A DNA stretch of 64,000 nt from Advenella incenata (GTDB taxonomy: Bacteria > Pseudomonadota > Gammaproteobacteria > Burkholderiales > Burkholderiaceae_B): assembly GCF_004217095.1 (NCBI RefSeq), contig NZ_SHKO01000002.1, positions 372,001 through 436,000 of the forward strand, in the 5' to 3' direction. The translations under genes were made by a program, and so were the position numbers. The notes under the pieces are model-generated. The model saw only the letters and a program-made list of their open reading frames with translations. It had not been told where the DNA came from and made no database searches. Of the stretch, positions 1 through 64,000 are shown piece by piece; within the stretch, counting starts at the first letter, position 1; every line of letters begins with the position of its first letter.

Positions 1-289
1 GATATATTCACCAATTGTGATATACAAAAAAACAGAGTGACTTGAACAAAATAATAGCCTTAATAGGTTCCCGAATTAGCTAGTAATAGGGACTGGTAAA
101 GAGAGTTCGGATCCTGCATGCTCTATATCCCTATGTTGATGGAGATAGGCAGATCTATCACACACGAAACGAAGCGAAAGTAATTCCGATCTCTAGGCAC
201 TTTGAAGTTATAAATTCATTGCTTTTATATTGGTGACATTACGAGCGCTATCGTCACCTATTTGTTGAAATCGGGAGCGAAAATAGTTT
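1..289. other. Intergenic sequence at window edge
   Basis: AT-rich sequence downstream of the SGNH-type gene that ends at 290. I see no convincing open frame, RNA gene or hairpin-plus-T-run terminator. The gene to the left lies outside the window, so its role cannot be judged. Confidence 0.5.
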
Positions 290-1165
290 CTATATCCAGC
301 CCAAGTTTTTCATTTTTTTTTCCAGAAAGCAAGCAAGAGCTATGTTCGCCTTATCATTTAAATGTGCTCCGTGATCACGAGCTAGGCTAACAGGCAGACA
401 GCGATGAGATTGATTGCTCAGATCAGCCGGTGTCGGCGAGATTTCAGTATCAAACCAAACTTCAGGAGAATACAAATAGCTGGGGACGTCAAAATACTGT
501 TTGCCGAAAACACGGGCATATTCAGTGTTAATATGTTCTATTTTAGCAAACAATTCAGGCGATGTTTTGTAGGCCTCAAAATTAGCGAAATGCCCTAGTA
601 CTGCTACTCGAGCGGTAGCTGTAGATAACCACTCAGAAGCCGTGACAGCAAGTTTTACAATGATATCCTGATTATTGATTACTGGGTTTTTTGCATTAAG
701 ATCATTCTTTCCGATCCACAGCAAAACAATATCTGATTCGCTGATTGGCTCTATATCAGGTATAAAATTATATTCGCTTGCGCTCAGGGTGTCAGTCCCA
801 GATTTGCTTCGAGTAAAGGTGAAAGAGGTGGGCGACGAGGTTAACATCCCGTGGACTCCATTTAACTCGCCGCTGAATTTCCGCATGGCTGCACGTGGAA
901 AAGAGTTCGTGACCTTTACCATTATTGATTCTTGAGCGTCGGCAGGAATGATTTTGGCAGGAATCCTAATATTGAATGGGCGTGCTCCAAGTCGGGCGAT
1001 CGTATGATTACCCCATTCGCCATTTTGGCCGCCACCAATATACTTATATTGGTGGCTTTTAGCTATTGCTTCGATGAATGGGCCAACAAGGTATGCACTG
1101 CTGCTACCCCATATGCACAAACGCCTAAGTTGGGATTCCTCGTGCGATTTTTTTTTATCATCCAT
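290..1165 (-). CDS. SGNH/GDSL-type hydrolase or acyltransferase-like protein
   Basis: A 291-residue protein with the block pattern of SGNH hydrolases. From the chosen start, WGSSSA at 19-24 supplies the nucleophile-type Ser, a Gly-rich GGGQNGE follows at 44-50, GKND at 152-155 supplies the oxyanion Asn, and DHGAH at 264-268 supplies the Asp-His pair. There is no signal peptide or membrane segment, so it is probably cytoplasmic. Beside a capsule locus such proteins are often sugar O-acetyl-transferases or esterases; here that is inference. The frame stays open to a TTG at 1300, but no Shine-Dalgarno is visible there. The ATG at 1165 places the catalytic block about 20 residues in, as is usual. 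It is divergent from the alpha/beta-hydrolase-like gene at 1541. Confidence 0.6.
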   Translation of the reverse strand: MDDKKKSHEESQLRRLCIWGSSSAYLVGPFIEAIAKSHQYKYIGGGQNGEWGNHTIARLGARPFNIRIPAKIIPADAQESIMVKVTNSFPRAAMRKFSGELNGVHGMLTSSPTSFTFTRSKSGTDTLSASEYNFIPDIEPISESDIVLLWIGKNDLNAKNPVINNQDIIVKLAVTASEWLSTATARVAVLGHFANFEAYKTSPELFAKIEHINTEYARVFGKQYFDVPSYLYSPEVWFDTEISPTPADLSNQSHRCLPVSLARDHGAHLNDKANIALACFLEKKMKNLGWI

Positions 1166-1540
1166 TTCTTTCAGCGCCGTTGAATTGGAGAGCAAGGTCT
1201 CGTTGTTGCAGCGAGCAAAAATTACAGCTAAAGTGTATTGTAATTCCAAACGTTCAGAACGCAGACTATCGCGGTTTGGAGTTTGGTTAGAAAGCCACAA
1301 CTAAGCGGGATTACTAATTAATCACTATCCGTTTTCCTGAGTAGGTTGCCCAAACCGCTTCAATGTGATCAGTTTCTCCCTTATACTTATGTCCGAAGGC
1401 AGAGAATATATAGTCCTAATTGCTTCTTTGGGATTTATTGTTTGTCGTTTACGCCTAGCTTGAGTTTGAGAGAAACTTATATATGAATTTTCCTCCAGAC
1501 ACTGGAGCCGACGGTTTCATTAGTAAATTGATAAACTTCC
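1166..1540. other. Divergent intergenic/regulatory region
   Basis: About 375 bases between the SGNH-type gene (minus) and the alpha/beta-hydrolase-like gene (plus). It should hold both promoters. No clear -35/-10 pair, operator or stable hairpin was picked out. If the TTG at 1300 is used, the left third is coding. Confidence 0.4.
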
Positions 1541-2686
1541 ATGTCAAATAATACACCTATGTCAGATAATACACTAGACGAAGTAAATGGTTTTAAGCGG
1601 GAAATAAAAATAACAGATGGTGGCATACTTCTATCTACTCAACCTGATCCCGACATTCAGTATGCATTTTATTTAAAAAAAGCAAAAGAAGTTCATAGAA
1701 ACTACTATACCGAGGATGCTTCAGTACTATTTGATATAGAACCCGTCGCGGGCGATTACATTGCGTCCTTTTTTTATAAAAAAAATAATGAAATTAAAGC
1801 GATACGAACTTTTTTTTCGATCGATTCTGACAAACATATAATCATCGAAGAAAGAAAAAACTATGTTAAAACCGAGATCGCTTCAACCAATGAATATAGG
1901 ATTGATTATTATGACGCAGGTTCCGACATAACATTCATTGTGTTCAATGGCACAGGATCCGGATTACATGCTGTGCCGTTTGGACTCAACTATTTGATGA
2001 AAAACGGCTATAACGTTGTTGCGTGTTTGCAGAATAAAAACCAATACCAAGGGCTTTCTTTTGAAGACTTTGAGCGTTTGGTTAAGCCAATCGTAAGCGG
2101 GAAAAAAACATTCCTTTATGGAAGTTCGTTGGGTGGATATTGTGCTGTTTATTATGCAGGAGCAGTGGATGGAACCGTGATTGCATCGGCTCCGAGAAAT
2201 TCTGGCCATCCCGAATTGATTCGGCGATCGAGAGGCAGGTCAAAATTTAACGCTGATAATTTTAAGCATCCAGCAATTTCGGAAAATAAACGTACGATAA
2301 ATCCCGTATATATATTTATTGATCCAACCTATAACTCAGATGTGTTTTTCTACAAAAGATTTATTGCTCCTACCTATCGTAAAGCGCAGAGACTGGAGTT
2401 TCCATTTGCTGGTCACGAAGTATTAATGCATGTTAAAGGCGCTGGACAACTACATAGCATTATTACTCGGATTGTCAATATGCAGGGTAGGATAACAATT
2501 GATACCTCAACAGAAACCGAATTTACCGATATTGGAAGAGCTAGGTATTATATTGCGCAAAAGAACAAAACAATGGCTATTGAATTCATCGAACGAGCTT
2601 TTAGTCGAGGCGATATAAATGAGCAAGCGTTTGCTACACTAGGGGTATTAAAGCGACGAGCACAATTGATAGATTCTGATGAATAG
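1541..2686 (+). CDS. Alpha/beta-hydrolase-like protein with N-terminal YAFYL module
   Basis: A 381-residue protein in three parts. Residues about 20-95 form a small beta-rich module (YAFYL at 41-45, then GDYIASFFYKK at 71-81). This module recurs at the N-termini of the proteins at 21699 and 24491. Residues about 115-305 look like a serine alpha/beta hydrolase: nucleophile elbow GSSLGG at 194-199 (Ser196), an Asp-containing strand end IFIDP at 258-262, and GHEVLMH at 291-297 for the His. A helical tail follows. There is no signal peptide. An esterase or acyltransferase acting on the capsule is plausible but not shown. Two in-frame ATGs (1541 and 1559) begin near-identical codons (MSNNTP, MSDNT); neither has a strong ribosome-binding site. 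Confidence 0.6.
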   Translation: MSNNTPMSDNTLDEVNGFKREIKITDGGILLSTQPDPDIQYAFYLKKAKEVHRNYYTEDASVLFDIEPVAGDYIASFFYKKNNEIKAIRTFFSIDSDKHIIIEERKNYVKTEIASTNEYRIDYYDAGSDITFIVFNGTGSGLHAVPFGLNYLMKNGYNVVACLQNKNQYQGLSFEDFERLVKPIVSGKKTFLYGSSLGGYCAVYYAGAVDGTVIASAPRNSGHPELIRRSRGRSKFNADNFKHPAISENKRTINPVYIFIDPTYNSDVFFYKRFIAPTYRKAQRLEFPFAGHEVLMHVKGAGQLHSIITRIVNMQGRITIDTSTETEFTDIGRARYYIAQKNKTMAIEFIERAFSRGDINEQAFATLGVLKRRAQLIDSDE

Positions 2687-2734
2687 GATTATTCCCCTAC
2701 AACGTCTCTTTTGGTTTTGTACTTAAATATGACA

Positions 2735-4012
2735 TTAGCCATGTATATGACTATCGTTACGGAATTTCTTTAGTGGAACCAATGTAGTCTCTTTGTCGAG
2801 TCCCTGCCAGGCTAGTCCTGTTGCTGATTTTTCACCGCGGATACGTTTGTAGAAGTTGCCATTAATCTGCGTTGTAGCAATTAGATAACTGCGAAAAGCG
2901 CTGAACAGTTTCTTATCAACAATTTGATCTGCGGCCTCCATCCAAAATTCGTCTAGATCTCCCTGGAACGTTAGGCCTTTGAAGTCATACATTGCGCGTC
3001 CACAAACTTTCAAAGGCGAGCCATGTAGCAAAGCAGAAAGACCTACTGTGCTGTTGACCACTACGGTGCCTATTGCGTGATCCAACAAGGTTGGTAAATG
3101 TTGGTCGTGTATGTAATGTACCCGCCCTGAAAGATCATAAAGAAACTCTAATTGCTGAAGCCAGTTCGAATAGTCGTTATAGCCCCGATCCATGGGGTGA
3201 TGTTTGATCACTAAATGAGTCCCAGCAGGAGCATATTTCGAAAACGATGTGACAACATGGCGAATAAATGTCTCGACTGTTGCGAAGTCAGAATGTGTAT
3301 GAATCTGTGCGTCATTGTACACTTGCAGTGGTAGCAAAAAATACCGTTTTGACAGAGTTGTGGATAGTGTTTTTTCCATACTCCGTTCGGTGATGCGATA
3401 GTACGCCTTTCGTACAAAACTACGGATCCAAACATATCCTTCTACTATGTGCATTCTTCGATGATGTCGGTAATGCCAGAAAAAAGGTTTGAGTAAAAGA
3501 CTGAAACTATAGTATAGGATCGCCCAAAACATCATGTGCAGAAAGGCATACCCTACTTGTTTTTCTACGCGTGGCGCAACGATGTCTTGATTAAAATAAA
3601 ATTGAGCCTCTCTGGCTGCACTTGAATGATCATTAACTCCGTTTTTCTCTAAGGTAATAAAATTAGGCCTTATGTAGCCTTCTTCAAAAACGCCGATTTG
3701 CACGCCATATTGCACTGCGATTTGGTGGGCTACGATATGAATGGGGCGGCAATCTCCAAATAAGAAGACCAAATCAATATCTAAATCATTCAAAAGGTTT
3801 TCAAATGTACTACGCCATTCTCGTGGATGGCTTCTAAAATTAATCGCATGTTTCTTGTTGAAAAGCCAATCGCCACCATTGAAATTGATGGCATGTACTG
3901 TTGCGCCCTGTTGCTTCAGATCCAACGCAAAGCGTCGAAAAAAAGGACCGACAGGCCCTTGTAAAAGAAGAACGTTCTTGCCGTTGAAGGCTTCTATTCC
4001 GTCAATTATCAC
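2735..4012 (-). CDS. kpsS: Capsule Kdo transferase KpsS
   Basis: A 425-residue KpsS/LipB-type protein. In group 2 capsules KpsS transfers the first beta-Kdo from CMP-Kdo to lyso-phosphatidylglycerol at the inner membrane, starting the poly-Kdo linker on which KpsC continues. The N-terminus (VLLLQGPVGPFFRRFALDL at 15-33) and the FEEGYIRPNFITLEKNGVN stretch near 130-150 are characteristic, and the length fits the family. The start is GTG at 4012. It reads away from kpsE, from which a 282-base gap separates it. In most group 2 loci kpsS adjoins kpsC; here kpsC is 32 kb away, at 35809. Confidence 0.85.
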   Translation of the reverse strand: MIIDGIEAFNGKNVLLLQGPVGPFFRRFALDLKQQGATVHAINFNGGDWLFNKKHAINFRSHPREWRSTFENLLNDLDIDLVFLFGDCRPIHIVAHQIAVQYGVQIGVFEEGYIRPNFITLEKNGVNDHSSAAREAQFYFNQDIVAPRVEKQVGYAFLHMMFWAILYYSFSLLLKPFFWHYRHHRRMHIVEGYVWIRSFVRKAYYRITERSMEKTLSTTLSKRYFLLPLQVYNDAQIHTHSDFATVETFIRHVVTSFSKYAPAGTHLVIKHHPMDRGYNDYSNWLQQLEFLYDLSGRVHYIHDQHLPTLLDHAIGTVVVNSTVGLSALLHGSPLKVCGRAMYDFKGLTFQGDLDEFWMEAADQIVDKKLFSAFRSYLIATTQINGNFYKRIRGEKSATGLAWQGLDKETTLVPLKKFRNDSHIHG

Positions 4013-4294
4013 GACGACTTACGATTCCAAATTAAAGTAAAACATGTCCTCGGCGGAATGCCGCGATATGCGCCCAGAATATCTCAAATTTCAGGCAATT
4101 GTATTGTATCTTTTGGTAATAGACATTATCGTATGTTTCGGTTGGTTTTAAAAAACTCTTAAATATCATTAGTATAGATGTGATATAAAAACATCATATC
4201 AAGTAAAAAACTATGAGTTCTATGCAAAAACGCGGCCTACCTCAACTTTTTAATCTACAATTCTTTCACGTTTCAACCTACGCGTGGGCATTAG

Positions 4295-5404
4295 ATGTCA
4301 AATTCGTCAAATAAAAGCCGGTTCTTGTTCATGGGAATTGTTCTCATTCCTATGATAATTGCAGTTGTCTATTATGTCGCGTTCGCAACTAATAGGTATG
4401 TGAGTACGGCCGAAATTGCTGTTCGACAGACAGATAATGCTAACCCTGCGATCAGTAACGCCCCCGGACTAGCATTATTACTAGGAGCAACTAACCCGAC
4501 TTCTCGCGAAGAAACGCTATTTCTACGGCAATACATCTTGTCAAATGATATGTTACAAGTGTTGCAAGAAAAATTAAAATGGAAAGAGCACTATTCGGCA
4601 ATTTATAGCGATCCAGTTTATTGGTTGAATAGTGACGCAAGCCAGGCCGACACGCTCGCATTTTATCAAAGAGTCGTCCAAGTGCACTTTGATGACGAAA
4701 CTGGGCTATTGGAAGTAGAGGTAAGTGCATTCGACCCAGAATTTTCGCAAGCGGTTTTAAAAATTATTTTATCCGAAAGCGAGCGTTTTGTTAATGAATT
4801 ATCACACAAACTCACTCGTGATCAATTGGCTTTTGTTGAGCGGGAGTTAGTGACTGCTCGTGCCAATTATGAAAAGAGAAAAGACGATTTACTTAGATTT
4901 CAAGCGAAAAATAATCTGGTAGATGCCGAAGCAACCATTACCTCGCGGTCGACGATGATTTCGACGATGGAAGGTCAGCTGGTTACGGAAAAGGCGAATT
5001 TGATAGCATTGATGTCTTCGTTGAATTCTGACGCCCCGCAAGTTCAACAGCAGCGGCGAAAAATAGCGGCAATAGAAAAGCAATTAAACAATGAAACACA
5101 GCGATTGATTGCACAGGAAGGGGGGTCGAAGCTCAACACGGTTGCAGCGAAATATCGGGATTTGGCGATCCAGTCTACAATTGCAGAAGAGGCGTACAAG
5201 ATTAGTTTAGCGTCACTTGAAAATACTAAAATTGAAATAAATAAAAAATTCCGTAGTCTCGCAGTGGTCGTGAGTCCGAATTTGCCTGATAGCGCAGTAT
5301 ATCCGGAACGGCTTTACAATTTGCTTATTATTTTCATGGGGCTGTTGGCGCTATTGGGAGTCGTAAGATTTACGATCGCCACGATAGAAGATCACGTTGA
5401 TTAG
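4295..5404 (+). CDS. kpsE: Capsule export inner-membrane protein, KpsE/BexC/CtrB family
   Basis: A 369-residue polysaccharide co-polymerase-type protein. It spans the periplasm and links the KpsMT transporter to the outer-membrane channel. It has the expected layout: short cytoplasmic N-terminus, membrane segment at about 10-31, a long periplasmic part with a heptad-rich helical stretch at about 180-300, the ...SPNLPDSAVYPERLY segment before the second membrane helix (about 342-362), and a short cytoplasmic tail. It is the first gene of the export operon, followed 44 bases on by the outer-membrane component. Confidence 0.88.
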   Translation: MSNSSNKSRFLFMGIVLIPMIIAVVYYVAFATNRYVSTAEIAVRQTDNANPAISNAPGLALLLGATNPTSREETLFLRQYILSNDMLQVLQEKLKWKEHYSAIYSDPVYWLNSDASQADTLAFYQRVVQVHFDDETGLLEVEVSAFDPEFSQAVLKIILSESERFVNELSHKLTRDQLAFVERELVTARANYEKRKDDLLRFQAKNNLVDAEATITSRSTMISTMEGQLVTEKANLIALMSSLNSDAPQVQQQRRKIAAIEKQLNNETQRLIAQEGGSKLNTVAAKYRDLAIQSTIAEEAYKISLASLENTKIEINKKFRSLAVVVSPNLPDSAVYPERLYNLLIIFMGLLALLGVVRFTIATIEDHVD

Positions 5405-5448
5405 GTTGGTTGATTGGCGAATATTATTAACAATCAGATTTTTCACAA

Positions 5449-6585
5449 ATGAATAACATGCAAATACAACCTTTCAGTCTTGTTCGTGCTCCCTGGAGTT
5501 CCGCCGGTAAATTGTTAGGAGTGTTGAGTATTCTCCTAGTTCTATCGGGATGCGGTTCCATTTTGTCTGGTGCTGGACCATATAGTAGCTCGATAACTTC
5601 GACCTCATCGGGGAAGGACAAAGATCTGCCATATAAATTAGTGGATTTATCACCAAGTAATCTGTCGGAGTATGCAAGACAGTCCACCCCGCCGGCGTCT
5701 GCGAATGTTTCAAAAACTGGCTCGACTAAAATTCAGTTGGTTCCTGGCGACGTGATTAAAATAATGATTTCCGACTCCGCGGAGGGAGGTGTTTTTGCGC
5801 CTTTATCTGCAGGCGGTACAGTATTCAATAATGTTCGAGTGGGGACTGACGGCACAATCTCGTTACCATATGCTGGAGCAATTAATGTTAACGGTTATAC
5901 GTTAACTCAATTAGACAATGCCGTTCGCAAAAAACTAAAAGGTGCTGCCGCCACCGATCCCCAGGTTCATAGTGAGTTGGTTGGGGATTTATCGGGCTCT
6001 ATTCTTGTTGCTGGAGCAGTAAAAACGCCGGGTCGTTTTTCAAGTTTACAGGGCCCATTAACAATTCTCGATGCCGTTAATATGGCTGGTGGTCCTATTC
6101 TTGAGCCGCACCTGATTAACGTTATCGTTCGAAACGGGAAGAAGGCTTACACTATAAATTACGACGAAGTGCTGAGTGGGAAAAATCGTCAAGTCTCACC
6201 TCGATCTGAAATTATTCTCGAGAGAGCGCGGCAGCGTTTCGTTGCTATGGGTGCCGTGAAAGAGCCAGGATTAAAGGATTTACCGAGCCGCAACCCAAGT
6301 TTGCTCGAGGTATTGGGGGCTGTGGGCGGTTTAGATGAGCGGTCAGCAGACCCTCAAGGCGTATTTGTATTTAGAATTAACGAATCGCCAGTCGAAGGTG
6401 AGCCCGCAGCAGAAGTATTTCGGTTGGATATGCGTAAACCAGAGGCAATCTTTCTTGCTCGAGCATTCCGGGTCTTACCTGAAGATGCCATTTACGTAAC
6501 AAACGCTCCGATATACGAGTGGCAAAAAATTATTTCTCCGATAGTTCAAACATTGGTTTTAGGTAGAACCTTGTCTAGATTGTAA
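5449..6585 (+). CDS. Outer-membrane polysaccharide export lipoprotein, BexD/CtrA/VexA type
   Basis: A 378-residue OPX (Wza-like) protein that forms the outer-membrane exit channel for the capsule. The lipobox LSGC puts the lipidated Cys at residue 35 after a hydrophobic stretch. The poly_export domain begins near QLVPGDVIKIMISD (about 95-108) and SLBB-type repeats follow (SGSILVAGAVKTPGRFS; RFVAMGAVKEPG). Its length matches BexD/CtrA/VexA proteins better than the longer E. coli KpsD, so I give no kpsD symbol. It lies between kpsE and kpsM in the export operon. ATG codons at 5449 and 5458 are both possible starts. Confidence 0.87.
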   Translation: MNNMQIQPFSLVRAPWSSAGKLLGVLSILLVLSGCGSILSGAGPYSSSITSTSSGKDKDLPYKLVDLSPSNLSEYARQSTPPASANVSKTGSTKIQLVPGDVIKIMISDSAEGGVFAPLSAGGTVFNNVRVGTDGTISLPYAGAINVNGYTLTQLDNAVRKKLKGAAATDPQVHSELVGDLSGSILVAGAVKTPGRFSSLQGPLTILDAVNMAGGPILEPHLINVIVRNGKKAYTINYDEVLSGKNRQVSPRSEIILERARQRFVAMGAVKEPGLKDLPSRNPSLLEVLGAVGGLDERSADPQGVFVFRINESPVEGEPAAEVFRLDMRKPEAIFLARAFRVLPEDAIYVTNAPIYEWQKIISPIVQTLVLGRTLSRL

Positions 6586-6599
6586 TCACACGCAGAATT

Positions 6600-7391
6600 A
6601 TGACACTTGAAAAACGGTCTTCCTTTCAAATCGTAAAATCGGTATTGTTTGCGCTAACACTTCGCGAATTGCGCGGGCGATTTGGTGCGAGACGGTTCGG
6701 CGTGTTTTGGGTTTTTTTTGAGCCCGCAGCACAAATAGCGTTGTATATGATGGTGTTCTCTTTCAAGAATGTGACGGTTAGAAGTGGGATAGATTTTCCA
6801 TTGTTTTTGGTGACGGGAATGATTCCATTCTTCATGATGAGGAATATTGCGCTTCAATCGATGTCCGCGGTAGACGCAAATAAAGCTTTGTTTGCTTATA
6901 AACAAATTAAGCCTCTCGATACTTTGATTGCTCGCGCTATGATAGAGATTATTATTTATCTTACCGTGTACCTCATATTCATGCTTGTCCTCGGTATCGT
7001 GTTCCAGTACGAAGTAACTATGATCGACCCCTTGCGCTGGGTCGCGGTGTTGGCGACCGGCTTGACATTCTCTTTTGCCCTCGGTTTGCTATTGTGTATG
7101 CTTGTGGAGGCCCTGCCAGATGTTAAAAGCTTTGTGAGATTATTGTTCTTTCCTGTATATATCCTCTCTGGAGTTTTATATCCGATATGGCTTCTGCCAA
7201 AGGCAGCGATGGACTGGTTATTGTGGATTCCGTACGTGCATATTATTGATGAACTCCGACTAGCTACGTTCCCGCATTACCCGGATCACGAGGGAGTGAA
7301 TCTTTTCTACCCATTTAAAGTGACAGTTTTCTTGTTATTGATTTCAATGGGGCTTTATCGCATACGTCGATTGAAATTGGTGGCTTCATGA
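6600..7391 (+). CDS. kpsM: Capsule ABC transporter permease KpsM
   Basis: A 263-residue ABC-2-type inner-membrane permease with six predicted hydrophobic segments. It flips or threads the lipid-linked capsule chain across the inner membrane with KpsT. The N-terminal LTLRELRGRFGARRFGVFW region and the late YILSGVLYPIWLLP segment are typical of KpsM/CtrC/BexB proteins. It starts 14 bases after the OPX gene, and its stop overlaps the kpsT start by four bases (ATGA), so the two are probably translationally coupled. Confidence 0.9.
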   Translation: MTLEKRSSFQIVKSVLFALTLRELRGRFGARRFGVFWVFFEPAAQIALYMMVFSFKNVTVRSGIDFPLFLVTGMIPFFMMRNIALQSMSAVDANKALFAYKQIKPLDTLIARAMIEIIIYLTVYLIFMLVLGIVFQYEVTMIDPLRWVAVLATGLTFSFALGLLLCMLVEALPDVKSFVRLLFFPVYILSGVLYPIWLLPKAAMDWLLWIPYVHIIDELRLATFPHYPDHEGVNLFYPFKVTVFLLLISMGLYRIRRLKLVAS

Positions 7392-8047
7392 TCGAGGTCC
7401 GTAATATCACAAAGTCCTATATGACTACTACGGGGCGAGTGGTGATTTTCCGTGATTTGTCCTTTAGCGTTCCGTTTGGGAGAAATATTGCACTGATTGG
7501 CCGTAATGGTGCGGGGAAATCGACGCTTATGCGCATGATTGCCGGCTTGGATATGCCTGATCGCGGTCGAATTCTCACTACAGGCTCTATTTCGTGGCCA
7601 GTTGGCTTGTCAGGTGGATTTCAAGGATCGTTGACAGCTAGAGATAATGTTAAATTTGTAGCCCGAGTGTACGGAGCGTATGGAGATAAGCTACGCCAAG
7701 TCGTACAGTACGTAGAAGAATTTGCAGAAATTGGCGACTATTTTGATCGGCCTGTAAAAACCTTTTCCTCAGGTATGCGTTCACGTGTAGCTTTTGGGCT
7801 CAGTCTTGCCTTTGATTTTGATTATTATTTAATTGATGAGGCAATGTCGACGGGTGATGCTCATTTCAAAAATAAAGCACAAGCTGCATTTAAGGAAAGA
7901 ATAAGTCGGTCTAACATTATCATGGTCTCGCACAGTATGTCTCAAGTAAGACTGATGTGTGACTATGTCTTATTAATTCAAGACGGAAAAGTAATCCCAT
8001 TTGAGGACGTAGAGGAAGGTGTGCGAATGTACGAAACAACATGTTAA
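7388..8047 (+). CDS. kpsT: Capsule ABC transporter ATPase KpsT
   Basis: A 219-residue ABC ATPase that powers capsule export with KpsM. Visible motifs are Walker A GRNGAGKST at 38-46, signature-like FSSGM at 126-130 in place of LSGGQ (normal for KpsT/Wzt-type ATPases), Walker B YYLIDE at 146-151 and the H-loop His182. The short length, with no C-terminal carbohydrate-binding extension, matches KpsT rather than Wzt. This fits export of a chain capped on its Kdo-lipid end. The start overlaps the kpsM stop (ATGA). Confidence 0.92.
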   Translation: MIEVRNITKSYMTTTGRVVIFRDLSFSVPFGRNIALIGRNGAGKSTLMRMIAGLDMPDRGRILTTGSISWPVGLSGGFQGSLTARDNVKFVARVYGAYGDKLRQVVQYVEEFAEIGDYFDRPVKTFSSGMRSRVAFGLSLAFDFDYYLIDEAMSTGDAHFKNKAQAAFKERISRSNIIMVSHSMSQVRLMCDYVLLIQDGKVIPFEDVEEGVRMYETTC

Positions 8048-8129
8048 TTGAATGCTATGTTGGTTTCATAAAGATGCCACTCGCCATAATTACAATTATA
8101 ATTAGAGGCATCTAAATTAAGAGGATTAA

Positions 8130-9251
8130 ATGAAAGTTCTAACCGTGTTTGGTACACGACCGGAGGCCATTAAAATGGCTCCATTGGTCAAATTGCTCGA
8201 AATTGACGACTTTTTTGAAAGTATGGTGTGTGTAACTGCCCAGCACCGCCAGATGTTGGATCAGGTGTTAAATTTATTCGATATTGTTCCAGATTACGAT
8301 CTGAATATTATGAAGCCTGGTCAAACTCTGGCTGGGATTACGACTGAAATATTAAATCGGCTTGAAGCTGTATTGGCTGAAAGTAAGCCGGATCTCTTGC
8401 TAGTACATGGAGATACATCCACTACTTTTGCTGCTAGTTTAGCTGCTTATTATCACAAAATCCCGGTGGCCCACATTGAGGCTGGCTTGCGAACTGGCGA
8501 TATATATTCGCCGTGGCCTGAGGAAGCAAACCGTAAACTCACCGGTGCACTTGCGAAATTTCATTTCGCTCCGACAACTCAAGCAGAGGAAAATCTGATC
8601 AATGAGGGTGTCGACAAAAAGAACGTTTTTGTGACAGGGAATACCGTCATAGACGCGCTCTTGTGGGTAAAAGAAAAACTGGCTATTGATGAATCCCTCT
8701 CAGCTCGTATTGCGAATCAGTTCCCGTTCTTACGAGCTAGTAGCAAATTAGTCTTAATTACTGGGCATCGGCGGGAAAATTTTGGTAGTGGATTTATAAA
8801 TATTTGCACAGCAATAAAATCGCTGGCGGTACGTTTTCCAGAGACTGATTTTTTATATCCGGTCCATCTGAATCCGAACGTTCGCGAGCCAGTGAACCGA
8901 ATTCTTGGGGGGGTATTCAATGTTCATCTGATCGAACCTCAAGATTACCAGCCATTCGTGTATTTAATGAGTCGTGCTTCAATAATACTTACCGATTCGG
9001 GTGGTATTCAAGAAGAGGCTCCGTCTTTAGGTAAGCCGGTGCTGGTAATGCGTGACACAACAGAGCGACCAGAGGCAGTATCGGCAGGGACCGTTAAGCT
9101 AGTTGGGACGGATGCGGAGCACATTGAAAGTCAAGTTGCCATTTTGTTATGTGACGACGATGCGTACCGCCAAATGAGCTTCGCTCATAATCCGTACGGA
9201 GATGGTAAAGCATGTGAACGGATTGTGGATGCAATCCGCAATCGTTCGTGA
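8130..9251 (+). CDS. wecB: UDP-N-acetylglucosamine 2-epimerase (non-hydrolysing)
   Basis: A 373-residue enzyme converting UDP-GlcNAc to UDP-ManNAc in the cytoplasm. [14 protein letters not shown] at 8-21 opens the protein. Asp95 (HGDTST), Glu117 (HIEAG), Glu131 and His213 (GHRRENFG) fall at the same numbers as the catalytic residues of E. coli WecB, and the length is the same size class. AGAGGA five bases upstream supports the ATG. With the wecC product downstream it supplies UDP-ManNAcA, so the capsule probably contains ManNAc or ManNAcA. Confidence 0.93.
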
Positions 9252-9280
9252 ATCCAGCCGAAAAATTAATAGGAAAGTAA

Positions 9281-10558
9281 ATGACAATTCAATCAGCATC
9301 AACCGTGGTTTCTGTTATCGGGCTAGGTTACATCGGTTTGCCGGCAGCGGCAATGTTTGCATCCAGAAAGGTGCAAGTTATCGGAGTGGACGTCAATCAA
9401 CATGCGATTGATACCATAAATCAAGGGAAAATCCATATTGTCGAGCCTGAGCTCGATATGATCGTTCAAGCTGCGGTTTTGGGCGGGTATTTAAAAGCGA
9501 CAAATAGCCCCGAGCCGGCTGATGCGTTTTTAATAGCTGTTCCAACTCCATTTAAAGATAATTACGAGCCAGATTTATCGTATGTTTTAGCTGCGTCTAA
9601 ATCGATCGCGCCAGTCTTGAAAAAGGGCGATGTAGTGATATTGGAATCGACGTCGCCGGTTGGAACTACGGAGAAGATGATCGAAATACTGGCCGAGGCA
9701 AGACCTGATTTGAAGTTTCCAAGCAGTGGTGAAAGTAAAGATATGGATGTGCATGTGGCTTATTGCCCAGAGCGTGTTTTACCAGGTCATGTCGTTCGCG
9801 AATTGGTTCAAAATGATCGTATCATTGGTGGGATCACGAAGGCATGTTCTCAAAAGGCAATTGATGTATATCGCATTTTCGTCGAGGGCGAGTTGCTAGT
9901 AACTGATGCTCGAACGGCTGAGATGAGTAAATTGACAGAGAACTCGTTTCGAGACGTCAATATAGCATTTGCGAATGAGCTTTCTCTTATTTGCGACAAG
10001 CTTGGGATTAACGTATGGGAACTAATCAAATTAGCTAATCACCATCCGCGTGTGAACATATTGCAACCCGGGTGCGGAGTGGGGGGGCATTGCATAGCCG
10101 TAGATCCATGGTTTATTGTTAATAAAACCCCTGACGAAGCTCGGATGGTTAGAATGGCTCGAGAGGTCAACGATCACAAGCCTGAGTGGGTGCAGGAAAA
10201 AGTACATTTGGCGGTACAAGATTTAGTGAATGCTGGGAAAAAAACTGCGGAAATCAAGATAGGCTGCATGGGACTGGCTTTTAAACCGAATATTGATGAT
10301 CTTCGTGAGAGCCCTGCTCTCGAAATCACTTTGGCATTGGGCAAATCGTATCCTGGACAGGTTACTGCAGTAGAGCCGAATATTGAGGCGTTACCATCAT
10401 CATTGCAATCGGTCAAGATTGCGTTGAGCCATAATTTGGACGAAGTAGTAAAAAGCTCCGATATATTGGTGATACTTGTCGATCACAAGGAGTTCGTAGA
10501 TAGAAAACCAGTTCTTGAATCAATGCAGCGATTGGTCGACACCAAAGGGATCTGGTAG
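9281..10558 (+). CDS. wecC: UDP-N-acetyl-D-mannosamine dehydrogenase
   Basis: A 425-residue NAD-dependent UDP-sugar dehydrogenase that oxidises UDP-ManNAc twice to UDP-ManNAcA. It has an N-terminal Rossmann GLGYIG at 14-19, the ESTSPVGTTE stretch at about 122-131, catalytic Cys271 in GCGVGGHCIAVDPWF, and a C-terminal UDP-binding domain starting near GLAFKPNIDDLRESP. The GHCIAVDPWF version is the one seen in WecC rather than in UDP-glucose dehydrogenase. A GGAAAG ribosome-binding site lies before the ATG. It is 29 bases after wecB and clearly in the same operon. Confidence 0.93.
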   Translation: MTIQSASTVVSVIGLGYIGLPAAAMFASRKVQVIGVDVNQHAIDTINQGKIHIVEPELDMIVQAAVLGGYLKATNSPEPADAFLIAVPTPFKDNYEPDLSYVLAASKSIAPVLKKGDVVILESTSPVGTTEKMIEILAEARPDLKFPSSGESKDMDVHVAYCPERVLPGHVVRELVQNDRIIGGITKACSQKAIDVYRIFVEGELLVTDARTAEMSKLTENSFRDVNIAFANELSLICDKLGINVWELIKLANHHPRVNILQPGCGVGGHCIAVDPWFIVNKTPDEARMVRMAREVNDHKPEWVQEKVHLAVQDLVNAGKKTAEIKIGCMGLAFKPNIDDLRESPALEITLALGKSYPGQVTAVEPNIEALPSSLQSVKIALSHNLDEVVKSSDILVILVDHKEFVDRKPVLESMQRLVDTKGIW

Positions 10559-10583
10559 AAAAATGTAAATGATCGGTGCATTA

Positions 10584-10617
10584 AGATCGTTCCGTGCGGA
10601 TGAGTACGGAACGATCT
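10584..10617. terminator. Strong hairpin without T-run after wecC
   Basis: Two perfect 12-base complementary arms (10584-10595 and 10606-10617, AGATCGTTCCGT and its complement) enclose a 10-base loop, 26 bases after the wecC stop. No U-run follows on the plus strand, so this is not a canonical intrinsic terminator. It may instead stabilise the 3' end of the export and wec message, or attenuate transcription into the next block. Confidence 0.45.
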
Positions 10618-10762
10618 CGATTGGATATGGTTATAAAGCACATATATGCTATATCCGAAGAAACGTTAACTACTGAGTTGTATTGGAAGTAGTTTAGTTT
10701 TCTATTGTTTGATAGATCGTATCGCTGAAATTAAATATTTAGCTCGTTGGGAAAGATAGCGC

Positions 10763-13700
10763 ATGAATACGCCAGAATCGAATCACACATCTCGCACTAT
10801 CGACGATAGCGCGATTGAAAAAAATGAAAGCTTATCGGAAAAAGAGCAATATACATTGCTACTTGATAGGTATCTTGGCGTTGAAGCTCAGTTGGCGAAA
10901 GAGTTAGAATATGGTCGCTTGGTGCGCGGGAAAGTTAATCGATTGAAATCGGAAATAGCTGAAAGACGAAGTGCTCGTAACAAGGCCGAAGAGTTATTAA
11001 GAAAACAAAAGATCAGGATTGAATCGCTAGAAAAAAAGGCAATTAACCTTCAAAATCAGGTCGAATCTGTCAGGGGTACTTTGTCCTTTAGATTGGGATT
11101 TGCTTTAATTCATGGCTTTAAATCATGGAGCGGGTTTTTAAAGTTGCCCGGTACTTTAATTGAAATCCGGCGCGATTCAAGAGCTCGTAGGCAAGATGCT
11201 AAACTGGAAATTTCGGCGGTGTCTAAGGCTGCAATTGGTGCAGGGGATTCAGAAGATCAACTTAGTGAGTTTCAGTCGCAGACTACTCCTGCTCGGGCGC
11301 GCCAAGTGGACGCTAAAAGGATTGAACCACGCCCTAATAGTTTGCAGGACAATCCCTCAATTCAAACTTCAGCTTCGGATCGACAGGAGCTGCTTGGAGC
11401 CAGCACCGCGGTAGGCGATAATTTCATGAGGCCAGATCAAAAAGTTGTTTTTTTTGATGATTCAGAAATGGCCGAAAACACTGCGGTGCAATCCCAGCGG
11501 CCTTCTGATTTGGCTTCTCTGGTTTCAAACTTAAAAGAACTCCGCATTGCTTGCATAATGGATGAGTTTACATATCATTCGTTTAAAAGCGAATGTAATT
11601 TGTTTCAATTGAAACCGGAATCATGGAAAGCACAAATTCTGGAATCGAAGCCAGATATCCTGTTTTTGGAATCAGCATGGAAGGGGGCAGATGAGGCTTG
11701 GGCTAAGAAAGTAAGCGATGCATCATCCGAGGTATTTGAGCTGATTGACTATTGCAAGAATAGTGAGATACCTGTTGTTTTCTGGAATAAGGAAGATCCT
11801 TTTCATTTTGGACGATTTCTACCTATCGCCAAACGTGTAAATATAGTTTTTACTACTGATGTAGATTGTATAGAAAAATATAAATATGAGGTCGGGCACG
11901 ATAACGTATATCTTTTACCATTCGCGGCACAGCCCACAAGTCATAATCCTATAGAGCATTTTGAACGTAAAGACGCGTTCAGCTTTGCTGGTTCGTTCTA
12001 CCTACGTTATCCCGAACGTCAGCGAGATTTCGACAATATTTATGATGTTGGGCAAGAGCTTAAGTCCGTAGATATTTACGATCGAAATTTCGATAATCCA
12101 CATCCTCATCTGAAATTTCCAGAAAAATATGATGCAAGTATCGTCGGATGCTTACCTGTTGAGGAGATCGACAAGGCATATAAAGGCTATAAGTTTGGGA
12201 TTAACATGAATACAATTAAGTACTCGCAAACGATGTTTGCTCGGCGAGTATTTGAATTAATGGCGTCGAACACAATCGTGGTGAGTAATTTCTCAAGAGG
12301 TCTGAGAACCCTATTCGGTGATTTGGTTGTGTCATCAGATGCTAAATCAGAACTTTTCCAACGTCTAAAAGAACTTTGTGAAGATGAGGTCTATTATAGA
12401 AAGTTCAGGCTGGCGGGTCTGAGGAAAGTGTTAGGTGAGCATACGTATAGCCATCGGTTAGCTTTTGTAATATCAAAGATAACTGATCAAAAGCTTTCTC
12501 TGCCACAGCCGAATATCGCAATGGTGGGATTTGCAGATGATACTAATTCACTTGACATCTTGGTATCGAATTACGGGCGGCAAACCTATGCATCCAAAAA
12601 ATTGTATATTGTAGTTTCTAAGGGGGTCTCATATAGTGGAGTCGACGACTCGATAGTGATCTTGAGCGACCCTAAGCTGTTGGTCCCTGCAATTAAGAAC
12701 GGCTTAACAGAGTATGTAGCGCCATTGAGCGAGAACGATTATTATGGGCCTAATTATCTAACAGATTTGACATTAGCAAAGTCTTACGGCCAGTTTGCAG
12801 TAGTGGGGAAGGCGGCACACTATATTTGTGCCAAGGAAGGAGCTATCAGTTTAGCCAACGATGGTGCGCAATATAAAAGCGCTGATTCGTTATGCGCGCG
12901 GTCTTCATTATTCAATGTTGCGGCTTTCGAAGCAATGAATTTGCAGTCGAAAGCAGATATAAATAATGGTACGATTAAAGGGAGCTTTTTTAGTATCGAC
13001 GAATTTAACTATTGTATGGGTATGGAGTCATTAGATCCATCCCGTATCAGTACAATCGTAGACGATATAGACATCGATAATACGGGCTTGGATCTGGAAA
13101 ATACGGTTTATCGAATTGTGGATACAATAGCTCCGAGTTCTCGAGCGGCATCAGTCGACTCGGCAGAAAAACTGCCTGGCATTTCAGCAAAAGAGCTCCA
13201 CTCTTATTTACCCAAGAAGATAGCCAATACGTTGAAGTTTTCTCTCATTGACTCAAAGCTGGCGGTCAAATCTACATTGGCGGCGGATCAACATAAATAT
13301 ATTTATCTCACCAAGCTTTTTACTAGGGCAGAGCTAAATTTCGAGGCCAATAATAGGTTCCAATTGTTATGTGACGGAGACGTTGTAGGTGATGCAAGAA
13401 CAATTTACGTCTTCCTTGATGATAAGGGTGAGAAAATAGAGCACGCAATGAATAAAGTGGGTGCTGCTTACTCCATCACAATTCCCAAAAACTGTAAATC
13501 TATAAAACTAGGCTTTCGTTTTCAAGGGCCAGGAGAATCGAGATTCGAACGCCTGATCTTGGGAGACCTTCGCGAAAAGCCGAGCGTTTTGTTATCGAAC
13601 TCTAAAAATTTAGTATTAACAAAACAGTATCCTGATTATAGCGATCTTTATAAATACGGATTTTTACATTCCCGCATTAAAGAGTACAAAAAGCAAAATC

Positions 13701-15922
13701 TTGATTTCGAAGTATTCCGCGTTTCGGAACACGTGAATATTGAATATCGTGAATTTGAAGGTATCGATATACTAAGCTCCGATTATCAATTCTTGGATAA
13801 TTTGTTACGCCAGGGTACTGTCACAAAGATTATTGTTCATTTTATCGATCATAAGATATGGAACGTACTCAAAAAGTATGCTGGAAAAATCAATATTTTC
13901 ATTTGGGTGCATGGAGCCGATATCCAGCCTTGGTATCGTCGCGCGGTGCGATTTGATAACGCTGGAGCTCTTCAAAAGGCGAAATTGGCGAGTGATGTTT
14001 CGCAGGAAATGTGGTTAGACATCTTTGGCCATTTAGGCGATAAGTTGCATTTGGTTTTTGTTTCTGAGTACTTAGTAAACGAAGTTCAAAATGACTTTGG
14101 GTGCCAGTTTGAAAAATCCGACTACACCGTGATCCATAATTACGTGGACAACACCTTTTTTGCTTATTCAGAAAAAAAACCAGAAGCAAGAGCCAAAATC
14201 CTGTCGGTTCGCCCATATGCCTCTGCTATATATGGCAACGATCTTTCGGTTGAAGCAGTTCAGATGCTCTCTCATGAGCCGTTTTTCAACGAGTTGACGT
14301 TTAAATTTGTTGGGGACGGTCCATTGTTTGATAGCACGCTGGCACCGATTCGGGATTTTGCGAATGTCTCGGTGCATAAGGGTTTCATCACGCAAAGTGA
14401 CATTGCGTCACTTCACAAAGACTACGGTTTATTTCTTGTGCCTTCTCGAATGGACACACAAGGCGTATCCAGGGACGAGGCTATGTCCTCCGGACTCGTG
14501 CCCATCACGACCAGGATTGCTGCCATTCCTGAGTTCGTTGATGAAAGTTGCGCCGTTTTAGCACCTCCAGAAAACGCTAAGACGTTGGCCGACGGAATAA
14601 AAAAATTGTTTCTTGAGCCCGATCTATTTTTGAACATGTCGAAATTAGCCTCAGAGAAAGTCAGAGCAATTTCAGGATTTGATAAAACAATCAAGCGTGA
14701 GATTGAGCTGATTGAAAGTGGTTCGACTGCCTCATTGGATGAGGATAATACAATTTCCAAAACATACAGAGTGGCAATTTATGGTGATGTCAATCTAAAT
14801 CTTACTGATGGATCTGCCATTTGGGCTGTATCTCTCGCAGAAACTTTAGCTGGTATTGAAAATGTCTATGTGACTCTATTTTTAAAATCGAGAATCAAGA
14901 ATATTCATATTATTTCTCCGCTGCTTAATCTTTCCAGTAAAGTGCGGCTGGTCGAGCCTAAGTTGCCAGAAAATAAAGTATTAACACCGAGCGAGGCTTT
15001 GGAAGCGATTGAGAGAGAGGACTCTTATAACGGTTATGACAGTGTGATTCTTCGAGGTATGGATCTTTGTAATACATCCACTGAATTTGCTTTTTTGAAA
15101 AATAAATTATGGACATATATTACCGATTTGCCACAACAACGCGAGCAGTTTTCTAAGCCACAGTTTGAGGTAATGGATCGAATATTCAATTATTCATACA
15201 GGGTGCTGTGTCAGACTAAACAGTTTAAAATGTATGTAGAAGAATTATTTCCACAATCTATAGGAAAGACTGCAATTCTTTCTCCGATGATTCCTAATAG
15301 AAAGGGGAGTGTAATTAGCGGCGCAAAAAGCAAATCTGATGGTGGCGCGGAGCCGCTACGGTTAGTATATGCTGGTAAATTCGCCCCAATGTGGGGCATT
15401 CGAGAATTGTTTGACGTGTTTTCCGCGTTGCGTACTCAAGGGAAGAATGTTGAGCTTCAAATTTTTGGGGACAAAATACATAATCCGCAAGACGACCCGT
15501 CATTTAAGCCAGAAGTGATCAACCATCTGACCAATGACGTCGGTGTCGTGTGGCATAAAGCGGTGAGCCGGGATACACTTTTGTCGGCGTTGCCGGCGAT
15601 GCATATTGGATGGGCTTATAGGCATCAAGAGCTTGAAGCTAATACAAGAGAGCTTTCTACAAAAATACTTGAATATGCATCCATGGGAGTGCCTGTTATT
15701 CTGTCAAGAAACGAAATCAACGAACAAGTATTCGGTAAAGAATATCCATTATTTGTAGAATCTCTTGATGAAGCCATTCATTTAATTAGCTACTATTCAG
15801 AAGATAAAAAGCGATTGGAACGTATTGCTTCGCAAGTGTTGAGTGTTAGTGAAACATTTACTTTTGAAGCGGTTAGGCGTAATCTTTTAGATCAGAAATT
15901 GATTGGTGCAGTTTTTGAATGA
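10763..15922 (+). CDS. Giant multi-domain capsule glycosyltransferase (CgeB-like + GT2-like + two GT-B)
   Basis: A 1719-residue fusion, no close match recognised as a whole. Order: coiled coil (about 45-105); polar linker to 255; CgeB-like glycosyltransferase (258-575, with FLESAWKG at 301-308 and VFWNKEDPFHFGRF at 339-352); GT2-like segment (about 580-750) resembling the domain that often follows CgeB; small beta module (about 845-930); first GT-B unit (about 950-1318, with FVGDGPLFD and the FLVPSRMDTQGVSRDEAMSS donor-site loop at 1224-1243); second GT-B unit (about 1334-1710, with LVYAGKFAPMWGIREL). Several active sites imply one chain adding several sugars of the repeat unit, or acting as a polymerase. 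It has no membrane segment. The CgeB-like part is paralogous to the protein at 34748. The DNA is low in GC. Confidence 0.75.
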   Translation: MNTPESNHTSRTIDDSAIEKNESLSEKEQYTLLLDRYLGVEAQLAKELEYGRLVRGKVNRLKSEIAERRSARNKAEELLRKQKIRIESLEKKAINLQNQVESVRGTLSFRLGFALIHGFKSWSGFLKLPGTLIEIRRDSRARRQDAKLEISAVSKAAIGAGDSEDQLSEFQSQTTPARARQVDAKRIEPRPNSLQDNPSIQTSASDRQELLGASTAVGDNFMRPDQKVVFFDDSEMAENTAVQSQRPSDLASLVSNLKELRIACIMDEFTYHSFKSECNLFQLKPESWKAQILESKPDILFLESAWKGADEAWAKKVSDASSEVFELIDYCKNSEIPVVFWNKEDPFHFGRFLPIAKRVNIVFTTDVDCIEKYKYEVGHDNVYLLPFAAQPTSHNPIEHFERKDAFSFAGSFYLRYPERQRDFDNIYDVGQELKSVDIYDRNFDNPHPHLKFPEKYDASIVGCLPVEEIDKAYKGYKFGINMNTIKYSQTMFARRVFELMASNTIVVSNFSRGLRTLFGDLVVSSDAKSELFQRLKELCEDEVYYRKFRLAGLRKVLGEHTYSHRLAFVISKITDQKLSLPQPNIAMVGFADDTNSLDILVSNYGRQTYASKKLYIVVSKGVSYSGVDDSIVILSDPKLLVPAIKNGLTEYVAPLSENDYYGPNYLTDLTLAKSYGQFAVVGKAAHYICAKEGAISLANDGAQYKSADSLCARSSLFNVAAFEAMNLQSKADINNGTIKGSFFSIDEFNYCMGMESLDPSRISTIVDDIDIDNTGLDLENTVYRIVDTIAPSSRAASVDSAEKLPGISAKELHSYLPKKIANTLKFSLIDSKLAVKSTLAADQHKYIYLTKLFTRAELNFEANNRFQLLCDGDVVGDARTIYVFLDDKGEKIEHAMNKVGAAYSITIPKNCKSIKLGFRFQGPGESRFERLILGDLREKPSVLLSNSKNLVLTKQYPDYSDLYKYGFLHSRIKEYKKQNLDFEVFRVSEHVNIEYREFEGIDILSSDYQFLDNLLRQGTVTKIIVHFIDHKIWNVLKKYAGKINIFIWVHGADIQPWYRRAVRFDNAGALQKAKLASDVSQEMWLDIFGHLGDKLHLVFVSEYLVNEVQNDFGCQFEKSDYTVIHNYVDNTFFAYSEKKPEARAKILSVRPYASAIYGNDLSVEAVQMLSHEPFFNELTFKFVGDGPLFDSTLAPIRDFANVSVHKGFITQSDIASLHKDYGLFLVPSRMDTQGVSRDEAMSSGLVPITTRIAAIPEFVDESCAVLAPPENAKTLADGIKKLFLEPDLFLNMSKLASEKVRAISGFDKTIKREIELIESGSTASLDEDNTISKTYRVAIYGDVNLNLTDGSAIWAVSLAETLAGIENVYVTLFLKSRIKNIHIISPLLNLSSKVRLVEPKLPENKVLTPSEALEAIEREDSYNGYDSVILRGMDLCNTSTEFAFLKNKLWTYITDLPQQREQFSKPQFEVMDRIFNYSYRVLCQTKQFKMYVEELFPQSIGKTAILSPMIPNRKGSVISGAKSKSDGGAEPLRLVYAGKFAPMWGIRELFDVFSALRTQGKNVELQIFGDKIHNPQDDPSFKPEVINHLTNDVGVVWHKAVSRDTLLSALPAMHIGWAYRHQELEANTRELSTKILEYASMGVPVILSRNEINEQVFGKEYPLFVESLDEAIHLISYYSEDKKRLERIASQVLSVSETFTFEAVRRNLLDQKLIGAVFE

Positions 15923-16023
15923 GTGAGTTGTAATTTTGCTTTTCGGGCCGAGTTGGGGAGATCGATTATGTCAGCTTTGGGTAACGTAACTCGTTGTATA
16001 GTAGTTTTGAGCTACGAGTAAAT

Positions 16024-17124
16024 ATGTTATATGCCGGGACCGCGTCGACGCCGCTTATTGTTTTTTATGTGCCAGATGCTTCATCTGATAGAAAACTGTT
16101 CGGTGTAAGAGGCATGCTCCTGGCGTCTGCGCTCTCTGCGACCGGAGTGCGAGTTGCGTTGATTTTCCCTGCGGCGAGAAATCAAGTTGAGTTATGCCTG
16201 ACAGATGGACAATTATGTCGTAGTACAGCTTTTGCGCATTTCGCAGATTTGCTTACCATGCTCGCGAGACTTGAGGGTCCTCATAATATTTTTGTATCTT
16301 GCTCGGCGGCAAATATAGATGTCTTTGGCGCTGTCCATCGCCTGAAATCATCGGGTTGGAAAACTGTCTATGATATCGAATACGATGTAGAAGATATGCA
16401 TAGATTAAAGTTGATTTCCTCATATCACTTTGAAGTGGAATCGATGATTGTTAAGTTGGTGGATAGAGTTACGGCTTCCAGTCATAGACTATTAAATAAA
16501 GCAATCTGCTTTGGCGTAAATCCATCCAAATTTTCTCTTATTCCAAACTCAAACATTAATGGTTCCTACCAGTTAGAGATGGAACAGATCGAAGGGAAAG
16601 TACACGCAAGTCATGCTGCTAACAGCGTGGTGGGATATTTGGGCAGCCTAGATCCGGCTTGGTTCGATTGGCCACTTGTCTTGTCAATTATCAATAAATT
16701 TCCAAAATTAAATTTTCACTTCATTGGTTATAACGTCCCATGCCGATTGAAAATACCAGCTAATCTTACGATAGAGTGCATTGATCGAGTTGCTGGCGAC
16801 TATCAATCAATAATCAGTAAATGGCAAATTGGACTTATAGCATGGAGAAAGAGCCCTGCAAGTCTGTCGATAAATCCTTTGATATTACATTCATACTTAT
16901 GGATGGGAGTCACGGCAATTACCTCCCCTTTAGGATGTCGTCATAATAACCCGTATATATACGAGTATTCCAATGAAGACGAATTTTGTCGGTGCTTGAC
17001 AACGGTGCTAACTCGCAGAGTGAGCTATTCAGATAGAGCAAGTCTTATCGACTTTCTTACCCGTTTTAATTGGCAAACTAGCGCACTCTCGTTCATGAAA
17101 TGTGTAAATGAAAATTTTGAATAA
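16024..17124 (+). CDS. Glycosyltransferase, GT-B fold
   Basis: A 366-residue protein with a divergent N-terminal half and a C-terminal half typical of GT-B enzymes: VVGYLGSLDPAWFDWPLVL followed by FHFIGYN, then a loop ending in SLSINPLILHSYLWMG where GT4-type enzymes bind the nucleotide sugar. The GYLGxLDxxWFDW signature is seen in TuaH/GumK-like transferases. The substrate is unknown. The frame is open from a TTG at 15994; I prefer the ATG at 16024, which has a weak upstream GAG. It overlaps the next gene by 17 bases. Confidence 0.65.
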   Translation: MLYAGTASTPLIVFYVPDASSDRKLFGVRGMLLASALSATGVRVALIFPAARNQVELCLTDGQLCRSTAFAHFADLLTMLARLEGPHNIFVSCSAANIDVFGAVHRLKSSGWKTVYDIEYDVEDMHRLKLISSYHFEVESMIVKLVDRVTASSHRLLNKAICFGVNPSKFSLIPNSNINGSYQLEMEQIEGKVHASHAANSVVGYLGSLDPAWFDWPLVLSIINKFPKLNFHFIGYNVPCRLKIPANLTIECIDRVAGDYQSIISKWQIGLIAWRKSPASLSINPLILHSYLWMGVTAITSPLGCRHNNPYIYEYSNEDEFCRCLTTVLTRRVSYSDRASLIDFLTRFNWQTSALSFMKCVNENFE

Positions 17125-18148
17125 ACGTGTTTTGACGATTTACCCAAACTGTAGCCGTGGTGGTATGGCTACTGTGTATAAAAGCCGGGCAACTTCAGAG
17201 AAAAACGTCGCTTTCGATTTTATTTTTTTTAATAATTTCGGAGGCATGTCTGCACTGGCAGCCCTACCAAATGTAAGGGTAAAGATCGTTGATAAAGCAG
17301 ATATCTTGACAATGTTGCCTGGGGAGTTAAGTAGGTCTAAATATGACGAAGTTAGGATTACTACTTTGGCGGAGCTAGTAAAGATAACAGCACATCGGAC
17401 TCGCAAGCTAATTTATGAGTTTCATTCCTCAGATATTGGAGTAATACTTAACGAGTTAGACAATTTGGACCTATCTATATTAGACGAAGTATGGGTTCCG
17501 AGCAAATTTTCGTATGATTTGATATCCCCATTTATTAACTTGACGACCCTAAAAATTGTACCTAATTTAGTAGACACCTCGATTTTTACCCCCCTTGGGA
17601 AATCCTTCTTGTTATGCGATATACCTTCAGAGTCTCGCCCGATAGTCTGGGTTGGAAGATTTGATAAAAGTAAAAATTTTAAAGATTTTATAGAGCTCGT
17701 TTCCAAGCTACCTTGCATTTTTTTTGGAATTATGGTTGTAAGTCTGGAAGATAGTGTAACGCGGCTAGCCGAAGTTATGTATCAAGTACGGCAGAAAAAA
17801 GTCGAACAACGGCTCAAGATATTTTTCAATCTAACCCAACATGATATGGCAACGTTATACCGTGCTACGGTAAATAGCAGGGGATATTTTTGTAGTACTT
17901 CTCTTGCGGAATCTTTCGGTTATGGCGTGTTGGAAGCGGCATTAACTGGACTTCCTGTCATTGCATACCGGCTCGATGCGCTAGAAGAGCACATGCAATA
18001 TGCGTTTAGTATCCAGTTAATTGAGCCTGGGGCGGTGGCAACAATGACCAATTGCATAATAAACAGTGATTGGGAGAAAGAATATGAAGAAAACCAAAAT
18101 GGAATTGCAGACTATCGCCAAAGATTTCGGCAAGACTATTTTTTTTGA
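17108..18148 (+). CDS. Glycosyltransferase, GT4-like
   Basis: A 346-residue GT-B protein. The N-terminal half ends near VPSKFSYDLI and KIVPNLVDTSIF. The C-terminal half has WVGRFDKSKNFKDFIEL, then CSTSLAESFGYGVLEAALTGLPVIAY, a clear GT4 donor-site motif with the Glu pair (AESFGYGVLEA). It probably adds one sugar of the capsule repeat. Its start lies inside the end of the preceding glycosyltransferase gene (17-base overlap), so the two are likely co-translated. The tail after about residue 335 is short. Confidence 0.75.
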   Translation: MKILNKRVLTIYPNCSRGGMATVYKSRATSEKNVAFDFIFFNNFGGMSALAALPNVRVKIVDKADILTMLPGELSRSKYDEVRITTLAELVKITAHRTRKLIYEFHSSDIGVILNELDNLDLSILDEVWVPSKFSYDLISPFINLTTLKIVPNLVDTSIFTPLGKSFLLCDIPSESRPIVWVGRFDKSKNFKDFIELVSKLPCIFFGIMVVSLEDSVTRLAEVMYQVRQKKVEQRLKIFFNLTQHDMATLYRATVNSRGYFCSTSLAESFGYGVLEAALTGLPVIAYRLDALEEHMQYAFSIQLIEPGAVATMTNCIINSDWEKEYEENQNGIADYRQRFRQDYFF

Positions 18149-18304
18149 TGTTGACTCAGTGCATGAATTTCGTACAACCTCCAACTGAGGTCAATTGCAA
18201 ATTTAATATTGCACCTGTAATTTCCGAGTTTTTTAAATCGGATACATTTCTAAATAGTGTCCGTTATAATTATTTGTATTTCATCTTAAATTGATTATTA
18301 GAAT

Positions 18305-19564
18305 ATGAAGAAACGAATAATTCGATTGAAAGAACAAGAGCCTGACACAGTTAGGGTCTACACACCGTCGGATGACTACAGGAAAATCCGACCTACCTTG
18401 GATCGTAAACTTTCCTATTTGACTACCGTGAACGATGACGGTTTTATGATAACTGGAAACTATGTAAAAGCCCCACAAAAAATATTCTTGTTAGGAGGGT
18501 CTTTTGTTGAGAATATGTATACTTCGCAAAATCATCGTATACACAGCCAAATAGAAAGGCAGTTAATTGCGCAAGGGTACTACGTGGAGGTACTCAATAG
18601 TGGTGTATCGGGGTCGACTTCGCTTAATTTGTTCAATGTGGTGATCAATAAAATTGCACCCTATGCGCCTTGCACGATTGTATTCGTAATTTCTATTAAT
18701 GACGTTCATGCCCTCAGTTTTGATAGCGGGTTTTGGAATAAATATAGATTATTTTCTACGCTAGATCAAACAACTGACTTGGAGCGCGCCCGTCAAAATA
18801 TCTCTGAAAAGAATATTGCTGACCTGACGAAGCTATATATGTCATTGAAGATGTTTTGTGAATTATTTAACATTAATTTATTGATAGCAAATACCCCATA
18901 TATAAGCATTATTGACGACAATTTTTACAAACTGGATCATAGCTACTATGCAAGGATGGTTGCTAGGCGGGAACGGATTTACGGTGCACTATTTGGTTTA
19001 TTTAAACGGCAAGATTTTGATTCGCTAGATTTGCATTTAGCAATGAATGAGAACAAAGAATTATTTTTTGATGACGTTCATACCAACGCGATCGGATCTA
19101 GCGTGGTTGCTAATATTATTGTTCCCAGACTAAAAAAATATGTCAAACGTACGGACGGGAACGCAAGAATCCAAGTATATCGTTGCCTTGATCATGCACA
19201 AAGACTGAGTACCGATGTATTGTGGTCCAGCTCGATGATAATGCCCGAGAATATGGCCGGATTCTCTCATGCGATCATCGAATATCAAGTTGAATGTGGT
19301 TCAGATGTAATCGAAAATAATGCTTTATTTTGTGTGGACTTTGGTGGAATCGAATGCGATAGAGCCGAAGTCGGGTTGAAATATTCGGATACGGTCGGAT
19401 TCTTTAGCTATCTGCAAACAGGGGCGGGTCTTGCGTTAAGTGGGGCACAACAGTTTTCCATTCCGCACTCTTGTAGAGAATTGAGAGTTGGGATTGGCTT
19501 GTGGAAAAGACGGTCGGATATAAAAATATCCGACGTACAGCTTACTTTATTCTTTCATAGTTGA
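18305..19564 (+). CDS. SGNH-type hydrolase/acyltransferase with C-terminal beta module
   Basis: A 419-residue protein. Residues about 57-280 carry SGNH blocks: LLGGSF at 62-67 (Ser66), NSGVSG at 98-103, SIND at 130-133 (Asn132) and FFDDVHTN at 254-261 (Asp256 and His259). Residues about 325-400 form a beta-rich module (ALFCVDF, GFFSYL, SIPHSCRELRVGIGL). This pattern recurs four times in the protein at 27941 and once in the giant glycosyltransferase. There is no signal peptide. It probably adds or removes acyl groups on a cytoplasmic capsule intermediate, the module perhaps binding the glycan; both are inference. The previous gene ends 156 bases upstream. Confidence 0.65.
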   Translation: MKKRIIRLKEQEPDTVRVYTPSDDYRKIRPTLDRKLSYLTTVNDDGFMITGNYVKAPQKIFLLGGSFVENMYTSQNHRIHSQIERQLIAQGYYVEVLNSGVSGSTSLNLFNVVINKIAPYAPCTIVFVISINDVHALSFDSGFWNKYRLFSTLDQTTDLERARQNISEKNIADLTKLYMSLKMFCELFNINLLIANTPYISIIDDNFYKLDHSYYARMVARRERIYGALFGLFKRQDFDSLDLHLAMNENKELFFDDVHTNAIGSSVVANIIVPRLKKYVKRTDGNARIQVYRCLDHAQRLSTDVLWSSSMIMPENMAGFSHAIIEYQVECGSDVIENNALFCVDFGGIECDRAEVGLKYSDTVGFFSYLQTGAGLALSGAQQFSIPHSCRELRVGIGLWKRRSDIKISDVQLTLFFHS

Positions 19565-19726
19565 ATTGTCTGTAAGAGGGCATTAAGGCTTAGCGCCGCC
19601 ATGCATCGATTCTCGACTTATGCTACGTCAATGTAAGCAAACTGTGAAGTAAGCTGCCACGGCCGGGGACTCCTATCTATAGTAGTACGATTAAGCTGTT
19701 TGTATAGATAAGAAAGCTCGCTTGAA

Positions 19727-20182
19727 CTATCTTACCATTCCCTGAGAGCCAGCAAACAATTTTTCAGATTCTTGACCGTCTGAATACACTACGCTAATCC
19801 AGTACCAGCACGGTTTGCCACGTCTATTATGGTAATAGAATCCTTCAGTATTGCTTTCTGCGCTAACTGTTGCGAGTAAGACTGCGTTTATGGGATCATC
19901 ACTCACTCGCCCGTATATATTGACAGTGTCTACTCCGTTTACAGGCGGGCTTCTCCATTTTAGCAACGTTTCCCCATTATCATCGAGCGTTCGTGCGTTA
20001 ATGACTGGTAAAGGATCTATTGGGCAATCAGATAAGTTGTTTTTCTCTAAATGGAAGTCTGCTGAACGCGTCGGCTGTGGGTCGGTTTGGCGCTCAGATA
20101 TTTTTCTACGAATACTAATTCGTGCGATTAAAAATACATAAAGAGCGAAGGCTATGCCGAGAATAATAAAAAAATTTCGCAT
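19727..20182 (-). CDS. Membrane-anchored protein with fibronectin-III-like domain
   Basis: A 151-residue protein not recognised as a named family. Residues about 4-22 form one hydrophobic segment followed by RISIRRK, a signal-anchor rather than a cleaved signal. Residues about 57-145 have the spacing of a fibronectin type III domain: LLKWRSPP, VNIYGRVS, then CWYWISVVYSDGQES near the end. Its ATG overlaps the stop of the alpha/beta-hydrolase-like gene by one base (TAATG), so the pair is translationally coupled. It may hold that enzyme or the glycan at the membrane. The pair runs against all neighbouring capsule genes. Confidence 0.55.
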   Translation of the reverse strand: MRNFFIILGIAFALYVFLIARISIRRKISERQTDPQPTRSADFHLEKNNLSDCPIDPLPVINARTLDDNGETLLKWRSPPVNGVDTVNIYGRVSDDPINAVLLATVSAESNTEGFYYHNRRGKPCWYWISVVYSDGQESEKLFAGSQGMVR

Positions 20183-21168
20183 TATCTTCCTCTTATTGAG
20201 ATAATCTCGTTAATCTTATTTGAAGCAAACATTTCATGCCAGGTCAAATCAGTGGTTGCAAGATTGTTGAGTGTTTCTACTAGCGAAGCGAAAGAGGGCG
20301 CGGCATGGCCGCTACCTGTATTCATGATTTTTAGATGTCTTCTCGGGCTAAAATCTCCCCCCACCCTCGTCAATTCCGTAGGTTGGCTAATTCCTAAGTT
20401 GCTGAGGAATGGTTTTAAATGCGCATCAATATGGTGGTGATCAGATGCGTTCTGAAGATAAATTAAATAATTAGAAGAGGACGGATTTTCTTTGGTGTAC
20501 CTTGAGAACAAATCAGTCTCTATTATTCCTTGCAAATAATCTTTCCCTTCCTCGATGCTACCGTCGAAATTCCAAGCATGTCGAAGGTAAGTCGTCACCG
20601 AATCAGGAATGAACTTAAAAATGTCAGTTTGTGGATTCCAAGGTAGAGCTAATGATTCCGAGAAAAAAGAGGAGTAATACATTGCGGCATAACCGCCACC
20701 GGACCCTCCTACGAAAATTAGCCGACTGGGCTTCAGTTGATCTATGATTTTTTTCAACACCTGAACAATTACCGTCTGCGCGTGTATATCGTTAGCACCT
20801 AAGTACCATGCGAGGTTCAGCTTATCGGAGAGGTAAAGACTGGGATCGTTGATGCAAACATAAGATGCATCTACTTGCTCCAACAAATTGTAGCCACTGA
20901 AAGAAGGTAGTCGAAGTCCTTTACGTATTGAATTGGAAGCAGAGGAGTCGGCAGTTGGATTCTGATTCGTCCCGTTCTGTTTTTGTGCGCCGGTAAATGC
21001 AGCGTTAAAAAAAACTATTAATGGCCTGTTATCCATTATTTTTAATAGAAAGTCATACTGTCCTTTCTGATCCGGAAAACTGACGAGCGATGATTGAGCG
21101 GGAGTAATGCAAAAATCGCTGAGTGAATTATATATTGAAGAAGTAGTGTTCCATTTGTTGTTAGTCAT
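20182..21168 (-). CDS. Alpha/beta-hydrolase-like protein, paralogue of the one at 21699
   Basis: A 328-residue serine-hydrolase-like protein. The nucleophile elbow GGSGGGY at 154-160 gives Ser156; Asp243 (LQNASDHHH) and His288 (GSGHAAP) complete a likely triad. It shares ordered motifs with the protein at 21699: DPSLYLSDKLNLAWYLG, NPQTDIFKF, LQN-x-x-D-x-H, HLxxFLxxLGIS and GHxAP. It lacks the YAFYL module of that paralogue; its N-terminus keeps only a short FPDQKGQYDFLL piece. No signal peptide. Function unknown; capsule acyl esterase or transferase is a guess from context. It is coupled to the fibronectin-III-like gene. Confidence 0.6.
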   Translation of the reverse strand: MTNNKWNTTSSIYNSLSDFCITPAQSSLVSFPDQKGQYDFLLKIMDNRPLIVFFNAAFTGAQKQNGTNQNPTADSSASNSIRKGLRLPSFSGYNLLEQVDASYVCINDPSLYLSDKLNLAWYLGANDIHAQTVIVQVLKKIIDQLKPSRLIFVGGSGGGYAAMYYSSFFSESLALPWNPQTDIFKFIPDSVTTYLRHAWNFDGSIEEGKDYLQGIIETDLFSRYTKENPSSSNYLIYLQNASDHHHIDAHLKPFLSNLGISQPTELTRVGGDFSPRRHLKIMNTGSGHAAPSFASLVETLNNLATTDLTWHEMFASNKINEIISIRGR

Positions 21169-21698
21169 AAGCTGCAGTTACCCAAATATTTCTCAATTCC
21201 ATCTAATGCGAAACGCGTGTGTCAATATAAACATCGTATTCTACACTCTTAGGCATATGGCTCGTGTCACGGGCTAGAACCTTTACACTTTAGCGACTAC
21301 AGCTCGTGAAATACGAGAATTAGTGTCAAGAATATATTTACGCTTGGCCGTGTCTATATTTGGCGCGTTTAAAAGGTTAATTATATTCATAAACTAAGCT
21401 TATTATAGGTAACTGTTGACTAATTCAGATATTGAGAATAGGGACAATTTCACCGTTTCTTTGAACAAGTCAATGCAATAAACGGTAGAATTCGAATAGT
21501 TGGTTCAAACTCGAGCTTGAACCAATGGCGCAATAAAAATGTTAAATTGCATTTGTTATTTCATTTATATCCGGGCTATAAATTAACTAGGCAGCAACGT
21601 TACGATCATTTTTTTCTTGGATCTTCTCTGGAAAATCAAGAATAAATATGTAAAATTTATTATATTAAATTTACTTTTGAGAAGTCGTTCAATTTTTT
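21169..21698. other. Divergent intergenic region between two paralogous hydrolase genes
   Basis: About 530 AT-rich bases between the minus-strand pair and the plus-strand gene at 21699. No open frame of note. A perfect inverted repeat at 21500-21525 is listed separately. The promoters for both directions should be here, but I could not fix -35/-10 boxes. Confidence 0.45.
21500..21525. repeat. Inverted repeat, 9-base arms
   Basis: TTGGTTCAA at 21500-21508 and its exact complement TTGAACCAA at 21517-21525 flank an 8-base spacer. No T-run follows on either side, so an operator or an RNA hairpin in the leader of the 21699 gene is more likely than a terminator. Confidence 0.4.
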
Positions 21699-22898
21699 AT
21701 GAAAATAAGCATTGATTATAAGCGGGGATCCGCAAATTTTACGGCAAATGTCCATGATGAGAGCGGTTCAGAAAACGATGAGTATGCTTTTTACTTAATG
21801 CGAAAGGGAGGCTCCTTACCACCAGTAAAAGTTGCCGTCAGTTGGTATTCGTGCAAAATATCTCATACATTTGTACTTCCGGCGCTGAAAGGACACTATT
21901 ACATTATTTGTTTTAGAAAGGAAAGCGCGAGATCTGGGCAGCAAAGAGTGGTATCAGAGGTTGTTCATGTAGAAAATTTCTCTGATTATACGAAAGCGGA
22001 TGGTATTTTTTTCTATTCCAATGAAGAGCAATTTTTCGCTACAGAGATTTTCGAAAGTGGTACGCATTACGTTACTCGAGAAACAGCTACTCTAGCTTTT
22101 AAAGTGGTGAATAAAAAAACTGATACATGCTTTGTGTCACTTGCCGCTGCAGCAAAGCGTGACGGAGGAAACGAGCCAATATTTACCGGCCTTGGGCTGT
22201 CACGAAAAATGAAATCGAGTTCGATTCTGGTCAGTGATCCGAGCTTGCATTCTGATCCAACTTTGACGCTAGCTTGGTATGCTGGAAATAAGAATTTAAG
22301 ATTACAAGTTGATTTACCAAGATTCGTGAACCATATTGTTTACGCGATCGGGGCCTGTCGCACGATACTCTTTGGATCTTCGGGGGGAGGGTTTGCGACG
22401 CTATTCTATTCAAATAGATTGATTAATTGTATTGGTATCTCGGTAAATCCTCAGGTGGACATCGCTCGTTTTCACGCGCATTTAGTACGCGATTATTTGA
22501 AGGCAGCTTTTAATCATAATAATTTGGAAGTGCCTCTGGACTCTGCACTGCAAGCTTGTGGTATTGAACATAATATAGTGCCTCTCTTTAAGAGGCTCAA
22601 GTTTTTACCCAAAACCTTTTATTTGCAAAATCGGAATGATTGGCATTACGAGGAGCATCTAATGTATTTTCTAAGATCGCTCGGCGTATCCGATGAGTGT
22701 GATCTAAAAGGGGTGGGTTTATATGAAAGCAATTTGTACACTTTAGTTAGTCCAAACTGGGGTGATGGTCACGTGGCTCCCCCAAAAGAGTTGATTATTG
22801 GTTTAATTAATGAGCTGGAGGAAAATGCTTCCTATTGGGAAGCAAATGGATTTGATGTGAATAGAAAACGTGTATCAATATTGCTAAAGAACCATTGA
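21699..22898 (+). CDS. Alpha/beta-hydrolase-like protein with N-terminal YAFYL module
   Basis: A 399-residue protein. Residues about 5-92 form the small beta module (DEYAFYLMRKGG at 27-38, LPALKGHYYIICFRKE at 60-75) shared with the proteins at 1541 and 24491. Residues about 140-375 are the serine-hydrolase-like part: FGSSGGGF at 225-232 (Ser228), Asp314 in LQNRNDWHY and His358 in DGHVAPP. It is a paralogue of the protein at 20182. It has no signal peptide. It heads a plus-strand run with the beta-helix and heparinase-like genes, its stop lying about 10 bases before the next ATG. A role in processing or acylating capsule chains is inferred. Confidence 0.62.
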   Translation: MKISIDYKRGSANFTANVHDESGSENDEYAFYLMRKGGSLPPVKVAVSWYSCKISHTFVLPALKGHYYIICFRKESARSGQQRVVSEVVHVENFSDYTKADGIFFYSNEEQFFATEIFESGTHYVTRETATLAFKVVNKKTDTCFVSLAAAAKRDGGNEPIFTGLGLSRKMKSSSILVSDPSLHSDPTLTLAWYAGNKNLRLQVDLPRFVNHIVYAIGACRTILFGSSGGGFATLFYSNRLINCIGISVNPQVDIARFHAHLVRDYLKAAFNHNNLEVPLDSALQACGIEHNIVPLFKRLKFLPKTFYLQNRNDWHYEEHLMYFLRSLGVSDECDLKGVGLYESNLYTLVSPNWGDGHVAPPKELIIGLINELEENASYWEANGFDVNRKRVSILLKNH

Positions 22899-22908
22899 GT
22901 TGAGGAAT

Positions 22909-24513
22909 ATGGACGGCAGACGAAGATTTATAACTCGATCACTCGCTTTGATCCTTTTCGAATACGTGGCTCCGCCCCAAGTACTTTCGAAACAGAATAG
23001 TTCTCACAATTTGGCGGCAACTATAGTTGATCCAGCCGGCGATGGAACTACTGATGACACGGAAGCACTAAATTACCTTTTTTCCAAGGCTAACGCAGGG
23101 GAAACAGTGCGCCTGAATCCTAAAAAAATATTTGCGATTAAAGGGCCATTGATTATTCCCCAGGGAATCAACGTGGAAACTCAGGGTTCGGTGTTTAAAA
23201 AAATTCCCACAAATAATGATGAATACGCCATTGAAATAAATAGCGATGTTCGTATAGACGACATTACGTTATTAGTAAAAAACAATACAAACCAGCGTGG
23301 CATCCATCTTCAAGGCTCCTCAATTTCGATAAATAGAGTTTCTGTGAATTCAGAAATCACTGGCAGTAAATCAAAATCTAAGTACGTGGCCCTCACCGTT
23401 GGTACCGAAAATGCAACATGTTCAAATATTGTTGTAGCGGAGGTTTTGATTAAAAATTGGGACTATCCGGTCGCCTGCGTGTTGTTGAAGGATTCGAGTA
23501 TCAAGAAGATCGACATACTTAATTATCGTCGTGGTGTCTATGTCCGGGATTGTGTTAATTGTCAGTTTGATAATGCAACTTTGCAAGGCTTATCACGGAA
23601 CTCAAAAGGTTCTCCCGGAGATAATGGGTTGCTGGTAGAAAGTGTGATTGGCCACAAGAGTGCTCGAGATCTACGGTTTTCTAATTGGCGGATTTCTGAT
23701 TCTGGTGAACATGGTATTCGTTTGGGTGGAGCATACCAGATCGATGCTGTAACATTTACTGGAATTAAAGTATATCGCCCAGGTGTCGGATATCAATCTG
23801 GAGGGGGATGTGGAATAAAAATAAGGGGGTTTAACCCAAAAAAAACACTCCATACTAATATAAATTTGACCAGCATAGATATTTATGACTGTCGCGACAA
23901 GGGGGCGAATTTTTCATCGCTGTTTATCGCATTATGCGATCAGGTCAATGTGGATAGACTGAGAATTAAAAGGGATAAAAATTCGTTTTCAGGACAGTAT
24001 GGAATATCCGTATTAAGTTCCAGCAACATTAACATTGGTAATTCTCAGGTGCTGGATTGCGTAAAACATGCTTTGCGGATATATACAGGAAATGAAAAGG
24101 ATTTTGCACCTCGTTTAGAAAATATATTGATTTCGGATGCTGTTTTAACTAATACTGAAACATCAAATAGTTCTGTTGTTTCGTTCGAGGCGGACACTGT
24201 ACTTTTTACTAACATAAGGATGGAACGATGCAAGATTGAAGGGGGGACCGCCGCGGTAGTTGCTTTGCGACCTAAGGATCGGGGGGGATATGTTGCAAGT
24301 CAATTGCAATTTGCGTATCTTTCGAAGAAAATTAGAAATAAACCGAAAATGCCCGTAATAGGCACCGCTGATTTTTTAATTGATATGTCGGTGGATCTCG
24401 AAAACCTGGATCGAGTGGAAGCAAAAAGCGGGTCTAAGATAAATACGCATACGTCGAAGTACAAGAAAATCACAGGGAAATGGATTAAGCATGGAAGTCA
24501 GGTTAATAAATAA
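22909..24513 (+). CDS. Right-handed beta-helix protein, pectate-lyase-3 type, probable Tat export
   Basis: A 534-residue protein. The N-terminus MDGRRRFITRS followed by a short hydrophobic run fits a twin-arginine signal, so it is probably exported folded to the periplasm. DPAGDGTTDDTEALNYLF, about 35 residues in, is the hallmark of the Pectate_lyase_3 / glycoside hydrolase 28-like superfamily, and the rest is rich in beta-helix rungs (NINIG, ISVLSSSNINI). Catalytic residues cannot be assigned by eye. It could be a polysaccharide lyase, depolymerase or epimerase acting on the capsule. I moved the start from a TTG at 22900 to the ATG at 22909, which has GAGGA just upstream. The last 23 bases overlap the next gene. 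Confidence 0.68.
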   Translation: MDGRRRFITRSLALILFEYVAPPQVLSKQNSSHNLAATIVDPAGDGTTDDTEALNYLFSKANAGETVRLNPKKIFAIKGPLIIPQGINVETQGSVFKKIPTNNDEYAIEINSDVRIDDITLLVKNNTNQRGIHLQGSSISINRVSVNSEITGSKSKSKYVALTVGTENATCSNIVVAEVLIKNWDYPVACVLLKDSSIKKIDILNYRRGVYVRDCVNCQFDNATLQGLSRNSKGSPGDNGLLVESVIGHKSARDLRFSNWRISDSGEHGIRLGGAYQIDAVTFTGIKVYRPGVGYQSGGGCGIKIRGFNPKKTLHTNINLTSIDIYDCRDKGANFSSLFIALCDQVNVDRLRIKRDKNSFSGQYGISVLSSSNINIGNSQVLDCVKHALRIYTGNEKDFAPRLENILISDAVLTNTETSNSSVVSFEADTVLFTNIRMERCKIEGGTAAVVALRPKDRGGYVASQLQFAYLSKKIRNKPKMPVIGTADFLIDMSVDLENLDRVEAKSGSKINTHTSKYKKITGKWIKHGSQVNK

Positions 24514-26404
24514 CGATTTAGTGTTAGACGCTATTGTGGATAATCCCATTAGCAATGATGGAGATGAATATGCATTTTATCTGATGCTTCATAATGAGAA
24601 GGTCAACGAGTTTTGGTATTCTAGTCATCGGCATATACAATTCCCTTTGCCGGATAAGGCAGGGCAATATCATGTGCTTTGTTTCCACCGCAATGTGAAG
24701 CGATCAGAAAAATCGAGAGCAAACTCGAATCGTATATCAGTCACGCCCGCGATCAGGTGGAAGATTCCTCAAGCTGTTGCCATCGGTCGCTACAAACAGT
24801 TGATATATTTCAGGCGAGTGATTTTTGGAGATTATGAATCTCAGAAACGACTAGGATATATTCCGAGAGTCGGAGCTGCTCCTATTCCGCTTCTTGTCCC
24901 AATGAACTATGGGCCTCGTAACGACAGAAATATTGAGTTCGCCTTAAGCTCTTGGAAATTTTTAGCACCTATTTGGAAGGTTTATTTCTCATCGAAAAAG
25001 TATAAATATCTCAAGGAGCTTTATACTTTTTTTCTAGATTGGAATCAGTCTTTAGAAATAAGTAATGGGAAAAATTCTTTTGCTTGGTATGATATGGCAG
25101 TCGGAACACGAGCGATGCATTTGGCTTTATTTTTATACGTGTTAAATGAAGAAAAAATTGAGCTTTCCACAAGAGATAGTCGAATTCTTGGTGATATCAT
25201 TAACCGTCATATTGAATACTTGGAAAACGAAAAAAATTTAAAATATAATAATCATGGAGTATGGCAAATATTAGGCCTCCGATTGCTATATTGGTCTCGG
25301 AATGAAACATCTCAGGAAAAAATAGATTTTTGTGAGTATCAATTGTCTAAGTTGATTGATTTGAACTTTACTGAAGAAAATGTTAGTTCAGAAAATTCTC
25401 CTTTTTATCATAAATATACTGCAGATTTGATTTGCCAAATACCGACACAGCTATTTGCACAAACCCAAGCTAGAATAACTGCTATTCAAGACAAAAAGGA
25501 CGAAATTTCAGCTTGGTTAACGAGCCCAAGCGGTTATTTTTATCTCATCGGCGATTCCGATGACAAAGGAATGCTGTTAAAATCAAAAATCTCTTGTGAC
25601 TTTGTGCAAGATGATATCTGTTATATTTCAAAAGCCTACCTCGGCTCTGGGTACGCGATTGTTAGAACTCACCCAGATACTCCGACGGATGACAATGCTG
25701 CGCTCATCTTTCACGCGACGTCTGCTTCATATTCTCATGCTCATTCAGATAAATTAAGCTTTGTCTTTATACATAAAGGCATTGAACTGATTTCTGATTC
25801 GGGAAAGTATAGTTATGAGAACGACAAATGGAGGAAATATTTTGTTAGTGATCGTGCGCACAACACCGTTGGGTTTACGAACAAAGTATTTATGCCGACG
25901 GATACCAATTTGGGTGATTCTCATATTTTTGAATGCAACTTCGATAATGGAACTTATTATCTTTCCGGGGAAACTAAAAAGAAAGATGTGCTTTTCGAAC
26001 ATAAACGGATACTAAGTTTCAAACCCGACGAATATTTAAATATTGTGGATCACATTATTCATAAATGTGAGGGTGTGGGCGATATTGAGGTCAGGCTTCA
26101 TTTTGGCATTGATATATCTTTGCAAGAAATTAATTCGCGTTTGGTTGCTTTGTTTGACAATAAAATTATCGCTTCAATCGAGCCTGACTCGAGGCTTTTG
26201 CAATACGAAATATATAGCGGTTCGGAAAATCCAATTCTGGGTTGGAGTAGTAGGGCGTATAAGAAAAAAAAGCCAATTAATGCGCTTGTTATGCGATTCG
26301 CACCTGATTTAACCGAAATTCAAACTAAAATCCATCTCAAGGCATCACGGTTCTTCAACGATAATTTATTCGATGATAGAGCCTCTACATTGGGACGAAT
26401 ATAG
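24491..26404 (+). CDS. Heparinase II/III-like protein with N-terminal YAFYL module
   Basis: A 637-residue protein. Residues about 1-85 hold the small beta module (DEYAFYLMLHNE at 25-36, KAGQYHVLCFHRN at 56-68). Residues about 95-385 form the alpha-helical toroid of uronate lyases (NNHGVWQ at 253-259, ENSPFYHKY at 301-309). Residues about 385-630 carry the heparinase II/III beta domain (SYSHAHSDKLSF at 413-424, DSGKYSYEND at 436-445, RAHNTVGF at 455-462). Family members cleave uronate-containing glycans by beta-elimination, which fits a ManNAcA capsule. They are usually periplasmic, but no signal peptide is visible here. The start lies inside the beta-helix gene (23-base overlap). Confidence 0.75.
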   Translation: MEVRLINNDLVLDAIVDNPISNDGDEYAFYLMLHNEKVNEFWYSSHRHIQFPLPDKAGQYHVLCFHRNVKRSEKSRANSNRISVTPAIRWKIPQAVAIGRYKQLIYFRRVIFGDYESQKRLGYIPRVGAAPIPLLVPMNYGPRNDRNIEFALSSWKFLAPIWKVYFSSKKYKYLKELYTFFLDWNQSLEISNGKNSFAWYDMAVGTRAMHLALFLYVLNEEKIELSTRDSRILGDIINRHIEYLENEKNLKYNNHGVWQILGLRLLYWSRNETSQEKIDFCEYQLSKLIDLNFTEENVSSENSPFYHKYTADLICQIPTQLFAQTQARITAIQDKKDEISAWLTSPSGYFYLIGDSDDKGMLLKSKISCDFVQDDICYISKAYLGSGYAIVRTHPDTPTDDNAALIFHATSASYSHAHSDKLSFVFIHKGIELISDSGKYSYENDKWRKYFVSDRAHNTVGFTNKVFMPTDTNLGDSHIFECNFDNGTYYLSGETKKKDVLFEHKRILSFKPDEYLNIVDHIIHKCEGVGDIEVRLHFGIDISLQEINSRLVALFDNKIIASIEPDSRLLQYEIYSGSENPILGWSSRAYKKKKPINALVMRFAPDLTEIQTKIHLKASRFFNDNLFDDRASTLGRI

Positions 26405-26764
26405 AAGAAATATATAAAAGGGAAAATGAAATTCACAAAGATCGGCCTAATCATTTATGAACTTAGATGGTCCTTTCAAATTTAAGGGTACTTTGCTGAG
26501 GAAGCAGTCTGGTTAATAGAGGGGGTTAGATATGTTAGTCTTTGTTCCGTCAGGATTTGCAAGGACCAAATCCGATACAAAGTAGTACGCCGTAGGCCTA
26601 ACGCGGGGCGTCTAATGTGTAATGATTGAAGTAGTAGCCCGACCGAATTAATTGAGCCCGGTAAAACACGATATTATATCAACCGAAGTTTTCTGCTTAG
26701 GCTTCCTTCATTAAGGAACTGAGCAATATATCAAACATGGTTTGTCTCTGGCATTTCTTCAATA
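26405..26764. other. Intergenic region with no recognised feature
   Basis: About 360 bases between the heparinase-like gene and the glycosyltransferase at 26765. I see no open frame, tRNA, strong hairpin or repeat. It may hold a promoter for the glycosyltransferase and the multi-domain gene behind it. Confidence 0.4.
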
Positions 26765-27934
26765 ATGAAAAATCAAGATCTACTAAACGGCGCACGAAGT
26801 CCTGCTGATCTTTTTATAGGTACGGTGTGTGCCCAAGGGATGAAGGATCTCAATCTGCCGTATGTTCTGTCCTATTCTCCAGTGTCGATTCTTAATCCTT
26901 TCCAAAAACTGCTATATTGCAGCGCGACAGAGGCTGGGTACGCAATTGTGCCTACGGCAAAATTTCATGATTTAGGTATTGTTAACTGGAAGAATCGTTC
27001 GGTAATACATTTGCATTGGCTTGCTTCCGTTCTGAAAAATTGTAAGAGCAGCGAACATGCTGAATTTTGTGTGCGCGAATTTGAAAAGTTGTTGGTGGAA
27101 TGGCGCTCTCGTGGGCATAAACTACTATGGACTATGCATAATTTGCTACCACATGATCATTCTTTTACTGACGCAGAAATTAGTTTGCGCGAAGTGACCA
27201 TTCGGCATTCTAATGCCATTCATGTGTTATCCAAGGATTCGGTGGAGCTCGCGAACGACATATATTATGTGCCGGAACATAAAACATTTCACGTGCCACA
27301 TCCTTCTTATGAAGGTTGGTATCCAAATATTGTAGATCTTGCTACCGCTCGTCAATATTTGGACCTAAATTTTAAAGAATTCGTATTTCTCGCATTTGGT
27401 TCCATTCAAAGATACAAAGGTATTGTGGAACTAATCGAAGCTTTTAAGATTCTTGAGCGCGAAAACCGAGATCGTTCGCTGCGATTGATAATTTCAGGAA
27501 AACCTGCTGACGCCAATTATATGAATGAGATCATTGAGTCGATTGGAGCCGGTTCGAACATAAATCTTATCCCGAATGCGCTTGAGGATAGGGATATACA
27601 AGTCTTGTTTAACGCTGCCGACGTGGTGGTCGCTCCCTATTCAAAGACACTTAACTCTGGAATCTCGTTATTAGCGGCTACTTTTATGAAAGAGTTGGTA
27701 GCGCCATATTCACCAGGGATAACTCAAACTTACGCAGCAGATACTACGTTGTTATATACCGGTAAGCCGGGTGATCAATTGGTAGATTCACTTAGGAGAT
27801 CGATTAATTACAAAATTTCATCTGTGAAATTTTCAGAAATATTAAAACTTCATAATCCGAATGTTGTTTCAAAAAAGTTTTTCGATGCAATCACGACTTA
27901 TGTACTGAAGACTGATGGAGAAAATTCTGTCTAA
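26765..27934 (+). CDS. Glycosyltransferase, GT-B fold
   Basis: A 389-residue protein. The N-terminal half has VIHLHWLASVL, LLWTMHNLLPHD and AIHVLSKDSVEL, a pattern of GT4-like mannosyl- and glucuronosyl-transferases. The C-terminal half has FLAFGSIQRYKGIVELIEAFKIL, then VVVAPYSKTLNSGISLLAAT for the donor site. It probably adds one sugar of the capsule repeat, and mannose is possible given manC downstream. It ends six bases before the next gene, so the two are co-transcribed. Codon use is AT-rich like its neighbours. Confidence 0.78.
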   Translation: MKNQDLLNGARSPADLFIGTVCAQGMKDLNLPYVLSYSPVSILNPFQKLLYCSATEAGYAIVPTAKFHDLGIVNWKNRSVIHLHWLASVLKNCKSSEHAEFCVREFEKLLVEWRSRGHKLLWTMHNLLPHDHSFTDAEISLREVTIRHSNAIHVLSKDSVELANDIYYVPEHKTFHVPHPSYEGWYPNIVDLATARQYLDLNFKEFVFLAFGSIQRYKGIVELIEAFKILERENRDRSLRLIISGKPADANYMNEIIESIGAGSNINLIPNALEDRDIQVLFNAADVVVAPYSKTLNSGISLLAATFMKELVAPYSPGITQTYAADTTLLYTGKPGDQLVDSLRRSINYKISSVKFSEILKLHNPNVVSKKFFDAITTYVLKTDGENSV

Positions 27935-27940
27935 GAGAAT

Positions 27941-30532
27941 ATGCTTATGAATACTAGAGCTCAACAGCGTTTGGATAATCCTTTAGCAAGTAAAGAATTT
28001 TCTGTCTGTCAAGGCGACAGGCTTAGGATTCGCGTGACCGCTATTTCAAAAAAAGCAATTTCAAGTCAGCGTGGGCTTTTGTGTCGCATTCTTTTTTTTG
28101 ATGAAAAATCAGAATTAATCAGAAGTAATTATGAAGGCACTTTTTCATCTGCGGTGTATGGCCAATTCATTTATATTGCTTCCACTGCAACCTCAAAATG
28201 CGGAGACTGGGCGAAAAGAGCAATCGTAGCCCCACCTCTTGCAGAGAAGGTTCGGCTCGTTATTCTTGAAGGCGAAGCGCGCCTCGACGAAATCGAGAAG
28301 ATAACGGACATCCAATGCGTTAGTGGTCACCTACCTATTTTGGAGTCGAAATTACCGATTGCGGAGCAACTACCAACGAAGTTGACTTTACGGTTCACGG
28401 AAAAGGTCTTGGATAAAGATACCGTGCTGCTATCTGTTAGCTATCTAGACGAGGATGAGTGTGAAATCGCTGGCCCATATTCAGGCTTTGCATTTTCACG
28501 AAGGTACGGATATTTTAAGTATATTCACCGAACCTTCTTATCCAATATTTTTGAGATTTGTCTTTATGCACCAGCACGGACTCGTTTTGTACAAATTAGA
28601 GTTCATCCGATAAAAGGTGGGAGTACTATAGACTGTGTTGGAAGTCCGAAATTAGAAGTGTATTTGTCATATAAAAGAGCAGTCAATGACGTAAGCTGGC
28701 GTCGCATACATGATAGTGAGATGATCGAACTTCCGCTTCCGTATAACAAGGAACAAGTAAAAATTTGCAAACTGCTATTGACGTATATCGCGCATAGTAA
28801 AGACAACGCGACAGGCTTCGAGTGCCGATTCTTGTGTGAACGTAGACAGCCGGTCATCAACGCTAGTCCCTCTGGTGTGAGTGGATCATTTCAATACTTA
28901 TCTAGCACCGATAATAAGATAAATTCCCATGCGGTTAATTTTTTCGTGCCAGCTTCGGCAAAGTACGTTCAATTGCATTTCAGAGTATCAAACAATTCAG
29001 TACTTTATTTACATTCGGATGTGGATCTGCGAAGAAACACGGACAAATCCTCACATAGGTATGTATTAGCAAGGTCGGTAGGAAGTCAATCGTTAAATTT
29101 AGAACTCAATGAACTTTGGAGTTCATTGTTGGTGTTGTCGATTCGATCGGGAACCAATTCGTCTGAGCATTCTTGCGGAGAAGCCAGCTTATCCTTCTAC
29201 GACAGTAACGGCGGACTCGTACCCGTATCGTTTGAAGATCAAAAAGTAATTTTCGGACAGATTAGTCAATTTAATGAAAGCACTTGTAGATTATTCTTAT
29301 GCTTAGACAACATTAACAAGACAAAAGACAAAACCACTAGATTCATTGCTCAACTTACCCCGCCGCGAAAAGCTGTACGCTTGACCATTAATGTCAATAT
29401 TCAAGCCAATGATTCCCAAATAAAAATTTCGGCGAAAATTTCGGCTTTTGACCAACTTATTGTTCCTCGCCTTGTGTCTGATTCCTATCGTCTGATTGAA
29501 CATAACAAAAATATGCCAGAATACGCTGTTAAAGCCCTTCTCAAGGGCTTAGTGGCTGAGTTCCCTCAGGATCCATCAATGCTTGGATTCGCTATGAATA
29601 AATATTATGAACTAGGGGATCTCGGAGCCGCTAATAATGTGGCATCGCATATTTTGAACGACGTAAGCCCTGCTGCGCTGCGTTACCAAGCGCGGCTTAT
29701 TTCGTCTGAAGTCAACTTGCTCCGGAACTCTTTTGTATCCGCACGAGAAAACTTCACCTATCAAGAAAAGAACTTGGTCCGTGAATACTCAGATAATTTA
29801 ACGATAGCGCTCCTCATCGGTGGAGGTATATTAGATAGCTCCACATTAGACCCGTTTAGCTATTTATCTGCGCGCTATCCTAGCCGCGTATTATCTCAAA
29901 AAAAAGGACTTGTGATAACGCCATTGGGCTTCCCTGGAAGAGGCGAGACGGGTGATCCTTGGGAAGTGCGTAGTTCTAACGGCTTTAAGCATTATCTCCT
30001 CAACTGCATTTCATCTACGGATCTTGTCACCATCACGAAAGTTAATCAGATTGATTTTTCGGTGTTGCTTTGTAGGGAAATTTTGAAAATTGAGAGGCCG
30101 ACTGTTATCCATTGCGTTATTCGTGGTGAGGACTACTGCACTGTAACCGTTGCTCTAGCAGTCGCTCGGAGTCTCTCGGTTCCTCTTGTGCTAGAGTTTT
30201 TAGATACCTACATCTCTGATGGTGCGTCAGAGCAAAATGACGGCTCCAAGATAGCCGATGCTATCGTAACCCGACAATTTGTTTGTGCTGCAGCGGCAGA
30301 TGTGATCATTACTAAATCTGAGGGACTGAAGCGTTGTTTATCATCGAATGAGATTGACTCTGAGAAAATTTTTGTAATTCCGGCTCTTGAATTAAATGGC
30401 TCCACTGTCTCGCCTCCTGACTCCCAACGGAATGAGTACCAAGAAGTATATCTTCAAGCTTATAACTATTTGTTCATCGAACTGCCAAAACGACAGGGGG
30501 CGGGCGCGGCAAACTCTGCCTGTGCATTGTAA
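27941..30532 (+). CDS. Protein with four tandem beta modules and a half glycosyltransferase
   Basis: An 863-residue protein, unrecognised as a whole. Four beta-rich modules (about 20-120, 145-240, 260-365, 385-495) repeat a pattern of LLCRILFFDE-type strand, GxFxYI turn and a V-R-L-x-I-type strand. A helical, TPR-like part follows (about 515-615). Residues about 645-820 look like the N-terminal half of a GT-B enzyme (GLVITPLGFPGRGETGDPW, PTVIHCVIRGEDYCTVTVALA, ADVIITKSEGLKRCL, EKIFVIPALE). The nucleotide-sugar-binding half expected after IFVIP is missing; only about 45 residues remain. It may be a decayed enzyme, or a chain-length or scaffold protein. ATGs at 27941 and 27947 are both possible. 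Confidence 0.55.
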   Translation: MLMNTRAQQRLDNPLASKEFSVCQGDRLRIRVTAISKKAISSQRGLLCRILFFDEKSELIRSNYEGTFSSAVYGQFIYIASTATSKCGDWAKRAIVAPPLAEKVRLVILEGEARLDEIEKITDIQCVSGHLPILESKLPIAEQLPTKLTLRFTEKVLDKDTVLLSVSYLDEDECEIAGPYSGFAFSRRYGYFKYIHRTFLSNIFEICLYAPARTRFVQIRVHPIKGGSTIDCVGSPKLEVYLSYKRAVNDVSWRRIHDSEMIELPLPYNKEQVKICKLLLTYIAHSKDNATGFECRFLCERRQPVINASPSGVSGSFQYLSSTDNKINSHAVNFFVPASAKYVQLHFRVSNNSVLYLHSDVDLRRNTDKSSHRYVLARSVGSQSLNLELNELWSSLLVLSIRSGTNSSEHSCGEASLSFYDSNGGLVPVSFEDQKVIFGQISQFNESTCRLFLCLDNINKTKDKTTRFIAQLTPPRKAVRLTINVNIQANDSQIKISAKISAFDQLIVPRLVSDSYRLIEHNKNMPEYAVKALLKGLVAEFPQDPSMLGFAMNKYYELGDLGAANNVASHILNDVSPAALRYQARLISSEVNLLRNSFVSARENFTYQEKNLVREYSDNLTIALLIGGGILDSSTLDPFSYLSARYPSRVLSQKKGLVITPLGFPGRGETGDPWEVRSSNGFKHYLLNCISSTDLVTITKVNQIDFSVLLCREILKIERPTVIHCVIRGEDYCTVTVALAVARSLSVPLVLEFLDTYISDGASEQNDGSKIADAIVTRQFVCAAAADVIITKSEGLKRCLSSNEIDSEKIFVIPALELNGSTVSPPDSQRNEYQEVYLQAYNYLFIELPKRQGAGAANSACAL

Positions 30533-31027
30533 CTGGAGTCGGGGAGAACTCGTAGCTAACAATTCTGATCGGAAAGTTTCGCGATCCTAAGCAACTTTAC
30601 ACTAAAAGTTTGTACCGTTTAAGAACATGGTTGAAAGCAGAACCCGTCGTGTGTCTCAAGCATCGGGTACATAAAAATATAAGGGTTGAAGTATATTGTA
30701 AAAGTGTTTAATAGGAATGAAAATGTTGTGTAATAGGTGAACGGGAGAATATATGAAAGGACGGATTTGAGAATCGATCACCCGCTATTTTTAGCGTATG
30801 TTTTTTTCTTAGCTAAATGCTATACTGCACACGAATAAATTGGGATGATGTGAGAGACGGATTGAAGTCGATATCGCTGATGCTAGCCGTTACTTCTAAC
30901 ATGGTTTTTTTGCTTGGTCAGACTGCGGTTCAGTTAATTGGTCGATGGGTTGTTTTTATCTGGCTATCAGGTATATCTGGCTGTGCAAATCAATACGCTC
31001 TAAAGTGATCGATCTGGAAAAAGAATA
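30533..31027. other. Intergenic region at the low-GC/high-GC boundary
   Basis: About 495 bases between the half-glycosyltransferase gene and manC. A 63-codon frame at 30817-31008 has no supporting features and was not called. Base composition rises on the manC side, so this is the likely right edge of the type-specific block. The manC promoter should lie here. Confidence 0.45.
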
Positions 31028-32446
31028 ATGAGTCTAATAATACCAGTGATATTGGCAGGTGGGGCTGGGACGAGATTATGGCCGCTGTCCCGGGAGGCAT
31101 ATCCAAAGCAGTTCTTGACCCTGGCGGGCGAACATTCATTGTTGCAACAAACCTGGTTGCGCATTGCGGAGCTTGCTGATCGACCGCCAATCGTTGTTGC
31201 GAGCGAAGCCCACCGTTTTATCGTCTCAGAGCACTTGCGCCAGGTAAACGTAACGCCATCGGCATTGTTGCTGGAGCCTAGCGGTCGTAATACGGCGCCA
31301 GCCGTCGCCGTGGCCGCGCTGCAGGCTTTTGAAATGGGCCTGGATCCGCTCTTACTTGTTTTGCCATCCGACCATCTTATTGAAGATACCTATCAGTTTG
31401 CAGAAGCGGTAAAGCTTGCAGCTGACGCGGCCGAAGAGGGCAAACTCGTTACGTTCGGTGTCAAGCCCACTCATCCGGAAACGGGTTATGGATATATCAA
31501 GCGGCATCTTGGTGACGGTATTCAGGCGGTAGAGCAGTTTGTTGAAAAGCCCAGCTTTGCGGTTGCGCAAGACTATGTAAATAGTGGATGCTACGTTTGG
31601 AATAGCGGGATATTTCTGTTCAAGGCCAGTGCTTATTTGGCGGAGTTAAGAAAATATTGCCCGAATGTTTTGGCGCTTTGTTATGAGGCATTGAAACAGT
31701 CCAGCGTAGATCTGGATTTTATAAGGTTGGATCGCGAATTATTTAAAAAAATCCCTGCTATATCAGTCGATTATGCAGTGATGGAGAAAACGGCTAAGGC
31801 TGTGGTGCTGGATATTGACGCCGGATGGAGCGATATTGGTTCCTGGGATTCATTGTGGGAAAAGTCGCATCCGGATGCTGATGGGAACGTTAATATTGGT
31901 GAAGTCATTTCCAAAGACTGTACAAATATGTTGACCCTCTCTGAATCGCGACTTGTGGCAACGCTTGGTCTGGACGACATTATTGTTGTAGATACGGTTG
32001 ACGCCTTATTGGTTGCACATCGCAGCAGATCACAAGATATAAAGCAGATTGTTGCCGACTTGAAAAAATGTGGACATGCCGAGTCCACAGATCACCGTAA
32101 AGTATATCGCCCTTGGGGAACGTATGAGCTTATTACGAAGGGTTCAAACTTTATCGTAAAGAAAATCATGGTCAAGCCGGGCGCCTCGCTCAGTATGCAG
32201 ATGCATCAGCATCGTTCAGAGCACTGGGTTGTTGTCGTTGGCAAGGCACAAATCACTAAGGATGAGACGGTGCAAGTGTTAAATGCGAACGAGAGCTTAT
32301 ATATTCCGGTGGGTGTACGCCACCGTTTGGCCAATATTGGAGACTCTCCGCTAGAGGTCATTGAAGTGCAATCAGGCGCGTATCTGGAAGAAGATGACAT
32401 CATTCGGTTCGACGATGACTATGGTCGGGTCCCCAATGAGGTGTAA
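31028..32446 (+). CDS. manC: Mannose-1-phosphate guanylyltransferase / mannose-6-phosphate isomerase
   Basis: A 472-residue bifunctional type II enzyme. The N-terminal nucleotidyltransferase has GGAGTRLWPLSREAYPKQF at 11-29 and FVEKP at 171-175. The C-terminal cupin isomerase has RPWGTYE and QMHQHRSEHW. It makes GDP-mannose in the cytoplasm, so mannose or a derivative (rhamnose, fucose, mannuronate) is probably in this or another surface glycan. No phosphomannomutase gene is in the window. GGAAAAAG lies before the ATG. It is the first gene right of the AT-rich block, and its composition is intermediate. Confidence 0.94.
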   Translation: MSLIIPVILAGGAGTRLWPLSREAYPKQFLTLAGEHSLLQQTWLRIAELADRPPIVVASEAHRFIVSEHLRQVNVTPSALLLEPSGRNTAPAVAVAALQAFEMGLDPLLLVLPSDHLIEDTYQFAEAVKLAADAAEEGKLVTFGVKPTHPETGYGYIKRHLGDGIQAVEQFVEKPSFAVAQDYVNSGCYVWNSGIFLFKASAYLAELRKYCPNVLALCYEALKQSSVDLDFIRLDRELFKKIPAISVDYAVMEKTAKAVVLDIDAGWSDIGSWDSLWEKSHPDADGNVNIGEVISKDCTNMLTLSESRLVATLGLDDIIVVDTVDALLVAHRSRSQDIKQIVADLKKCGHAESTDHRKVYRPWGTYELITKGSNFIVKKIMVKPGASLSMQMHQHRSEHWVVVVGKAQITKDETVQVLNANESLYIPVGVRHRLANIGDSPLEVIEVQSGAYLEEDDIIRFDDDYGRVPNEV

Positions 32447-32870
32447 GTGTCCGGTTGCGTTAACTTACAGATATATATGTTTGCAAAAAATCTCCGCCAA
32501 TTTACAGTTCTTTAGAGCGTATATTCTCAAATAGTCATATTTTTAATTTAAAAAAGACAATTTATCTAGGTGTTTACCCTAAAATCAAGAGCAAACAGAA
32601 ACAATTGTCGTAATAAACAAAAATGATGACTATACGAACTTGTTTCATCAGATTTCTCATGTAATAATCACATACGAAATATTTCAAATGACTATAATTT
32701 TGTTGGTGAAATGTTTCTGTTTTTAACGACATACTGAGAAAATGATGTGTTTTAACGCATGTTTTCACGCATTTGTGTCGAGATATATCTGTATGTGCTG
32801 GTTGATGTGCTTCGAGTTGCAATTTATGCAACCAAAATTATTAAATTCAACTTTTATGGATAGGTGAATA
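32447..32870. promoter_or_regulatory. Long AT-rich leader of the Hint-domain gene with direct repeats
   Basis: About 425 non-coding bases. GTTTTAACGCAT at 32749-32760 is followed immediately by GTTTTCACGCAT at 32761-32772 (one mismatch), and a degenerate copy (GTTTTTAACGACAT) lies at 32719-32732. Such repeats could be activator or repressor sites for the gene at 32871. No promoter boxes could be assigned with confidence. Confidence 0.4.
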
Positions 32871-34499
32871 ATGGCTACTATTAACTTTACAGCTTTGGGA
32901 ACGAGTACCCAAAGCTACGATCAAGGTCAGAATCCTGACGATTCAGTATTGAATGTAAACATTGGAATTGGTGCTGTGGGCACCAAGAATGTGAACATTA
33001 CAAACGTAGACAACGTAGAAGGGCCGCTGACATTGAACCAGACGGTTTCTGCTGGTCTGCTAAGCACTCAGAACATCAACATTGGCGAAAATGTTGACCT
33101 GGTCCAGGGCGGCCTTGCCGGCGTGAATATTGGCAATACGTTCAATTACAATCTGAGCGCCAATTCTTCGTTCACAATGAATCCCGCTACAGTCAATATC
33201 GGCGCCTTGAACACCGTCAACATCGATATGGGCGACTCCGGGACTTCGACGTTTACATATGACTCTACAGGCGTCAATCTGGATCTGTCTGCTTTCCCGA
33301 CGATTACTAATATTTCCGCAGGCGACCAGATCAACGTAGCCAATGCGACTAGCGGCTCTTACGAGAATGGCGATCTGATCTTTAAAAATGATCTGGGTAT
33401 CACTGTTGGCCGTTTCAATGCTGATGGTCTGGATCCAACGCAAGTCACTTTTGATGGTGGCTCCATGACATACGCTTGCTTCCTCAAAGGCACGCATATT
33501 GCTACACTGGAAGGCGAAAAAACTGTTGAGTCTCTGGTTGCTGGCGATAAAGTCATCACTGCCTCTGGTGGTGTTGCGACGGTTAAATGGCTGGGTCATC
33601 GGACGCTGTACAAAAGCCGTATTCCTGCCAAGGATGCAGTACGCGCATTCCCTATCCTGATCAAAAAAGACGCCATTGCAGACAATGTGCCACACGCCGA
33701 TCTTATTGTTTCTCCTGGTCACCACCTGGAATTCAACGGCGCCCTGGTTCCAGCAATGATGTTGGTCAATGGTCAGACTATCGTTCAGCAGTTTGAGCGT
33801 CGCTCGTTCGAATACTTCCACGTTGAGCTGGAGCAGTTCGACATTATCCTGGCCGAAGGCGTGCCTGCAGAATCTTACGTAGATATGGGTAACCGTTCTA
33901 TGTTCCAGAATGCAGACGAAGTTGCTATGAATCCAGATTTTGGCCCTTCAGAAGGCCGTCCGAACGTCGAGGGCCTTGTGATTGCACGTGACGGCGCCAT
34001 TGTTGAAGCCATTCGCAAGCAGTTGCTGGCTCGTGCAGAGCTGCTGACAGGTGCACAGCGCACTAAAGACGCAGCCCTGTGCGTTGAAGTGAACGGTCGT
34101 GTTATTCAGGCAACACCAGAGTTTGTCAAAGAAGGTGTTTACCGCTTTGAACTGCCTGCAAATGCCGGTGACGTACGTATCGTATCGCGCTCTTCCCTGG
34201 TGCGTGACGTAACGCATCTGGCTCGCCGTGATATCCGTCGCGTCGGTGTTGGTTTGTCGGCAATTGCCTTCACAGACAGTACAGGCCGCCACGATATTGA
34301 CCTGATGGACAGCCGTATCAGCGGCATGAACCAGCCCCAGGACGTTAAAGGGACTGCCATGCGCTGGACAACGGGTTCTGCAGTGATTCCAGCTGGCGTT
34401 ATCCAGTCTGCCGGCAAAGCTACACTGGAGCTGACTGTGCTGCGTACATACTCGTACTGGCTCGAGACAGCTACAGAGAAAGCTGTTAAAGCTGCGTAA
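32871..34499 (+). CDS. Hint-domain surface-type protein with VNIG-rich N-terminus
   Basis: A 542-residue protein. Residues 1-195 are low-complexity and beta-rich with recurring VNIG, INIG and VNID units, like an adhesin or beta-roll. Residues about 200-345 are a Hint_2 (hedgehog/intein-like) domain: Cys203 of YACFLKGTHIAT is the usual first-residue nucleophile, and SPGHHLEF at 281-288 supplies the His block. The remaining C-terminal part is beta-rich and unassigned. Hint domains can cleave the chain before the Cys, releasing or linking the N-terminal part. No classical signal peptide is visible, so a type I or other one-step export is possible. AGGTGA five bases upstream sets the start. It has its own long leader and a strong terminator. 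Confidence 0.78.
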   Translation: MATINFTALGTSTQSYDQGQNPDDSVLNVNIGIGAVGTKNVNITNVDNVEGPLTLNQTVSAGLLSTQNINIGENVDLVQGGLAGVNIGNTFNYNLSANSSFTMNPATVNIGALNTVNIDMGDSGTSTFTYDSTGVNLDLSAFPTITNISAGDQINVANATSGSYENGDLIFKNDLGITVGRFNADGLDPTQVTFDGGSMTYACFLKGTHIATLEGEKTVESLVAGDKVITASGGVATVKWLGHRTLYKSRIPAKDAVRAFPILIKKDAIADNVPHADLIVSPGHHLEFNGALVPAMMLVNGQTIVQQFERRSFEYFHVELEQFDIILAEGVPAESYVDMGNRSMFQNADEVAMNPDFGPSEGRPNVEGLVIARDGAIVEAIRKQLLARAELLTGAQRTKDAALCVEVNGRVIQATPEFVKEGVYRFELPANAGDVRIVSRSSLVRDVTHLARRDIRRVGVGLSAIAFTDSTGRHDIDLMDSRISGMNQPQDVKGTAMRWTTGSAVIPAGVIQSAGKATLELTVLRTYSYWLETATEKAVKAA

Positions 34500-34569
34500 T
34501 GCACGTAAGTTAGTCAACTGACACGTGGGTTTGAGTATTCAATATCAGGCCCGCAGTTGGTAAGTAGAA

Positions 34570-34606
34570 AAATGGGTAAGCAGATCTGTCTGCTTACCCA
34601 TTTGTT
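34570..34606 (+). terminator. Rho-independent-type terminator after the Hint gene
   Basis: A perfect 15-base stem (34570-34584 pairing with 34589-34603) closes on a TCTG loop and ends in TTTG then a T-rich tail. The A-rich left arm means it could also work on the minus strand. It isolates the Hint gene from the kpsC unit. Confidence 0.75.
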
Positions 34607-34747
34607 ATTTGTGTTGTGCTATGGAGAAGCTTTACATTGATTGTCGCTTTCCGCTCTGAATAAGCGTTACAATTATGACACGCATAATAACAGGCGGAAC
34701 GGGTGTTTCGCCTTATAAGTAGCATGGTCTTTTAAACACAATAATTC

Positions 34748-35812
34748 GTGATAAGTTTTCTTAACTCTCTGAAGTCCCCTTTGGGAGGAGCGCCCATCCT
34801 TCCCGGTGGTCTTTTTGCCCACTTGAAAATCGCGCTGATCTCTGATGAATTCACGCGTGTCTGTATCAGTCAGAATGCCAGGGTCAAAAATCTGTCGCCC
34901 TTGAACTACAAGCATTTGCTTAAATTCTGGAAGCCCGACCTGGTTTTTGTGGAGTCTGCCTGGAAGGGTATTGACGAGTCCTGGAAATTTCAGGTGGCCG
35001 CTTATCCGGATCACCCGGATCGCAACAATAAGGCTTTGAAAAAGCTGGTGAAATATTCCAGAAAGCTGGGTATTCCGACTGTTTTCTGGAACAAGGAAGA
35101 TGGGGTACATTTTGAGCGGTTTATTGATTCAGCCCGCTTATTTGATTACATTTTCACAGTAGATGAAACCTGCATTCCCCGTTACCGGCAGCATGTAGCC
35201 GAGAATGTGCACGTAGGAACATTGCCATTCCCGGTGCAACCGCTTTTTCATCGCTTTACCGGGTTTGATTTCAAATATCATACTGCCAATTTTGTGGGCA
35301 GTTACAGCCGGCATATGCATGATGTCCGCCGGTATTGGCAGGATGCGGCTTTCCAGGCCTGTTCAGATTCCGGGCTGGGGCTGATTGTTTACGATCGTAA
35401 TTCCGATCGGAAAGCGCCCCACTATCGTTATCCGGCCTTGCCTTCTGTGCAGGTGCGGCATGTCATCAAGCATGAGGCAACCGCGATGGTGTATAAAGAC
35501 AATCTGGTAACGCTGAACGTCAATACGATTGTGGATTCACCAAGCATGTATTCACGCCGCCTTATCGAGGCGCTGGCCTGCGGTGCCGTCATTGTGTCTA
35601 ATCCGAGTCTTTCAATGGAACGCATGTTTAGCGAGTTTTGCCATGTGGTCAGCACCCGGGAGGAGATGATGGCAACATTCGAACGGCTCAAACACGGTCC
35701 TTCTGAAGATGACCTGGCGCGTGCTCGTGCGGGTGCAGAGTTTGTATTGGCTAATCACACCTGGGAAGATCGTTTGCGACAGGTGGTTGAAACGCTGGGG
35801 CTGAATGCATGA
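34748..35812 (+). CDS. CgeB-like glycosyltransferase
   Basis: A 354-residue protein paralogous to residues about 258-560 of the giant glycosyltransferase at 10763. Shared motifs in order are FVESAWKGIDESW, GIPTVFWNKEDGVHFERF, TLPFPVQP, YDRNSD, VTLNVNTI and SRRLIEALACGAVIVSN. The family is the CgeB/DUF3880-type GT-B group. Its partner is kpsC, whose ATG overlaps this stop by four bases (ATGA), so it may act at the Kdo linker/repeat junction. The start is uncertain: GTG at 34748 lacks a clear Shine-Dalgarno, and TTG at 34823 is an alternative preceded by the conserved LKIAL. Confidence 0.72.
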   Translation: MISFLNSLKSPLGGAPILPGGLFAHLKIALISDEFTRVCISQNARVKNLSPLNYKHLLKFWKPDLVFVESAWKGIDESWKFQVAAYPDHPDRNNKALKKLVKYSRKLGIPTVFWNKEDGVHFERFIDSARLFDYIFTVDETCIPRYRQHVAENVHVGTLPFPVQPLFHRFTGFDFKYHTANFVGSYSRHMHDVRRYWQDAAFQACSDSGLGLIVYDRNSDRKAPHYRYPALPSVQVRHVIKHEATAMVYKDNLVTLNVNTIVDSPSMYSRRLIEALACGAVIVSNPSLSMERMFSEFCHVVSTREEMMATFERLKHGPSEDDLARARAGAEFVLANHTWEDRLRQVVETLGLNA

Positions 35813-37833
35813 CCGGCAGGCAGCAGGCGATGGTTGATCCGCAGGTTTCATCGTATGTTGTCAGCCCTCTGGATATCGGTCTTTGGCGCAACAGCACACT
35901 GCCCTCATTTCTGGATGCGCCGCTTAAAGTCAGTTGCTTTGGCACCCCCAGAGATGCAGTACGTCTGGGCTGGGGCCGTAAAAAGAGCGGCTTGCGCGCG
36001 GTCCGGTTAGCCGCCTCTGCCGGCGGAAGTTTTTGTTTGCTGGAAGACGGCTTTTTGCGATCGGTTGGCCTGGGAGTAGACGAACCGCCATTGTCCGTGC
36101 TGTTTGATCATCAGGGAATTTATTATGATGCCGGTAGTCCGTCATGGCTGGAGCACTTGATTGCGCAGCCGCTGGATCCTGCCGCCGCTGCCCGGGCACA
36201 AGCGCTGATCTCGCTCTGGCGCCAGAATTGCGTGTCCAAATATAACCATTTGCCCGAATTTACCGGCTCGCTGCCCGCCCGGTATGTGCTGCTGGCCGAC
36301 CAGACCTTTGGCGATGCGTCCCTGCGCTACGGCCAGGCCTCGGTAAAGGACTTTGGGGTCATGCTCGATAGCGCGCTGCGGCATCATGCCGATTGCGACG
36401 TGTTGATCAAGATTCACCCGGATGTCTTTGCTGGCCACAAAAAAGGGCATTTTGATCTGGCTGAGCTGCAGAATAACCCGCGCGTGCGGGTTCTGGCTGA
36501 CAATGTTCATCCGGTTCGCCTTATAGAGCAGGCGCACGCTGTGTATACCGTGACCTCGCAAATCGGGTTTGAGGCGCTGCTGTGGGGCAAGCCCGTCTTC
36601 ACATTTGGCATGCCGTTTTATGCGGGGTATGGCCTGACCACCGATGCCCAGCCCGCGCCCTCGCGTCGCCAGCCGGCCTCGCTGGAGCAGTTGGTGCATG
36701 CAGCATTGGTTCGCTATGCGCGCTACCTGGATCCGGAAACTGGCGCGCGCTGCGAGCCTGAAAGACTGATTAAGTGGATGGGACTGCAACGCCGTATGCG
36801 CAACCGTTTTGCTTCGCCCGTTTATGCGCCCAACTTTTCCCGCTGGAAAAAGCCCATTGTGCAGCGGTTCTTCCAGGGCTCAGAGGTCCGGTTTTTGGAA
36901 AAAGCCGCGGATTTTCCTGGAGAGGGTACCCTGGCGGTCTGGGGGCGAGCTGCGGATGTGGCTCAATTTGCCGACCAACGCGTGTTTCTGGAAGGCGGTT
37001 TCCTGCGCTCGGTGGGCCTGGGCGCTGATCTGGTGCAGCCCTTATCCTGGGTGATTGACCGCACCGGCATTTATTACGATTCCAGTAGCGTCTCGGATCT
37101 CGAAAATATTTTGCGAACGGCAGTATTTGACGATACGCTGCGTCGGCGCGCCGCGGCGCTACGCGAGCGGATTGTGGCCGCGAACCTGACCAAATATAAC
37201 GTGGGGTCGGGAAGATGGCAGCGTCCGGCCGGGGCCACAAGTGTGATACTGGTGCCCGGGCAGGTGGAAACGGACGCGTCTATCAAGTATGGGTCGCCCG
37301 TGGTTCGCCGCAATATGGATCTGCTCAAGGCGGTGCGTACTGCTAACCCGCACGCCTACGTTGTTTATAAGCCCCACCCCGATGTGGTGGCGGGCCTGCG
37401 CGACGCCGGACAAAATGAGCAGCAGGCATTGGATTGGTGTAATGAAGTGGTGGTGGATTATCCGATAGGCGAGCTGTTTGCGTCGGTTGATGAAGTGCAT
37501 GTGTTGACATCGCTGGCCGGCTTTGAAGCGCTATTGCGTGGCCGCAAGGTGGTCACGTTCGGGCAGCCTTTTTATGCCGGATGGGGGCTGACGGATGACA
37601 AGAATCCCGTCGCACGGCGTGATCGCCAGCTATCCCTGGATGAGCTGGTCGCCGGCGTGTTGATTTTATACCCGTCCTACGTGAGCCGGCGCTCTGGTCG
37701 CTACACCACGCCGGAAAGCGCCCTAGATGAGTTACTGGACTGGAAGGCAGCGGGCGTAAGCGCAATGCCCCCATGGCGCAAGGCGATACGCCCTGCGTTG
37801 GGATTGATCGCCCGGCTTCGCGGAAAACGCTAG
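35809..37833 (+). CDS. kpsC: Capsule Kdo transferase KpsC
   Basis: A 674-residue protein with two homologous halves, each opening with an L-E-x-GFLRSVGLG motif (about 78-89 and 394-405) and each carrying a KxHPD motif (KIHPDVF; KPHPDVV). KpsC alternately adds beta-2,4- and beta-2,7-linked Kdo to the first Kdo laid down by KpsS, giving the poly-Kdo linker of ABC-exported capsules. The two halves correspond to its two transferase activities. It is coupled to the CgeB-like gene by an ATGA overlap. The GC content is clearly higher than kpsS, suggesting separate histories. Confidence 0.92.
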   Translation: MTGRQQAMVDPQVSSYVVSPLDIGLWRNSTLPSFLDAPLKVSCFGTPRDAVRLGWGRKKSGLRAVRLAASAGGSFCLLEDGFLRSVGLGVDEPPLSVLFDHQGIYYDAGSPSWLEHLIAQPLDPAAAARAQALISLWRQNCVSKYNHLPEFTGSLPARYVLLADQTFGDASLRYGQASVKDFGVMLDSALRHHADCDVLIKIHPDVFAGHKKGHFDLAELQNNPRVRVLADNVHPVRLIEQAHAVYTVTSQIGFEALLWGKPVFTFGMPFYAGYGLTTDAQPAPSRRQPASLEQLVHAALVRYARYLDPETGARCEPERLIKWMGLQRRMRNRFASPVYAPNFSRWKKPIVQRFFQGSEVRFLEKAADFPGEGTLAVWGRAADVAQFADQRVFLEGGFLRSVGLGADLVQPLSWVIDRTGIYYDSSSVSDLENILRTAVFDDTLRRRAAALRERIVAANLTKYNVGSGRWQRPAGATSVILVPGQVETDASIKYGSPVVRRNMDLLKAVRTANPHAYVVYKPHPDVVAGLRDAGQNEQQALDWCNEVVVDYPIGELFASVDEVHVLTSLAGFEALLRGRKVVTFGQPFYAGWGLTDDKNPVARRDRQLSLDELVAGVLILYPSYVSRRSGRYTTPESALDELLDWKAAGVSAMPPWRKAIRPALGLIARLRGKR

Positions 37834-37908
37834 TGGCCAAGCCAACGGGTCGATCATGACCACCATGTCCCAGATAAACGCCCCCGACAAGCGAGGGTCA
37901 TCCTGTAT

Positions 37909-38136
37909 TCAGCGGGTTCGCAATGCTGCGTGTTCTTCTATTTCCTGCTCGAAGGTTTTGCCGCAGAGTTTGCAACGATCCTCATAGCCCGGATCGCAGG
38001 AGACTTCGATCATTTCATCGGCATCTTCGAATGCGCTCGTTTCAGAGGCCGCGCAGGCATTGCACACAAGGACATTTGTATGTACGGCATTGAGGTCCTC
38101 GGGCTCCTGGCCTGAGTAGATAGAAAACATCTTCAT
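37909..38136 (-). CDS. Small zinc-ribbon-like protein
   Basis: A 75-residue acidic protein with two Cys pairs, CNAC at 25-28 and CKLC at 55-58, plus Cys47. The layout is that of a small zinc ribbon. It is not recognised beyond that. CGGAGA before the ATG supports the start. It is convergent with kpsC and separated from the hydroxyacid operon by a hairpin at 38243-38280. Probably an independent housekeeping-type small gene. Confidence 0.55.
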   Translation of the reverse strand: MKMFSIYSGQEPEDLNAVHTNVLVCNACAASETSAFEDADEMIEVSCDPGYEDRCKLCGKTFEQEIEEHAALRTR

Positions 38137-38242
38137 ATCGTCTCCGTTATAACTTATTGTATTTTTAGTATTTATGTCATTATAGCGGCTTGATTGGCAT
38201 TTGAGTTATTAGTGTTTCTGCTGTAATTTACGGTTTTTTTTT

Positions 38243-38280
38243 GCCTATTATGCGGCCACCCTTCCGGATGCATAATAGGC
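38243..38280. repeat. Inverted repeat, 11-base arms
   Basis: GCCTATTATGC at 38243-38253 pairs exactly with 38270-38280 around a 16-base loop. The T-run lies before it on the plus strand, so neither strand gives hairpin-then-U-run. It may stop or stabilise transcripts leaving the hydroxyacid dehydrogenase gene, but this is not a canonical terminator. Confidence 0.4.
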
Positions 38281-38300
38281 CCAAAGTGCAACTGTTTCTA

Positions 38301-39236
38301 TCATTCCCCCTTCAAATACCCCATCACCTTCTCCGCAATCACCCCCGACACCCGCTCATTCGCCTCCTGCGTCAGTCCCGCAATATGCGGCGTCAATATC
38401 AGGTTTGGCATATCCGGCAGGCGGTTTTCCGTCTTTACCGGTTCGTCCTCAAAAACATCCAGCGCTGCGCCGCGCAGTTTGCCGGCCTGCAGGGCGGCTA
38501 CCAACGCCTGTTCATCTACAATCCCGCCGCGCGAGGTGTTGATCAGGATGGCTTGCGCTTTCATCCTGGCAATGCGTTCGGCATTGATCAGATGGCGGGT
38601 CTCCTTTGTCAAAGGGGTGTGCAGGCTTACAACGTCACAGTGTTGCAGCAGTTCGTCCAATGACATTTGCATTGCGCCGGTTTCGGCCCAGATGGCGCTG
38701 TCTGAGCTGAGCATGGGGTCGTACGCTGCAATCTTCATTCCCAGTGCGCTTGCCAGCCTGGCTGTGAGCCTGCCTATGCCGCCGAAGCCCACCAGACCAA
38801 GTGTACGTCCAGCTACCTCCAGACCATTACTGAGCTGGGGGCGTGGCCATTGTCCTGCAATCACCTGGGCGCTGGCCAGGTAAGCGCCTCGCAGCAGCAA
38901 GAATGTGGTCGCAATCACATATTCGGCAACGGCCTGTGCGTTGGCGCCGACAGCCGGGTAAACGGTGATGCCTTTGTCTGCGCACAGATCCATGTCTATA
39001 TTGTCCAGGCCCACGCCCAGTCGGCCTACCACACGTAGGTTGGGGGCGTGCGTCAGCAACTGGGCATTGACCTGGGTGCGATTGCGTACGATCAGGGCAT
39101 TGGCATTAGCCAGCCCTTCAAACAGCGCTTCCTGGTTATCAACAAGCGCCGGTCGATAGTCCACTTGCGCTATCTGGCGCAGGCGATCTACTGCCGGTTC
39201 GTCCATAAATTCAGAGATGACAATAGTGTTGGTCAT
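38301..39236 (-). CDS. slcC: D-isomer-specific 2-hydroxyacid dehydrogenase, candidate (S)-sulfolactate dehydrogenase
   Basis: A 311-residue NAD-dependent dehydrogenase of the phosphoglycerate/glycerate dehydrogenase family. GFGGIG at 150-155 is the NAD site; Arg236 (TSRGG), Glu265 (VFEDEP) and His284 (TPHIAG) form the catalytic set. The N-terminal ISEFMDE and its place in an operon with suyA/suyB-type genes suggest SlcC, which oxidises (S)-sulfolactate to sulfopyruvate. SuyAB needs the R-isomer, so a second dehydrogenase would be expected elsewhere. A different hydroxyacid substrate is possible. It is the last gene of the four-gene minus-strand operon. Confidence 0.62.
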   Translation of the reverse strand: MTNTIVISEFMDEPAVDRLRQIAQVDYRPALVDNQEALFEGLANANALIVRNRTQVNAQLLTHAPNLRVVGRLGVGLDNIDMDLCADKGITVYPAVGANAQAVAEYVIATTFLLLRGAYLASAQVIAGQWPRPQLSNGLEVAGRTLGLVGFGGIGRLTARLASALGMKIAAYDPMLSSDSAIWAETGAMQMSLDELLQHCDVVSLHTPLTKETRHLINAERIARMKAQAILINTSRGGIVDEQALVAALQAGKLRGAALDVFEDEPVKTENRLPDMPNLILTPHIAGLTQEANERVSGVIAEKVMGYLKGE

Positions 39237-39262
39237 GTTAAATGTCAGATTCCAGATGTGAT

Positions 39263-40261
39263 TCAGTTGACTTTGATGTTGGCATCTTTGATCGTTTTGG
39301 CCAGTTTTTCGATCTGGTCATGCAGATAGGTTTTGAACTGGTCTGGTCCCATCGGATCGGGGATGAATCCGAGCTTGATCAACTGGTCACCCATGGCCTT
39401 ATTTCCAACAACGGCGGTGACCTTGTCGCTGATTTCCTTGACCAGCGCAGGGTCGGTACCCTTGGGCGCCATCAGGCCTGTGAAGTTGTCAACCATCAGC
39501 CCGGGCAGGCCGGCTTCTGCTGTGGTGGGCACGTCCGGCACGGCAGCTGCGCGTTTTTCAGATGTGATGGCCAGCGCCCGCAACTTGCCTTGTTGTACAT
39601 AGGCCAGCGATTCCGGATAATTGGAGAACACCACGTCAATCTGCCCGCCGATCAGGTCCACCATGGATGGCGCGCCCCCTTTATATGGGACATGCGTCAT
39701 TTTGGTTTTGGTCAGATCCTGAAACAGCGCCATGGCAATGTGCGGTGGCGTGCCGGTGCCGCTGCTGCCAACGTTCAGGGTTTTCTTCTTGGCGGTGTCG
39801 ATCAGGTCTTTTAGTGTTTTGATGGGGCTGTTCTGCGGCACAACCACCATGATGGCAGATGAGGCGATTTTGGCAACGGGAACAAAGTCTTTTTCGATGT
39901 CGTAGCCGGCTTTTGGTCCAAACAGCGTTTTATTGACGGCATGGGTCATGGTAATGGCCAGCCAGGTGTTGCCATCCGGTTTGGCGCGGGCCGCTTCGGT
40001 AGGTCCCAGGTTGCCGTTGGCGCCAGCCTTGTTGTTGACCACGATATTCCAGCCGGTTTTGTCGCCTACGCCCTTGGCAACCATGCGGGCAGCCACGTCG
40101 GTCAGCCCGCCGGGGGCAAATGGAACAATGTAGGTAATATATTGATTGGGCTTGAACTCAGCTTGCGCCGCGGGGGCCACAATCGTGGTGCCTGCACATA
40201 ACAATGACAACAGTCCGAATTTGATTATGCTGCGTTTTGTTGCGGTGTGACGATGTTTCAT
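39263..40261 (-). CDS. TctC/Bug-family periplasmic solute receptor (sulfolactate-type operon)
   Basis: A 332-residue extracytoplasmic binding protein with a Sec signal peptide (hydrophobic core about 14-30, cleavage near AQA at 31-33). IVPFAPGGLTDVAAR and the NNKAGANGNLGP and AKPDGNTW stretches are the Bug-family ligand-loop signatures. It would deliver a carboxylate to a tripartite tricarboxylate transporter, but no tctA/tctB membrane genes lie in the window. It sits between suyB and the dehydrogenase, so its ligand is probably the operon's substrate. Confidence 0.88.
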   Translation of the reverse strand: MKHRHTATKRSIIKFGLLSLLCAGTTIVAPAAQAEFKPNQYITYIVPFAPGGLTDVAARMVAKGVGDKTGWNIVVNNKAGANGNLGPTEAARAKPDGNTWLAITMTHAVNKTLFGPKAGYDIEKDFVPVAKIASSAIMVVVPQNSPIKTLKDLIDTAKKKTLNVGSSGTGTPPHIAMALFQDLTKTKMTHVPYKGGAPSMVDLIGGQIDVVFSNYPESLAYVQQGKLRALAITSEKRAAAVPDVPTTAEAGLPGLMVDNFTGLMAPKGTDPALVKEISDKVTAVVGNKAMGDQLIKLGFIPDPMGPDQFKTYLHDQIEKLAKTIKDANIKVN

Positions 40262-40324
40262 GGGGTGTCTCCTCCACGATTGTGAGTGGCGGCCGGCCTG
40301 GTTTTTTATACCGGCCGCCAGGGG

Positions 40325-41500
40325 TCAGGCGCTCTCGAACAGTCGTGTCAGGACAAATTCGCGATGGCCCAGTGCTTCGGCAGATGTCCAGCGACCATTG
40401 GCGGTTGCCAGCATGCATTCGAGCAGTTTGTCTCCTGCCTGGTCCAGATTGATTTCACGCTGCAGCAGACCGGAGGTGTCCACGTCCACGTGTTCCGACA
40501 TGGTTCTTACCGTACGCGGATTGGCGCAAATCTTGATTACCGGCAGGATCGGGTTGCCGATCACATTGCCCTGGCCGGTGGGGAAAAAGTGCACGGCATA
40601 GCCAGAGGCCGCGCAAAGCGTGACCATTTCTGCAGCAGCCGAAGACGAATCCATGAACCACAGCCCTTTGCCTGTAGGCGCTTCGGCCTTGTCCAGCACG
40701 CCATCGACCATGCATTTTTTGCCGATCTTCTGGATATTGCCCAGTGCCTTTTCTTCAATCGTCGTCAGGCCACCGGCAATATTGCCTTTGGTCGGCTGTG
40801 ATTCGGACAAATCGGACGTTTTCCAGCGATTGATCATGTCCTGATAGCGATTGAACATGAACATGAAGTCTTCGCGCACTTTGTCGTTGGCGCAGCGAGC
40901 GGCCACGATCTGTTCGCCGCCGGTCAGCTCCGAGGTTTCGCCAAACACAAGTGTATTGCCCGTGGCATACAGTTTGTCAAAGGCATCGCCTACGGTCGGA
41001 TTGGCGCCGCAGCCCGATGTGGTATCGGATTCGCCGCATTTTGTGGAGACCCAAAGCTCGGAAATGGGGCACTCAACCCGTTCCAGTGCGGTGGCGTAAT
41101 GCACAAATTCCTTGGCCTTTTTAGAAGCGCGCATAATGGTGTCGTGATCGCCGTGCAGTTCGATGGAAAAGCCTGCTACCGGTTTGCCGGTCTGTGCGAT
41201 GGCGTCCACCACTTTCTTGGTCCAGCCTTCTTCAATGCCGATCACTACCACGGCGGCGACGTTGGGGTTGCAGCCCGTGCCGATCAGCGTGCGAAAGTGC
41301 AGGTCAAGGTCGGCGCCAAATTGCAGGCGTCCGTAAGGGTGAGGGATGCCGATAGTGCCCTTGATGTTGTTGGCAACAGCTTCAACTGCTGCGTTTGAAA
41401 TATCGTCTACAGGCAGAATCACAACGTGATTGCGTATGCCTACGCGCCCGTTGTCTCTTCTGTAGCCGCGGAATGTGGTGTTCGAATCAATAATGGCCAT
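40325..41500 (-). CDS. suyB: UxaA-family lyase large subunit, candidate (R)-sulfolactate sulfo-lyase beta subunit
   Basis: A 391-residue protein of the altronate/galactarate dehydratase (UxaA) family. Visible family blocks: [19 protein letters not shown] at 17-35, [10 protein letters not shown] at 53-62, [18 protein letters not shown] at about 171-188 and [18 protein letters not shown] near 310-327. Cys and Glu in the CGESD block are likely iron or active-site ligands. The sequence fits my memory of SuyB, which with SuyA splits (R)-sulfolactate into pyruvate and sulfite; a sugar-acid dehydratase is the alternative. AAGGA precedes the ATG. suyA lies upstream. Confidence 0.7.
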
Positions 41501-41559
41501 GAGGAAAATCCTTGCTTAAATTTCTGTCGATAGCGGTTGTGGCAGTGCGTTCGCAGTGC

Positions 41560-41841
41560 TTACCAGCGCTTGGTTTTGATGTTGTGCACGTGGGCGTGAT
41601 CACCCGCGCTGATGGGCGCGACTACTTTGCCGATATCGACACTGTATTTGAAGACGGTGTCCCCATCTTTCATGTCCACCAGGGCTACCTTGTGGCCAAT
41701 GGGAATGTCCTGGGTGGCTTTGACAGTAATGATTTTGTCTTCTTCCATATTCCAGCAGGACAGTTCCATTCCGGCCGTAATGCCTTCGACGACGGCAACG
41801 GCAACGGTGTCCTTTGAATCATGCAGTACGGCATGGATCAT
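41560..41841 (-). CDS. suyA: SAF-domain small subunit, candidate (R)-sulfolactate sulfo-lyase alpha subunit
   Basis: A 93-residue SAF/UxaA N-terminal-type domain, the small partner of the large subunit encoded 59 bases downstream. It has the usual ...DIPIGHKVALVDMKDGDTVFKYS core and ends in HAHVHNIKTKRW. In single-chain UxaA proteins this domain is fused to the large one. The frame stays open to 41994, but AAGGAG six bases before the ATG at 41841 fixes the start. First gene of the operon, divergent from the GntR regulator. Confidence 0.7.
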   Translation of the reverse strand: MIHAVLHDSKDTVAVAVVEGITAGMELSCWNMEEDKIITVKATQDIPIGHKVALVDMKDGDTVFKYSVDIGKVVAPISAGDHAHVHNIKTKRW

Positions 41842-42036
41842 CGTTTTCTCCTTTGATTGACAATTTGGATGTGTTTGATTGCATAGCAGATTTAATGCAT
41901 GATAATTGCAATATTCATCCAAGTCAACTAGATCATATATATGAATTATGCGAAAAATCATCACAAGCGAATTCCGCTGGCGCTGAGAGCGCAAGCCGTG
42001 GCATCATTGCTGCAAGTCATTTAAAATCTGCCACCT
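41842..42036. promoter_or_regulatory. Divergent promoter region between suyA-type operon and gntR
   Basis: A 195-base AT-rich gap that must hold both promoters. CATATATATG at 41934-41943 is a perfect 10-base palindrome, and ATTCAT/ATGAAT arms surround it. This is a plausible but unproven GntR operator. Confidence 0.35.
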
Positions 42037-42768
42037 ATGAACAACAAAGATTTCTTTTTACCGGGCACGCCCCTTTATTTTGCTGTCAAGCAGTCGCTGC
42101 TGGCAGCGCTCGCACGTGGCGAGTGGCTTCGCGGTCAGGCCATTCCGCCAGAGAATCAGCTGGCGGAAAAATTTGGCGTGTCTATTGGTACGTTGCGCAA
42201 GGCGGTCGATGAACTGGTTAGCGAACATATTCTGATTCGCCATCAGGGGCGCGGCACGTTCGTTGCCACGCACGAGAGCGATCAGCATTTTTTCAAGTTT
42301 TTCCGGATCCAGCGCCGAGATGGCTTCAAGGCGTATCCAACGACGCGTCTGCTGAAATTTCGTCGCAAGAAAGCGACGCGCGAGGCCAGCGAGCGCTTGC
42401 AATTGCCCAAAGACGCCAACGTATTTCATTTTTTCAATCTGCTGAGTCTGAACAGTGATCTGGTCATGGTTGACGAAATCCAGGTACCGGAAATTCTTTT
42501 TGCTACATTGAATGAGCAGAGCCTGCACGAGCGTTCAAGTACGCTCTATAACTTTTATCAGAATAATTTCGGCATCAATATTGTCGATACCCGCGAAAAG
42601 CTCAGCGTTTGCCAGGCTGACAGCGCCGTGGCTGGCTGGCTGGCTGTAGCCGAAGCGACGCCGTTGTTGTTGATTGACCGCACTGCGTATACTTATCAGG
42701 ATCGCCCGGTGGAGTGGCGCCAGACGCGCGTCAATACCGCCAAGTACGAGTACATTGCCAAAGACTGA
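42037..42768 (+). CDS. GntR-family transcriptional regulator with UTRA domain
   Basis: A 243-residue HutC-subfamily regulator. The winged helix is at about 20-80 (IPPENQLAEKFGVSIGTLRKAVDELV, HQGRGTFVA) and the UTRA ligand-binding domain at about 95-240. It is divergent from the suyA-suyB-tctC-slcC operon and probably controls it in response to the substrate or a breakdown product. The ATG follows a short AT-rich leader. Confidence 0.85.
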   Translation: MNNKDFFLPGTPLYFAVKQSLLAALARGEWLRGQAIPPENQLAEKFGVSIGTLRKAVDELVSEHILIRHQGRGTFVATHESDQHFFKFFRIQRRDGFKAYPTTRLLKFRRKKATREASERLQLPKDANVFHFFNLLSLNSDLVMVDEIQVPEILFATLNEQSLHERSSTLYNFYQNNFGINIVDTREKLSVCQADSAVAGWLAVAEATPLLLIDRTAYTYQDRPVEWRQTRVNTAKYEYIAKD

Positions 42769-43242
42769 CAAGGCTTGGGCTGTTGTCGGCGAAGGCGGTG
42801 GTCTGGCTGCCAGTCTGGTTCATCGTGTCGTCGTGCGTGAAGATTGACAAGACATTGGCTTGGTGTTGTGGTCTGACTTCCCATCTCCAGGATCGTGTTG
42901 TCCCTAAGTTGGATGCTGAATAATAAGCGTGCGCTTGCATTCAGGTTCAGACAACACGGGCGGTGCGATGACAAGTGAAAATTCCTCAAGGTATCTGCGA
43001 TTGTCGCAGCCGCGTGTTGAACCACTCATTAATCATTGCAACATGAATCGCGCATGCAAGAGTTCTCTGTTCTGGCAATACGCCCGTCAACTGTACATAG
43101 TTGAGCTGTTATCGTAAGCACTCATTTCAAAACATGACTTGCGGTGTATATATTGGGGTTTCATCGTTATTTTTTTACAAAAAATACAAAATAGGTGTTT
43201 CAAGACGGTGGCAATAAGCGAGGTTTTATATAGAATACGCTC

Positions 43243-43312
43243 CGTACGAATGATATTCACCTATCCATCGTACTTTTGCACCCTGGCTCACAAGAGCCAG
43301 GGTATTTTTTTG
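43243..43312 (+). ncRNA. Candidate small RNA with two hairpins
   Basis: A -10-like TAGAAT at 43231-43236, with TGGCAA 16 bases upstream at 43209-43214, could start a transcript near 43243. A stem GTACGA (43244-43249) pairs with TCGTAC (43268-43273). A perfect 10-base terminator stem at 43280-43303 follows, with seven Ts. No open frame fits, and the nearest plus-strand gene ends 500 bases upstream. The -35 match is weak. Confidence 0.35.
43280..43311 (+). terminator. Rho-independent terminator (orphan)
   Basis: ACCCTGGCTC at 43280-43289 and its complement at 43294-43303 close on an ACAA loop, followed by A and seven Ts. This is a textbook intrinsic terminator on the plus strand, with no plus-strand gene nearby to terminate except the candidate small RNA. 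Confidence 0.85.
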
Positions 43313-43532
43313 TTCTGATACGCGTGCAGGTGCGCTTGGCAGCTCAAACGCTGCGCCATTGAACGCGAGTGCTGTACATGACAAGCCACAAACAAAAAAC
43401 GGTTTCTGAATATATGGATTTGTTCTGCTCTGGTCCCACTTGCTTGAGACTGAGCAACGCTTGTTGTCTTCGGATGTCCGATCAATAATCAATAAATGAT
43501 TAGCATGTGCGCACGCCGGCACGCGCACGACC

Positions 43533-45038
43533 TTACGATGAGCTGACCGTCGTTTGTGTCCGTTGCGCCAGCTGCGTCGCAAGCGCCTTGCGGTCCACTT
43601 TGCCGACTGCATTTTCCGGAAGAGCATCAAGAACAAAAATAGCGGCAGGCTGATAGATTCGGGCCAGGTGTGTTTTGAGCAGCGCGTGAACTTCATCGAT
43701 GTTGATGTCGCCGTGTCTTGCTGTGATAAAGGCGACAGGCACTTCGCCCAGGTCTTCATCAGGTTGACCGATCACGCAGCAATTGGCCACGTCTGCATGC
43801 ATGGCAATCACATGCTCAATCTGTGATGGCGAAATATTTTCTCCGCCACGAATAATGACATCCTTGATACGGCCTGTAATGTACAGAAAGCCGTCTTCGT
43901 CGGCATATCCGATATCGCCTGTGCGCAGCGGCCCCACCTGCGGATCCAGTTGGCCAGGCGCAGATACACCCACATAACCCAGCATCAGGCTATCGCCATC
44001 TATACAGATCTCGCCATTGGTATGGGCAGCAGTAATGCGTTCACCATCTGCCGAAAGCAGGAAGATATCCTGGTTACTTAGTGGCTTGCCGATAGAGCCG
44101 ATTTTTCGTTGGGCTGGCGGGTTCATGGTAGAGGTGCAGGTGGCCTCGGACAGGCCATAGGAAATCACCAGTGGCTGCCCAAGATAGTTTTCAATTTTCT
44201 TGTGTAATTCAGTTGTGATGGGGGCGGAGCCGCAGCGGGCCAGCCGCAAGTTTCGGACCGCATCTGCGGGCAAGGGATGCGACAGCAAGCGTGAATACAT
44301 GGTGGGCACGCCGGTAATGATGGTCGGGCCAACGGTTGTCATCAGTTGCGGCATGGCCTGCGCAGAAAAACGCGGTGCAAAATAAATGCGCGCGCCAACG
44401 GCCAGCGGGCTAAATAGCTGATTGTTCAAGCCATTGGTGTGGTAAATAGGCATAACATGCAGCAGTATGTCGTCTGCCGTCAGTTCGGTCATGTCGATCA
44501 CGCCACGGGCGTTGTTCAGTACGCCGCGATGGCTTTCCAGTACGCCCTTTGGTTTGCCAGTGCTGCCCGATGTAAAGAGCATGAGCGCAGGGCTCGATGG
44601 CGATACGTTGGTTGGCCAGTACGGGTGCGCATCGGCCAGGGTCAGTGGGTTCATGACGCGAATTTCATCGGCACCGCTACTTGCATCTGCATCGCGCGCC
44701 AAATCGTCCGAGAGCAGCCAGGTGAGCCCGCCGCTTTGCAGGCGCTGCGCCCGTTCTGTGGGGCCCAACCCGGGCTCCAGCGGGCAGGGGCAGGCGCCCG
44801 CAACCATCACTGCCAGCAGCGTTATCACGGCGTCCAGCCCGCGTTCCATATTGATGGCAACGCGCATTTGTTCGCCCATCCCGGCGGCCCGTAGGCGACC
44901 GGCCAGTTGCGATACCAAAGTGTAAAGCTGGCCGTAGCTGATGTGTGTGCTGTCGTCCTGCAGGGCAATGCGGTTTTCAATCGACGCGGTGCGCCAGATT
45001 AATTGCCAGTCATTCAGAATGCTTGCGGTTAGCGCCAT
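43533..45038 (-). CDS. AMP-dependent acyl-CoA synthetase/ligase
   Basis: A 501-residue class I adenylate-forming enzyme that activates a carboxylic acid with ATP and loads it on CoA. LFTSGSTGKPKG at 154-165 is the ATP loop, SYGLSEAT near 320 is motif A5, TGDIGYADEDGFLYITGRIKDVIIRGGENI is the A7-A8 hinge, and NAVGKVDRKAL near the C-terminus holds the catalytic Lys. I use the ATG at 45038 (AGGAGA upstream) rather than the longer frame to 45164, which would overlap the previous gene. Last gene of the IclR-type operon. Substrate unknown, probably a medium or aromatic acid. Confidence 0.88.
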   Translation of the reverse strand: MALTASILNDWQLIWRTASIENRIALQDDSTHISYGQLYTLVSQLAGRLRAAGMGEQMRVAINMERGLDAVITLLAVMVAGACPCPLEPGLGPTERAQRLQSGGLTWLLSDDLARDADASSGADEIRVMNPLTLADAHPYWPTNVSPSSPALMLFTSGSTGKPKGVLESHRGVLNNARGVIDMTELTADDILLHVMPIYHTNGLNNQLFSPLAVGARIYFAPRFSAQAMPQLMTTVGPTIITGVPTMYSRLLSHPLPADAVRNLRLARCGSAPITTELHKKIENYLGQPLVISYGLSEATCTSTMNPPAQRKIGSIGKPLSNQDIFLLSADGERITAAHTNGEICIDGDSLMLGYVGVSAPGQLDPQVGPLRTGDIGYADEDGFLYITGRIKDVIIRGGENISPSQIEHVIAMHADVANCCVIGQPDEDLGEVPVAFITARHGDINIDEVHALLKTHLARIYQPAAIFVLDALPENAVGKVDRKALATQLAQRTQTTVSSS

Positions 45039-45048
45039 CAGTGGTCTC

Positions 45049-45783
45049 CTAGCGCAGCGTGACTGCGGCGTCTTTTTCGAATTGCCCGTCCGGGTCCAGC
45101 GACTGCAAGGCCGAGATTTCCGCGTCTGTTGGCGCTGCGGTGGGTTTTGCATCGTTGTGGTCAAAAGTAAATCCGGTCCGGCTCACCACTTCGTCTATGG
45201 ATGATTCCGGATGAAATGATTGCAGCGCCAGTCGATTGTCTTTTTTTATGAAGACTGCAATGGGTGTAACTACGCCATGAAAGCCGCCCCAGGAAGTACG
45301 AAAATCCAGTTTTTCCACAAAGGTGCGCGTCGAATGTTCAGTGCGCCAGGTGCAAGCGCGCTTGGCTGTGGGCAACATGACGGCGCCGCCACCGCCGCCG
45401 GGTAAGCGCACCTTGGGCGAATGCCAGTCGCCGATGACCGAGTTATTCGCGTTGCCCTCGCCATCGATCTGGGCTGCGCCAAGATAAGTCAGGTCCATTT
45501 TGCCGCGGGTGCACAGGTCATAGAAATCTTCATTGGCAAAGATGGAGGCCGATTGCTGTGCCAGCACTGGGTCGGAACTGGACAAGGGGATCATCGAAGG
45601 TGTCGGGTCCACGCCGCCAGCCACGTTTATGTAAATGAAATCCCACTCATAGGCTTTTTTTGCCATCAGGCAGGCCAGCATGGGCATGGTGGAGTTGACG
45701 CCGCTGAACGTGATTTCGTTGGGGCGGATAAAGCGGGCCAGGTTGGTAACGATGTAAGAGAAAGGTGACCAATTATTTTGCAT
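45049..45783 (-). CDS. CoA-transferase-fold beta subunit (catalytic Glu apparently missing)
   Basis: A 244-residue class I CoA-transferase beta-type subunit, partner of the alpha subunit at 45783-46613. The glycine-rich LPGGGGGAVM at 128-137 is typical. Where glutaconate-type beta subunits have the catalytic Glu in a Y-E-S-G-x-(I/V)-D-P motif, this protein reads NVAGGVDP (53-60) with Val at the Glu position. That is also true of hydrolases built on this fold, such as IpdAB of steroid degradation. The frame is open to 45897, but the ATG at 45783 overlaps the alpha stop and fits the family start. Confidence 0.78.
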   Translation of the reverse strand: MQNNWSPFSYIVTNLARFIRPNEITFSGVNSTMPMLACLMAKKAYEWDFIYINVAGGVDPTPSMIPLSSSDPVLAQQSASIFANEDFYDLCTRGKMDLTYLGAAQIDGEGNANNSVIGDWHSPKVRLPGGGGGAVMLPTAKRACTWRTEHSTRTFVEKLDFRTSWGGFHGVVTPIAVFIKKDNRLALQSFHPESSIDEVVSRTGFTFDHNDAKPTAAPTDAEISALQSLDPDGQFEKDAAVTLR

Positions 45784-46613
45784 TATGCATGTTCCTGTAA
45801 TTCGGGTGCGGCATCCATGTGCTGGTTGAAAGCGGCCTGGTCCGGATCCAGATAGGCCTGCACTGCCGGATAATCTATTTCGTAATCGGGCCAGCATGAA
45901 CCGGGCCAGGCGCCGTTGGGAACAATGCTGAAGGCTTCGACCATGAAATACGGAATGAGGGTGGTTTCCGGATTATCTGTAAAGACGGCGTCTTCCACCA
46001 TTTTCTCGGCAACGACCAGCACGCTTTTGGCCGAACGCGACATGATACGGTCCCAGTGATAGGTGCCCAGCACGCGCACATTGCCCTTGCGGTCCACTTC
46101 ATTGGCGTGTATTACGGCGTAATCGGGCTGTATTGCCGGAATCACCCACACCTGTTTTCCGGAACCATAGGGATCGGCAATTTTTACCCAGTTGTTCAGT
46201 TGGGCCAGTTCGCTGCCTTCGATGCCGCCGCAGGGTTGAAACGGGATGCCAAAGGCGGCCGCGCGCAAACCTGCTGTCAGCGTCGCGCAGGCGTGCTCTT
46301 CGAGCGCCAGTCGCTGCTGCTCGACGGCCTTGCGGTAATACTGCGCCAAGCCGAAGTTACCCTCCATGGCCACAATGCCGGCACGCGCTTTGGTGGCGTT
46401 ACCGGTGCGGCATAAAATATCAATGTCATAGCCGGGAGACTGTTTGATAATCTCCAGGTCCTGCTTGTTTTGTCGAATGAGTTCACGCACAAATGAAAAG
46501 GGGCCGCGGTGCAGAAAGCTGCCGCCCAGCGCCAGCGAGGCGCCATTGGGCACGCGACTGACCAGGTCTTGCAGCGATACGCATTTATCAGCCTGGTTAA
46601 ATCCTGATGTCAT
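45783..46613 (-). CDS. CoA-transferase-fold alpha subunit
   Basis: A 276-residue alpha-type subunit (glutaconate CoA-transferase GctA / IpdA family). Family features: VPNGASLALGGSFLHRGPFSFVREL at 21-45 (read in parts), GFHP-like substitution IVAMEGNFGLAQYYRKAVE, FQPCGGIEGSEL and DYAVIHANEVDRKGNVRVLG. It forms a heterotetramer with the beta subunit encoded directly downstream; the stop and start overlap by one base. In context it either moves CoA between acids or hydrolyses a ring- or chain-CoA ester. Confidence 0.82.
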   Translation of the reverse strand: MTSGFNQADKCVSLQDLVSRVPNGASLALGGSFLHRGPFSFVRELIRQNKQDLEIIKQSPGYDIDILCRTGNATKARAGIVAMEGNFGLAQYYRKAVEQQRLALEEHACATLTAGLRAAAFGIPFQPCGGIEGSELAQLNNWVKIADPYGSGKQVWVIPAIQPDYAVIHANEVDRKGNVRVLGTYHWDRIMSRSAKSVLVVAEKMVEDAVFTDNPETTLIPYFMVEAFSIVPNGAWPGSCWPDYEIDYPAVQAYLDPDQAAFNQHMDAAPELQEHA

Positions 46614-46626
46614 GATGGTCTCCAGA

Positions 46627-47355
46627 TTATTGATTGGGTTTCAGGTAGGACCGGATCCGGTCCTTAAGGCCGGGCACCGCCGCAGAGCGCACCAGGGCAG
46701 CCAGGTTCTGGTCCGATTCCGCATTGGCGTATAGGACCTTGTACATGTTGCGGCGGGTGATATCAGACAAAATGGCGTTGTTGGCCTGCGCCTGTTCAAT
46801 CACGTCCTGCCACTGCGGCTGGTCCTGCAACGCCTGCATGAAACCAATGCTCAGAGCTTCGCTGGCGTCGAAGGTGCGTGTACTGGACAGGATATCCAGC
46901 GCGTTCTGGGTGCCGACTATATTTTGAAAGCGACGGGTACCCAGAATAAGGCCGAACTTGATACCGGGAAAGCGAAAGGTGGTGCCGTTGGCGGCAACGC
47001 GACGTTTGCATGAGGCGATAATATCGGCGCCGGCGCCAAAATTGCGTCCATGGCATAAGGCCAATGTCATGGCAGGCGAAGTTGCCAGCAGGTCCAGCAT
47101 GATTTCGATCTGCACAATTCGTTGCAGCAGATCGCCCTCGCTTGCCGTTTCCAGGTCGGTAAAGTCGAACCCGGCGCAGAAGTTCTTGCCATTACCCTTA
47201 AATATCAGAAGTGAAATATTTTCCTCATGGGCCTGTTGTATGCCGTCTGTGAGCGCTTGTACCAGGGCGGGCGACAGGGCGTTCATTTTCTCTGGCCGGT
47301 TCAGGGTGAAGATCCACGACTGTTCGCCTCGTTCAATAATCAATGGTTCGCTCAC
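46627..47355 (-). CDS. Enoyl-CoA hydratase/isomerase-family protein with altered catalytic residues
   Basis: A 242-residue crotonase-fold protein. The oxyanion-hole regions are present (GNGKNFCAGFDF at 54-65 and HGRNFGAGADI at 102-112). By eye alignment the two catalytic glutamates of hydratases (GGGCE and PEI) are replaced by Asp111 and Gly131. It is therefore unlikely to be a standard hydratase; an isomerase, lyase or hydrolase of the crotonase family fits better. Four-base overlap with the upstream CaiB gene. Confidence 0.8.
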   Translation of the reverse strand: MSEPLIIERGEQSWIFTLNRPEKMNALSPALVQALTDGIQQAHEENISLLIFKGNGKNFCAGFDFTDLETASEGDLLQRIVQIEIMLDLLATSPAMTLALCHGRNFGAGADIIASCKRRVAANGTTFRFPGIKFGLILGTRRFQNIVGTQNALDILSSTRTFDASEALSIGFMQALQDQPQWQDVIEQAQANNAILSDITRRNMYKVLYANAESDQNLAALVRSAAVPGLKDRIRSYLKPNQ

Positions 47356-48515
47356 GCGCCTTCTCCCTGCGTTGTAATGGTCGACAAAATTTCATCGTTG
47401 TGTTCCCCTAGCGCTGGCGGCCCCACCGCGATCCGGCTGGTCTGCCCATCAAAACGGATCGGCGAGGCAAAGGTTCTGGCGGTCAGCCCGTTGGGCAGGG
47501 GAATGTTTTGCACCCAGTTCATATGTGCCACCTGTTCATCGGCCAGTACATCCGAATATTGATTGATTGGCGCGCAGGGCACGCCGGCCGCACGGAACTG
47601 TTCTAGCCAGTATTGCGCATCTTCAGATGCAAAAATGGATTCCATGATTTCCAGCAGGGCCTGCTGGTGTTGCGCGCGTAGCGACGTGCTGGTGAATCTT
47701 TCATCATCAAACAGTTCAGGGCGTCCGACTACCTGGCATACCGATTTCCACAGCGAGTTGTTGCCGGCGGCCATCCCGAAGTAACCCTGCCTGCAGCGAA
47801 AGACCTGATAGGGGGCGTTGCGCGGATGTGCCGACCCCAGCTTGCGCGGATTGTTGCCGCTGCCGAAATACTCGGATGTCTGCAACGCTGCGATGCCAAG
47901 TGTTGCGCCCAGCATGGAAATATCAATATGGGTGCCTTCCCCATTGCGCTCGGCCATTCGCAGGGCGGACACGATGGAAAAGGCGGCATACAGTCCGGCT
48001 GAAAAATCACACACGGGTACACCACACTTGACCGGCGGCCCGTCGGCTTCGCCGGTTACGCTCATGAGCCCGCTCATGGCCTGTACGGTCAGATCGAACC
48101 CGCCTTCCTGGCTGCGCGGGCCGCTCTGGCCGTAGGCTGAAATGGAACAGTACACGATTTGCGGATTCAGTTGCCTGATATCGGCATAGCCCAGGCCGAG
48201 TCGGTCCATCACGCCAGGACGATTGTTCTCCAGCACAATATCGGCCGAGCGCATGAGCTGACGGGCGGCCTGCACGTCAGTCGGGTTCTTCAGATTGAGC
48301 GTGACCGATTTTTTGTTCCGGTTCAGCGAAGCGAAATTCTCGCTGTATCCATCGCTGATGGGGGGCCAGCTTCTGAGGGTGTCACCCCCATCCGGATGCT
48401 CAATCTTGATCACGTCGGCACCCATATCGGCCAGCAGCATACTGCAGAAGGGTCCCGCAGCAACGTTGCAGATTTCGATGACTTTTACGCCTTGCAGCGT
48501 GGCTTCTTGCTTCAT
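47352..48515 (-). CDS. CaiB/BaiF (class III) CoA-transferase
   Basis: A 387-residue class III CoA-transferase, which moves CoA between acids through an Asp-linked anhydride. The likely catalytic residue is Asp170 in CGVPVCDFSAGLYA. Other family blocks: ADMGADVIKIEHPDGGD at 29-45, NRNKKSVTLNLK at 65-76 and YCSISAYGQSGP at 122-133. It follows iclR by 27 bases in the operon. It probably activates the pathway acid with a donor such as succinyl-CoA. Confidence 0.9.
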   Translation of the reverse strand: MKQEATLQGVKVIEICNVAAGPFCSMLLADMGADVIKIEHPDGGDTLRSWPPISDGYSENFASLNRNKKSVTLNLKNPTDVQAARQLMRSADIVLENNRPGVMDRLGLGYADIRQLNPQIVYCSISAYGQSGPRSQEGGFDLTVQAMSGLMSVTGEADGPPVKCGVPVCDFSAGLYAAFSIVSALRMAERNGEGTHIDISMLGATLGIAALQTSEYFGSGNNPRKLGSAHPRNAPYQVFRCRQGYFGMAAGNNSLWKSVCQVVGRPELFDDERFTSTSLRAQHQQALLEIMESIFASEDAQYWLEQFRAAGVPCAPINQYSDVLADEQVAHMNWVQNIPLPNGLTARTFASPIRFDGQTSRIAVGPPALGEHNDEILSTITTQGEGA

Positions 48516-48542
48516 GTTTAGTTGCTCACAGAATAGTTTGAA

Positions 48543-49313
48543 TTAGTTTGATTCACCAAAATAGCCTCGCCGGTATCCCGACTCCCGGGAAATGTCGCGG
48601 GCGGCATCCAGTACCAGCGGCGACCAGCGTTTCATGTTTTCAATGGTCAGTCTTTCCAGTGGTCCCGAGATGCCCAGGGCGGCAATGACCTTGTTGTGGC
48701 CGTCAAAGATCGGTGCGGCGATACCGCCGACGTTACTGCGCCACTCGCCCCTGTTGATAGCGTAACCAATGCGCGCGATGTTGGCCAGCTCGTCTTTGAG
48801 CGCCGCCAGCGACGTGAGGGTGTTTTCGGTGTGTCGGATCAGATCGGCTGAATGACGGTTGAGATATTCATCATTCTGGAAGGCCAGCATGGCCTTGCCG
48901 GTCGCCACTGCATAGGCGGGTGCGCGGCCGCCAATAATGGAATAGGCGCGCACCGGATTGGGGCTGTCGATTTTGTCGATGTAAATGACATCGAGCTGGT
49001 CCAGTACGGAAAGGTGTACTGTTTCCTGCGTTTGTAGCGCGACGCGGCGCATCAGCGGCGTTGCGATCTTGCGCACATCCAGGCGGGCAAGCCGTTGCGC
49101 CGCCAATTCAAAAACCTTCAATGTGGGCTTGTAGCCGCCCGAATGACTGCTTTTTTCCACGTAGCCGGCTGCGATCAGTGTCTGCAGGGTGCGGTGGGTA
49201 TTGCTTTTGGTCAGGCCGGATGCCACCGCAAGATCATCAATCGTATTGGGCTGATCTTCCTGGGCGCAAATGATTTCAAACAGCCGTAGACCTTTTAGCA
49301 AGGTTTTATCCAT
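48543..49313 (-). CDS. IclR-family transcriptional regulator
   Basis: A 256-residue regulator. The helix-turn-helix is at about 20-60 (TIDDLAVASGLTKSNTHRTLQTLI) and the effector-binding domain at about 80-245 (VYIDKIDSPNPVRAYSIIGGRAPAYAVATGKAMLA). It is first in the minus-strand catabolic operon and divergent from tctC at 49475, so it probably controls both. A palindrome 32 bases upstream is a candidate operator. Confidence 0.9.
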   Translation of the reverse strand: MDKTLLKGLRLFEIICAQEDQPNTIDDLAVASGLTKSNTHRTLQTLIAAGYVEKSSHSGGYKPTLKVFELAAQRLARLDVRKIATPLMRRVALQTQETVHLSVLDQLDVIYIDKIDSPNPVRAYSIIGGRAPAYAVATGKAMLAFQNDEYLNRHSADLIRHTENTLTSLAALKDELANIARIGYAINRGEWRSNVGGIAAPIFDGHNKVIAALGISGPLERLTIENMKRWSPLVLDAARDISRESGYRRGYFGESN

Positions 49314-49344
49314 ATAAATCTCAAATATTGATACTTAAAATCCT

Positions 49345-49357
49345 ATATTTTAAATAT
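49345..49357. promoter_or_regulatory. Candidate IclR operator (palindrome)
   Basis: ATATTTTAAATAT is a perfect palindrome (6-base arms around one T) in the 160-base gap between iclR and tctC. IclR proteins bind short palindromes in such divergent promoters. The AT-richness means chance is a real alternative. Confidence 0.3.
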
Positions 49358-49474
49358 CTAAACATAGAACCATTAATTCGTTGACCACATTTTTATTATA
49401 TGCGATTCTCTTTTTTATACAAGAAATAGAATTCAAATTCCAAATGTTGGGATTTAATAAAAAGGAGCGAGACA

Positions 49475-50440
49475 ATGAAATGGTTTTTGAAGACAAGCGG
49501 GGCGCTGTGCCTGATCTTCTCCAGTACGCTGGCGCTTGCCGCAAGCTGGCCGGCCAAGCCGATTACCCTGGTGGTGCCGTATCCCCCGGGAGGCGCAACA
49601 GATTTTTCGGCCCGGATATATGCGCAATATCTGCCCAAGCTTCTGGGCACCACAGTGGTGGTGGAAAATCGTGCCGGCGCGGGCGGAGAAATTGGCGCGG
49701 AAGCCGTATCCCGGGCGGCACCCGATGGTTACACCATGCTTTTTGGTGCGATAGGCAGTCATGCAATCAATTCGGTATTGCCGTCTAAGCCAAAAACCTA
49801 TAAATTTCCCGATGCTTTCGAAGGCGTTTCGTTTGGCACGGCCGTGCCACTGGTGGTTGCAGTGCGCAACGGCTTGGGCGTCAATACGCTGGACGAACTG
49901 GTGAGCAAAATAAAGGAAACGCCGGGCAAGATAACGTATGGTTCTGCCGGCGTGGGATCATCCCAGCATATGGCCGCTGAAAAATTTCAATTGGCAACCG
50001 GCACCAAGCTATTGCATGTGCCATACAAAGGCAGTGGCCCAGCGGTGACAGACTTGCTGGGCGGACAGATTGATATGGTGATCGATACCCTGACCACGCT
50101 CTATCCGCAGATCAAGAGCGGAAAAATCAAATTCCTCGCTGTCACGACCGCCGATCGTGTCCCGACCATTCCGGATGTGCCGACATTGAACGAACTTAAC
50201 GTCAAGGATTATGTGCTGACAACCAATTACGGCTTGCTGGCACCGGCCGGCACACCCAAAGACATCGTGCAGAAAATGTCAGAGGCAATGCAGGCCGTGG
50301 CTGCCCAAAAAGAAGTACAGGACAAGTTGATTGCTTCGGGCGCCAAAGCCTATGCAACCACGCCGCAGCAAACAGAGCAACTGCTGCTGGATGAAGTAAA
50401 AAAATGGTCCGATGTTGCCACCCGCGCTAAAGTTGAATGA
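49475..50440 (+). CDS. TctC/Bug-family periplasmic solute receptor
   Basis: A 321-residue receptor with a Sec signal peptide ending near LALAA (about 19-23). Bug signatures VVPYPPGGATDFSAR, ENRAGAGGEIG and AAPDGYTM are present, as is VPYKGSGPAVTDLLGGQID. AAGGAG upstream sets the start. It is divergent from the IclR operon and 28 bases before the FAD/NAD(P) gene, so it probably binds the acid degraded by that operon. No transporter membrane genes nearby. Confidence 0.9.
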   Translation: MKWFLKTSGALCLIFSSTLALAASWPAKPITLVVPYPPGGATDFSARIYAQYLPKLLGTTVVVENRAGAGGEIGAEAVSRAAPDGYTMLFGAIGSHAINSVLPSKPKTYKFPDAFEGVSFGTAVPLVVAVRNGLGVNTLDELVSKIKETPGKITYGSAGVGSSQHMAAEKFQLATGTKLLHVPYKGSGPAVTDLLGGQIDMVIDTLTTLYPQIKSGKIKFLAVTTADRVPTIPDVPTLNELNVKDYVLTTNYGLLAPAGTPKDIVQKMSEAMQAVAAQKEVQDKLIASGAKAYATTPQQTEQLLLDEVKKWSDVATRAKVE

Positions 50441-50468
50441 TATCGTTGAATGACATCGGAGTGACACC

Positions 50469-52109
50469 ATGAGTGCAATGTGTCGGGTAGGCATTGTTGG
50501 CGGAGGATCGGTCGGCATTTCATTTTTGGCGCAGTTGCTTGTGCATCTTGAAAACACTGCGAACAGTGCAGCCAATGTACCTGGCTGTCACATTACGTTG
50601 TTCGAGCCAGCCGAAAAAATCGGGCATGGCACCGCCTACCAGCATGATCTGAATACCAATCTGCTCAATGTGCCAGCGGGCAATATGTCGCTGTACGATA
50701 AGCATCGCGCTCACTTTGTGCAATGGGTGGCGGCCCAGCCCGAAGCGCTTTTGCAATCGTATGGCATCCGCGATATTGATCCTGCCGCATTTTATCCGCG
50801 TCCGCTGTTTGGCCGATATGTTCATGAGCAGTTCGACCGCATCGTTGCCCAGGCTGCATCGCTCGGTATACAGGTGCAGGTGGTGCGCAACGCGGTGGTG
50901 GCGATTGCCCGCCACGCGGCCGAACAAGGGCAGGTCCCTGAGTCTGAGCAAGGGCAAGAGGCACAATCGCAGATTCAACTGACAGATCATGCTGGTACAC
51001 GCTATGTTGTTGACCAACTGGTCTTGTGTAATGGCAACCTGGCCTCTGACAAGTTCGATGCGCTGGTGTCATGTGTGGGGTTCATGAATAGTCCCTATCC
51101 GGTCAGCGCCTTGTCACAAGCCATTGCCGCCGACGCTACCGTAGCAATTCTGGGGGCCAATCTGAGCGCCATTGATGCCGTTGTCGCATTGAAGGCACAC
51201 GGGCACGGTGGGCAGATTCATTGTTTTTCCCGGCAGGGTGTGTTGCCTGCAGTACGAAGTGTTCATCCGACCCATATTAGCTGCCGGCCATCGCGCGCAG
51301 ACGTACACGCCATGGCGCGTGCCAAAGGAGGACGACTGGGCCTGGACGATGTGGTCGGGATGTTGCGCAAGCATATGCTGGCGATCGATCCGAGCTTTGA
51401 TATTCGTGATATTACCGGCGATGGTGGAGATGCAGCGAGCCTGCTCAATCGCGAATTGCAGGCAGCATGTAGCGGACCGCGCCCCTGGCAGGCAGTGCTG
51501 GCGGCAGCCAATGAAGTGATAGATTTACTTTGGTTTTATCTGGATCAGCCAGCCAGACGGCAGTTTCAGTCGCGCTGGCGCTCGCAGTGGATGTCGCGCC
51601 GGGCGATGTTTCCGGTGCAAAATGCTCGTCAATTGCAAAGCCTGATCGAGACAGGGCAGTTGCATATCCATGGCGGCTTCCAGGCGTGTGAACCGCTTGC
51701 GGATGGACAGGGCTTTGTGTTGCATTGTCGTGATACCGCAGGCGCATTACGCCAGCAGACATGCGATGTCGTGATCAATGCCACGGGGTTTTCCCAGGAC
51801 GTACGGCAGTCGTCGGACCCGCTTGTCACGCAATTGCTGCAATCGGGCCTGGCGCGCGCCAGCGAGTATGGTGGCCTGGAGCTGGATTTTGAAACGGGGT
51901 GCCTGGTTAGCGCGAATGGCACTATTGCACATGACATGACGGTGCTGGGTAGCCTGGCTTGCGGCACCTATTTCTGGACGGTTTCCATGGATGTGAATGC
52001 CCGGCTGGCCAATGAGCAGGCAGCACGCCTTGTACGCAAGCTATGCCGGCAGCCTCTGGATGAGGTAACAGGCGTGTCGGCAAGTAAAGACGTTGCTACA
52101 CAGGTTTAA
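50469..52109 (+). CDS. FAD/NAD(P)-binding protein (NAD_binding_9 type)
   Basis: A 546-residue flavoprotein-like protein. The N-terminal dinucleotide motif is GIVGGGSVG at 8-16. The stretch GHGTAYQHDLNTNLLNVPAGNMS is the signature of the FAD-NAD(P)-binding family (PF13454). A second nucleotide motif, VAILGANLSAIDAVVALKAHG, lies near 220-240, and DVVINATGFSQDV near 435 is the usual ATG motif. Substrate unknown; it could be an oxidoreductase or monooxygenase for the operon's acid. Co-transcribed with tctC. Confidence 0.78.
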   Translation: MSAMCRVGIVGGGSVGISFLAQLLVHLENTANSAANVPGCHITLFEPAEKIGHGTAYQHDLNTNLLNVPAGNMSLYDKHRAHFVQWVAAQPEALLQSYGIRDIDPAAFYPRPLFGRYVHEQFDRIVAQAASLGIQVQVVRNAVVAIARHAAEQGQVPESEQGQEAQSQIQLTDHAGTRYVVDQLVLCNGNLASDKFDALVSCVGFMNSPYPVSALSQAIAADATVAILGANLSAIDAVVALKAHGHGGQIHCFSRQGVLPAVRSVHPTHISCRPSRADVHAMARAKGGRLGLDDVVGMLRKHMLAIDPSFDIRDITGDGGDAASLLNRELQAACSGPRPWQAVLAAANEVIDLLWFYLDQPARRQFQSRWRSQWMSRRAMFPVQNARQLQSLIETGQLHIHGGFQACEPLADGQGFVLHCRDTAGALRQQTCDVVINATGFSQDVRQSSDPLVTQLLQSGLARASEYGGLELDFETGCLVSANGTIAHDMTVLGSLACGTYFWTVSMDVNARLANEQAARLVRKLCRQPLDEVTGVSASKDVATQV

Positions 52110-52170
52110 TAAATAATAAGTTGTCAGCACGCATCAGGAAGTAAAACGCAGTCAACGAAGAATCAGTAAG

Positions 52171-52222
52171 CAGAACCAATAAGCAGAACCAATAAGCAGA
52201 AGCAATAAGCAGAAGCAATAAG
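52171..52222. repeat. Four tandem copies of a 13-base repeat
   Basis: The unit CAGAACCAATAAG occurs at 52171-52183 and 52184-52196, and as CAGAAGCAATAAG at 52197-52209 and 52210-52222. Degenerate pieces lie on both sides (AATCAGTAAG before; CAGTAGCAATAAG after). It lies in the 220-base gap between the FAD gene and tctC. Tandem copies of this size often vary in number between strains. Confidence 0.85.
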
Positions 52223-52329
52223 CGAATATCAATGAGCAAAAATCAGTAGCAATAAGAATAGAGCTAAAAGCTATTTTATTAAATCGCTGTTTGTCTGTAT
52301 AAACCATATTCTAATTGAGAGAAACTGCC

Positions 52330-53325
52330 ATGACACTTTTAAGACAAATGACTGGGCGATGGCTTAATGCCGTCTGTGCCATTTGCGTACTGAGCGGCAC
52401 TTCGGTGGCCGTTGCCGCCACCGCTGACCAGGATTACCCCAATAAGCCGATTCGATTGATCGTGTCCTACCCTGCCGGTGGTAGTGTCGACGTTGCTGCT
52501 CGCATTCTCCAGGAACCGCTGACCCAGGGACTGGGGCAAAGTGTGGTGATCGAAAATAAAGGTGGCGCCGGAGGCACCATTGGTACTGCACAGGTAGCCA
52601 AAGCGGCGCCCGATGGCTATACGCTGCTGTTGACGCTATCGTCGCACACGATCAATCCTGCCATTTATGCGCAATTGCCCTTCGACACAGAAAAGGATCT
52701 GGATCCTGTGTCCATGGTTGCATCAGCGCCCCAGGTGCTGGTGGCGCATCCCTCGTTTAAACCCTCAACGGTTGCCGAGCTCATCGAGTACGCCAAGGCT
52801 GCAGACAAGCCGGTGATCTACGGTTCAGCAGGTGTCGGCTCGCCCAGTCATATTGCAGGTGAATTATTCAAGAAGCTGGCACAGGTTCAGTTGACGCATG
52901 CGCCGTATCGCGGCGGCGGTCCGGCAACAGTGGACGTGCTGGGCGGGCAGATACCGCTCTTGTGGGTATCGCTGCCAGCAGTCACCCAGTACATTCGCAA
53001 TGGCAAACTCAAGGCGCTTGCCGTATCCACCAAAGAGCGCACGCCTGTGGTCCCGGATGTGCCATCAATGGCTGAAACCATTGACGGCTTCAATGTGGAT
53101 TCCTGGTACGCCATGTTCGCACCGGCGGGCACACCGCGACCGATCATCGACAAAATCCAGAAAGTGCTGGCAGACGCCGCTGGCAATAAAACCATACAGC
53201 AGGCTTTCCTGGCTCAGGGTGCGGTTGCTGTGGGGGGAACACCGGAAGCGCTCGAAGCGGTGGTAAAAAAGGAAATTCCCGCCTGGAAAGCATTGGCCAA
53301 AGACGCGAACATTAAAATCAATTGA
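52330..53325 (+). CDS. TctC/Bug-family periplasmic solute receptor
   Basis: A 331-residue receptor with a Sec signal peptide (cleavage near VAVAA, about 27-31). Bug signatures: IVSYPAGGSVDVAAR, ENKGGAGGTIG, AAPDGYTL and APYRGGGPATVDVLGGQ. I use the ATG at 52330 (GAGAG upstream) rather than the in-frame TTG at 52315. It stands alone on the plus strand, between the 13-base repeats and a strong terminator. Confidence 0.9.
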   Translation: MTLLRQMTGRWLNAVCAICVLSGTSVAVAATADQDYPNKPIRLIVSYPAGGSVDVAARILQEPLTQGLGQSVVIENKGGAGGTIGTAQVAKAAPDGYTLLLTLSSHTINPAIYAQLPFDTEKDLDPVSMVASAPQVLVAHPSFKPSTVAELIEYAKAADKPVIYGSAGVGSPSHIAGELFKKLAQVQLTHAPYRGGGPATVDVLGGQIPLLWVSLPAVTQYIRNGKLKALAVSTKERTPVVPDVPSMAETIDGFNVDSWYAMFAPAGTPRPIIDKIQKVLADAAGNKTIQQAFLAQGAVAVGGTPEALEAVVKKEIPAWKALAKDANIKIN

Positions 53326-53366
53326 ATGGGATATGGCGGCAGGTATTACCGTAAAGTAGAAGCGCC

Positions 53367-53394
53367 ACTGCCGGGGTTATCCCGGCAGTTTTTG
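53367..53394 (+). terminator. Rho-independent terminator after tctC
   Basis: ACTGCCGGG at 53367-53375 pairs with CCCGGCAGT at 53381-53389 around a GTTAT loop, followed by TTTTG. It lies 42 bases after the tctC stop and separates it from the convergent operon. Confidence 0.8.
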
Positions 53395-53435
53395 TTTATC
53401 ATGGCGGCGTGGCGATGCCAGCCGCATAACGAACA

Positions 53436-54407
53436 CTAATCGAGCCTGATATTGTTCTTTTTGGCTACAGCGTCCCAGCGTGTCAATTCGTTTGCAATAA
53501 ACGATTGGAATGCCTCGGGTGAGCTGCCTTCAACCTGCATTCCCAGATTGTTCAATTGCTTGATGGTTGCAGGGTCTTTGAGGGCGGTGCTGATGGCCTC
53601 GGACAGTGTGCTGATAACCGGCGCGGGCGTGCCGGCTGGTGCGAAAATACCGTTCCACTCGCTCACGTCCATTTTTACGCCTTGTTCTTCCATGGTCGCT
53701 ACATCAGGCAGATCACTGCTGCGTTTGGCGGCGGTGGTGGCCAGCGCTTTCAGTTTCTTGCCGCGGATATACGACATGGCCGAGGCGGCATTGGCAAAAT
53801 AGGTATCCACGACGCCGCCCATGACATCGACCAGGGCTGGCGCGCCGCCCTTGTAGGGTACGTGCACGATATCAACGCCGGTTTCCTGCTTGAGCAATTC
53901 GCCCACAATGTGAACCGGGCTGCCAATACCGTAGGAGGCAAACGTCAGTTTTCCGGGCGAGGCCTTGGCGGCATCGACATAGGATTTGACGCTGTCATAG
54001 GGAGAGTTGGTCGGCACGACCATCAGATACGGAGAGCTCACAACCTTGGAGACGGCAATAAAGTCCTTCAGCGGATCATAGGGCAGTTTGCGCAACACCG
54101 GGTTGATGGAAAATGAGGAGGCATCGTACAGCAGGGTGTAACCATCGGCCGGCGCACGTGCGACCTGCGTGGCGCCGATAGAGCCACTGGCTCCTGCCTT
54201 ATTCTCTATCACAATCGGTTGCTTCAGGGTGTCGCCCAGCGCTTTGGCAATAATGCGTGCGGCATTGTCGGCGCCGCCGCCGGCAGAATAGGGCACGATC
54301 AGGCGGATGGCTTTGCTTGGGTAATCTGCAGACCAGGCTGTGCCGCTGGCCAGTACGCCGCAGCCCAGGACAAAAGAGATAAGGGTTTTATTCGATGACA
54401 TATGCAT
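53436..54407 (-). CDS. TctC/Bug-family periplasmic solute receptor
   Basis: A 323-residue receptor with a Sec signal peptide (cleavage near GTAWSA, about 22-27). Bug signatures: IVPYSAGGGADNAAR, ENKAGASGSIG, APADGYTL and VPYKGGAPALVDVMGG. Last gene of the five-gene minus-strand operon that also holds a second receptor at 56712. The two are distinct sequences, so they probably bind different acids or isomers. Confidence 0.9.
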   Translation of the reverse strand: MHMSSNKTLISFVLGCGVLASGTAWSADYPSKAIRLIVPYSAGGGADNAARIIAKALGDTLKQPIVIENKAGASGSIGATQVARAPADGYTLLYDASSFSINPVLRKLPYDPLKDFIAVSKVVSSPYLMVVPTNSPYDSVKSYVDAAKASPGKLTFASYGIGSPVHIVGELLKQETGVDIVHVPYKGGAPALVDVMGGVVDTYFANAASAMSYIRGKKLKALATTAAKRSSDLPDVATMEEQGVKMDVSEWNGIFAPAGTPAPVISTLSEAISTALKDPATIKQLNNLGMQVEGSSPEAFQSFIANELTRWDAVAKKNNIRLD

Positions 54408-54470
54408 TATGTCCTCCGTGATAATTATGATTATGTAGCTGTGTTGTTGTCATAGTGTGGCCGGACGTCA

Positions 54471-55487
54471 TTATACGGTTGCCACAGGGTTGACCGGTGC
54501 CCCGACCATGCCGCGCAAATAAATGGGCGGCGCGGTCAGAAAGAAGGCATGGCGCTCGTGTTCGCGCAACCATTTGGCCAGGATTGATAGATGCCACAGC
54601 TCCCCCAATGGCATGCCCAGTTTGACCAGGCAGTGTTCGTGCAGTGGCAACAGTGGCCCCTGGCTTTTTTTCAGCGTGTAGTTGCGTTTTTCCACCGCAT
54701 GGTTATCGGCCGCAAGTGCAGACACTTGTGATTGCGTAATCCACTCAAGCAACTTCGGATCGTTGCCGTCCAGCGCGCAGCAACTGGTTTTCAGAATCTC
54801 ATGGTCGTCTTCGGCATTCAGGTTCAGCGCAATGTCGGCAAGGCCGGTGTGAAAGCATACGATGTCGCCTTTGTGCAGTTCAATCCGGTCGGCCTTCATG
54901 ACCGCCTCGATATCGGCGAAACTGACCAGCCGCGCTTGGTCGCCAAAGTGATGGCGCAAATCGATCAGTACGCCGCGCCCCTGAATCCCGTGTTGCGCCA
55001 TGGGATCAATGGATAGCGCGGCAGCGCCATTGAAATTGTCGGTGACGGCGTGTTGATGGCCAACGACACGAAAGCCGTTGTAGCCAACCGGCGCTGCTGT
55101 GCCTGATCCCTGTGCATCAAAACAAGAGCAGACATGTCCGAGTGCATCCCATTGTGTTGAATATTGCGGCGACATGGTCACCACATCGTCGCTCACCACA
55201 TCGGTGGCGCCGGGCGTATCGTTGCCCAATGGGAAGTTGAAAATGGGCATGCCGTTTTTCATTGACGGGCGTATCACAGGACCGGCGCGGCGTGGATTGA
55301 GAACCGGTTGCCTGGGAACATCCAGCGGCAGGCTCAAGGAAAAGCTGAGCCCTCGCTGTATTTCACGGGCCGCACGCACGCGTGCCTGGGCATCAACCCA
55401 GTTCAATCGGCCCAGTTGGTCGTCGGGGCCGAAGTCGCCCCAGTTTGCTCCGGCCGGGCGCTGTTTCCAGTGGGCAGTTGTGGACAT
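54471..55487 (-). CDS. Cyclase-family (kynurenine-formamidase-like) metal hydrolase
   Basis: A 338-residue protein of the cyclase family (PF04199). The metal-site motif appears as TQWDALGHV near 111-119 (Asp and His ligands), the form found in a subgroup where HxGTHxD is changed to QWDxLxH. GVLIDLRHHFG and DIVCFHTGLADI follow, then SALAADNHAVEKRN. Members hydrolyse amides, lactones or cyclic intermediates. In this CoA-ester operon the substrate may be a lactone or cyclic amide. Thirteen bases separate it from the CaiB gene. Confidence 0.82.
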   Translation of the reverse strand: MSTTAHWKQRPAGANWGDFGPDDQLGRLNWVDAQARVRAAREIQRGLSFSLSLPLDVPRQPVLNPRRAGPVIRPSMKNGMPIFNFPLGNDTPGATDVVSDDVVTMSPQYSTQWDALGHVCSCFDAQGSGTAAPVGYNGFRVVGHQHAVTDNFNGAAALSIDPMAQHGIQGRGVLIDLRHHFGDQARLVSFADIEAVMKADRIELHKGDIVCFHTGLADIALNLNAEDDHEILKTSCCALDGNDPKLLEWITQSQVSALAADNHAVEKRNYTLKKSQGPLLPLHEHCLVKLGMPLGELWHLSILAKWLREHERHAFFLTAPPIYLRGMVGAPVNPVATV

Positions 55488-55499
55488 GAGTGTTCCCTG

Positions 55500-56696
55500 T
55501 TAACGGACGATGCCGCGCTGTCTGAATTGATCGATTTGCTGCTCGGAGTATCCATATTCGGTGAGCAGTTCGCTCGTGTGCTCCCCGAAATCGGGCGCGG
55601 CCCGTTCCGTGGCGCAGGCCGCATGGTCCATTTTGATCAGGCCGGTAATACTCTTGTATTTGCCGATCTTGCTGTGTGAAAACTCGCGGATCAGGCCTTC
55701 GGCCTGAACTTGCGGATGTTCAAACATGTCATGCACCGGCCGGACCATGGCGCAGGGCACCTGGGTCCCAAAATGCGCTTCCCATTCTTGCGCGCTGCGC
55801 TGCTGCAAGGCCTCGCGGATGATTGGCACGATAATGCTGGCGTTTTCGGCGCGTTTGCGTACCGTGTCGTACCGTTCGTCGGTAGCCAGCGCCTGCAGCC
55901 CCAGCAAGGTACACAGCGCTTCCCAGAAGTGCGATGTATTGGCAGAGAGGTAAATGAACCCGTCCTTTGTGGGGTGAATGCCGGTGATGCCGCCCGAGCG
56001 CATATCGCGTTCAATGTTTTTGGGTTCGCCTTCTGCCCAGACCAGGCGCGTGGACTGCATGGTCAGCGCGCTGGCCAGCAGCGAGACTTCCACATACGAG
56101 CCCTGGCCGGTGCGTTCCCGCTTGAACAGCGCTGCATTGACGCTGTTGGCGATCATCGCACTGGCGTAGAAGTCTACAACAGACCCATAGACAATTTCCG
56201 GTTCAGCTTTGCCCATGCCCTGTGAGTCGCAAATGCCCGACATGGCTTGCAGCACCTGGTCGTATCCGGCGTTGTTGGCCATGGGGCCGCTCGAGCCATA
56301 ACCGGTCATGGCGCAGTAGACCAGCTTTGGATTCAGTTGTGATAAGGTCGGAAAATCAATCTTAAGACGCGGCGGCACAGTGGGGCGAAAGTTGTGCACC
56401 AGTACATCAGCCTTAAGCAGCAGTTTCAGGAATATTTCATAGCCTTCGGCGCTCTTCAAATCCAGGCTGATTCCGCGTTTGCCCCGATTGACGCCGATGA
56501 ATGCCCGACTCTCGGCCTGCAGTGTTGAAGGATATTTGCGCAAATTATCCCCTTCTGGGGGCTCGATCTTGATCACCTGCGCGCCCAGATCGGACAGCAG
56601 CGTGCAACCGTAAGGTCCGGCAATATAGGCGCTCAGATCCAGCACCTGGATTCCGGCCAGGGGCAATGCATTGTTTCCTGAAACTGTTGATGTCAT
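55500..56696 (-). CDS. CaiB/BaiF (class III) CoA-transferase
   Basis: A 398-residue class III CoA-transferase. Asp175 in YGSVVDFYASA is the likely catalytic residue. Family blocks: SDLGAQVIKIEPPEGDNLR at 35-53, NRGKRGISLDLK at 70-81 and YCAMTGYGSSGP at 127-138. It is only distantly similar to the CaiB at 47352. With the CitE-like lyase two genes upstream, it could load CoA on a hydroxy-dicarboxylate for cleavage. Confidence 0.9.
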   Translation of the reverse strand: MTSTVSGNNALPLAGIQVLDLSAYIAGPYGCTLLSDLGAQVIKIEPPEGDNLRKYPSTLQAESRAFIGVNRGKRGISLDLKSAEGYEIFLKLLLKADVLVHNFRPTVPPRLKIDFPTLSQLNPKLVYCAMTGYGSSGPMANNAGYDQVLQAMSGICDSQGMGKAEPEIVYGSVVDFYASAMIANSVNAALFKRERTGQGSYVEVSLLASALTMQSTRLVWAEGEPKNIERDMRSGGITGIHPTKDGFIYLSANTSHFWEALCTLLGLQALATDERYDTVRKRAENASIIVPIIREALQQRSAQEWEAHFGTQVPCAMVRPVHDMFEHPQVQAEGLIREFSHSKIGKYKSITGLIKMDHAACATERAAPDFGEHTSELLTEYGYSEQQIDQFRQRGIVR

Positions 56697-56711
56697 AAGG
56701 CTGATCCGTGT

Positions 56712-57719
56712 TTATTTCTGTACGTGAATATCGCTATCCTTGGCAACTTTTTTCCAAAGGGCGATGTTGTCGCTGATTTCCTTGTCAAAATCGGCGGGCG
56801 TCATATAGGCGGCTTCGGCGCCTTCCTTAATAAAGAATTTTTTCAATTCCTCGTCGGACGTAACTTGTTTGAGTGCGTCATTCAGTTTTGCGACGATGGC
56901 ATCGGGCGTGCCTTTGGGCGCCAGAATGCCCCACCAAATCTTGAAGTTGTAGTTAGGGACGTCGGCAGCGATAGGAGGCAGATCAGGCGCCACCGCGCTT
57001 TTCTGGCTGCTGGTCACACCCAGGGCGGTGGCTTTGCCGGTGCCCACTGCCGGCAATAGTGACGGGCCACTGGCGATCAATACGTCCACCTGATCGCCTA
57101 TCAGCGCGTTTGTTGCCGGACCCATGCCTTTGAATGGCACATGCGTCATTTGTATTTTGGCCAGCGAGTTCATCATTTCGGTCGCAAACTGGTTGCTGCT
57201 GCCCGGGCCGGATGATGAATAATTGAGTTTGCCGGGATTGGCTTTGGCATAGTCAAGCAGCTCGCTTACCTTGGTGAACCCAAGCGTTTTGCGTACGGCA
57301 AGAATAAACGGGCCTTCGGCCATCAGGCCCACGCCGCGCAGATCGCCAATGGGATCAAAGGGCAGGGATGGCTGTATCGCGGCATTGGTTGTAAAGCTGG
57401 AGGATACAGCCGCAAGCGTGTAGCCGTCCGGTTTGGCACGAGCCACCTGCATGGTGCCGATAGAGCCGCCGGCGCCGCCTTTGTTTTCAATCACAACTGT
57501 CGTTTTGAGTAGCGTGCCCAGCTTCATGCCCACGGCACGCGCGAACGTGTCATTGGAACCGCCGGGTGGATAAGGCACGACAAGTGTGATGGGCCGATCG
57601 CCCGGAAAGGAGGCGGGGTCGGCCGCAACGGCGGCCGCCGGCAGTGCCATCACCGCGGCGAGCAATGCGGCGCTGGCGGTTCTCAGAACGTGCGTATGGT
57701 TCAACGGATTTTTTCTCAC
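56712..57719 (-). CDS. TctC/Bug-family periplasmic solute receptor
   Basis: A 335-residue receptor with a long Sec signal peptide (cleavage near AAAVAA, about 28-33). Bug signatures: VVPYPPGGSNDTFAR, ENKGGAGGSIG, AKPDGYTL and VPFKGMGPATNALIGDQ. It lies between the CitE-like and CaiB genes of the operon, with 15- and 23-base gaps, so it is part of one transcript. Confidence 0.9.
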   Translation of the reverse strand: MRKNPLNHTHVLRTASAALLAAVMALPAAAVAADPASFPGDRPITLVVPYPPGGSNDTFARAVGMKLGTLLKTTVVIENKGGAGGSIGTMQVARAKPDGYTLAAVSSSFTTNAAIQPSLPFDPIGDLRGVGLMAEGPFILAVRKTLGFTKVSELLDYAKANPGKLNYSSSGPGSSNQFATEMMNSLAKIQMTHVPFKGMGPATNALIGDQVDVLIASGPSLLPAVGTGKATALGVTSSQKSAVAPDLPPIAADVPNYNFKIWWGILAPKGTPDAIVAKLNDALKQVTSDEELKKFFIKEGAEAAYMTPADFDKEISDNIALWKKVAKDSDIHVQK

Positions 57720-57742
57720 TTTTGTCTCCTGGGAATTATCGA

Positions 57743-58579
57743 TTACTGGCCGATCTGGCGCAGAATCATTTTTGCTTTGTTGATAAATGGGACATCGATC
57801 ATCTGGCCGTCAAGAACATAGGCGCCATGGTTGGCCTGGTCCGCCGACGAGACAATTTTTCGCGCCCAGTCAATTTCTTCCCGGGTGGGCGTAAATACTT
57901 CATTCGCAATAGCAATCTGGGATGGATGAATACATGTTTTTCCCAGAAATCCGACAGATTTGGCCAGCAGCGCTTCCTGCCGATAGCCTTCGCTGTTGCC
58001 GATATTGGTATATGCGCTGTCATAGGCGTAGATGCCTGCGCTGCCTGCTGCCAATCGCAAGCTCATCATGACATGATGCACAGTGGCCGGTTCGTAGCGA
58101 TGGATGCCCAGCGGTTCGAACAAATCGCCAAGGCCCAGTTGCAGGCCGGCAATACGCTTGTCCGTCGCCGCAATATCTGCTGCATTGACCAGGGCCAGGG
58201 CGGTTTCAATGTTGACCAGGATCGCTGGCGGTTTGTCCAGGGCACTGGCGGCTTTGTCGAACGCCAGGAAAAAATCCCGCATTTGCTCGGATGACTCGAT
58301 TTTCGGGATATTGATCATATCCACCGTATCTACCATGCACGCCAGCAAATCTTCGTCGAACCAGGCGGTGCCCATATCGTTGATGCGCACGATGATGGTC
58401 TTTTTCTGTGACCCTGGTTGTAGCGATTGCAGAAAATCGTTCAATTGCTGTCGGGCCTTGTCCTTGTGCGGCGCCAGTACGGCGTCTTCCAGATCAAAGG
58501 AAATGCCGTCGGCCTGGCTATTGAAGGCTTTTTCGAACAATTCCGGTCGTGATGCCGGCACGAATAATTTGCTTTTCAT
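57743..58579 (-). CDS. HpcH/HpaI-family CitE-like CoA-ester lyase
   Basis: A 278-residue TIM-barrel lyase of the citrate lyase beta / malyl-CoA lyase type. KLFVPASRPELFEKA opens it, then DLEDAV at 29-34, VRIN at 65-68 (Arg66), Glu125 in NIETALAL and Asp152 in GLGDL as magnesium ligands. Such enzymes cleave citramalyl-, malyl- or related CoA esters to acetyl-CoA or pyruvate products. I use the ATG at 58579, preceded by a strong GGAGGAG, not the longer frame to 58738. First gene of the five-gene operon. Confidence 0.86.
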   Translation of the reverse strand: MKSKLFVPASRPELFEKAFNSQADGISFDLEDAVLAPHKDKARQQLNDFLQSLQPGSQKKTIIVRINDMGTAWFDEDLLACMVDTVDMINIPKIESSEQMRDFFLAFDKAASALDKPPAILVNIETALALVNAADIAATDKRIAGLQLGLGDLFEPLGIHRYEPATVHHVMMSLRLAAGSAGIYAYDSAYTNIGNSEGYRQEALLAKSVGFLGKTCIHPSQIAIANEVFTPTREEIDWARKIVSSADQANHGAYVLDGQMIDVPFINKAKMILRQIGQ

Positions 58580-58717
58580 CTTCTCCTCCTTCAGTATGCG
58601 CAGATAATAAGGGATGAAAGATAGAAAAAACGCCTGTATTTTTATCTTAAAAAGATATAAATTATGTCTTTTGAGTTGGCGGAACCCGACCAAAAGCCAT
58701 GACGACTGAAATAGTGC

Positions 58718-58748
58718 TTGACCTTCCCACTGTGGCAATGTTTAAGCT
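58718..58748 (+). promoter_or_regulatory. CueR/MerR-type copper promoter
   Basis: TTGACC (-35, 58718-58723) and TAAGCT (-10, 58743-58748) are separated by 19 bases, the long spacer specific to MerR-family promoters. The left half ACCTTCC (58721-58727) equals the E. coli copA CueR half-site; the right half GGCAATGT is degenerate. It lies 33 bases before the copper-chaperone ATG. No cueR gene is in the window. Confidence 0.65.
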
Positions 58749-58781
58749 TTGATAACGACCAATCACACGGGAATTAATCGT

Positions 58782-58979
58782 ATGCAATTTCAAATTGACA
58801 ACATGACCTGCGGCGGATGCGTTCGCCGGGTAACGGCGGCAATCCAGTCTGCTGACTCAGCTGCCACGGTCACCGCCAATGTGGCCGAACGCCGCGTAGA
58901 CATCCAGTCGAGCAGTGCCGAGCAAACGCTTATTGCTGCGCTGGAAAATGCCGGCTATCCTGCCAAACCGGTGGTATAG
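58782..58979 (+). CDS. Heavy-metal-associated (CopZ-like) copper chaperone
   Basis: A 65-residue HMA-domain protein with MTCGGC at 8-13, the Cu(I)-binding MxCxxC motif, and the usual beta-alpha-beta-beta-alpha-beta length. It would carry copper in the cytoplasm to a P-type ATPase or regulator, neither of which is in the window. I use the ATG at 58782 rather than a TTG at 58749, which falls inside the -10 region. Its own terminator follows at 59010. Confidence 0.86.
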   Translation: MQFQIDNMTCGGCVRRVTAAIQSADSAATVTANVAERRVDIQSSSAEQTLIAALENAGYPAKPVV

Positions 58980-59009
58980 GCAGATGCCGGCTATCCGAGG
59001 GGTTTGAAT

Positions 59010-59047
59010 GATAAAACGCGCGTGGCAAGCGCGTTTTATCGCTTTTT
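59010..59047 (+). terminator. Rho-independent terminator after the copper chaperone
   Basis: GATAAAACGCGC at 59010-59021 pairs perfectly with 59029-59040 around a 7-base loop, followed by GC and five Ts. It lies 30 bases after the chaperone stop. Confidence 0.85.
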
Positions 59048-59112
59048 ATTGAAAAGGGAACCTACCGGGCCATGGGCAGACAAACACTCATTCACTTTTG
59101 CAGAGTTTTTAA

Positions 59113-59529
59113 ATGAAAACGTTCATATTTTCAGTGGGGCTATTAACCGCAGCCTGTAGCGCCTATGCTTCGGAAAAATCGGTCACTGTGTATCACGATC
59201 CCAATTGTGGCTGTTGTACTGGCTGGGTGCAACACATGCGCGATTCCGGCTATACAGTGAACGCGATCAAAACCGCAGATATGTCTGCAATCAAGCAAAA
59301 ACTCAAGGTGCCCGCTGCACTTGAATCCTGCCATACTGCAGTGCTCGAGGCCACCGGACAGATCGTCGAAGGGCATGTGCCGGCAACAGTAGTCGACAAA
59401 CTGGTTGCCACACGCTCCGTCCCGGGTGTAGCCGCACCCGGCATGCCTGCCAACTCTCCAGGTATGGGACCCATGGACGGCAATCTGGTCACCGTGGATT
59501 TTTCCGGACAACCTTTCTCCCGAGACTAG
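59113..59529 (+). CDS. DUF411 periplasmic metal-binding protein
   Basis: A 138-residue exported protein. A signal peptide ends near SAYAS (about 16-20). YHDPNCGCCTGW at 27-38, with Cys32, Cys34 and Cys35, is the DUF411 signature, as are LKVPAALESCHTAV and VEGHVPA. Family members occur in copper-resistance regions and probably bind copper. The neighbours (HMA chaperone, DUF305) support this. The C-terminus is Met-, Gly- and Pro-rich, also suited to copper. Confidence 0.85.
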   Translation: MKTFIFSVGLLTAACSAYASEKSVTVYHDPNCGCCTGWVQHMRDSGYTVNAIKTADMSAIKQKLKVPAALESCHTAVLEATGQIVEGHVPATVVDKLVATRSVPGVAAPGMPANSPGMGPMDGNLVTVDFSGQPFSRD

Positions 59530-59617
59530 TCGGGTGAAAGCGGGGCATTTTCACATGTGCTGCTTCGCAATACCGTCTATACGTTGAACATTTTTTAACC
59601 GTTTCCAAGGAATGATC

Positions 59618-60022
59618 ATGCACCAATACCCACTCTCTTGTTTTGCCCGAACCTTCGCGGTTCGCGGCCTGGTTGTCGCAGCGCTTGCCATAAGCGGTTT
59701 TGCCGTGCCGATGGTCGCTCAGGCCCAGGCTGGTGGACATGCGCATATGAATACCGGCCAAACGCCCAAGGATATGCACGCCTCCATGATGAACATGCAG
59801 CAGCAAATGGATTCAGTAAAGGCCTCGGGCGATACCGATTATGATTTTGCTGTGATGATGCGGATTCATCATCAGGGCGCAGTAGATATGGCACAGATGG
59901 AACTGGACAAAGGCAAAGACCCGCAACTGCAGGCCATGGCCAAAGAGATCATTGCTGCTCAGAAAAAAGAAATTGCCCAGTTTGATCAGTGGATTGAGCA
60001 ATACAAGAAGCAAAAGAAATAA
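59618..60022 (+). CDS. DUF305 periplasmic protein, copper-associated
   Basis: A 134-residue exported protein of the DUF305 (ferritin-like helical) family. The signal peptide ends near AQAQA (about 36). Met- and His-rich stretches follow (GGHAHMN, MMNMQQQM), then the family core MRIHHQGAVDMAQMELDKGKDP. Two ATGs are in frame, at 59612 and 59618; AAGGA is correctly spaced only for 59618. It is probably periplasmic copper-binding or tolerance-related. Helical LysxxLys tail at the C-terminus. Confidence 0.83.
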   Translation: MHQYPLSCFARTFAVRGLVVAALAISGFAVPMVAQAQAGGHAHMNTGQTPKDMHASMMNMQQQMDSVKASGDTDYDFAVMMRIHHQGAVDMAQMELDKGKDPQLQAMAKEIIAAQKKEIAQFDQWIEQYKKQKK

Positions 60023-60211
60023 GGCCGTCCGTTTCTGCCAGTCTTTGGCGTTCCTGGTAGGACATACGCGCGCAGCGCATGATGGGCAGGGTATGATCTA
60101 TGGATCTTCGGCGCCAGGTCCGGCGTCGTTTTGTTAAACCAGCACCGCGCAGGCCCAAAGCAGTCTGCCGGTATTAACCGCCCCGATCGCCAAACAACGA
60201 TGCGCGGAACA

Positions 60212-61102
60212 ATGATGAATACAAACTTTATCCGCACCTTTCTTCTGGTTCATCAGCTTGGCTCCATGGCCCAGGCAGCCAGAAAACTGAATGTGACGCA
60301 CGGGACGGTGGCGCAGCAAATTGCGTCGCTGGAAAAAGAGATCGGCGTGACATTGGTGGCGCGCGCCGGGAAAACCGTGCATGTGACCGAAGCGGGCCTG
60401 CGTCTGCTCGACAGACTGATGCTGATCATCAATGAAATCGATGCATTGCCAGGCTTGGCCAATTCAAACGAAATACGCGGTGAACTCAGAATCGGCGCCG
60501 GCAATAGCGTGCTCAACAGTATCCTGCCCGATATCCTGAGTCTGCTGGTGCGACGTTATCCCGAAGTGAATGTGGTGGTGCAGCCCGGTGTGTCGCCAGA
60601 TTTTTATCGTGACATTGAAAGCGGTAATCTGGACGCGGCTATCGCGATTGAGCCGCCTTATACCTTGCCCAAAACCCAGGAGTGGCTTTTGTTGCGCGAA
60701 GAGCCATTTGTGTTGCTGGCGTCCGAAGTGCATCGCGGGAAAAAGCCGGCACAGTTGCTGCGCGCCGAGCCCTTCATTCGCTATGACCACAACAGCTGGA
60801 GCGGCAAGCTGATCGAACAGTATTTGCGCGCCGTGGCGATCGTGCCGACTGAGCGCTTCGAGTTGAACGCGATTGAATCGATCGCCCTGATGGTCAATCA
60901 GAATCTGGGCGTTGCCATCATTCCGGATTCGGCCAATCTGTACAAACGGGATCTGAAAATTATCAAATTACCCTTGCCGGAAGTGAGCGCCCCGCGCCGC
61001 TTCGGCCTGGTCTGGTCGCGAAAGTCGGCGCGCATCAGGCTGGTGCAGGCGTTTCGCGAGGCAGCCCTGACGGCGTATCAGTCGTTGAACCGCCAGGGAT
61101 AA
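60212..61102 (+). CDS. LysR-family transcriptional regulator
   Basis: A 296-residue LysR-type regulator. The winged helix is at about 1-60 (FIRTFLLVHQLGSMAQAARKLNVTHGTVAQQIASLEKEIG) and the periplasmic-binding-protein-like effector domain at about 88-290. The frame is open from a TTG at 60131, but the helix-turn-helix begins right after the Met pair at 60212/60215, the expected start. It lies between the copper genes and the convergent amino-acid ABC operon; its target is unclear. Confidence 0.86.
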   Translation: MMNTNFIRTFLLVHQLGSMAQAARKLNVTHGTVAQQIASLEKEIGVTLVARAGKTVHVTEAGLRLLDRLMLIINEIDALPGLANSNEIRGELRIGAGNSVLNSILPDILSLLVRRYPEVNVVVQPGVSPDFYRDIESGNLDAAIAIEPPYTLPKTQEWLLLREEPFVLLASEVHRGKKPAQLLRAEPFIRYDHNSWSGKLIEQYLRAVAIVPTERFELNAIESIALMVNQNLGVAIIPDSANLYKRDLKIIKLPLPEVSAPRRFGLVWSRKSARIRLVQAFREAALTAYQSLNRQG

Positions 61103-61168
61103 TGCTCTGCATGCCGGCAAGAAGCAAGTGGTTTTTATAGGCGGTCATGGAGTGATTCAAAAAAACGC

Positions 61169-61894
61169 TCAATGCAAAATGTCGGCCATGAACTTGCGGG
61201 CGCGCTCGTGCGTGGCCTGGGAGAAGAAAGCGTCTGAAGTTGCGTCCTCCAGAAGCTGCCCCTGATCCATAAACCAGATGCGATCGGCCACCTCCCGGGC
61301 AAAATTCATCTCGTGGGTTACACAGACCATTGTCATGCCATCGGCAGCCAGTTTTTTCATCACGTTCAATACTTCGCCCACCATTTCAGGGTCCAGTGCA
61401 CTGGTCGGTTCGTCAAACAAAATGACAGGCGGCTGTTGTGCAAGCGCCCGGGCAATGGCCACTCGCTGTTGTTGTCCGCCCGAAAGATTGGCCGGCATTT
61501 CATCTTTTTTGGCATAAAGACCCACTTTGTCCAGTAATGCCTCGGCAATCTCATAGGCCTGCTGCCTGGATTGACCCGCGACTTTGATCGGAGATAAGGC
61601 GACGTTGTCCTTTACCGACAGATGCGGGAAAAGATTGAAATGTTGGAAGACAAAACCGATCTTGGCGCGCAGCTGATTAATATTGACGCTTTTGTCATTG
61701 ATGCATTGGCCCTCGATGCTGATCGAGCCACTTGCAATGTCTTCAAGCTTGTTGATCGTGCGGATCATGGTCGATTTTCCGGAGCCGGATGGTCCACAAA
61801 CCACCACCACTTCGCCTGCGTTGATTTGCCCGTTGATATCACGCAAGGCATGGTATTTTTTATACCATTTGTTGACGTTTTCGAACTTGATCAT
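61169..61894 (-). CDS. Polar amino-acid ABC transporter ATPase (GlnQ/GltL type)
   Basis: A 241-residue ABC ATPase. Walker A GPSGSGKST at 34-42, signature LSGGQQQRVAIARAL at about 138-152, Walker B VILFDEPTSALDP and H-loop VTHEM are all intact. The sequence is of the GlnQ/GltL/HisP class. It is last in the minus-strand operon after two permeases and the receptor, and powers uptake of an amino acid such as glutamate or a derivative. Confidence 0.93.
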   Translation of the reverse strand: MIKFENVNKWYKKYHALRDINGQINAGEVVVVCGPSGSGKSTMIRTINKLEDIASGSISIEGQCINDKSVNINQLRAKIGFVFQHFNLFPHLSVKDNVALSPIKVAGQSRQQAYEIAEALLDKVGLYAKKDEMPANLSGGQQQRVAIARALAQQPPVILFDEPTSALDPEMVGEVLNVMKKLAADGMTMVCVTHEMNFAREVADRIWFMDQGQLLEDATSDAFFSQATHERARKFMADILH

Positions 61895-61915
61895 AATTGT
61901 CTCCGTAAGTATGGG

Positions 61916-62611
61916 TTAGGTGGCCGTGCCCAGGCGCTTGGCATTCAGATGGGCTTCCAGAATTTTTGCCAGTCTGGACAGCAGCGCGCAAATAAGAAAG
62001 TAAAACAGCGCCAGCACAAGATAGGTGCGCAGCGTCCCGGTCAATTCAATACTGTTGATTTGTTGCGCCGAGAAAGCGGCTTCGTTGACGCCGATGATAT
62101 AAACGATAGAGGTGGCCTTGATCGTTGAGACAAATTGATTCAAAAGGGATGGGATCATATTGGCCAAGGCCTGCGGCATCTGCACGGTAAATAGGGTCTG
62201 AAAATAACCAAGCCCCATGGCTCTTGCTGCCTCTACCTGGCCGGCAGGCAGTGCCTGCAATCCGCCGCGGATGATTTCGGCCAGGAACGCCGATTCATAG
62301 ATGACAATGGCCGATACGGCAGTCCAGAACGGAGGGATTTCCGTCTTCATGATGGTGGGCAGCAGAAAATAGGCCCAGAAGATGATCATGATCAGGGGAA
62401 TGGAACGAAACACATAGACCCATATCGTGGATAGGGCACGAATAATCTTTATTTCGCAGGTCCTGCCGGTGCCGATCAGCAGCGCGATCGGAAATGCGGC
62501 AGCCAGGCTGAGCGCTGCCAGAATGAGCGTTCCGGCAAAGCCACCAATGGGGCCACCTGGCCAGGATCCCACCAGGAACATCATGCCGTAGGTATCAATA
62601 AAATCATACAT
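61916..62611 (-). CDS. Polar amino-acid ABC transporter permease
   Basis: A 231-residue HisM/GltK-type inner-membrane permease with about five hydrophobic segments. The EAA-type loop is ESAFLAEIIRGGLQALPAGQVEAARAMGLG near 105-135. It pairs with the permease at 62624 to form the channel. Nineteen bases before the ATPase gene; no sign of truncation. Confidence 0.9.
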   Translation of the reverse strand: MYDFIDTYGMMFLVGSWPGGPIGGFAGTLILAALSLAAAFPIALLIGTGRTCEIKIIRALSTIWVYVFRSIPLIMIIFWAYFLLPTIMKTEIPPFWTAVSAIVIYESAFLAEIIRGGLQALPAGQVEAARAMGLGYFQTLFTVQMPQALANMIPSLLNQFVSTIKATSIVYIIGVNEAAFSAQQINSIELTGTLRTYLVLALFYFLICALLSRLAKILEAHLNAKRLGTAT

Positions 62612-62623
62612 ATAAACGTGCTC

Positions 62624-63319
62624 CTATCTTCTGAAATTTGCCGGGTAGCGGCGGGCGATCTGCGCGCCGAGCAGGGCAATCAGCAAGGAAATGGCCAGGT
62701 AAAGGACTGTCGAAATCAGAAAGATCTGGAAAGTCTGGAAGGTAATGTTTTCAATGCGCTTGACCTGATACGTCAATTCGGTCACGCCGATGACCATGGC
62801 CAGGCTTGTGTCCTTGAACAAAATCAGGGAGCGGTTGATGATGGGGGGCACGGCGATACGTACCGCCTGCGGCAACACGACGCACTGCAGCGCCTGTACC
62901 GAACTCAAGCCAACCGCCCTGGCCGCCTCAAGTTGCGTACCGGCGATGGCTTTGATTCCCGAGCGGATGTCCTCGTAATAATAGGCACTTACATTCAGGG
63001 ACAAAGCAATCAGCGCAAAGGAAAATTCTGAATTTCCCTGGTTGATCCATATTTTCAGTGCTTTGGGCAAAACTTCGGGCATACCGAAATACCACACCAT
63101 GATTTGCACGACAGTAGGCACGTTTCTGTGATATTCCACGTACAGGCCGATGATGGCCCGCACGATGCGCAATGGGATCAGGTTGGCTGCGGTCAGCAGC
63201 AAGGCGACACCGAAGCCGCAGACGAGTGCCCCGAAAAAAAGGCGCAACGTCACTGACAGGCCCGTTAACAATAAGTGAACGGTTTCAGGATCGGAGAGCA
63301 AGGAAAGCGAAAAATTCAT
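62624..63319 (-). CDS. Polar amino-acid ABC transporter permease
   Basis: A 231-residue HisQ/GltJ-type permease of the same family as its neighbour. The EAA loop is YYYEDIRSGIKAIAGTQLEAARAVGLS near 112-138. The N-terminus MNFSLSLLSDPETVHLLLTGLS leads into the first membrane helix. Twelve bases from the second permease gene. Confidence 0.9.
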   Translation of the reverse strand: MNFSLSLLSDPETVHLLLTGLSVTLRLFFGALVCGFGVALLLTAANLIPLRIVRAIIGLYVEYHRNVPTVVQIMVWYFGMPEVLPKALKIWINQGNSEFSFALIALSLNVSAYYYEDIRSGIKAIAGTQLEAARAVGLSSVQALQCVVLPQAVRIAVPPIINRSLILFKDTSLAMVIGVTELTYQVKRIENITFQTFQIFLISTVLYLAISLLIALLGAQIARRYPANFRR

Positions 63320-63418
63320 GGTAAGCCAGGGAATGGTCGTTCCCGGGTCCTCCTGGTGGGTGTATAGCCTGCGTGGACACCGCCACGCACCGGTCGTGCG
63401 AATATCATCAGGTTGATG

Positions 63419-64000
63419 CTATTGCTTCGCGCTGCTATCCAGTTGGGCAACGGGCACCACTTTGAACGAACGAGTCAGCTTGTAGATGGAGTCATTGCCG
63501 AGCCATTTATTGAATATGGTGTCCAGCTCGCCAGATTTTTCCATGGCAGCCAGGGCGTTATCCACTGCGGCTTTAAGTTCGGGCTCTCCCTTGTTCATGA
63601 TAATGCCGATATGCTCTGTGGCCGTGGGCTCATCCAGCAGCACGGCTGGGGTATCGGTTTTCTGGGAGTCATTTGCAAACCGCAGTAATACCAGTTCTCC
63701 GGCGCTCATGGCCTGTACTTTGTCATTCTGCAAGCCCAGATAACATTGGGAGATGTTCTGGTAAGTAAGAACGTCTGCCCTGGGCAAGGTTTTTTGCGCA
63801 ATGGCCGCCGAGCTGGAGCCCGATGAAGCGCAGACTTTTTTTCCCGCCAGGTCAGCCAGCGTTTTGATGCCGGATTCTTTCTTGACCAGTACCTTGATAT
63901 TTCCCTGAAGATACTGCAAGCTGAAGTCAACTTCTTCGGCGCGTTTGGGCAGCCAGGCCACTGATCCGGCCACAATGTCTACACGTCCCATCTTTACTTC
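63419..64000 (-). CDS. Amino-acid ABC transporter substrate-binding protein (5' end outside window)
   Basis: The C-terminal 193 residues of a family 3 solute-binding protein (GltI/BztA-like); the start and signal peptide lie beyond 64000. EVDFSLQYLQGNIKVLVKKESGIKTLADL (in parts), KKVCASSGSSS and LDTIFNKWLGNDSIYK are typical. It binds the amino acid in the periplasm for the permease pair. It is the first gene of this operon inside the window and is 100 bases from the first permease. Confidence 0.9.
   Translation of the reverse strand, partial: EVKMGRVDIVAGSVAWLPKRAEEVDFSLQYLQGNIKVLVKKESGIKTLADLAGKKVCASSGSSSAAIAQKTLPRADVLTYQNISQCYLGLQNDKVQAMSAGELVLLRFANDSQKTDTPAVLLDEPTATEHIGIIMNKGEPELKAAVDNALAAMEKSGELDTIFNKWLGNDSIYKLTRSFKVVPVAQLDSSAKQ

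Follow-up and report, generated by a model that had tools for sequence, protein, structure and literature searches.

A recurring beta-sandwich module, predicted to resemble carbohydrate-binding modules, on capsule or exopolysaccharide enzymes of Advenella incenata and other bacteria

Introduction

Four described systems come closest to the module considered here. AlgX, an alginate O-acetyltransferase, combines an SGNH-like domain with a C-terminal carbohydrate-binding module (CBM; PMC4148444). The teichoic acid glycosyltransferase TarS of S. aureus carries stacked CBMs which are reported to trimerise the enzyme and aid its processivity (PMC5156392). A CBM is also described on O-polysaccharide ABC transporters, and one is predicted in a chain terminator (PMC11231755). 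The fourth system, Asp3/Gap3, is a stand-alone subunit of the Gram-positive protein-export (accessory Sec) complex.

The locus compared with these systems is found in Advenella incenata (GCF_004217095.1), in a window of 64,000 nt covering positions 372,001-436,000 of the forward strand of NZ_SHKO01000002.1, with the segment 10,763-30,532 of the window in focus. Three proteins are concerned, a 1719-aa giant glycosyltransferase (GT; gene at 10763), a 419-aa SGNH protein (18305) and an 863-aa tandem protein (27941), and all three open frames are present. A preliminary description had proposed six copies of one module in these proteins, with the look of a glycan-binding beta-sandwich and perhaps private to this capsule.

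The SGNH protein is like AlgX in that an SGNH domain is followed by a C-terminal, predicted beta-sandwich in a polysaccharide locus, and the C-terminal part of AlgX (4knc_A residues 362-463) matches the modelled fold of the module at Z 6.0. Unlike AlgX, it lacks a signal peptide by eye and no sequence relation was detected in a profile search of the PDB. The tandem protein is like TarS in placing tandem CBM-like beta-sandwich units on a glycosyltransferase; the TarS units are C-terminal, have an immunoglobulin-like starch-binding fold and sit on an active GT, whereas the units at 27941 are N-terminal, sit on a truncated GT and have no sequence match to those of TarS. As with Wzt of the O-polysaccharide ABC transporters, a putative CBM is set in an ABC-transporter-dependent glycan system, but the Wzt CBM is borne by the transporter ATPase and acts as a checkpoint for terminated chains, while the module described here is found on biosynthetic enzymes. 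Asp3/Gap3 is among the closest folds (5vae_B at Z 7.6, below the caution line of 8) and has no sequence match. We regard the module as an uncatalogued branch of a known kind, the CBM-like accessory modules on glycan-making enzymes.

As a separate observation, a weak Asp2-like hydrolase is encoded at 20182-21168 on the minus strand (Pfam Asp2 E 6.5e-4, NCBIfam E 5e-4, both under the cut-off). It sits in the same locus as the module whose modelled fold resembles Asp3.

Results and Discussion

Features of the locus

The features are collected in Table 1, where M1 to M4 are the units of the tandem protein and SG is the copy of the SGNH protein. The catalytic parts alone were recognised when eight window proteins were scanned against Pfam and NCBIfam, and the module part received no domain.

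Table 1. Positions in the window of the module copies and of the domains associated with them
Feature	Position	Strand	Evidence or remark
Segment 813-938 of the giant GT, beta-rich, between two GT parts	13199..13576	+	conserved; membership of the module family unproven
SGNH/GDSL catalytic domain, residues 60-271	18482..19117	+	Lipase_GDSL_2 E 8.4e-6; Ser66, Asn132, D257-V-H259
SG module copy at the C-terminus, residues about 310-417	19232..19555	+	outside-genus profile E 0.0013, ortholog 6.7e-6; hhalign 88%, E 3.1e-6
Partner glycosyltransferase, 389 aa, directly upstream of the module protein gene	26765..27934	+	Glycos_transf_1 E 2.3e-11
Module copy M1, residues about 15-130 of the 863-aa protein	27983..28330	+	outside-genus profile E 2.7e-9; hhalign against 40-copy profile 98.9%
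Module copy M2, residues 133-243	28337..28669	+	outside-genus profile E 3.7e-10; AlphaFold2 model
Probable copy M3, residues about 250-369, with G-S-F-Q-Y	28688..29047	+	outside-genus profile E 0.013; hhalign 67%, 40.6%
Possible divergent copy M4, residues about 372-508	29054..29464	+	E 2.3-2.4 in register; hhalign 22.6%, 12.6%; ortholog alignment
Helical linker, residues about 510-600	29468..29740	+	helical by eye; kept in the window protein and four same-genus orthologs; without Pfam match
N-terminal half of a GT4-type domain, residues 677-815	29969..30385	+	TIGR04063 E 4.7e-5; Glyco_trans_4_4 E 0.0095

Module copies in the tandem and SGNH proteins

A profile seeded with M1 and M2 matched 10 of 299 relatives, the own genome and genus included; some of the copies lie elsewhere in the family, outside the genus. 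Thirteen copies from other genera or families were assembled into an outside-genus profile, from which two loci (L052 and L057, duplicates of L070 and L072) and a third in which only a weak side frame was seen (L065) were kept out. SG was absent from every profile used to gather these thirteen copies, as its domain reached E 1.4 in the first iteration and was not included. We then searched 1181 frames, taken from the window and from eight loci of the same genus, with the outside-genus profile. Only M1, M2, M3, SG and their orthologs were observed at E < 1, with the exception of M3 of the ortholog in the same-genus genome G009 (E 21), and the next unrelated match was found at E 4.2. M1, M2, M3 and SG are thus matched by a profile free of the window and its genus; M4 lies in register at E 2.3-2.4 and the segment of the giant GT gave no match. 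The scan was repeated with stop-to-stop frames and the result was the same.

Profile alignment shows M1 and M2 to be homologous (hhalign 93.6%, E 2.2e-7). The 40-copy profile was collected with a search profile (A6) that holds SG, M1 and M2, so that its values for these three are not independent; the independent tests are both outside-genus scans and, for SG, a decoy-controlled hhalign against 17 copies. The proposed reuse of a beta-sandwich is therefore borne out for the tandem and SGNH proteins by these profile statistics together with the predicted fold of M2, with one copy in the SGNH protein and, in the tandem protein, M1 and M2 sure, M3 probable and M4 possible.

The sequence pattern from which the copies had been proposed (F-D, G-x-F-x-Y and V-x-L) was recovered in part. 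Literal G-x-[FY]-x-Y occurs eight times in window frames of at least 150 aa, four of them being M1, M2, M3 and SG, and is lacking in M4 and the GT segment. A compound motif (D, G-x-[FY]-x-[YF], P, V/I/L-x-V/I/L) was found in three places only, namely SG, M1 and M2 (M2 from two starts). In 200 shuffles it was matched 0.6 times on average and 4 times at most, so that the motif by itself is weak and the case rests on the profiles.

Architecture of the tandem protein

The 863-aa protein covers only positions 50-187 of the 397 positions of the TIGR04063 profile. Of the two Rossmann halves that make an active GT4, the N-terminal half alone matches and the C-terminal donor-binding half is absent. Orthologs with clear E-values were found in four genomes of the same genus. 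In the window protein and in these four, M4 is the unit which adjoins the helical part. The number of units differs, since three of the four orthologs, from three species, carry two (M1 and M4 only), and apparently four are present in the window protein and in the G009 ortholog. The latter (L011:17585-19474) keeps its four units and stops before the half GT, and this sequence suggests that the half GT may be dispensable.

The G009 ortholog is the closest one and is 36% identical over residues 4-507, nearly the whole module region. In the same comparison the giant GT is 70% and the SGNH protein 58% identical, which argues that the module protein (27941-30532) evolves much faster than its neighbours. 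When 21 modules were placed in a tree, M1 and M2 of the window paired with their counterparts in the G009 ortholog; the inner branches are mostly open or weak and carry long-branch warnings, and the tree shows nothing beyond this pairing. No relative of the tandem protein was found in the viral contigs and plasmids searched, and its first 553 residues gave nothing better than E 1.6 against PDB sequences.

The SGNH protein

The residues characteristic of the SGNH superfamily are present in the 18305 protein, with GGSF at 64 (containing Ser66), SIND at 130 (containing Asn132) and DDVH at 256. By analogy with the SGNH family, we take Ser66, Asn132 and D257-V-H259 to be the catalytic residues. The Lipase_GDSL_2 match at residues 63-264 scores 26.8 bits, which is under the curated cut-off of 32.9 bits. 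In other genera, two homologs of the SGNH protein (L033 and L034) end without the module, and the module is therefore detachable from this enzyme.

Distribution of the module

Within the family, 13 of the 220 genomes surveyed carry the module; they belong to five of 43 genera, the carriers known by name being Bordetella and Achromobacter species. At class level it was found in 2 of 369 genomes and at phylum level in 4 of 299, and all three surveys count the window's own genome. In G584, the other carrier at class level, a clear copy (E 2.4e-14, stop-to-stop frames) heads a longer protein. In a genus belonging to another class, the module was found in 43 of 119 relatives of the genome G811. In the two module proteins of this group that were examined (L075 and L078), the C-terminal part is heparinase II/III-like, with the match in L078 lying under the Pfam cut-off. 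No relative of the heparinase-type module protein was found in the plasmids searched. Within the family, the module also stands at the head of GT4 proteins whose GT domain is intact (L053, L054 and L056).

The spread over GT4, SGNH and heparinase-like partners, together with the copies elsewhere, shows that the domain is mobile. The idea that it is private to this capsule was wrong, as it is ruled out by the presence of the module in other genera and another class. With its boundary now given, the domain serves as a marker of capsule enzymes in several genera of the Alcaligenaceae and in an unrelated class.

Beside the module protein of G584, we noticed a short frame (L065:1794-2411, minus strand) with a G-E-Y-Y-R-Y-L hairpin (E 0.056). 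To judge from its sequence, it is perhaps another divergent copy of the module.

The partner glycosyltransferase

Of the 15 loci that could be assessed, 12 have a homolog of the partner GT directly next to the module/GT gene and on its strand, downstream of it in L056; the other three (L052, L053 and L054) lack such a neighbour. This count leaves out L070 and L072, which are duplicates, L114 and L117, which are cut by the locus edge, and two SGNH proteins, which have another architecture. The analysis thereby singles out a conserved two-gene unit of a GT and a module-bearing truncated GT.

An E-x7-E pair is expected in retaining GT4 enzymes. Most members of the partner family have an APY..TLNSG motif and no E-x7-E pair was seen by eye; from the missing pair, the family may be inverting. 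A gene that follows at 31028 looks, by eye, like a mannose-1-phosphate guanylyltransferase, which would make GDP-mannose a plausible donor.

Predicted fold and database matches

M2 was modelled with AlphaFold2 from nine alignment rows, drawn from the module's own copies here and from five named loci, as an eight-strand beta-sandwich with a pLDDT of 82.7 and a pTM of 0.77; the fold of the other copies is assigned by homology only. Foldseek gave no match of this model in the PDB at E <=0.001. In VIA-align, the top Z of 7.6 was shared by 5w6h_A, which is a domain of a phage tailspike, and by Asp3 (5vae_B; 89 residues, 2.5 A), and all matches stay at this value or less, in the range below 8 where a match may reflect only a common arrangement. 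Further Asp3/Gap3 chains follow at Z 7.3 (6lnw_C) and Z 6.6 (6oyc_C), and CBMs are represented by a Ruminococcus cellulosomal CBM (5fu3_B, Z 6.8) and a CBM35 (2w47_A, Z 5.7). Non-lectins were also observed among the matches, namely an ephrin-receptor domain (Z 7.1) and GOLD domains. The predicted M2 fold thus resembles CBMs, as had been suggested from the sequence, among other beta-sandwiches. The Z values are middling, and we take the modelled fold to be a common beta-sandwich arrangement which is compatible with a CBM and not diagnostic of one.

The module is not in the sequence libraries searched (Pfam, PHROG and PDB sequence families), none of which gave a match. None of the 16 members of A6 matches a Pfam CBM at E <=0.1, and one Pfam model, Reelin_subrepeat-B, touches 1 of the 16 at E 0.054. 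Against PDB sequences, among which the Asp3 chains are expected, the only match of the A6 profile was an unrelated regulator (E 0.95), and there was no sequence relation to Asp3. No sugar-binding residues were recognised in the module. No description recognised as this module was found in the literature searched, which does not prove its absence.

Proposed function

The results above establish that the copies are homologous and that they have moved between different catalytic partners, and they give a predicted fold and the conserved pairing of the tandem protein with one partner GT. They point to an accessory, mobile beta-sandwich some 100-115 residues long, presumably CBM-like, which occurs singly or in tandem on capsule or exopolysaccharide enzymes; its carriers are glycosyltransferases of the GT4 type, truncated GTs, an SGNH enzyme and heparinase II/III-like proteins. 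Such a module is probably a handle for the growing sugar chain or for partner enzymes. In the SGNH enzyme, as in AlgX, it would keep the capsule chain close to the active site. The 27941 protein is without the donor-binding half of its GT and is read as a non-catalytic subunit, whose tandem modules would hold the nascent chain and/or scaffold the partner GT. On the combined grounds of sequence, model and analogy, we favour the view that the CBM-like domain is a tether, either between the capsule enzymes and the nascent glycan or among the enzymes, and consider it somewhat better than even. Should the modules bind the nascent polymer, this would account for the way in which cytoplasmic capsule enzymes remain on a single chain; should they bind one another, they would offer a handle on the assembly of such enzyme complexes.

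As a role of the module, protein-protein assembly is equally live beside the putative glycan binding. The stricter alternative, in which the modules are protein-protein scaffolds that assemble capsule enzymes, like Asp3 or the stacked CBMs of TarS, and are not glycan binders, is a serious though less probable one. The three Asp3/Gap3 chains listed above are among the nearest folds of M2, and Asp3 is reported to bind both Asp1 and Asp2 in a complex (PMC5578698); the CBM-like domains of TarS are reported to trimerise their enzyme (PMC5156392). The tandem protein has, moreover, lost half of its GT domain yet still stands beside one GT gene. Against this, CBMs appear in the same fold list at similar Z, and a polysaccharide, more than a shared protein partner, is the common denominator of GTs, an SGNH enzyme and heparinase-like carriers.

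The tethering view can be extended to a more speculative form, which we hold to be rather unlikely in full. Here the module-bearing half-GTs would be a non-catalytic, obligate clamp for the adjacent GT, with the tandem modules gripping the growing capsule chain during sugar addition by the partner; gain and loss of units would retune the machine for each capsule, and the SGNH copy would recognise the same chain.

The segment of the giant glycosyltransferase

The 1719-aa protein has GT-type regions and a DUF3880 match in Pfam/NCBIfam. Its segment 813-938, which includes the stretch at 845-930 once counted among the six copies, was found in 17 of 200 family genomes and, being conserved between GT parts, is a real domain of its own. 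No module profile matched it, the outside-genus profile of 13 copies included (1181 frames), and this part of the original proposal was not supported.

The segment could still be a member of a single family with all the other copies, one that has diverged past sequence detection, and this we consider doubtful. In hhalign against the module it scored 23.1, above the maximum of 16.0 for shuffled decoys, and it is overlapped by the six best of 48 windows along the GT alignment. By eye, the segment also has in common with the module a strand that ends in F-x-D-x-x-G and another that reads IP-x-x-C/A-x-x-V/I-R/K. The hhalign values are nevertheless only 5-13%, often over just 13 aligned columns, and were 9.1% in the run with 29 shuffled decoys and one reversed decoy, where SG (88%), M3 (67%) and M4 (22.6%) ranked above it. 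By eye, about 20 residues are missing from the segment, the hallmark G-x-F-x-Y hairpin among them, and single-sequence AlphaFold2 of the segment alone gave an uninformative model (pLDDT 43.7). We therefore read it as a different beta-rich segment, at best very distantly related to the module, and any such relation is unproven.

The same decoy-controlled run bears on whether SG and the tandem copies could be generic beta-sandwiches that converged without common descent. Weak matches come easily for short beta-rich modules with alternating hydrophobics and the best Z of M2 to solved folds is middling, but this explanation is already disfavoured and very improbable, because SG aligned over 85 columns with a 17-copy family profile built without it (score 37.3, against at most 17.5 for the 29 column-shuffled decoys and 9.9 for the reversed profile; values in Table 1) and the outside-genus profile ranks SG and its ortholog over all unrelated frames.

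A second N-terminal module

A different N-terminal beta module, with a YAFYLM or FACYLM pattern, was seen by eye at the head of the hydrolase-like and heparinase II/III proteins of the window (21699-22898 and 24491-26404). By eye, it also heads the SGNH homolog L033 (= L055:708-2000), which is without the C-terminal module. The two module types seem, by eye, to swap on the same enzyme.
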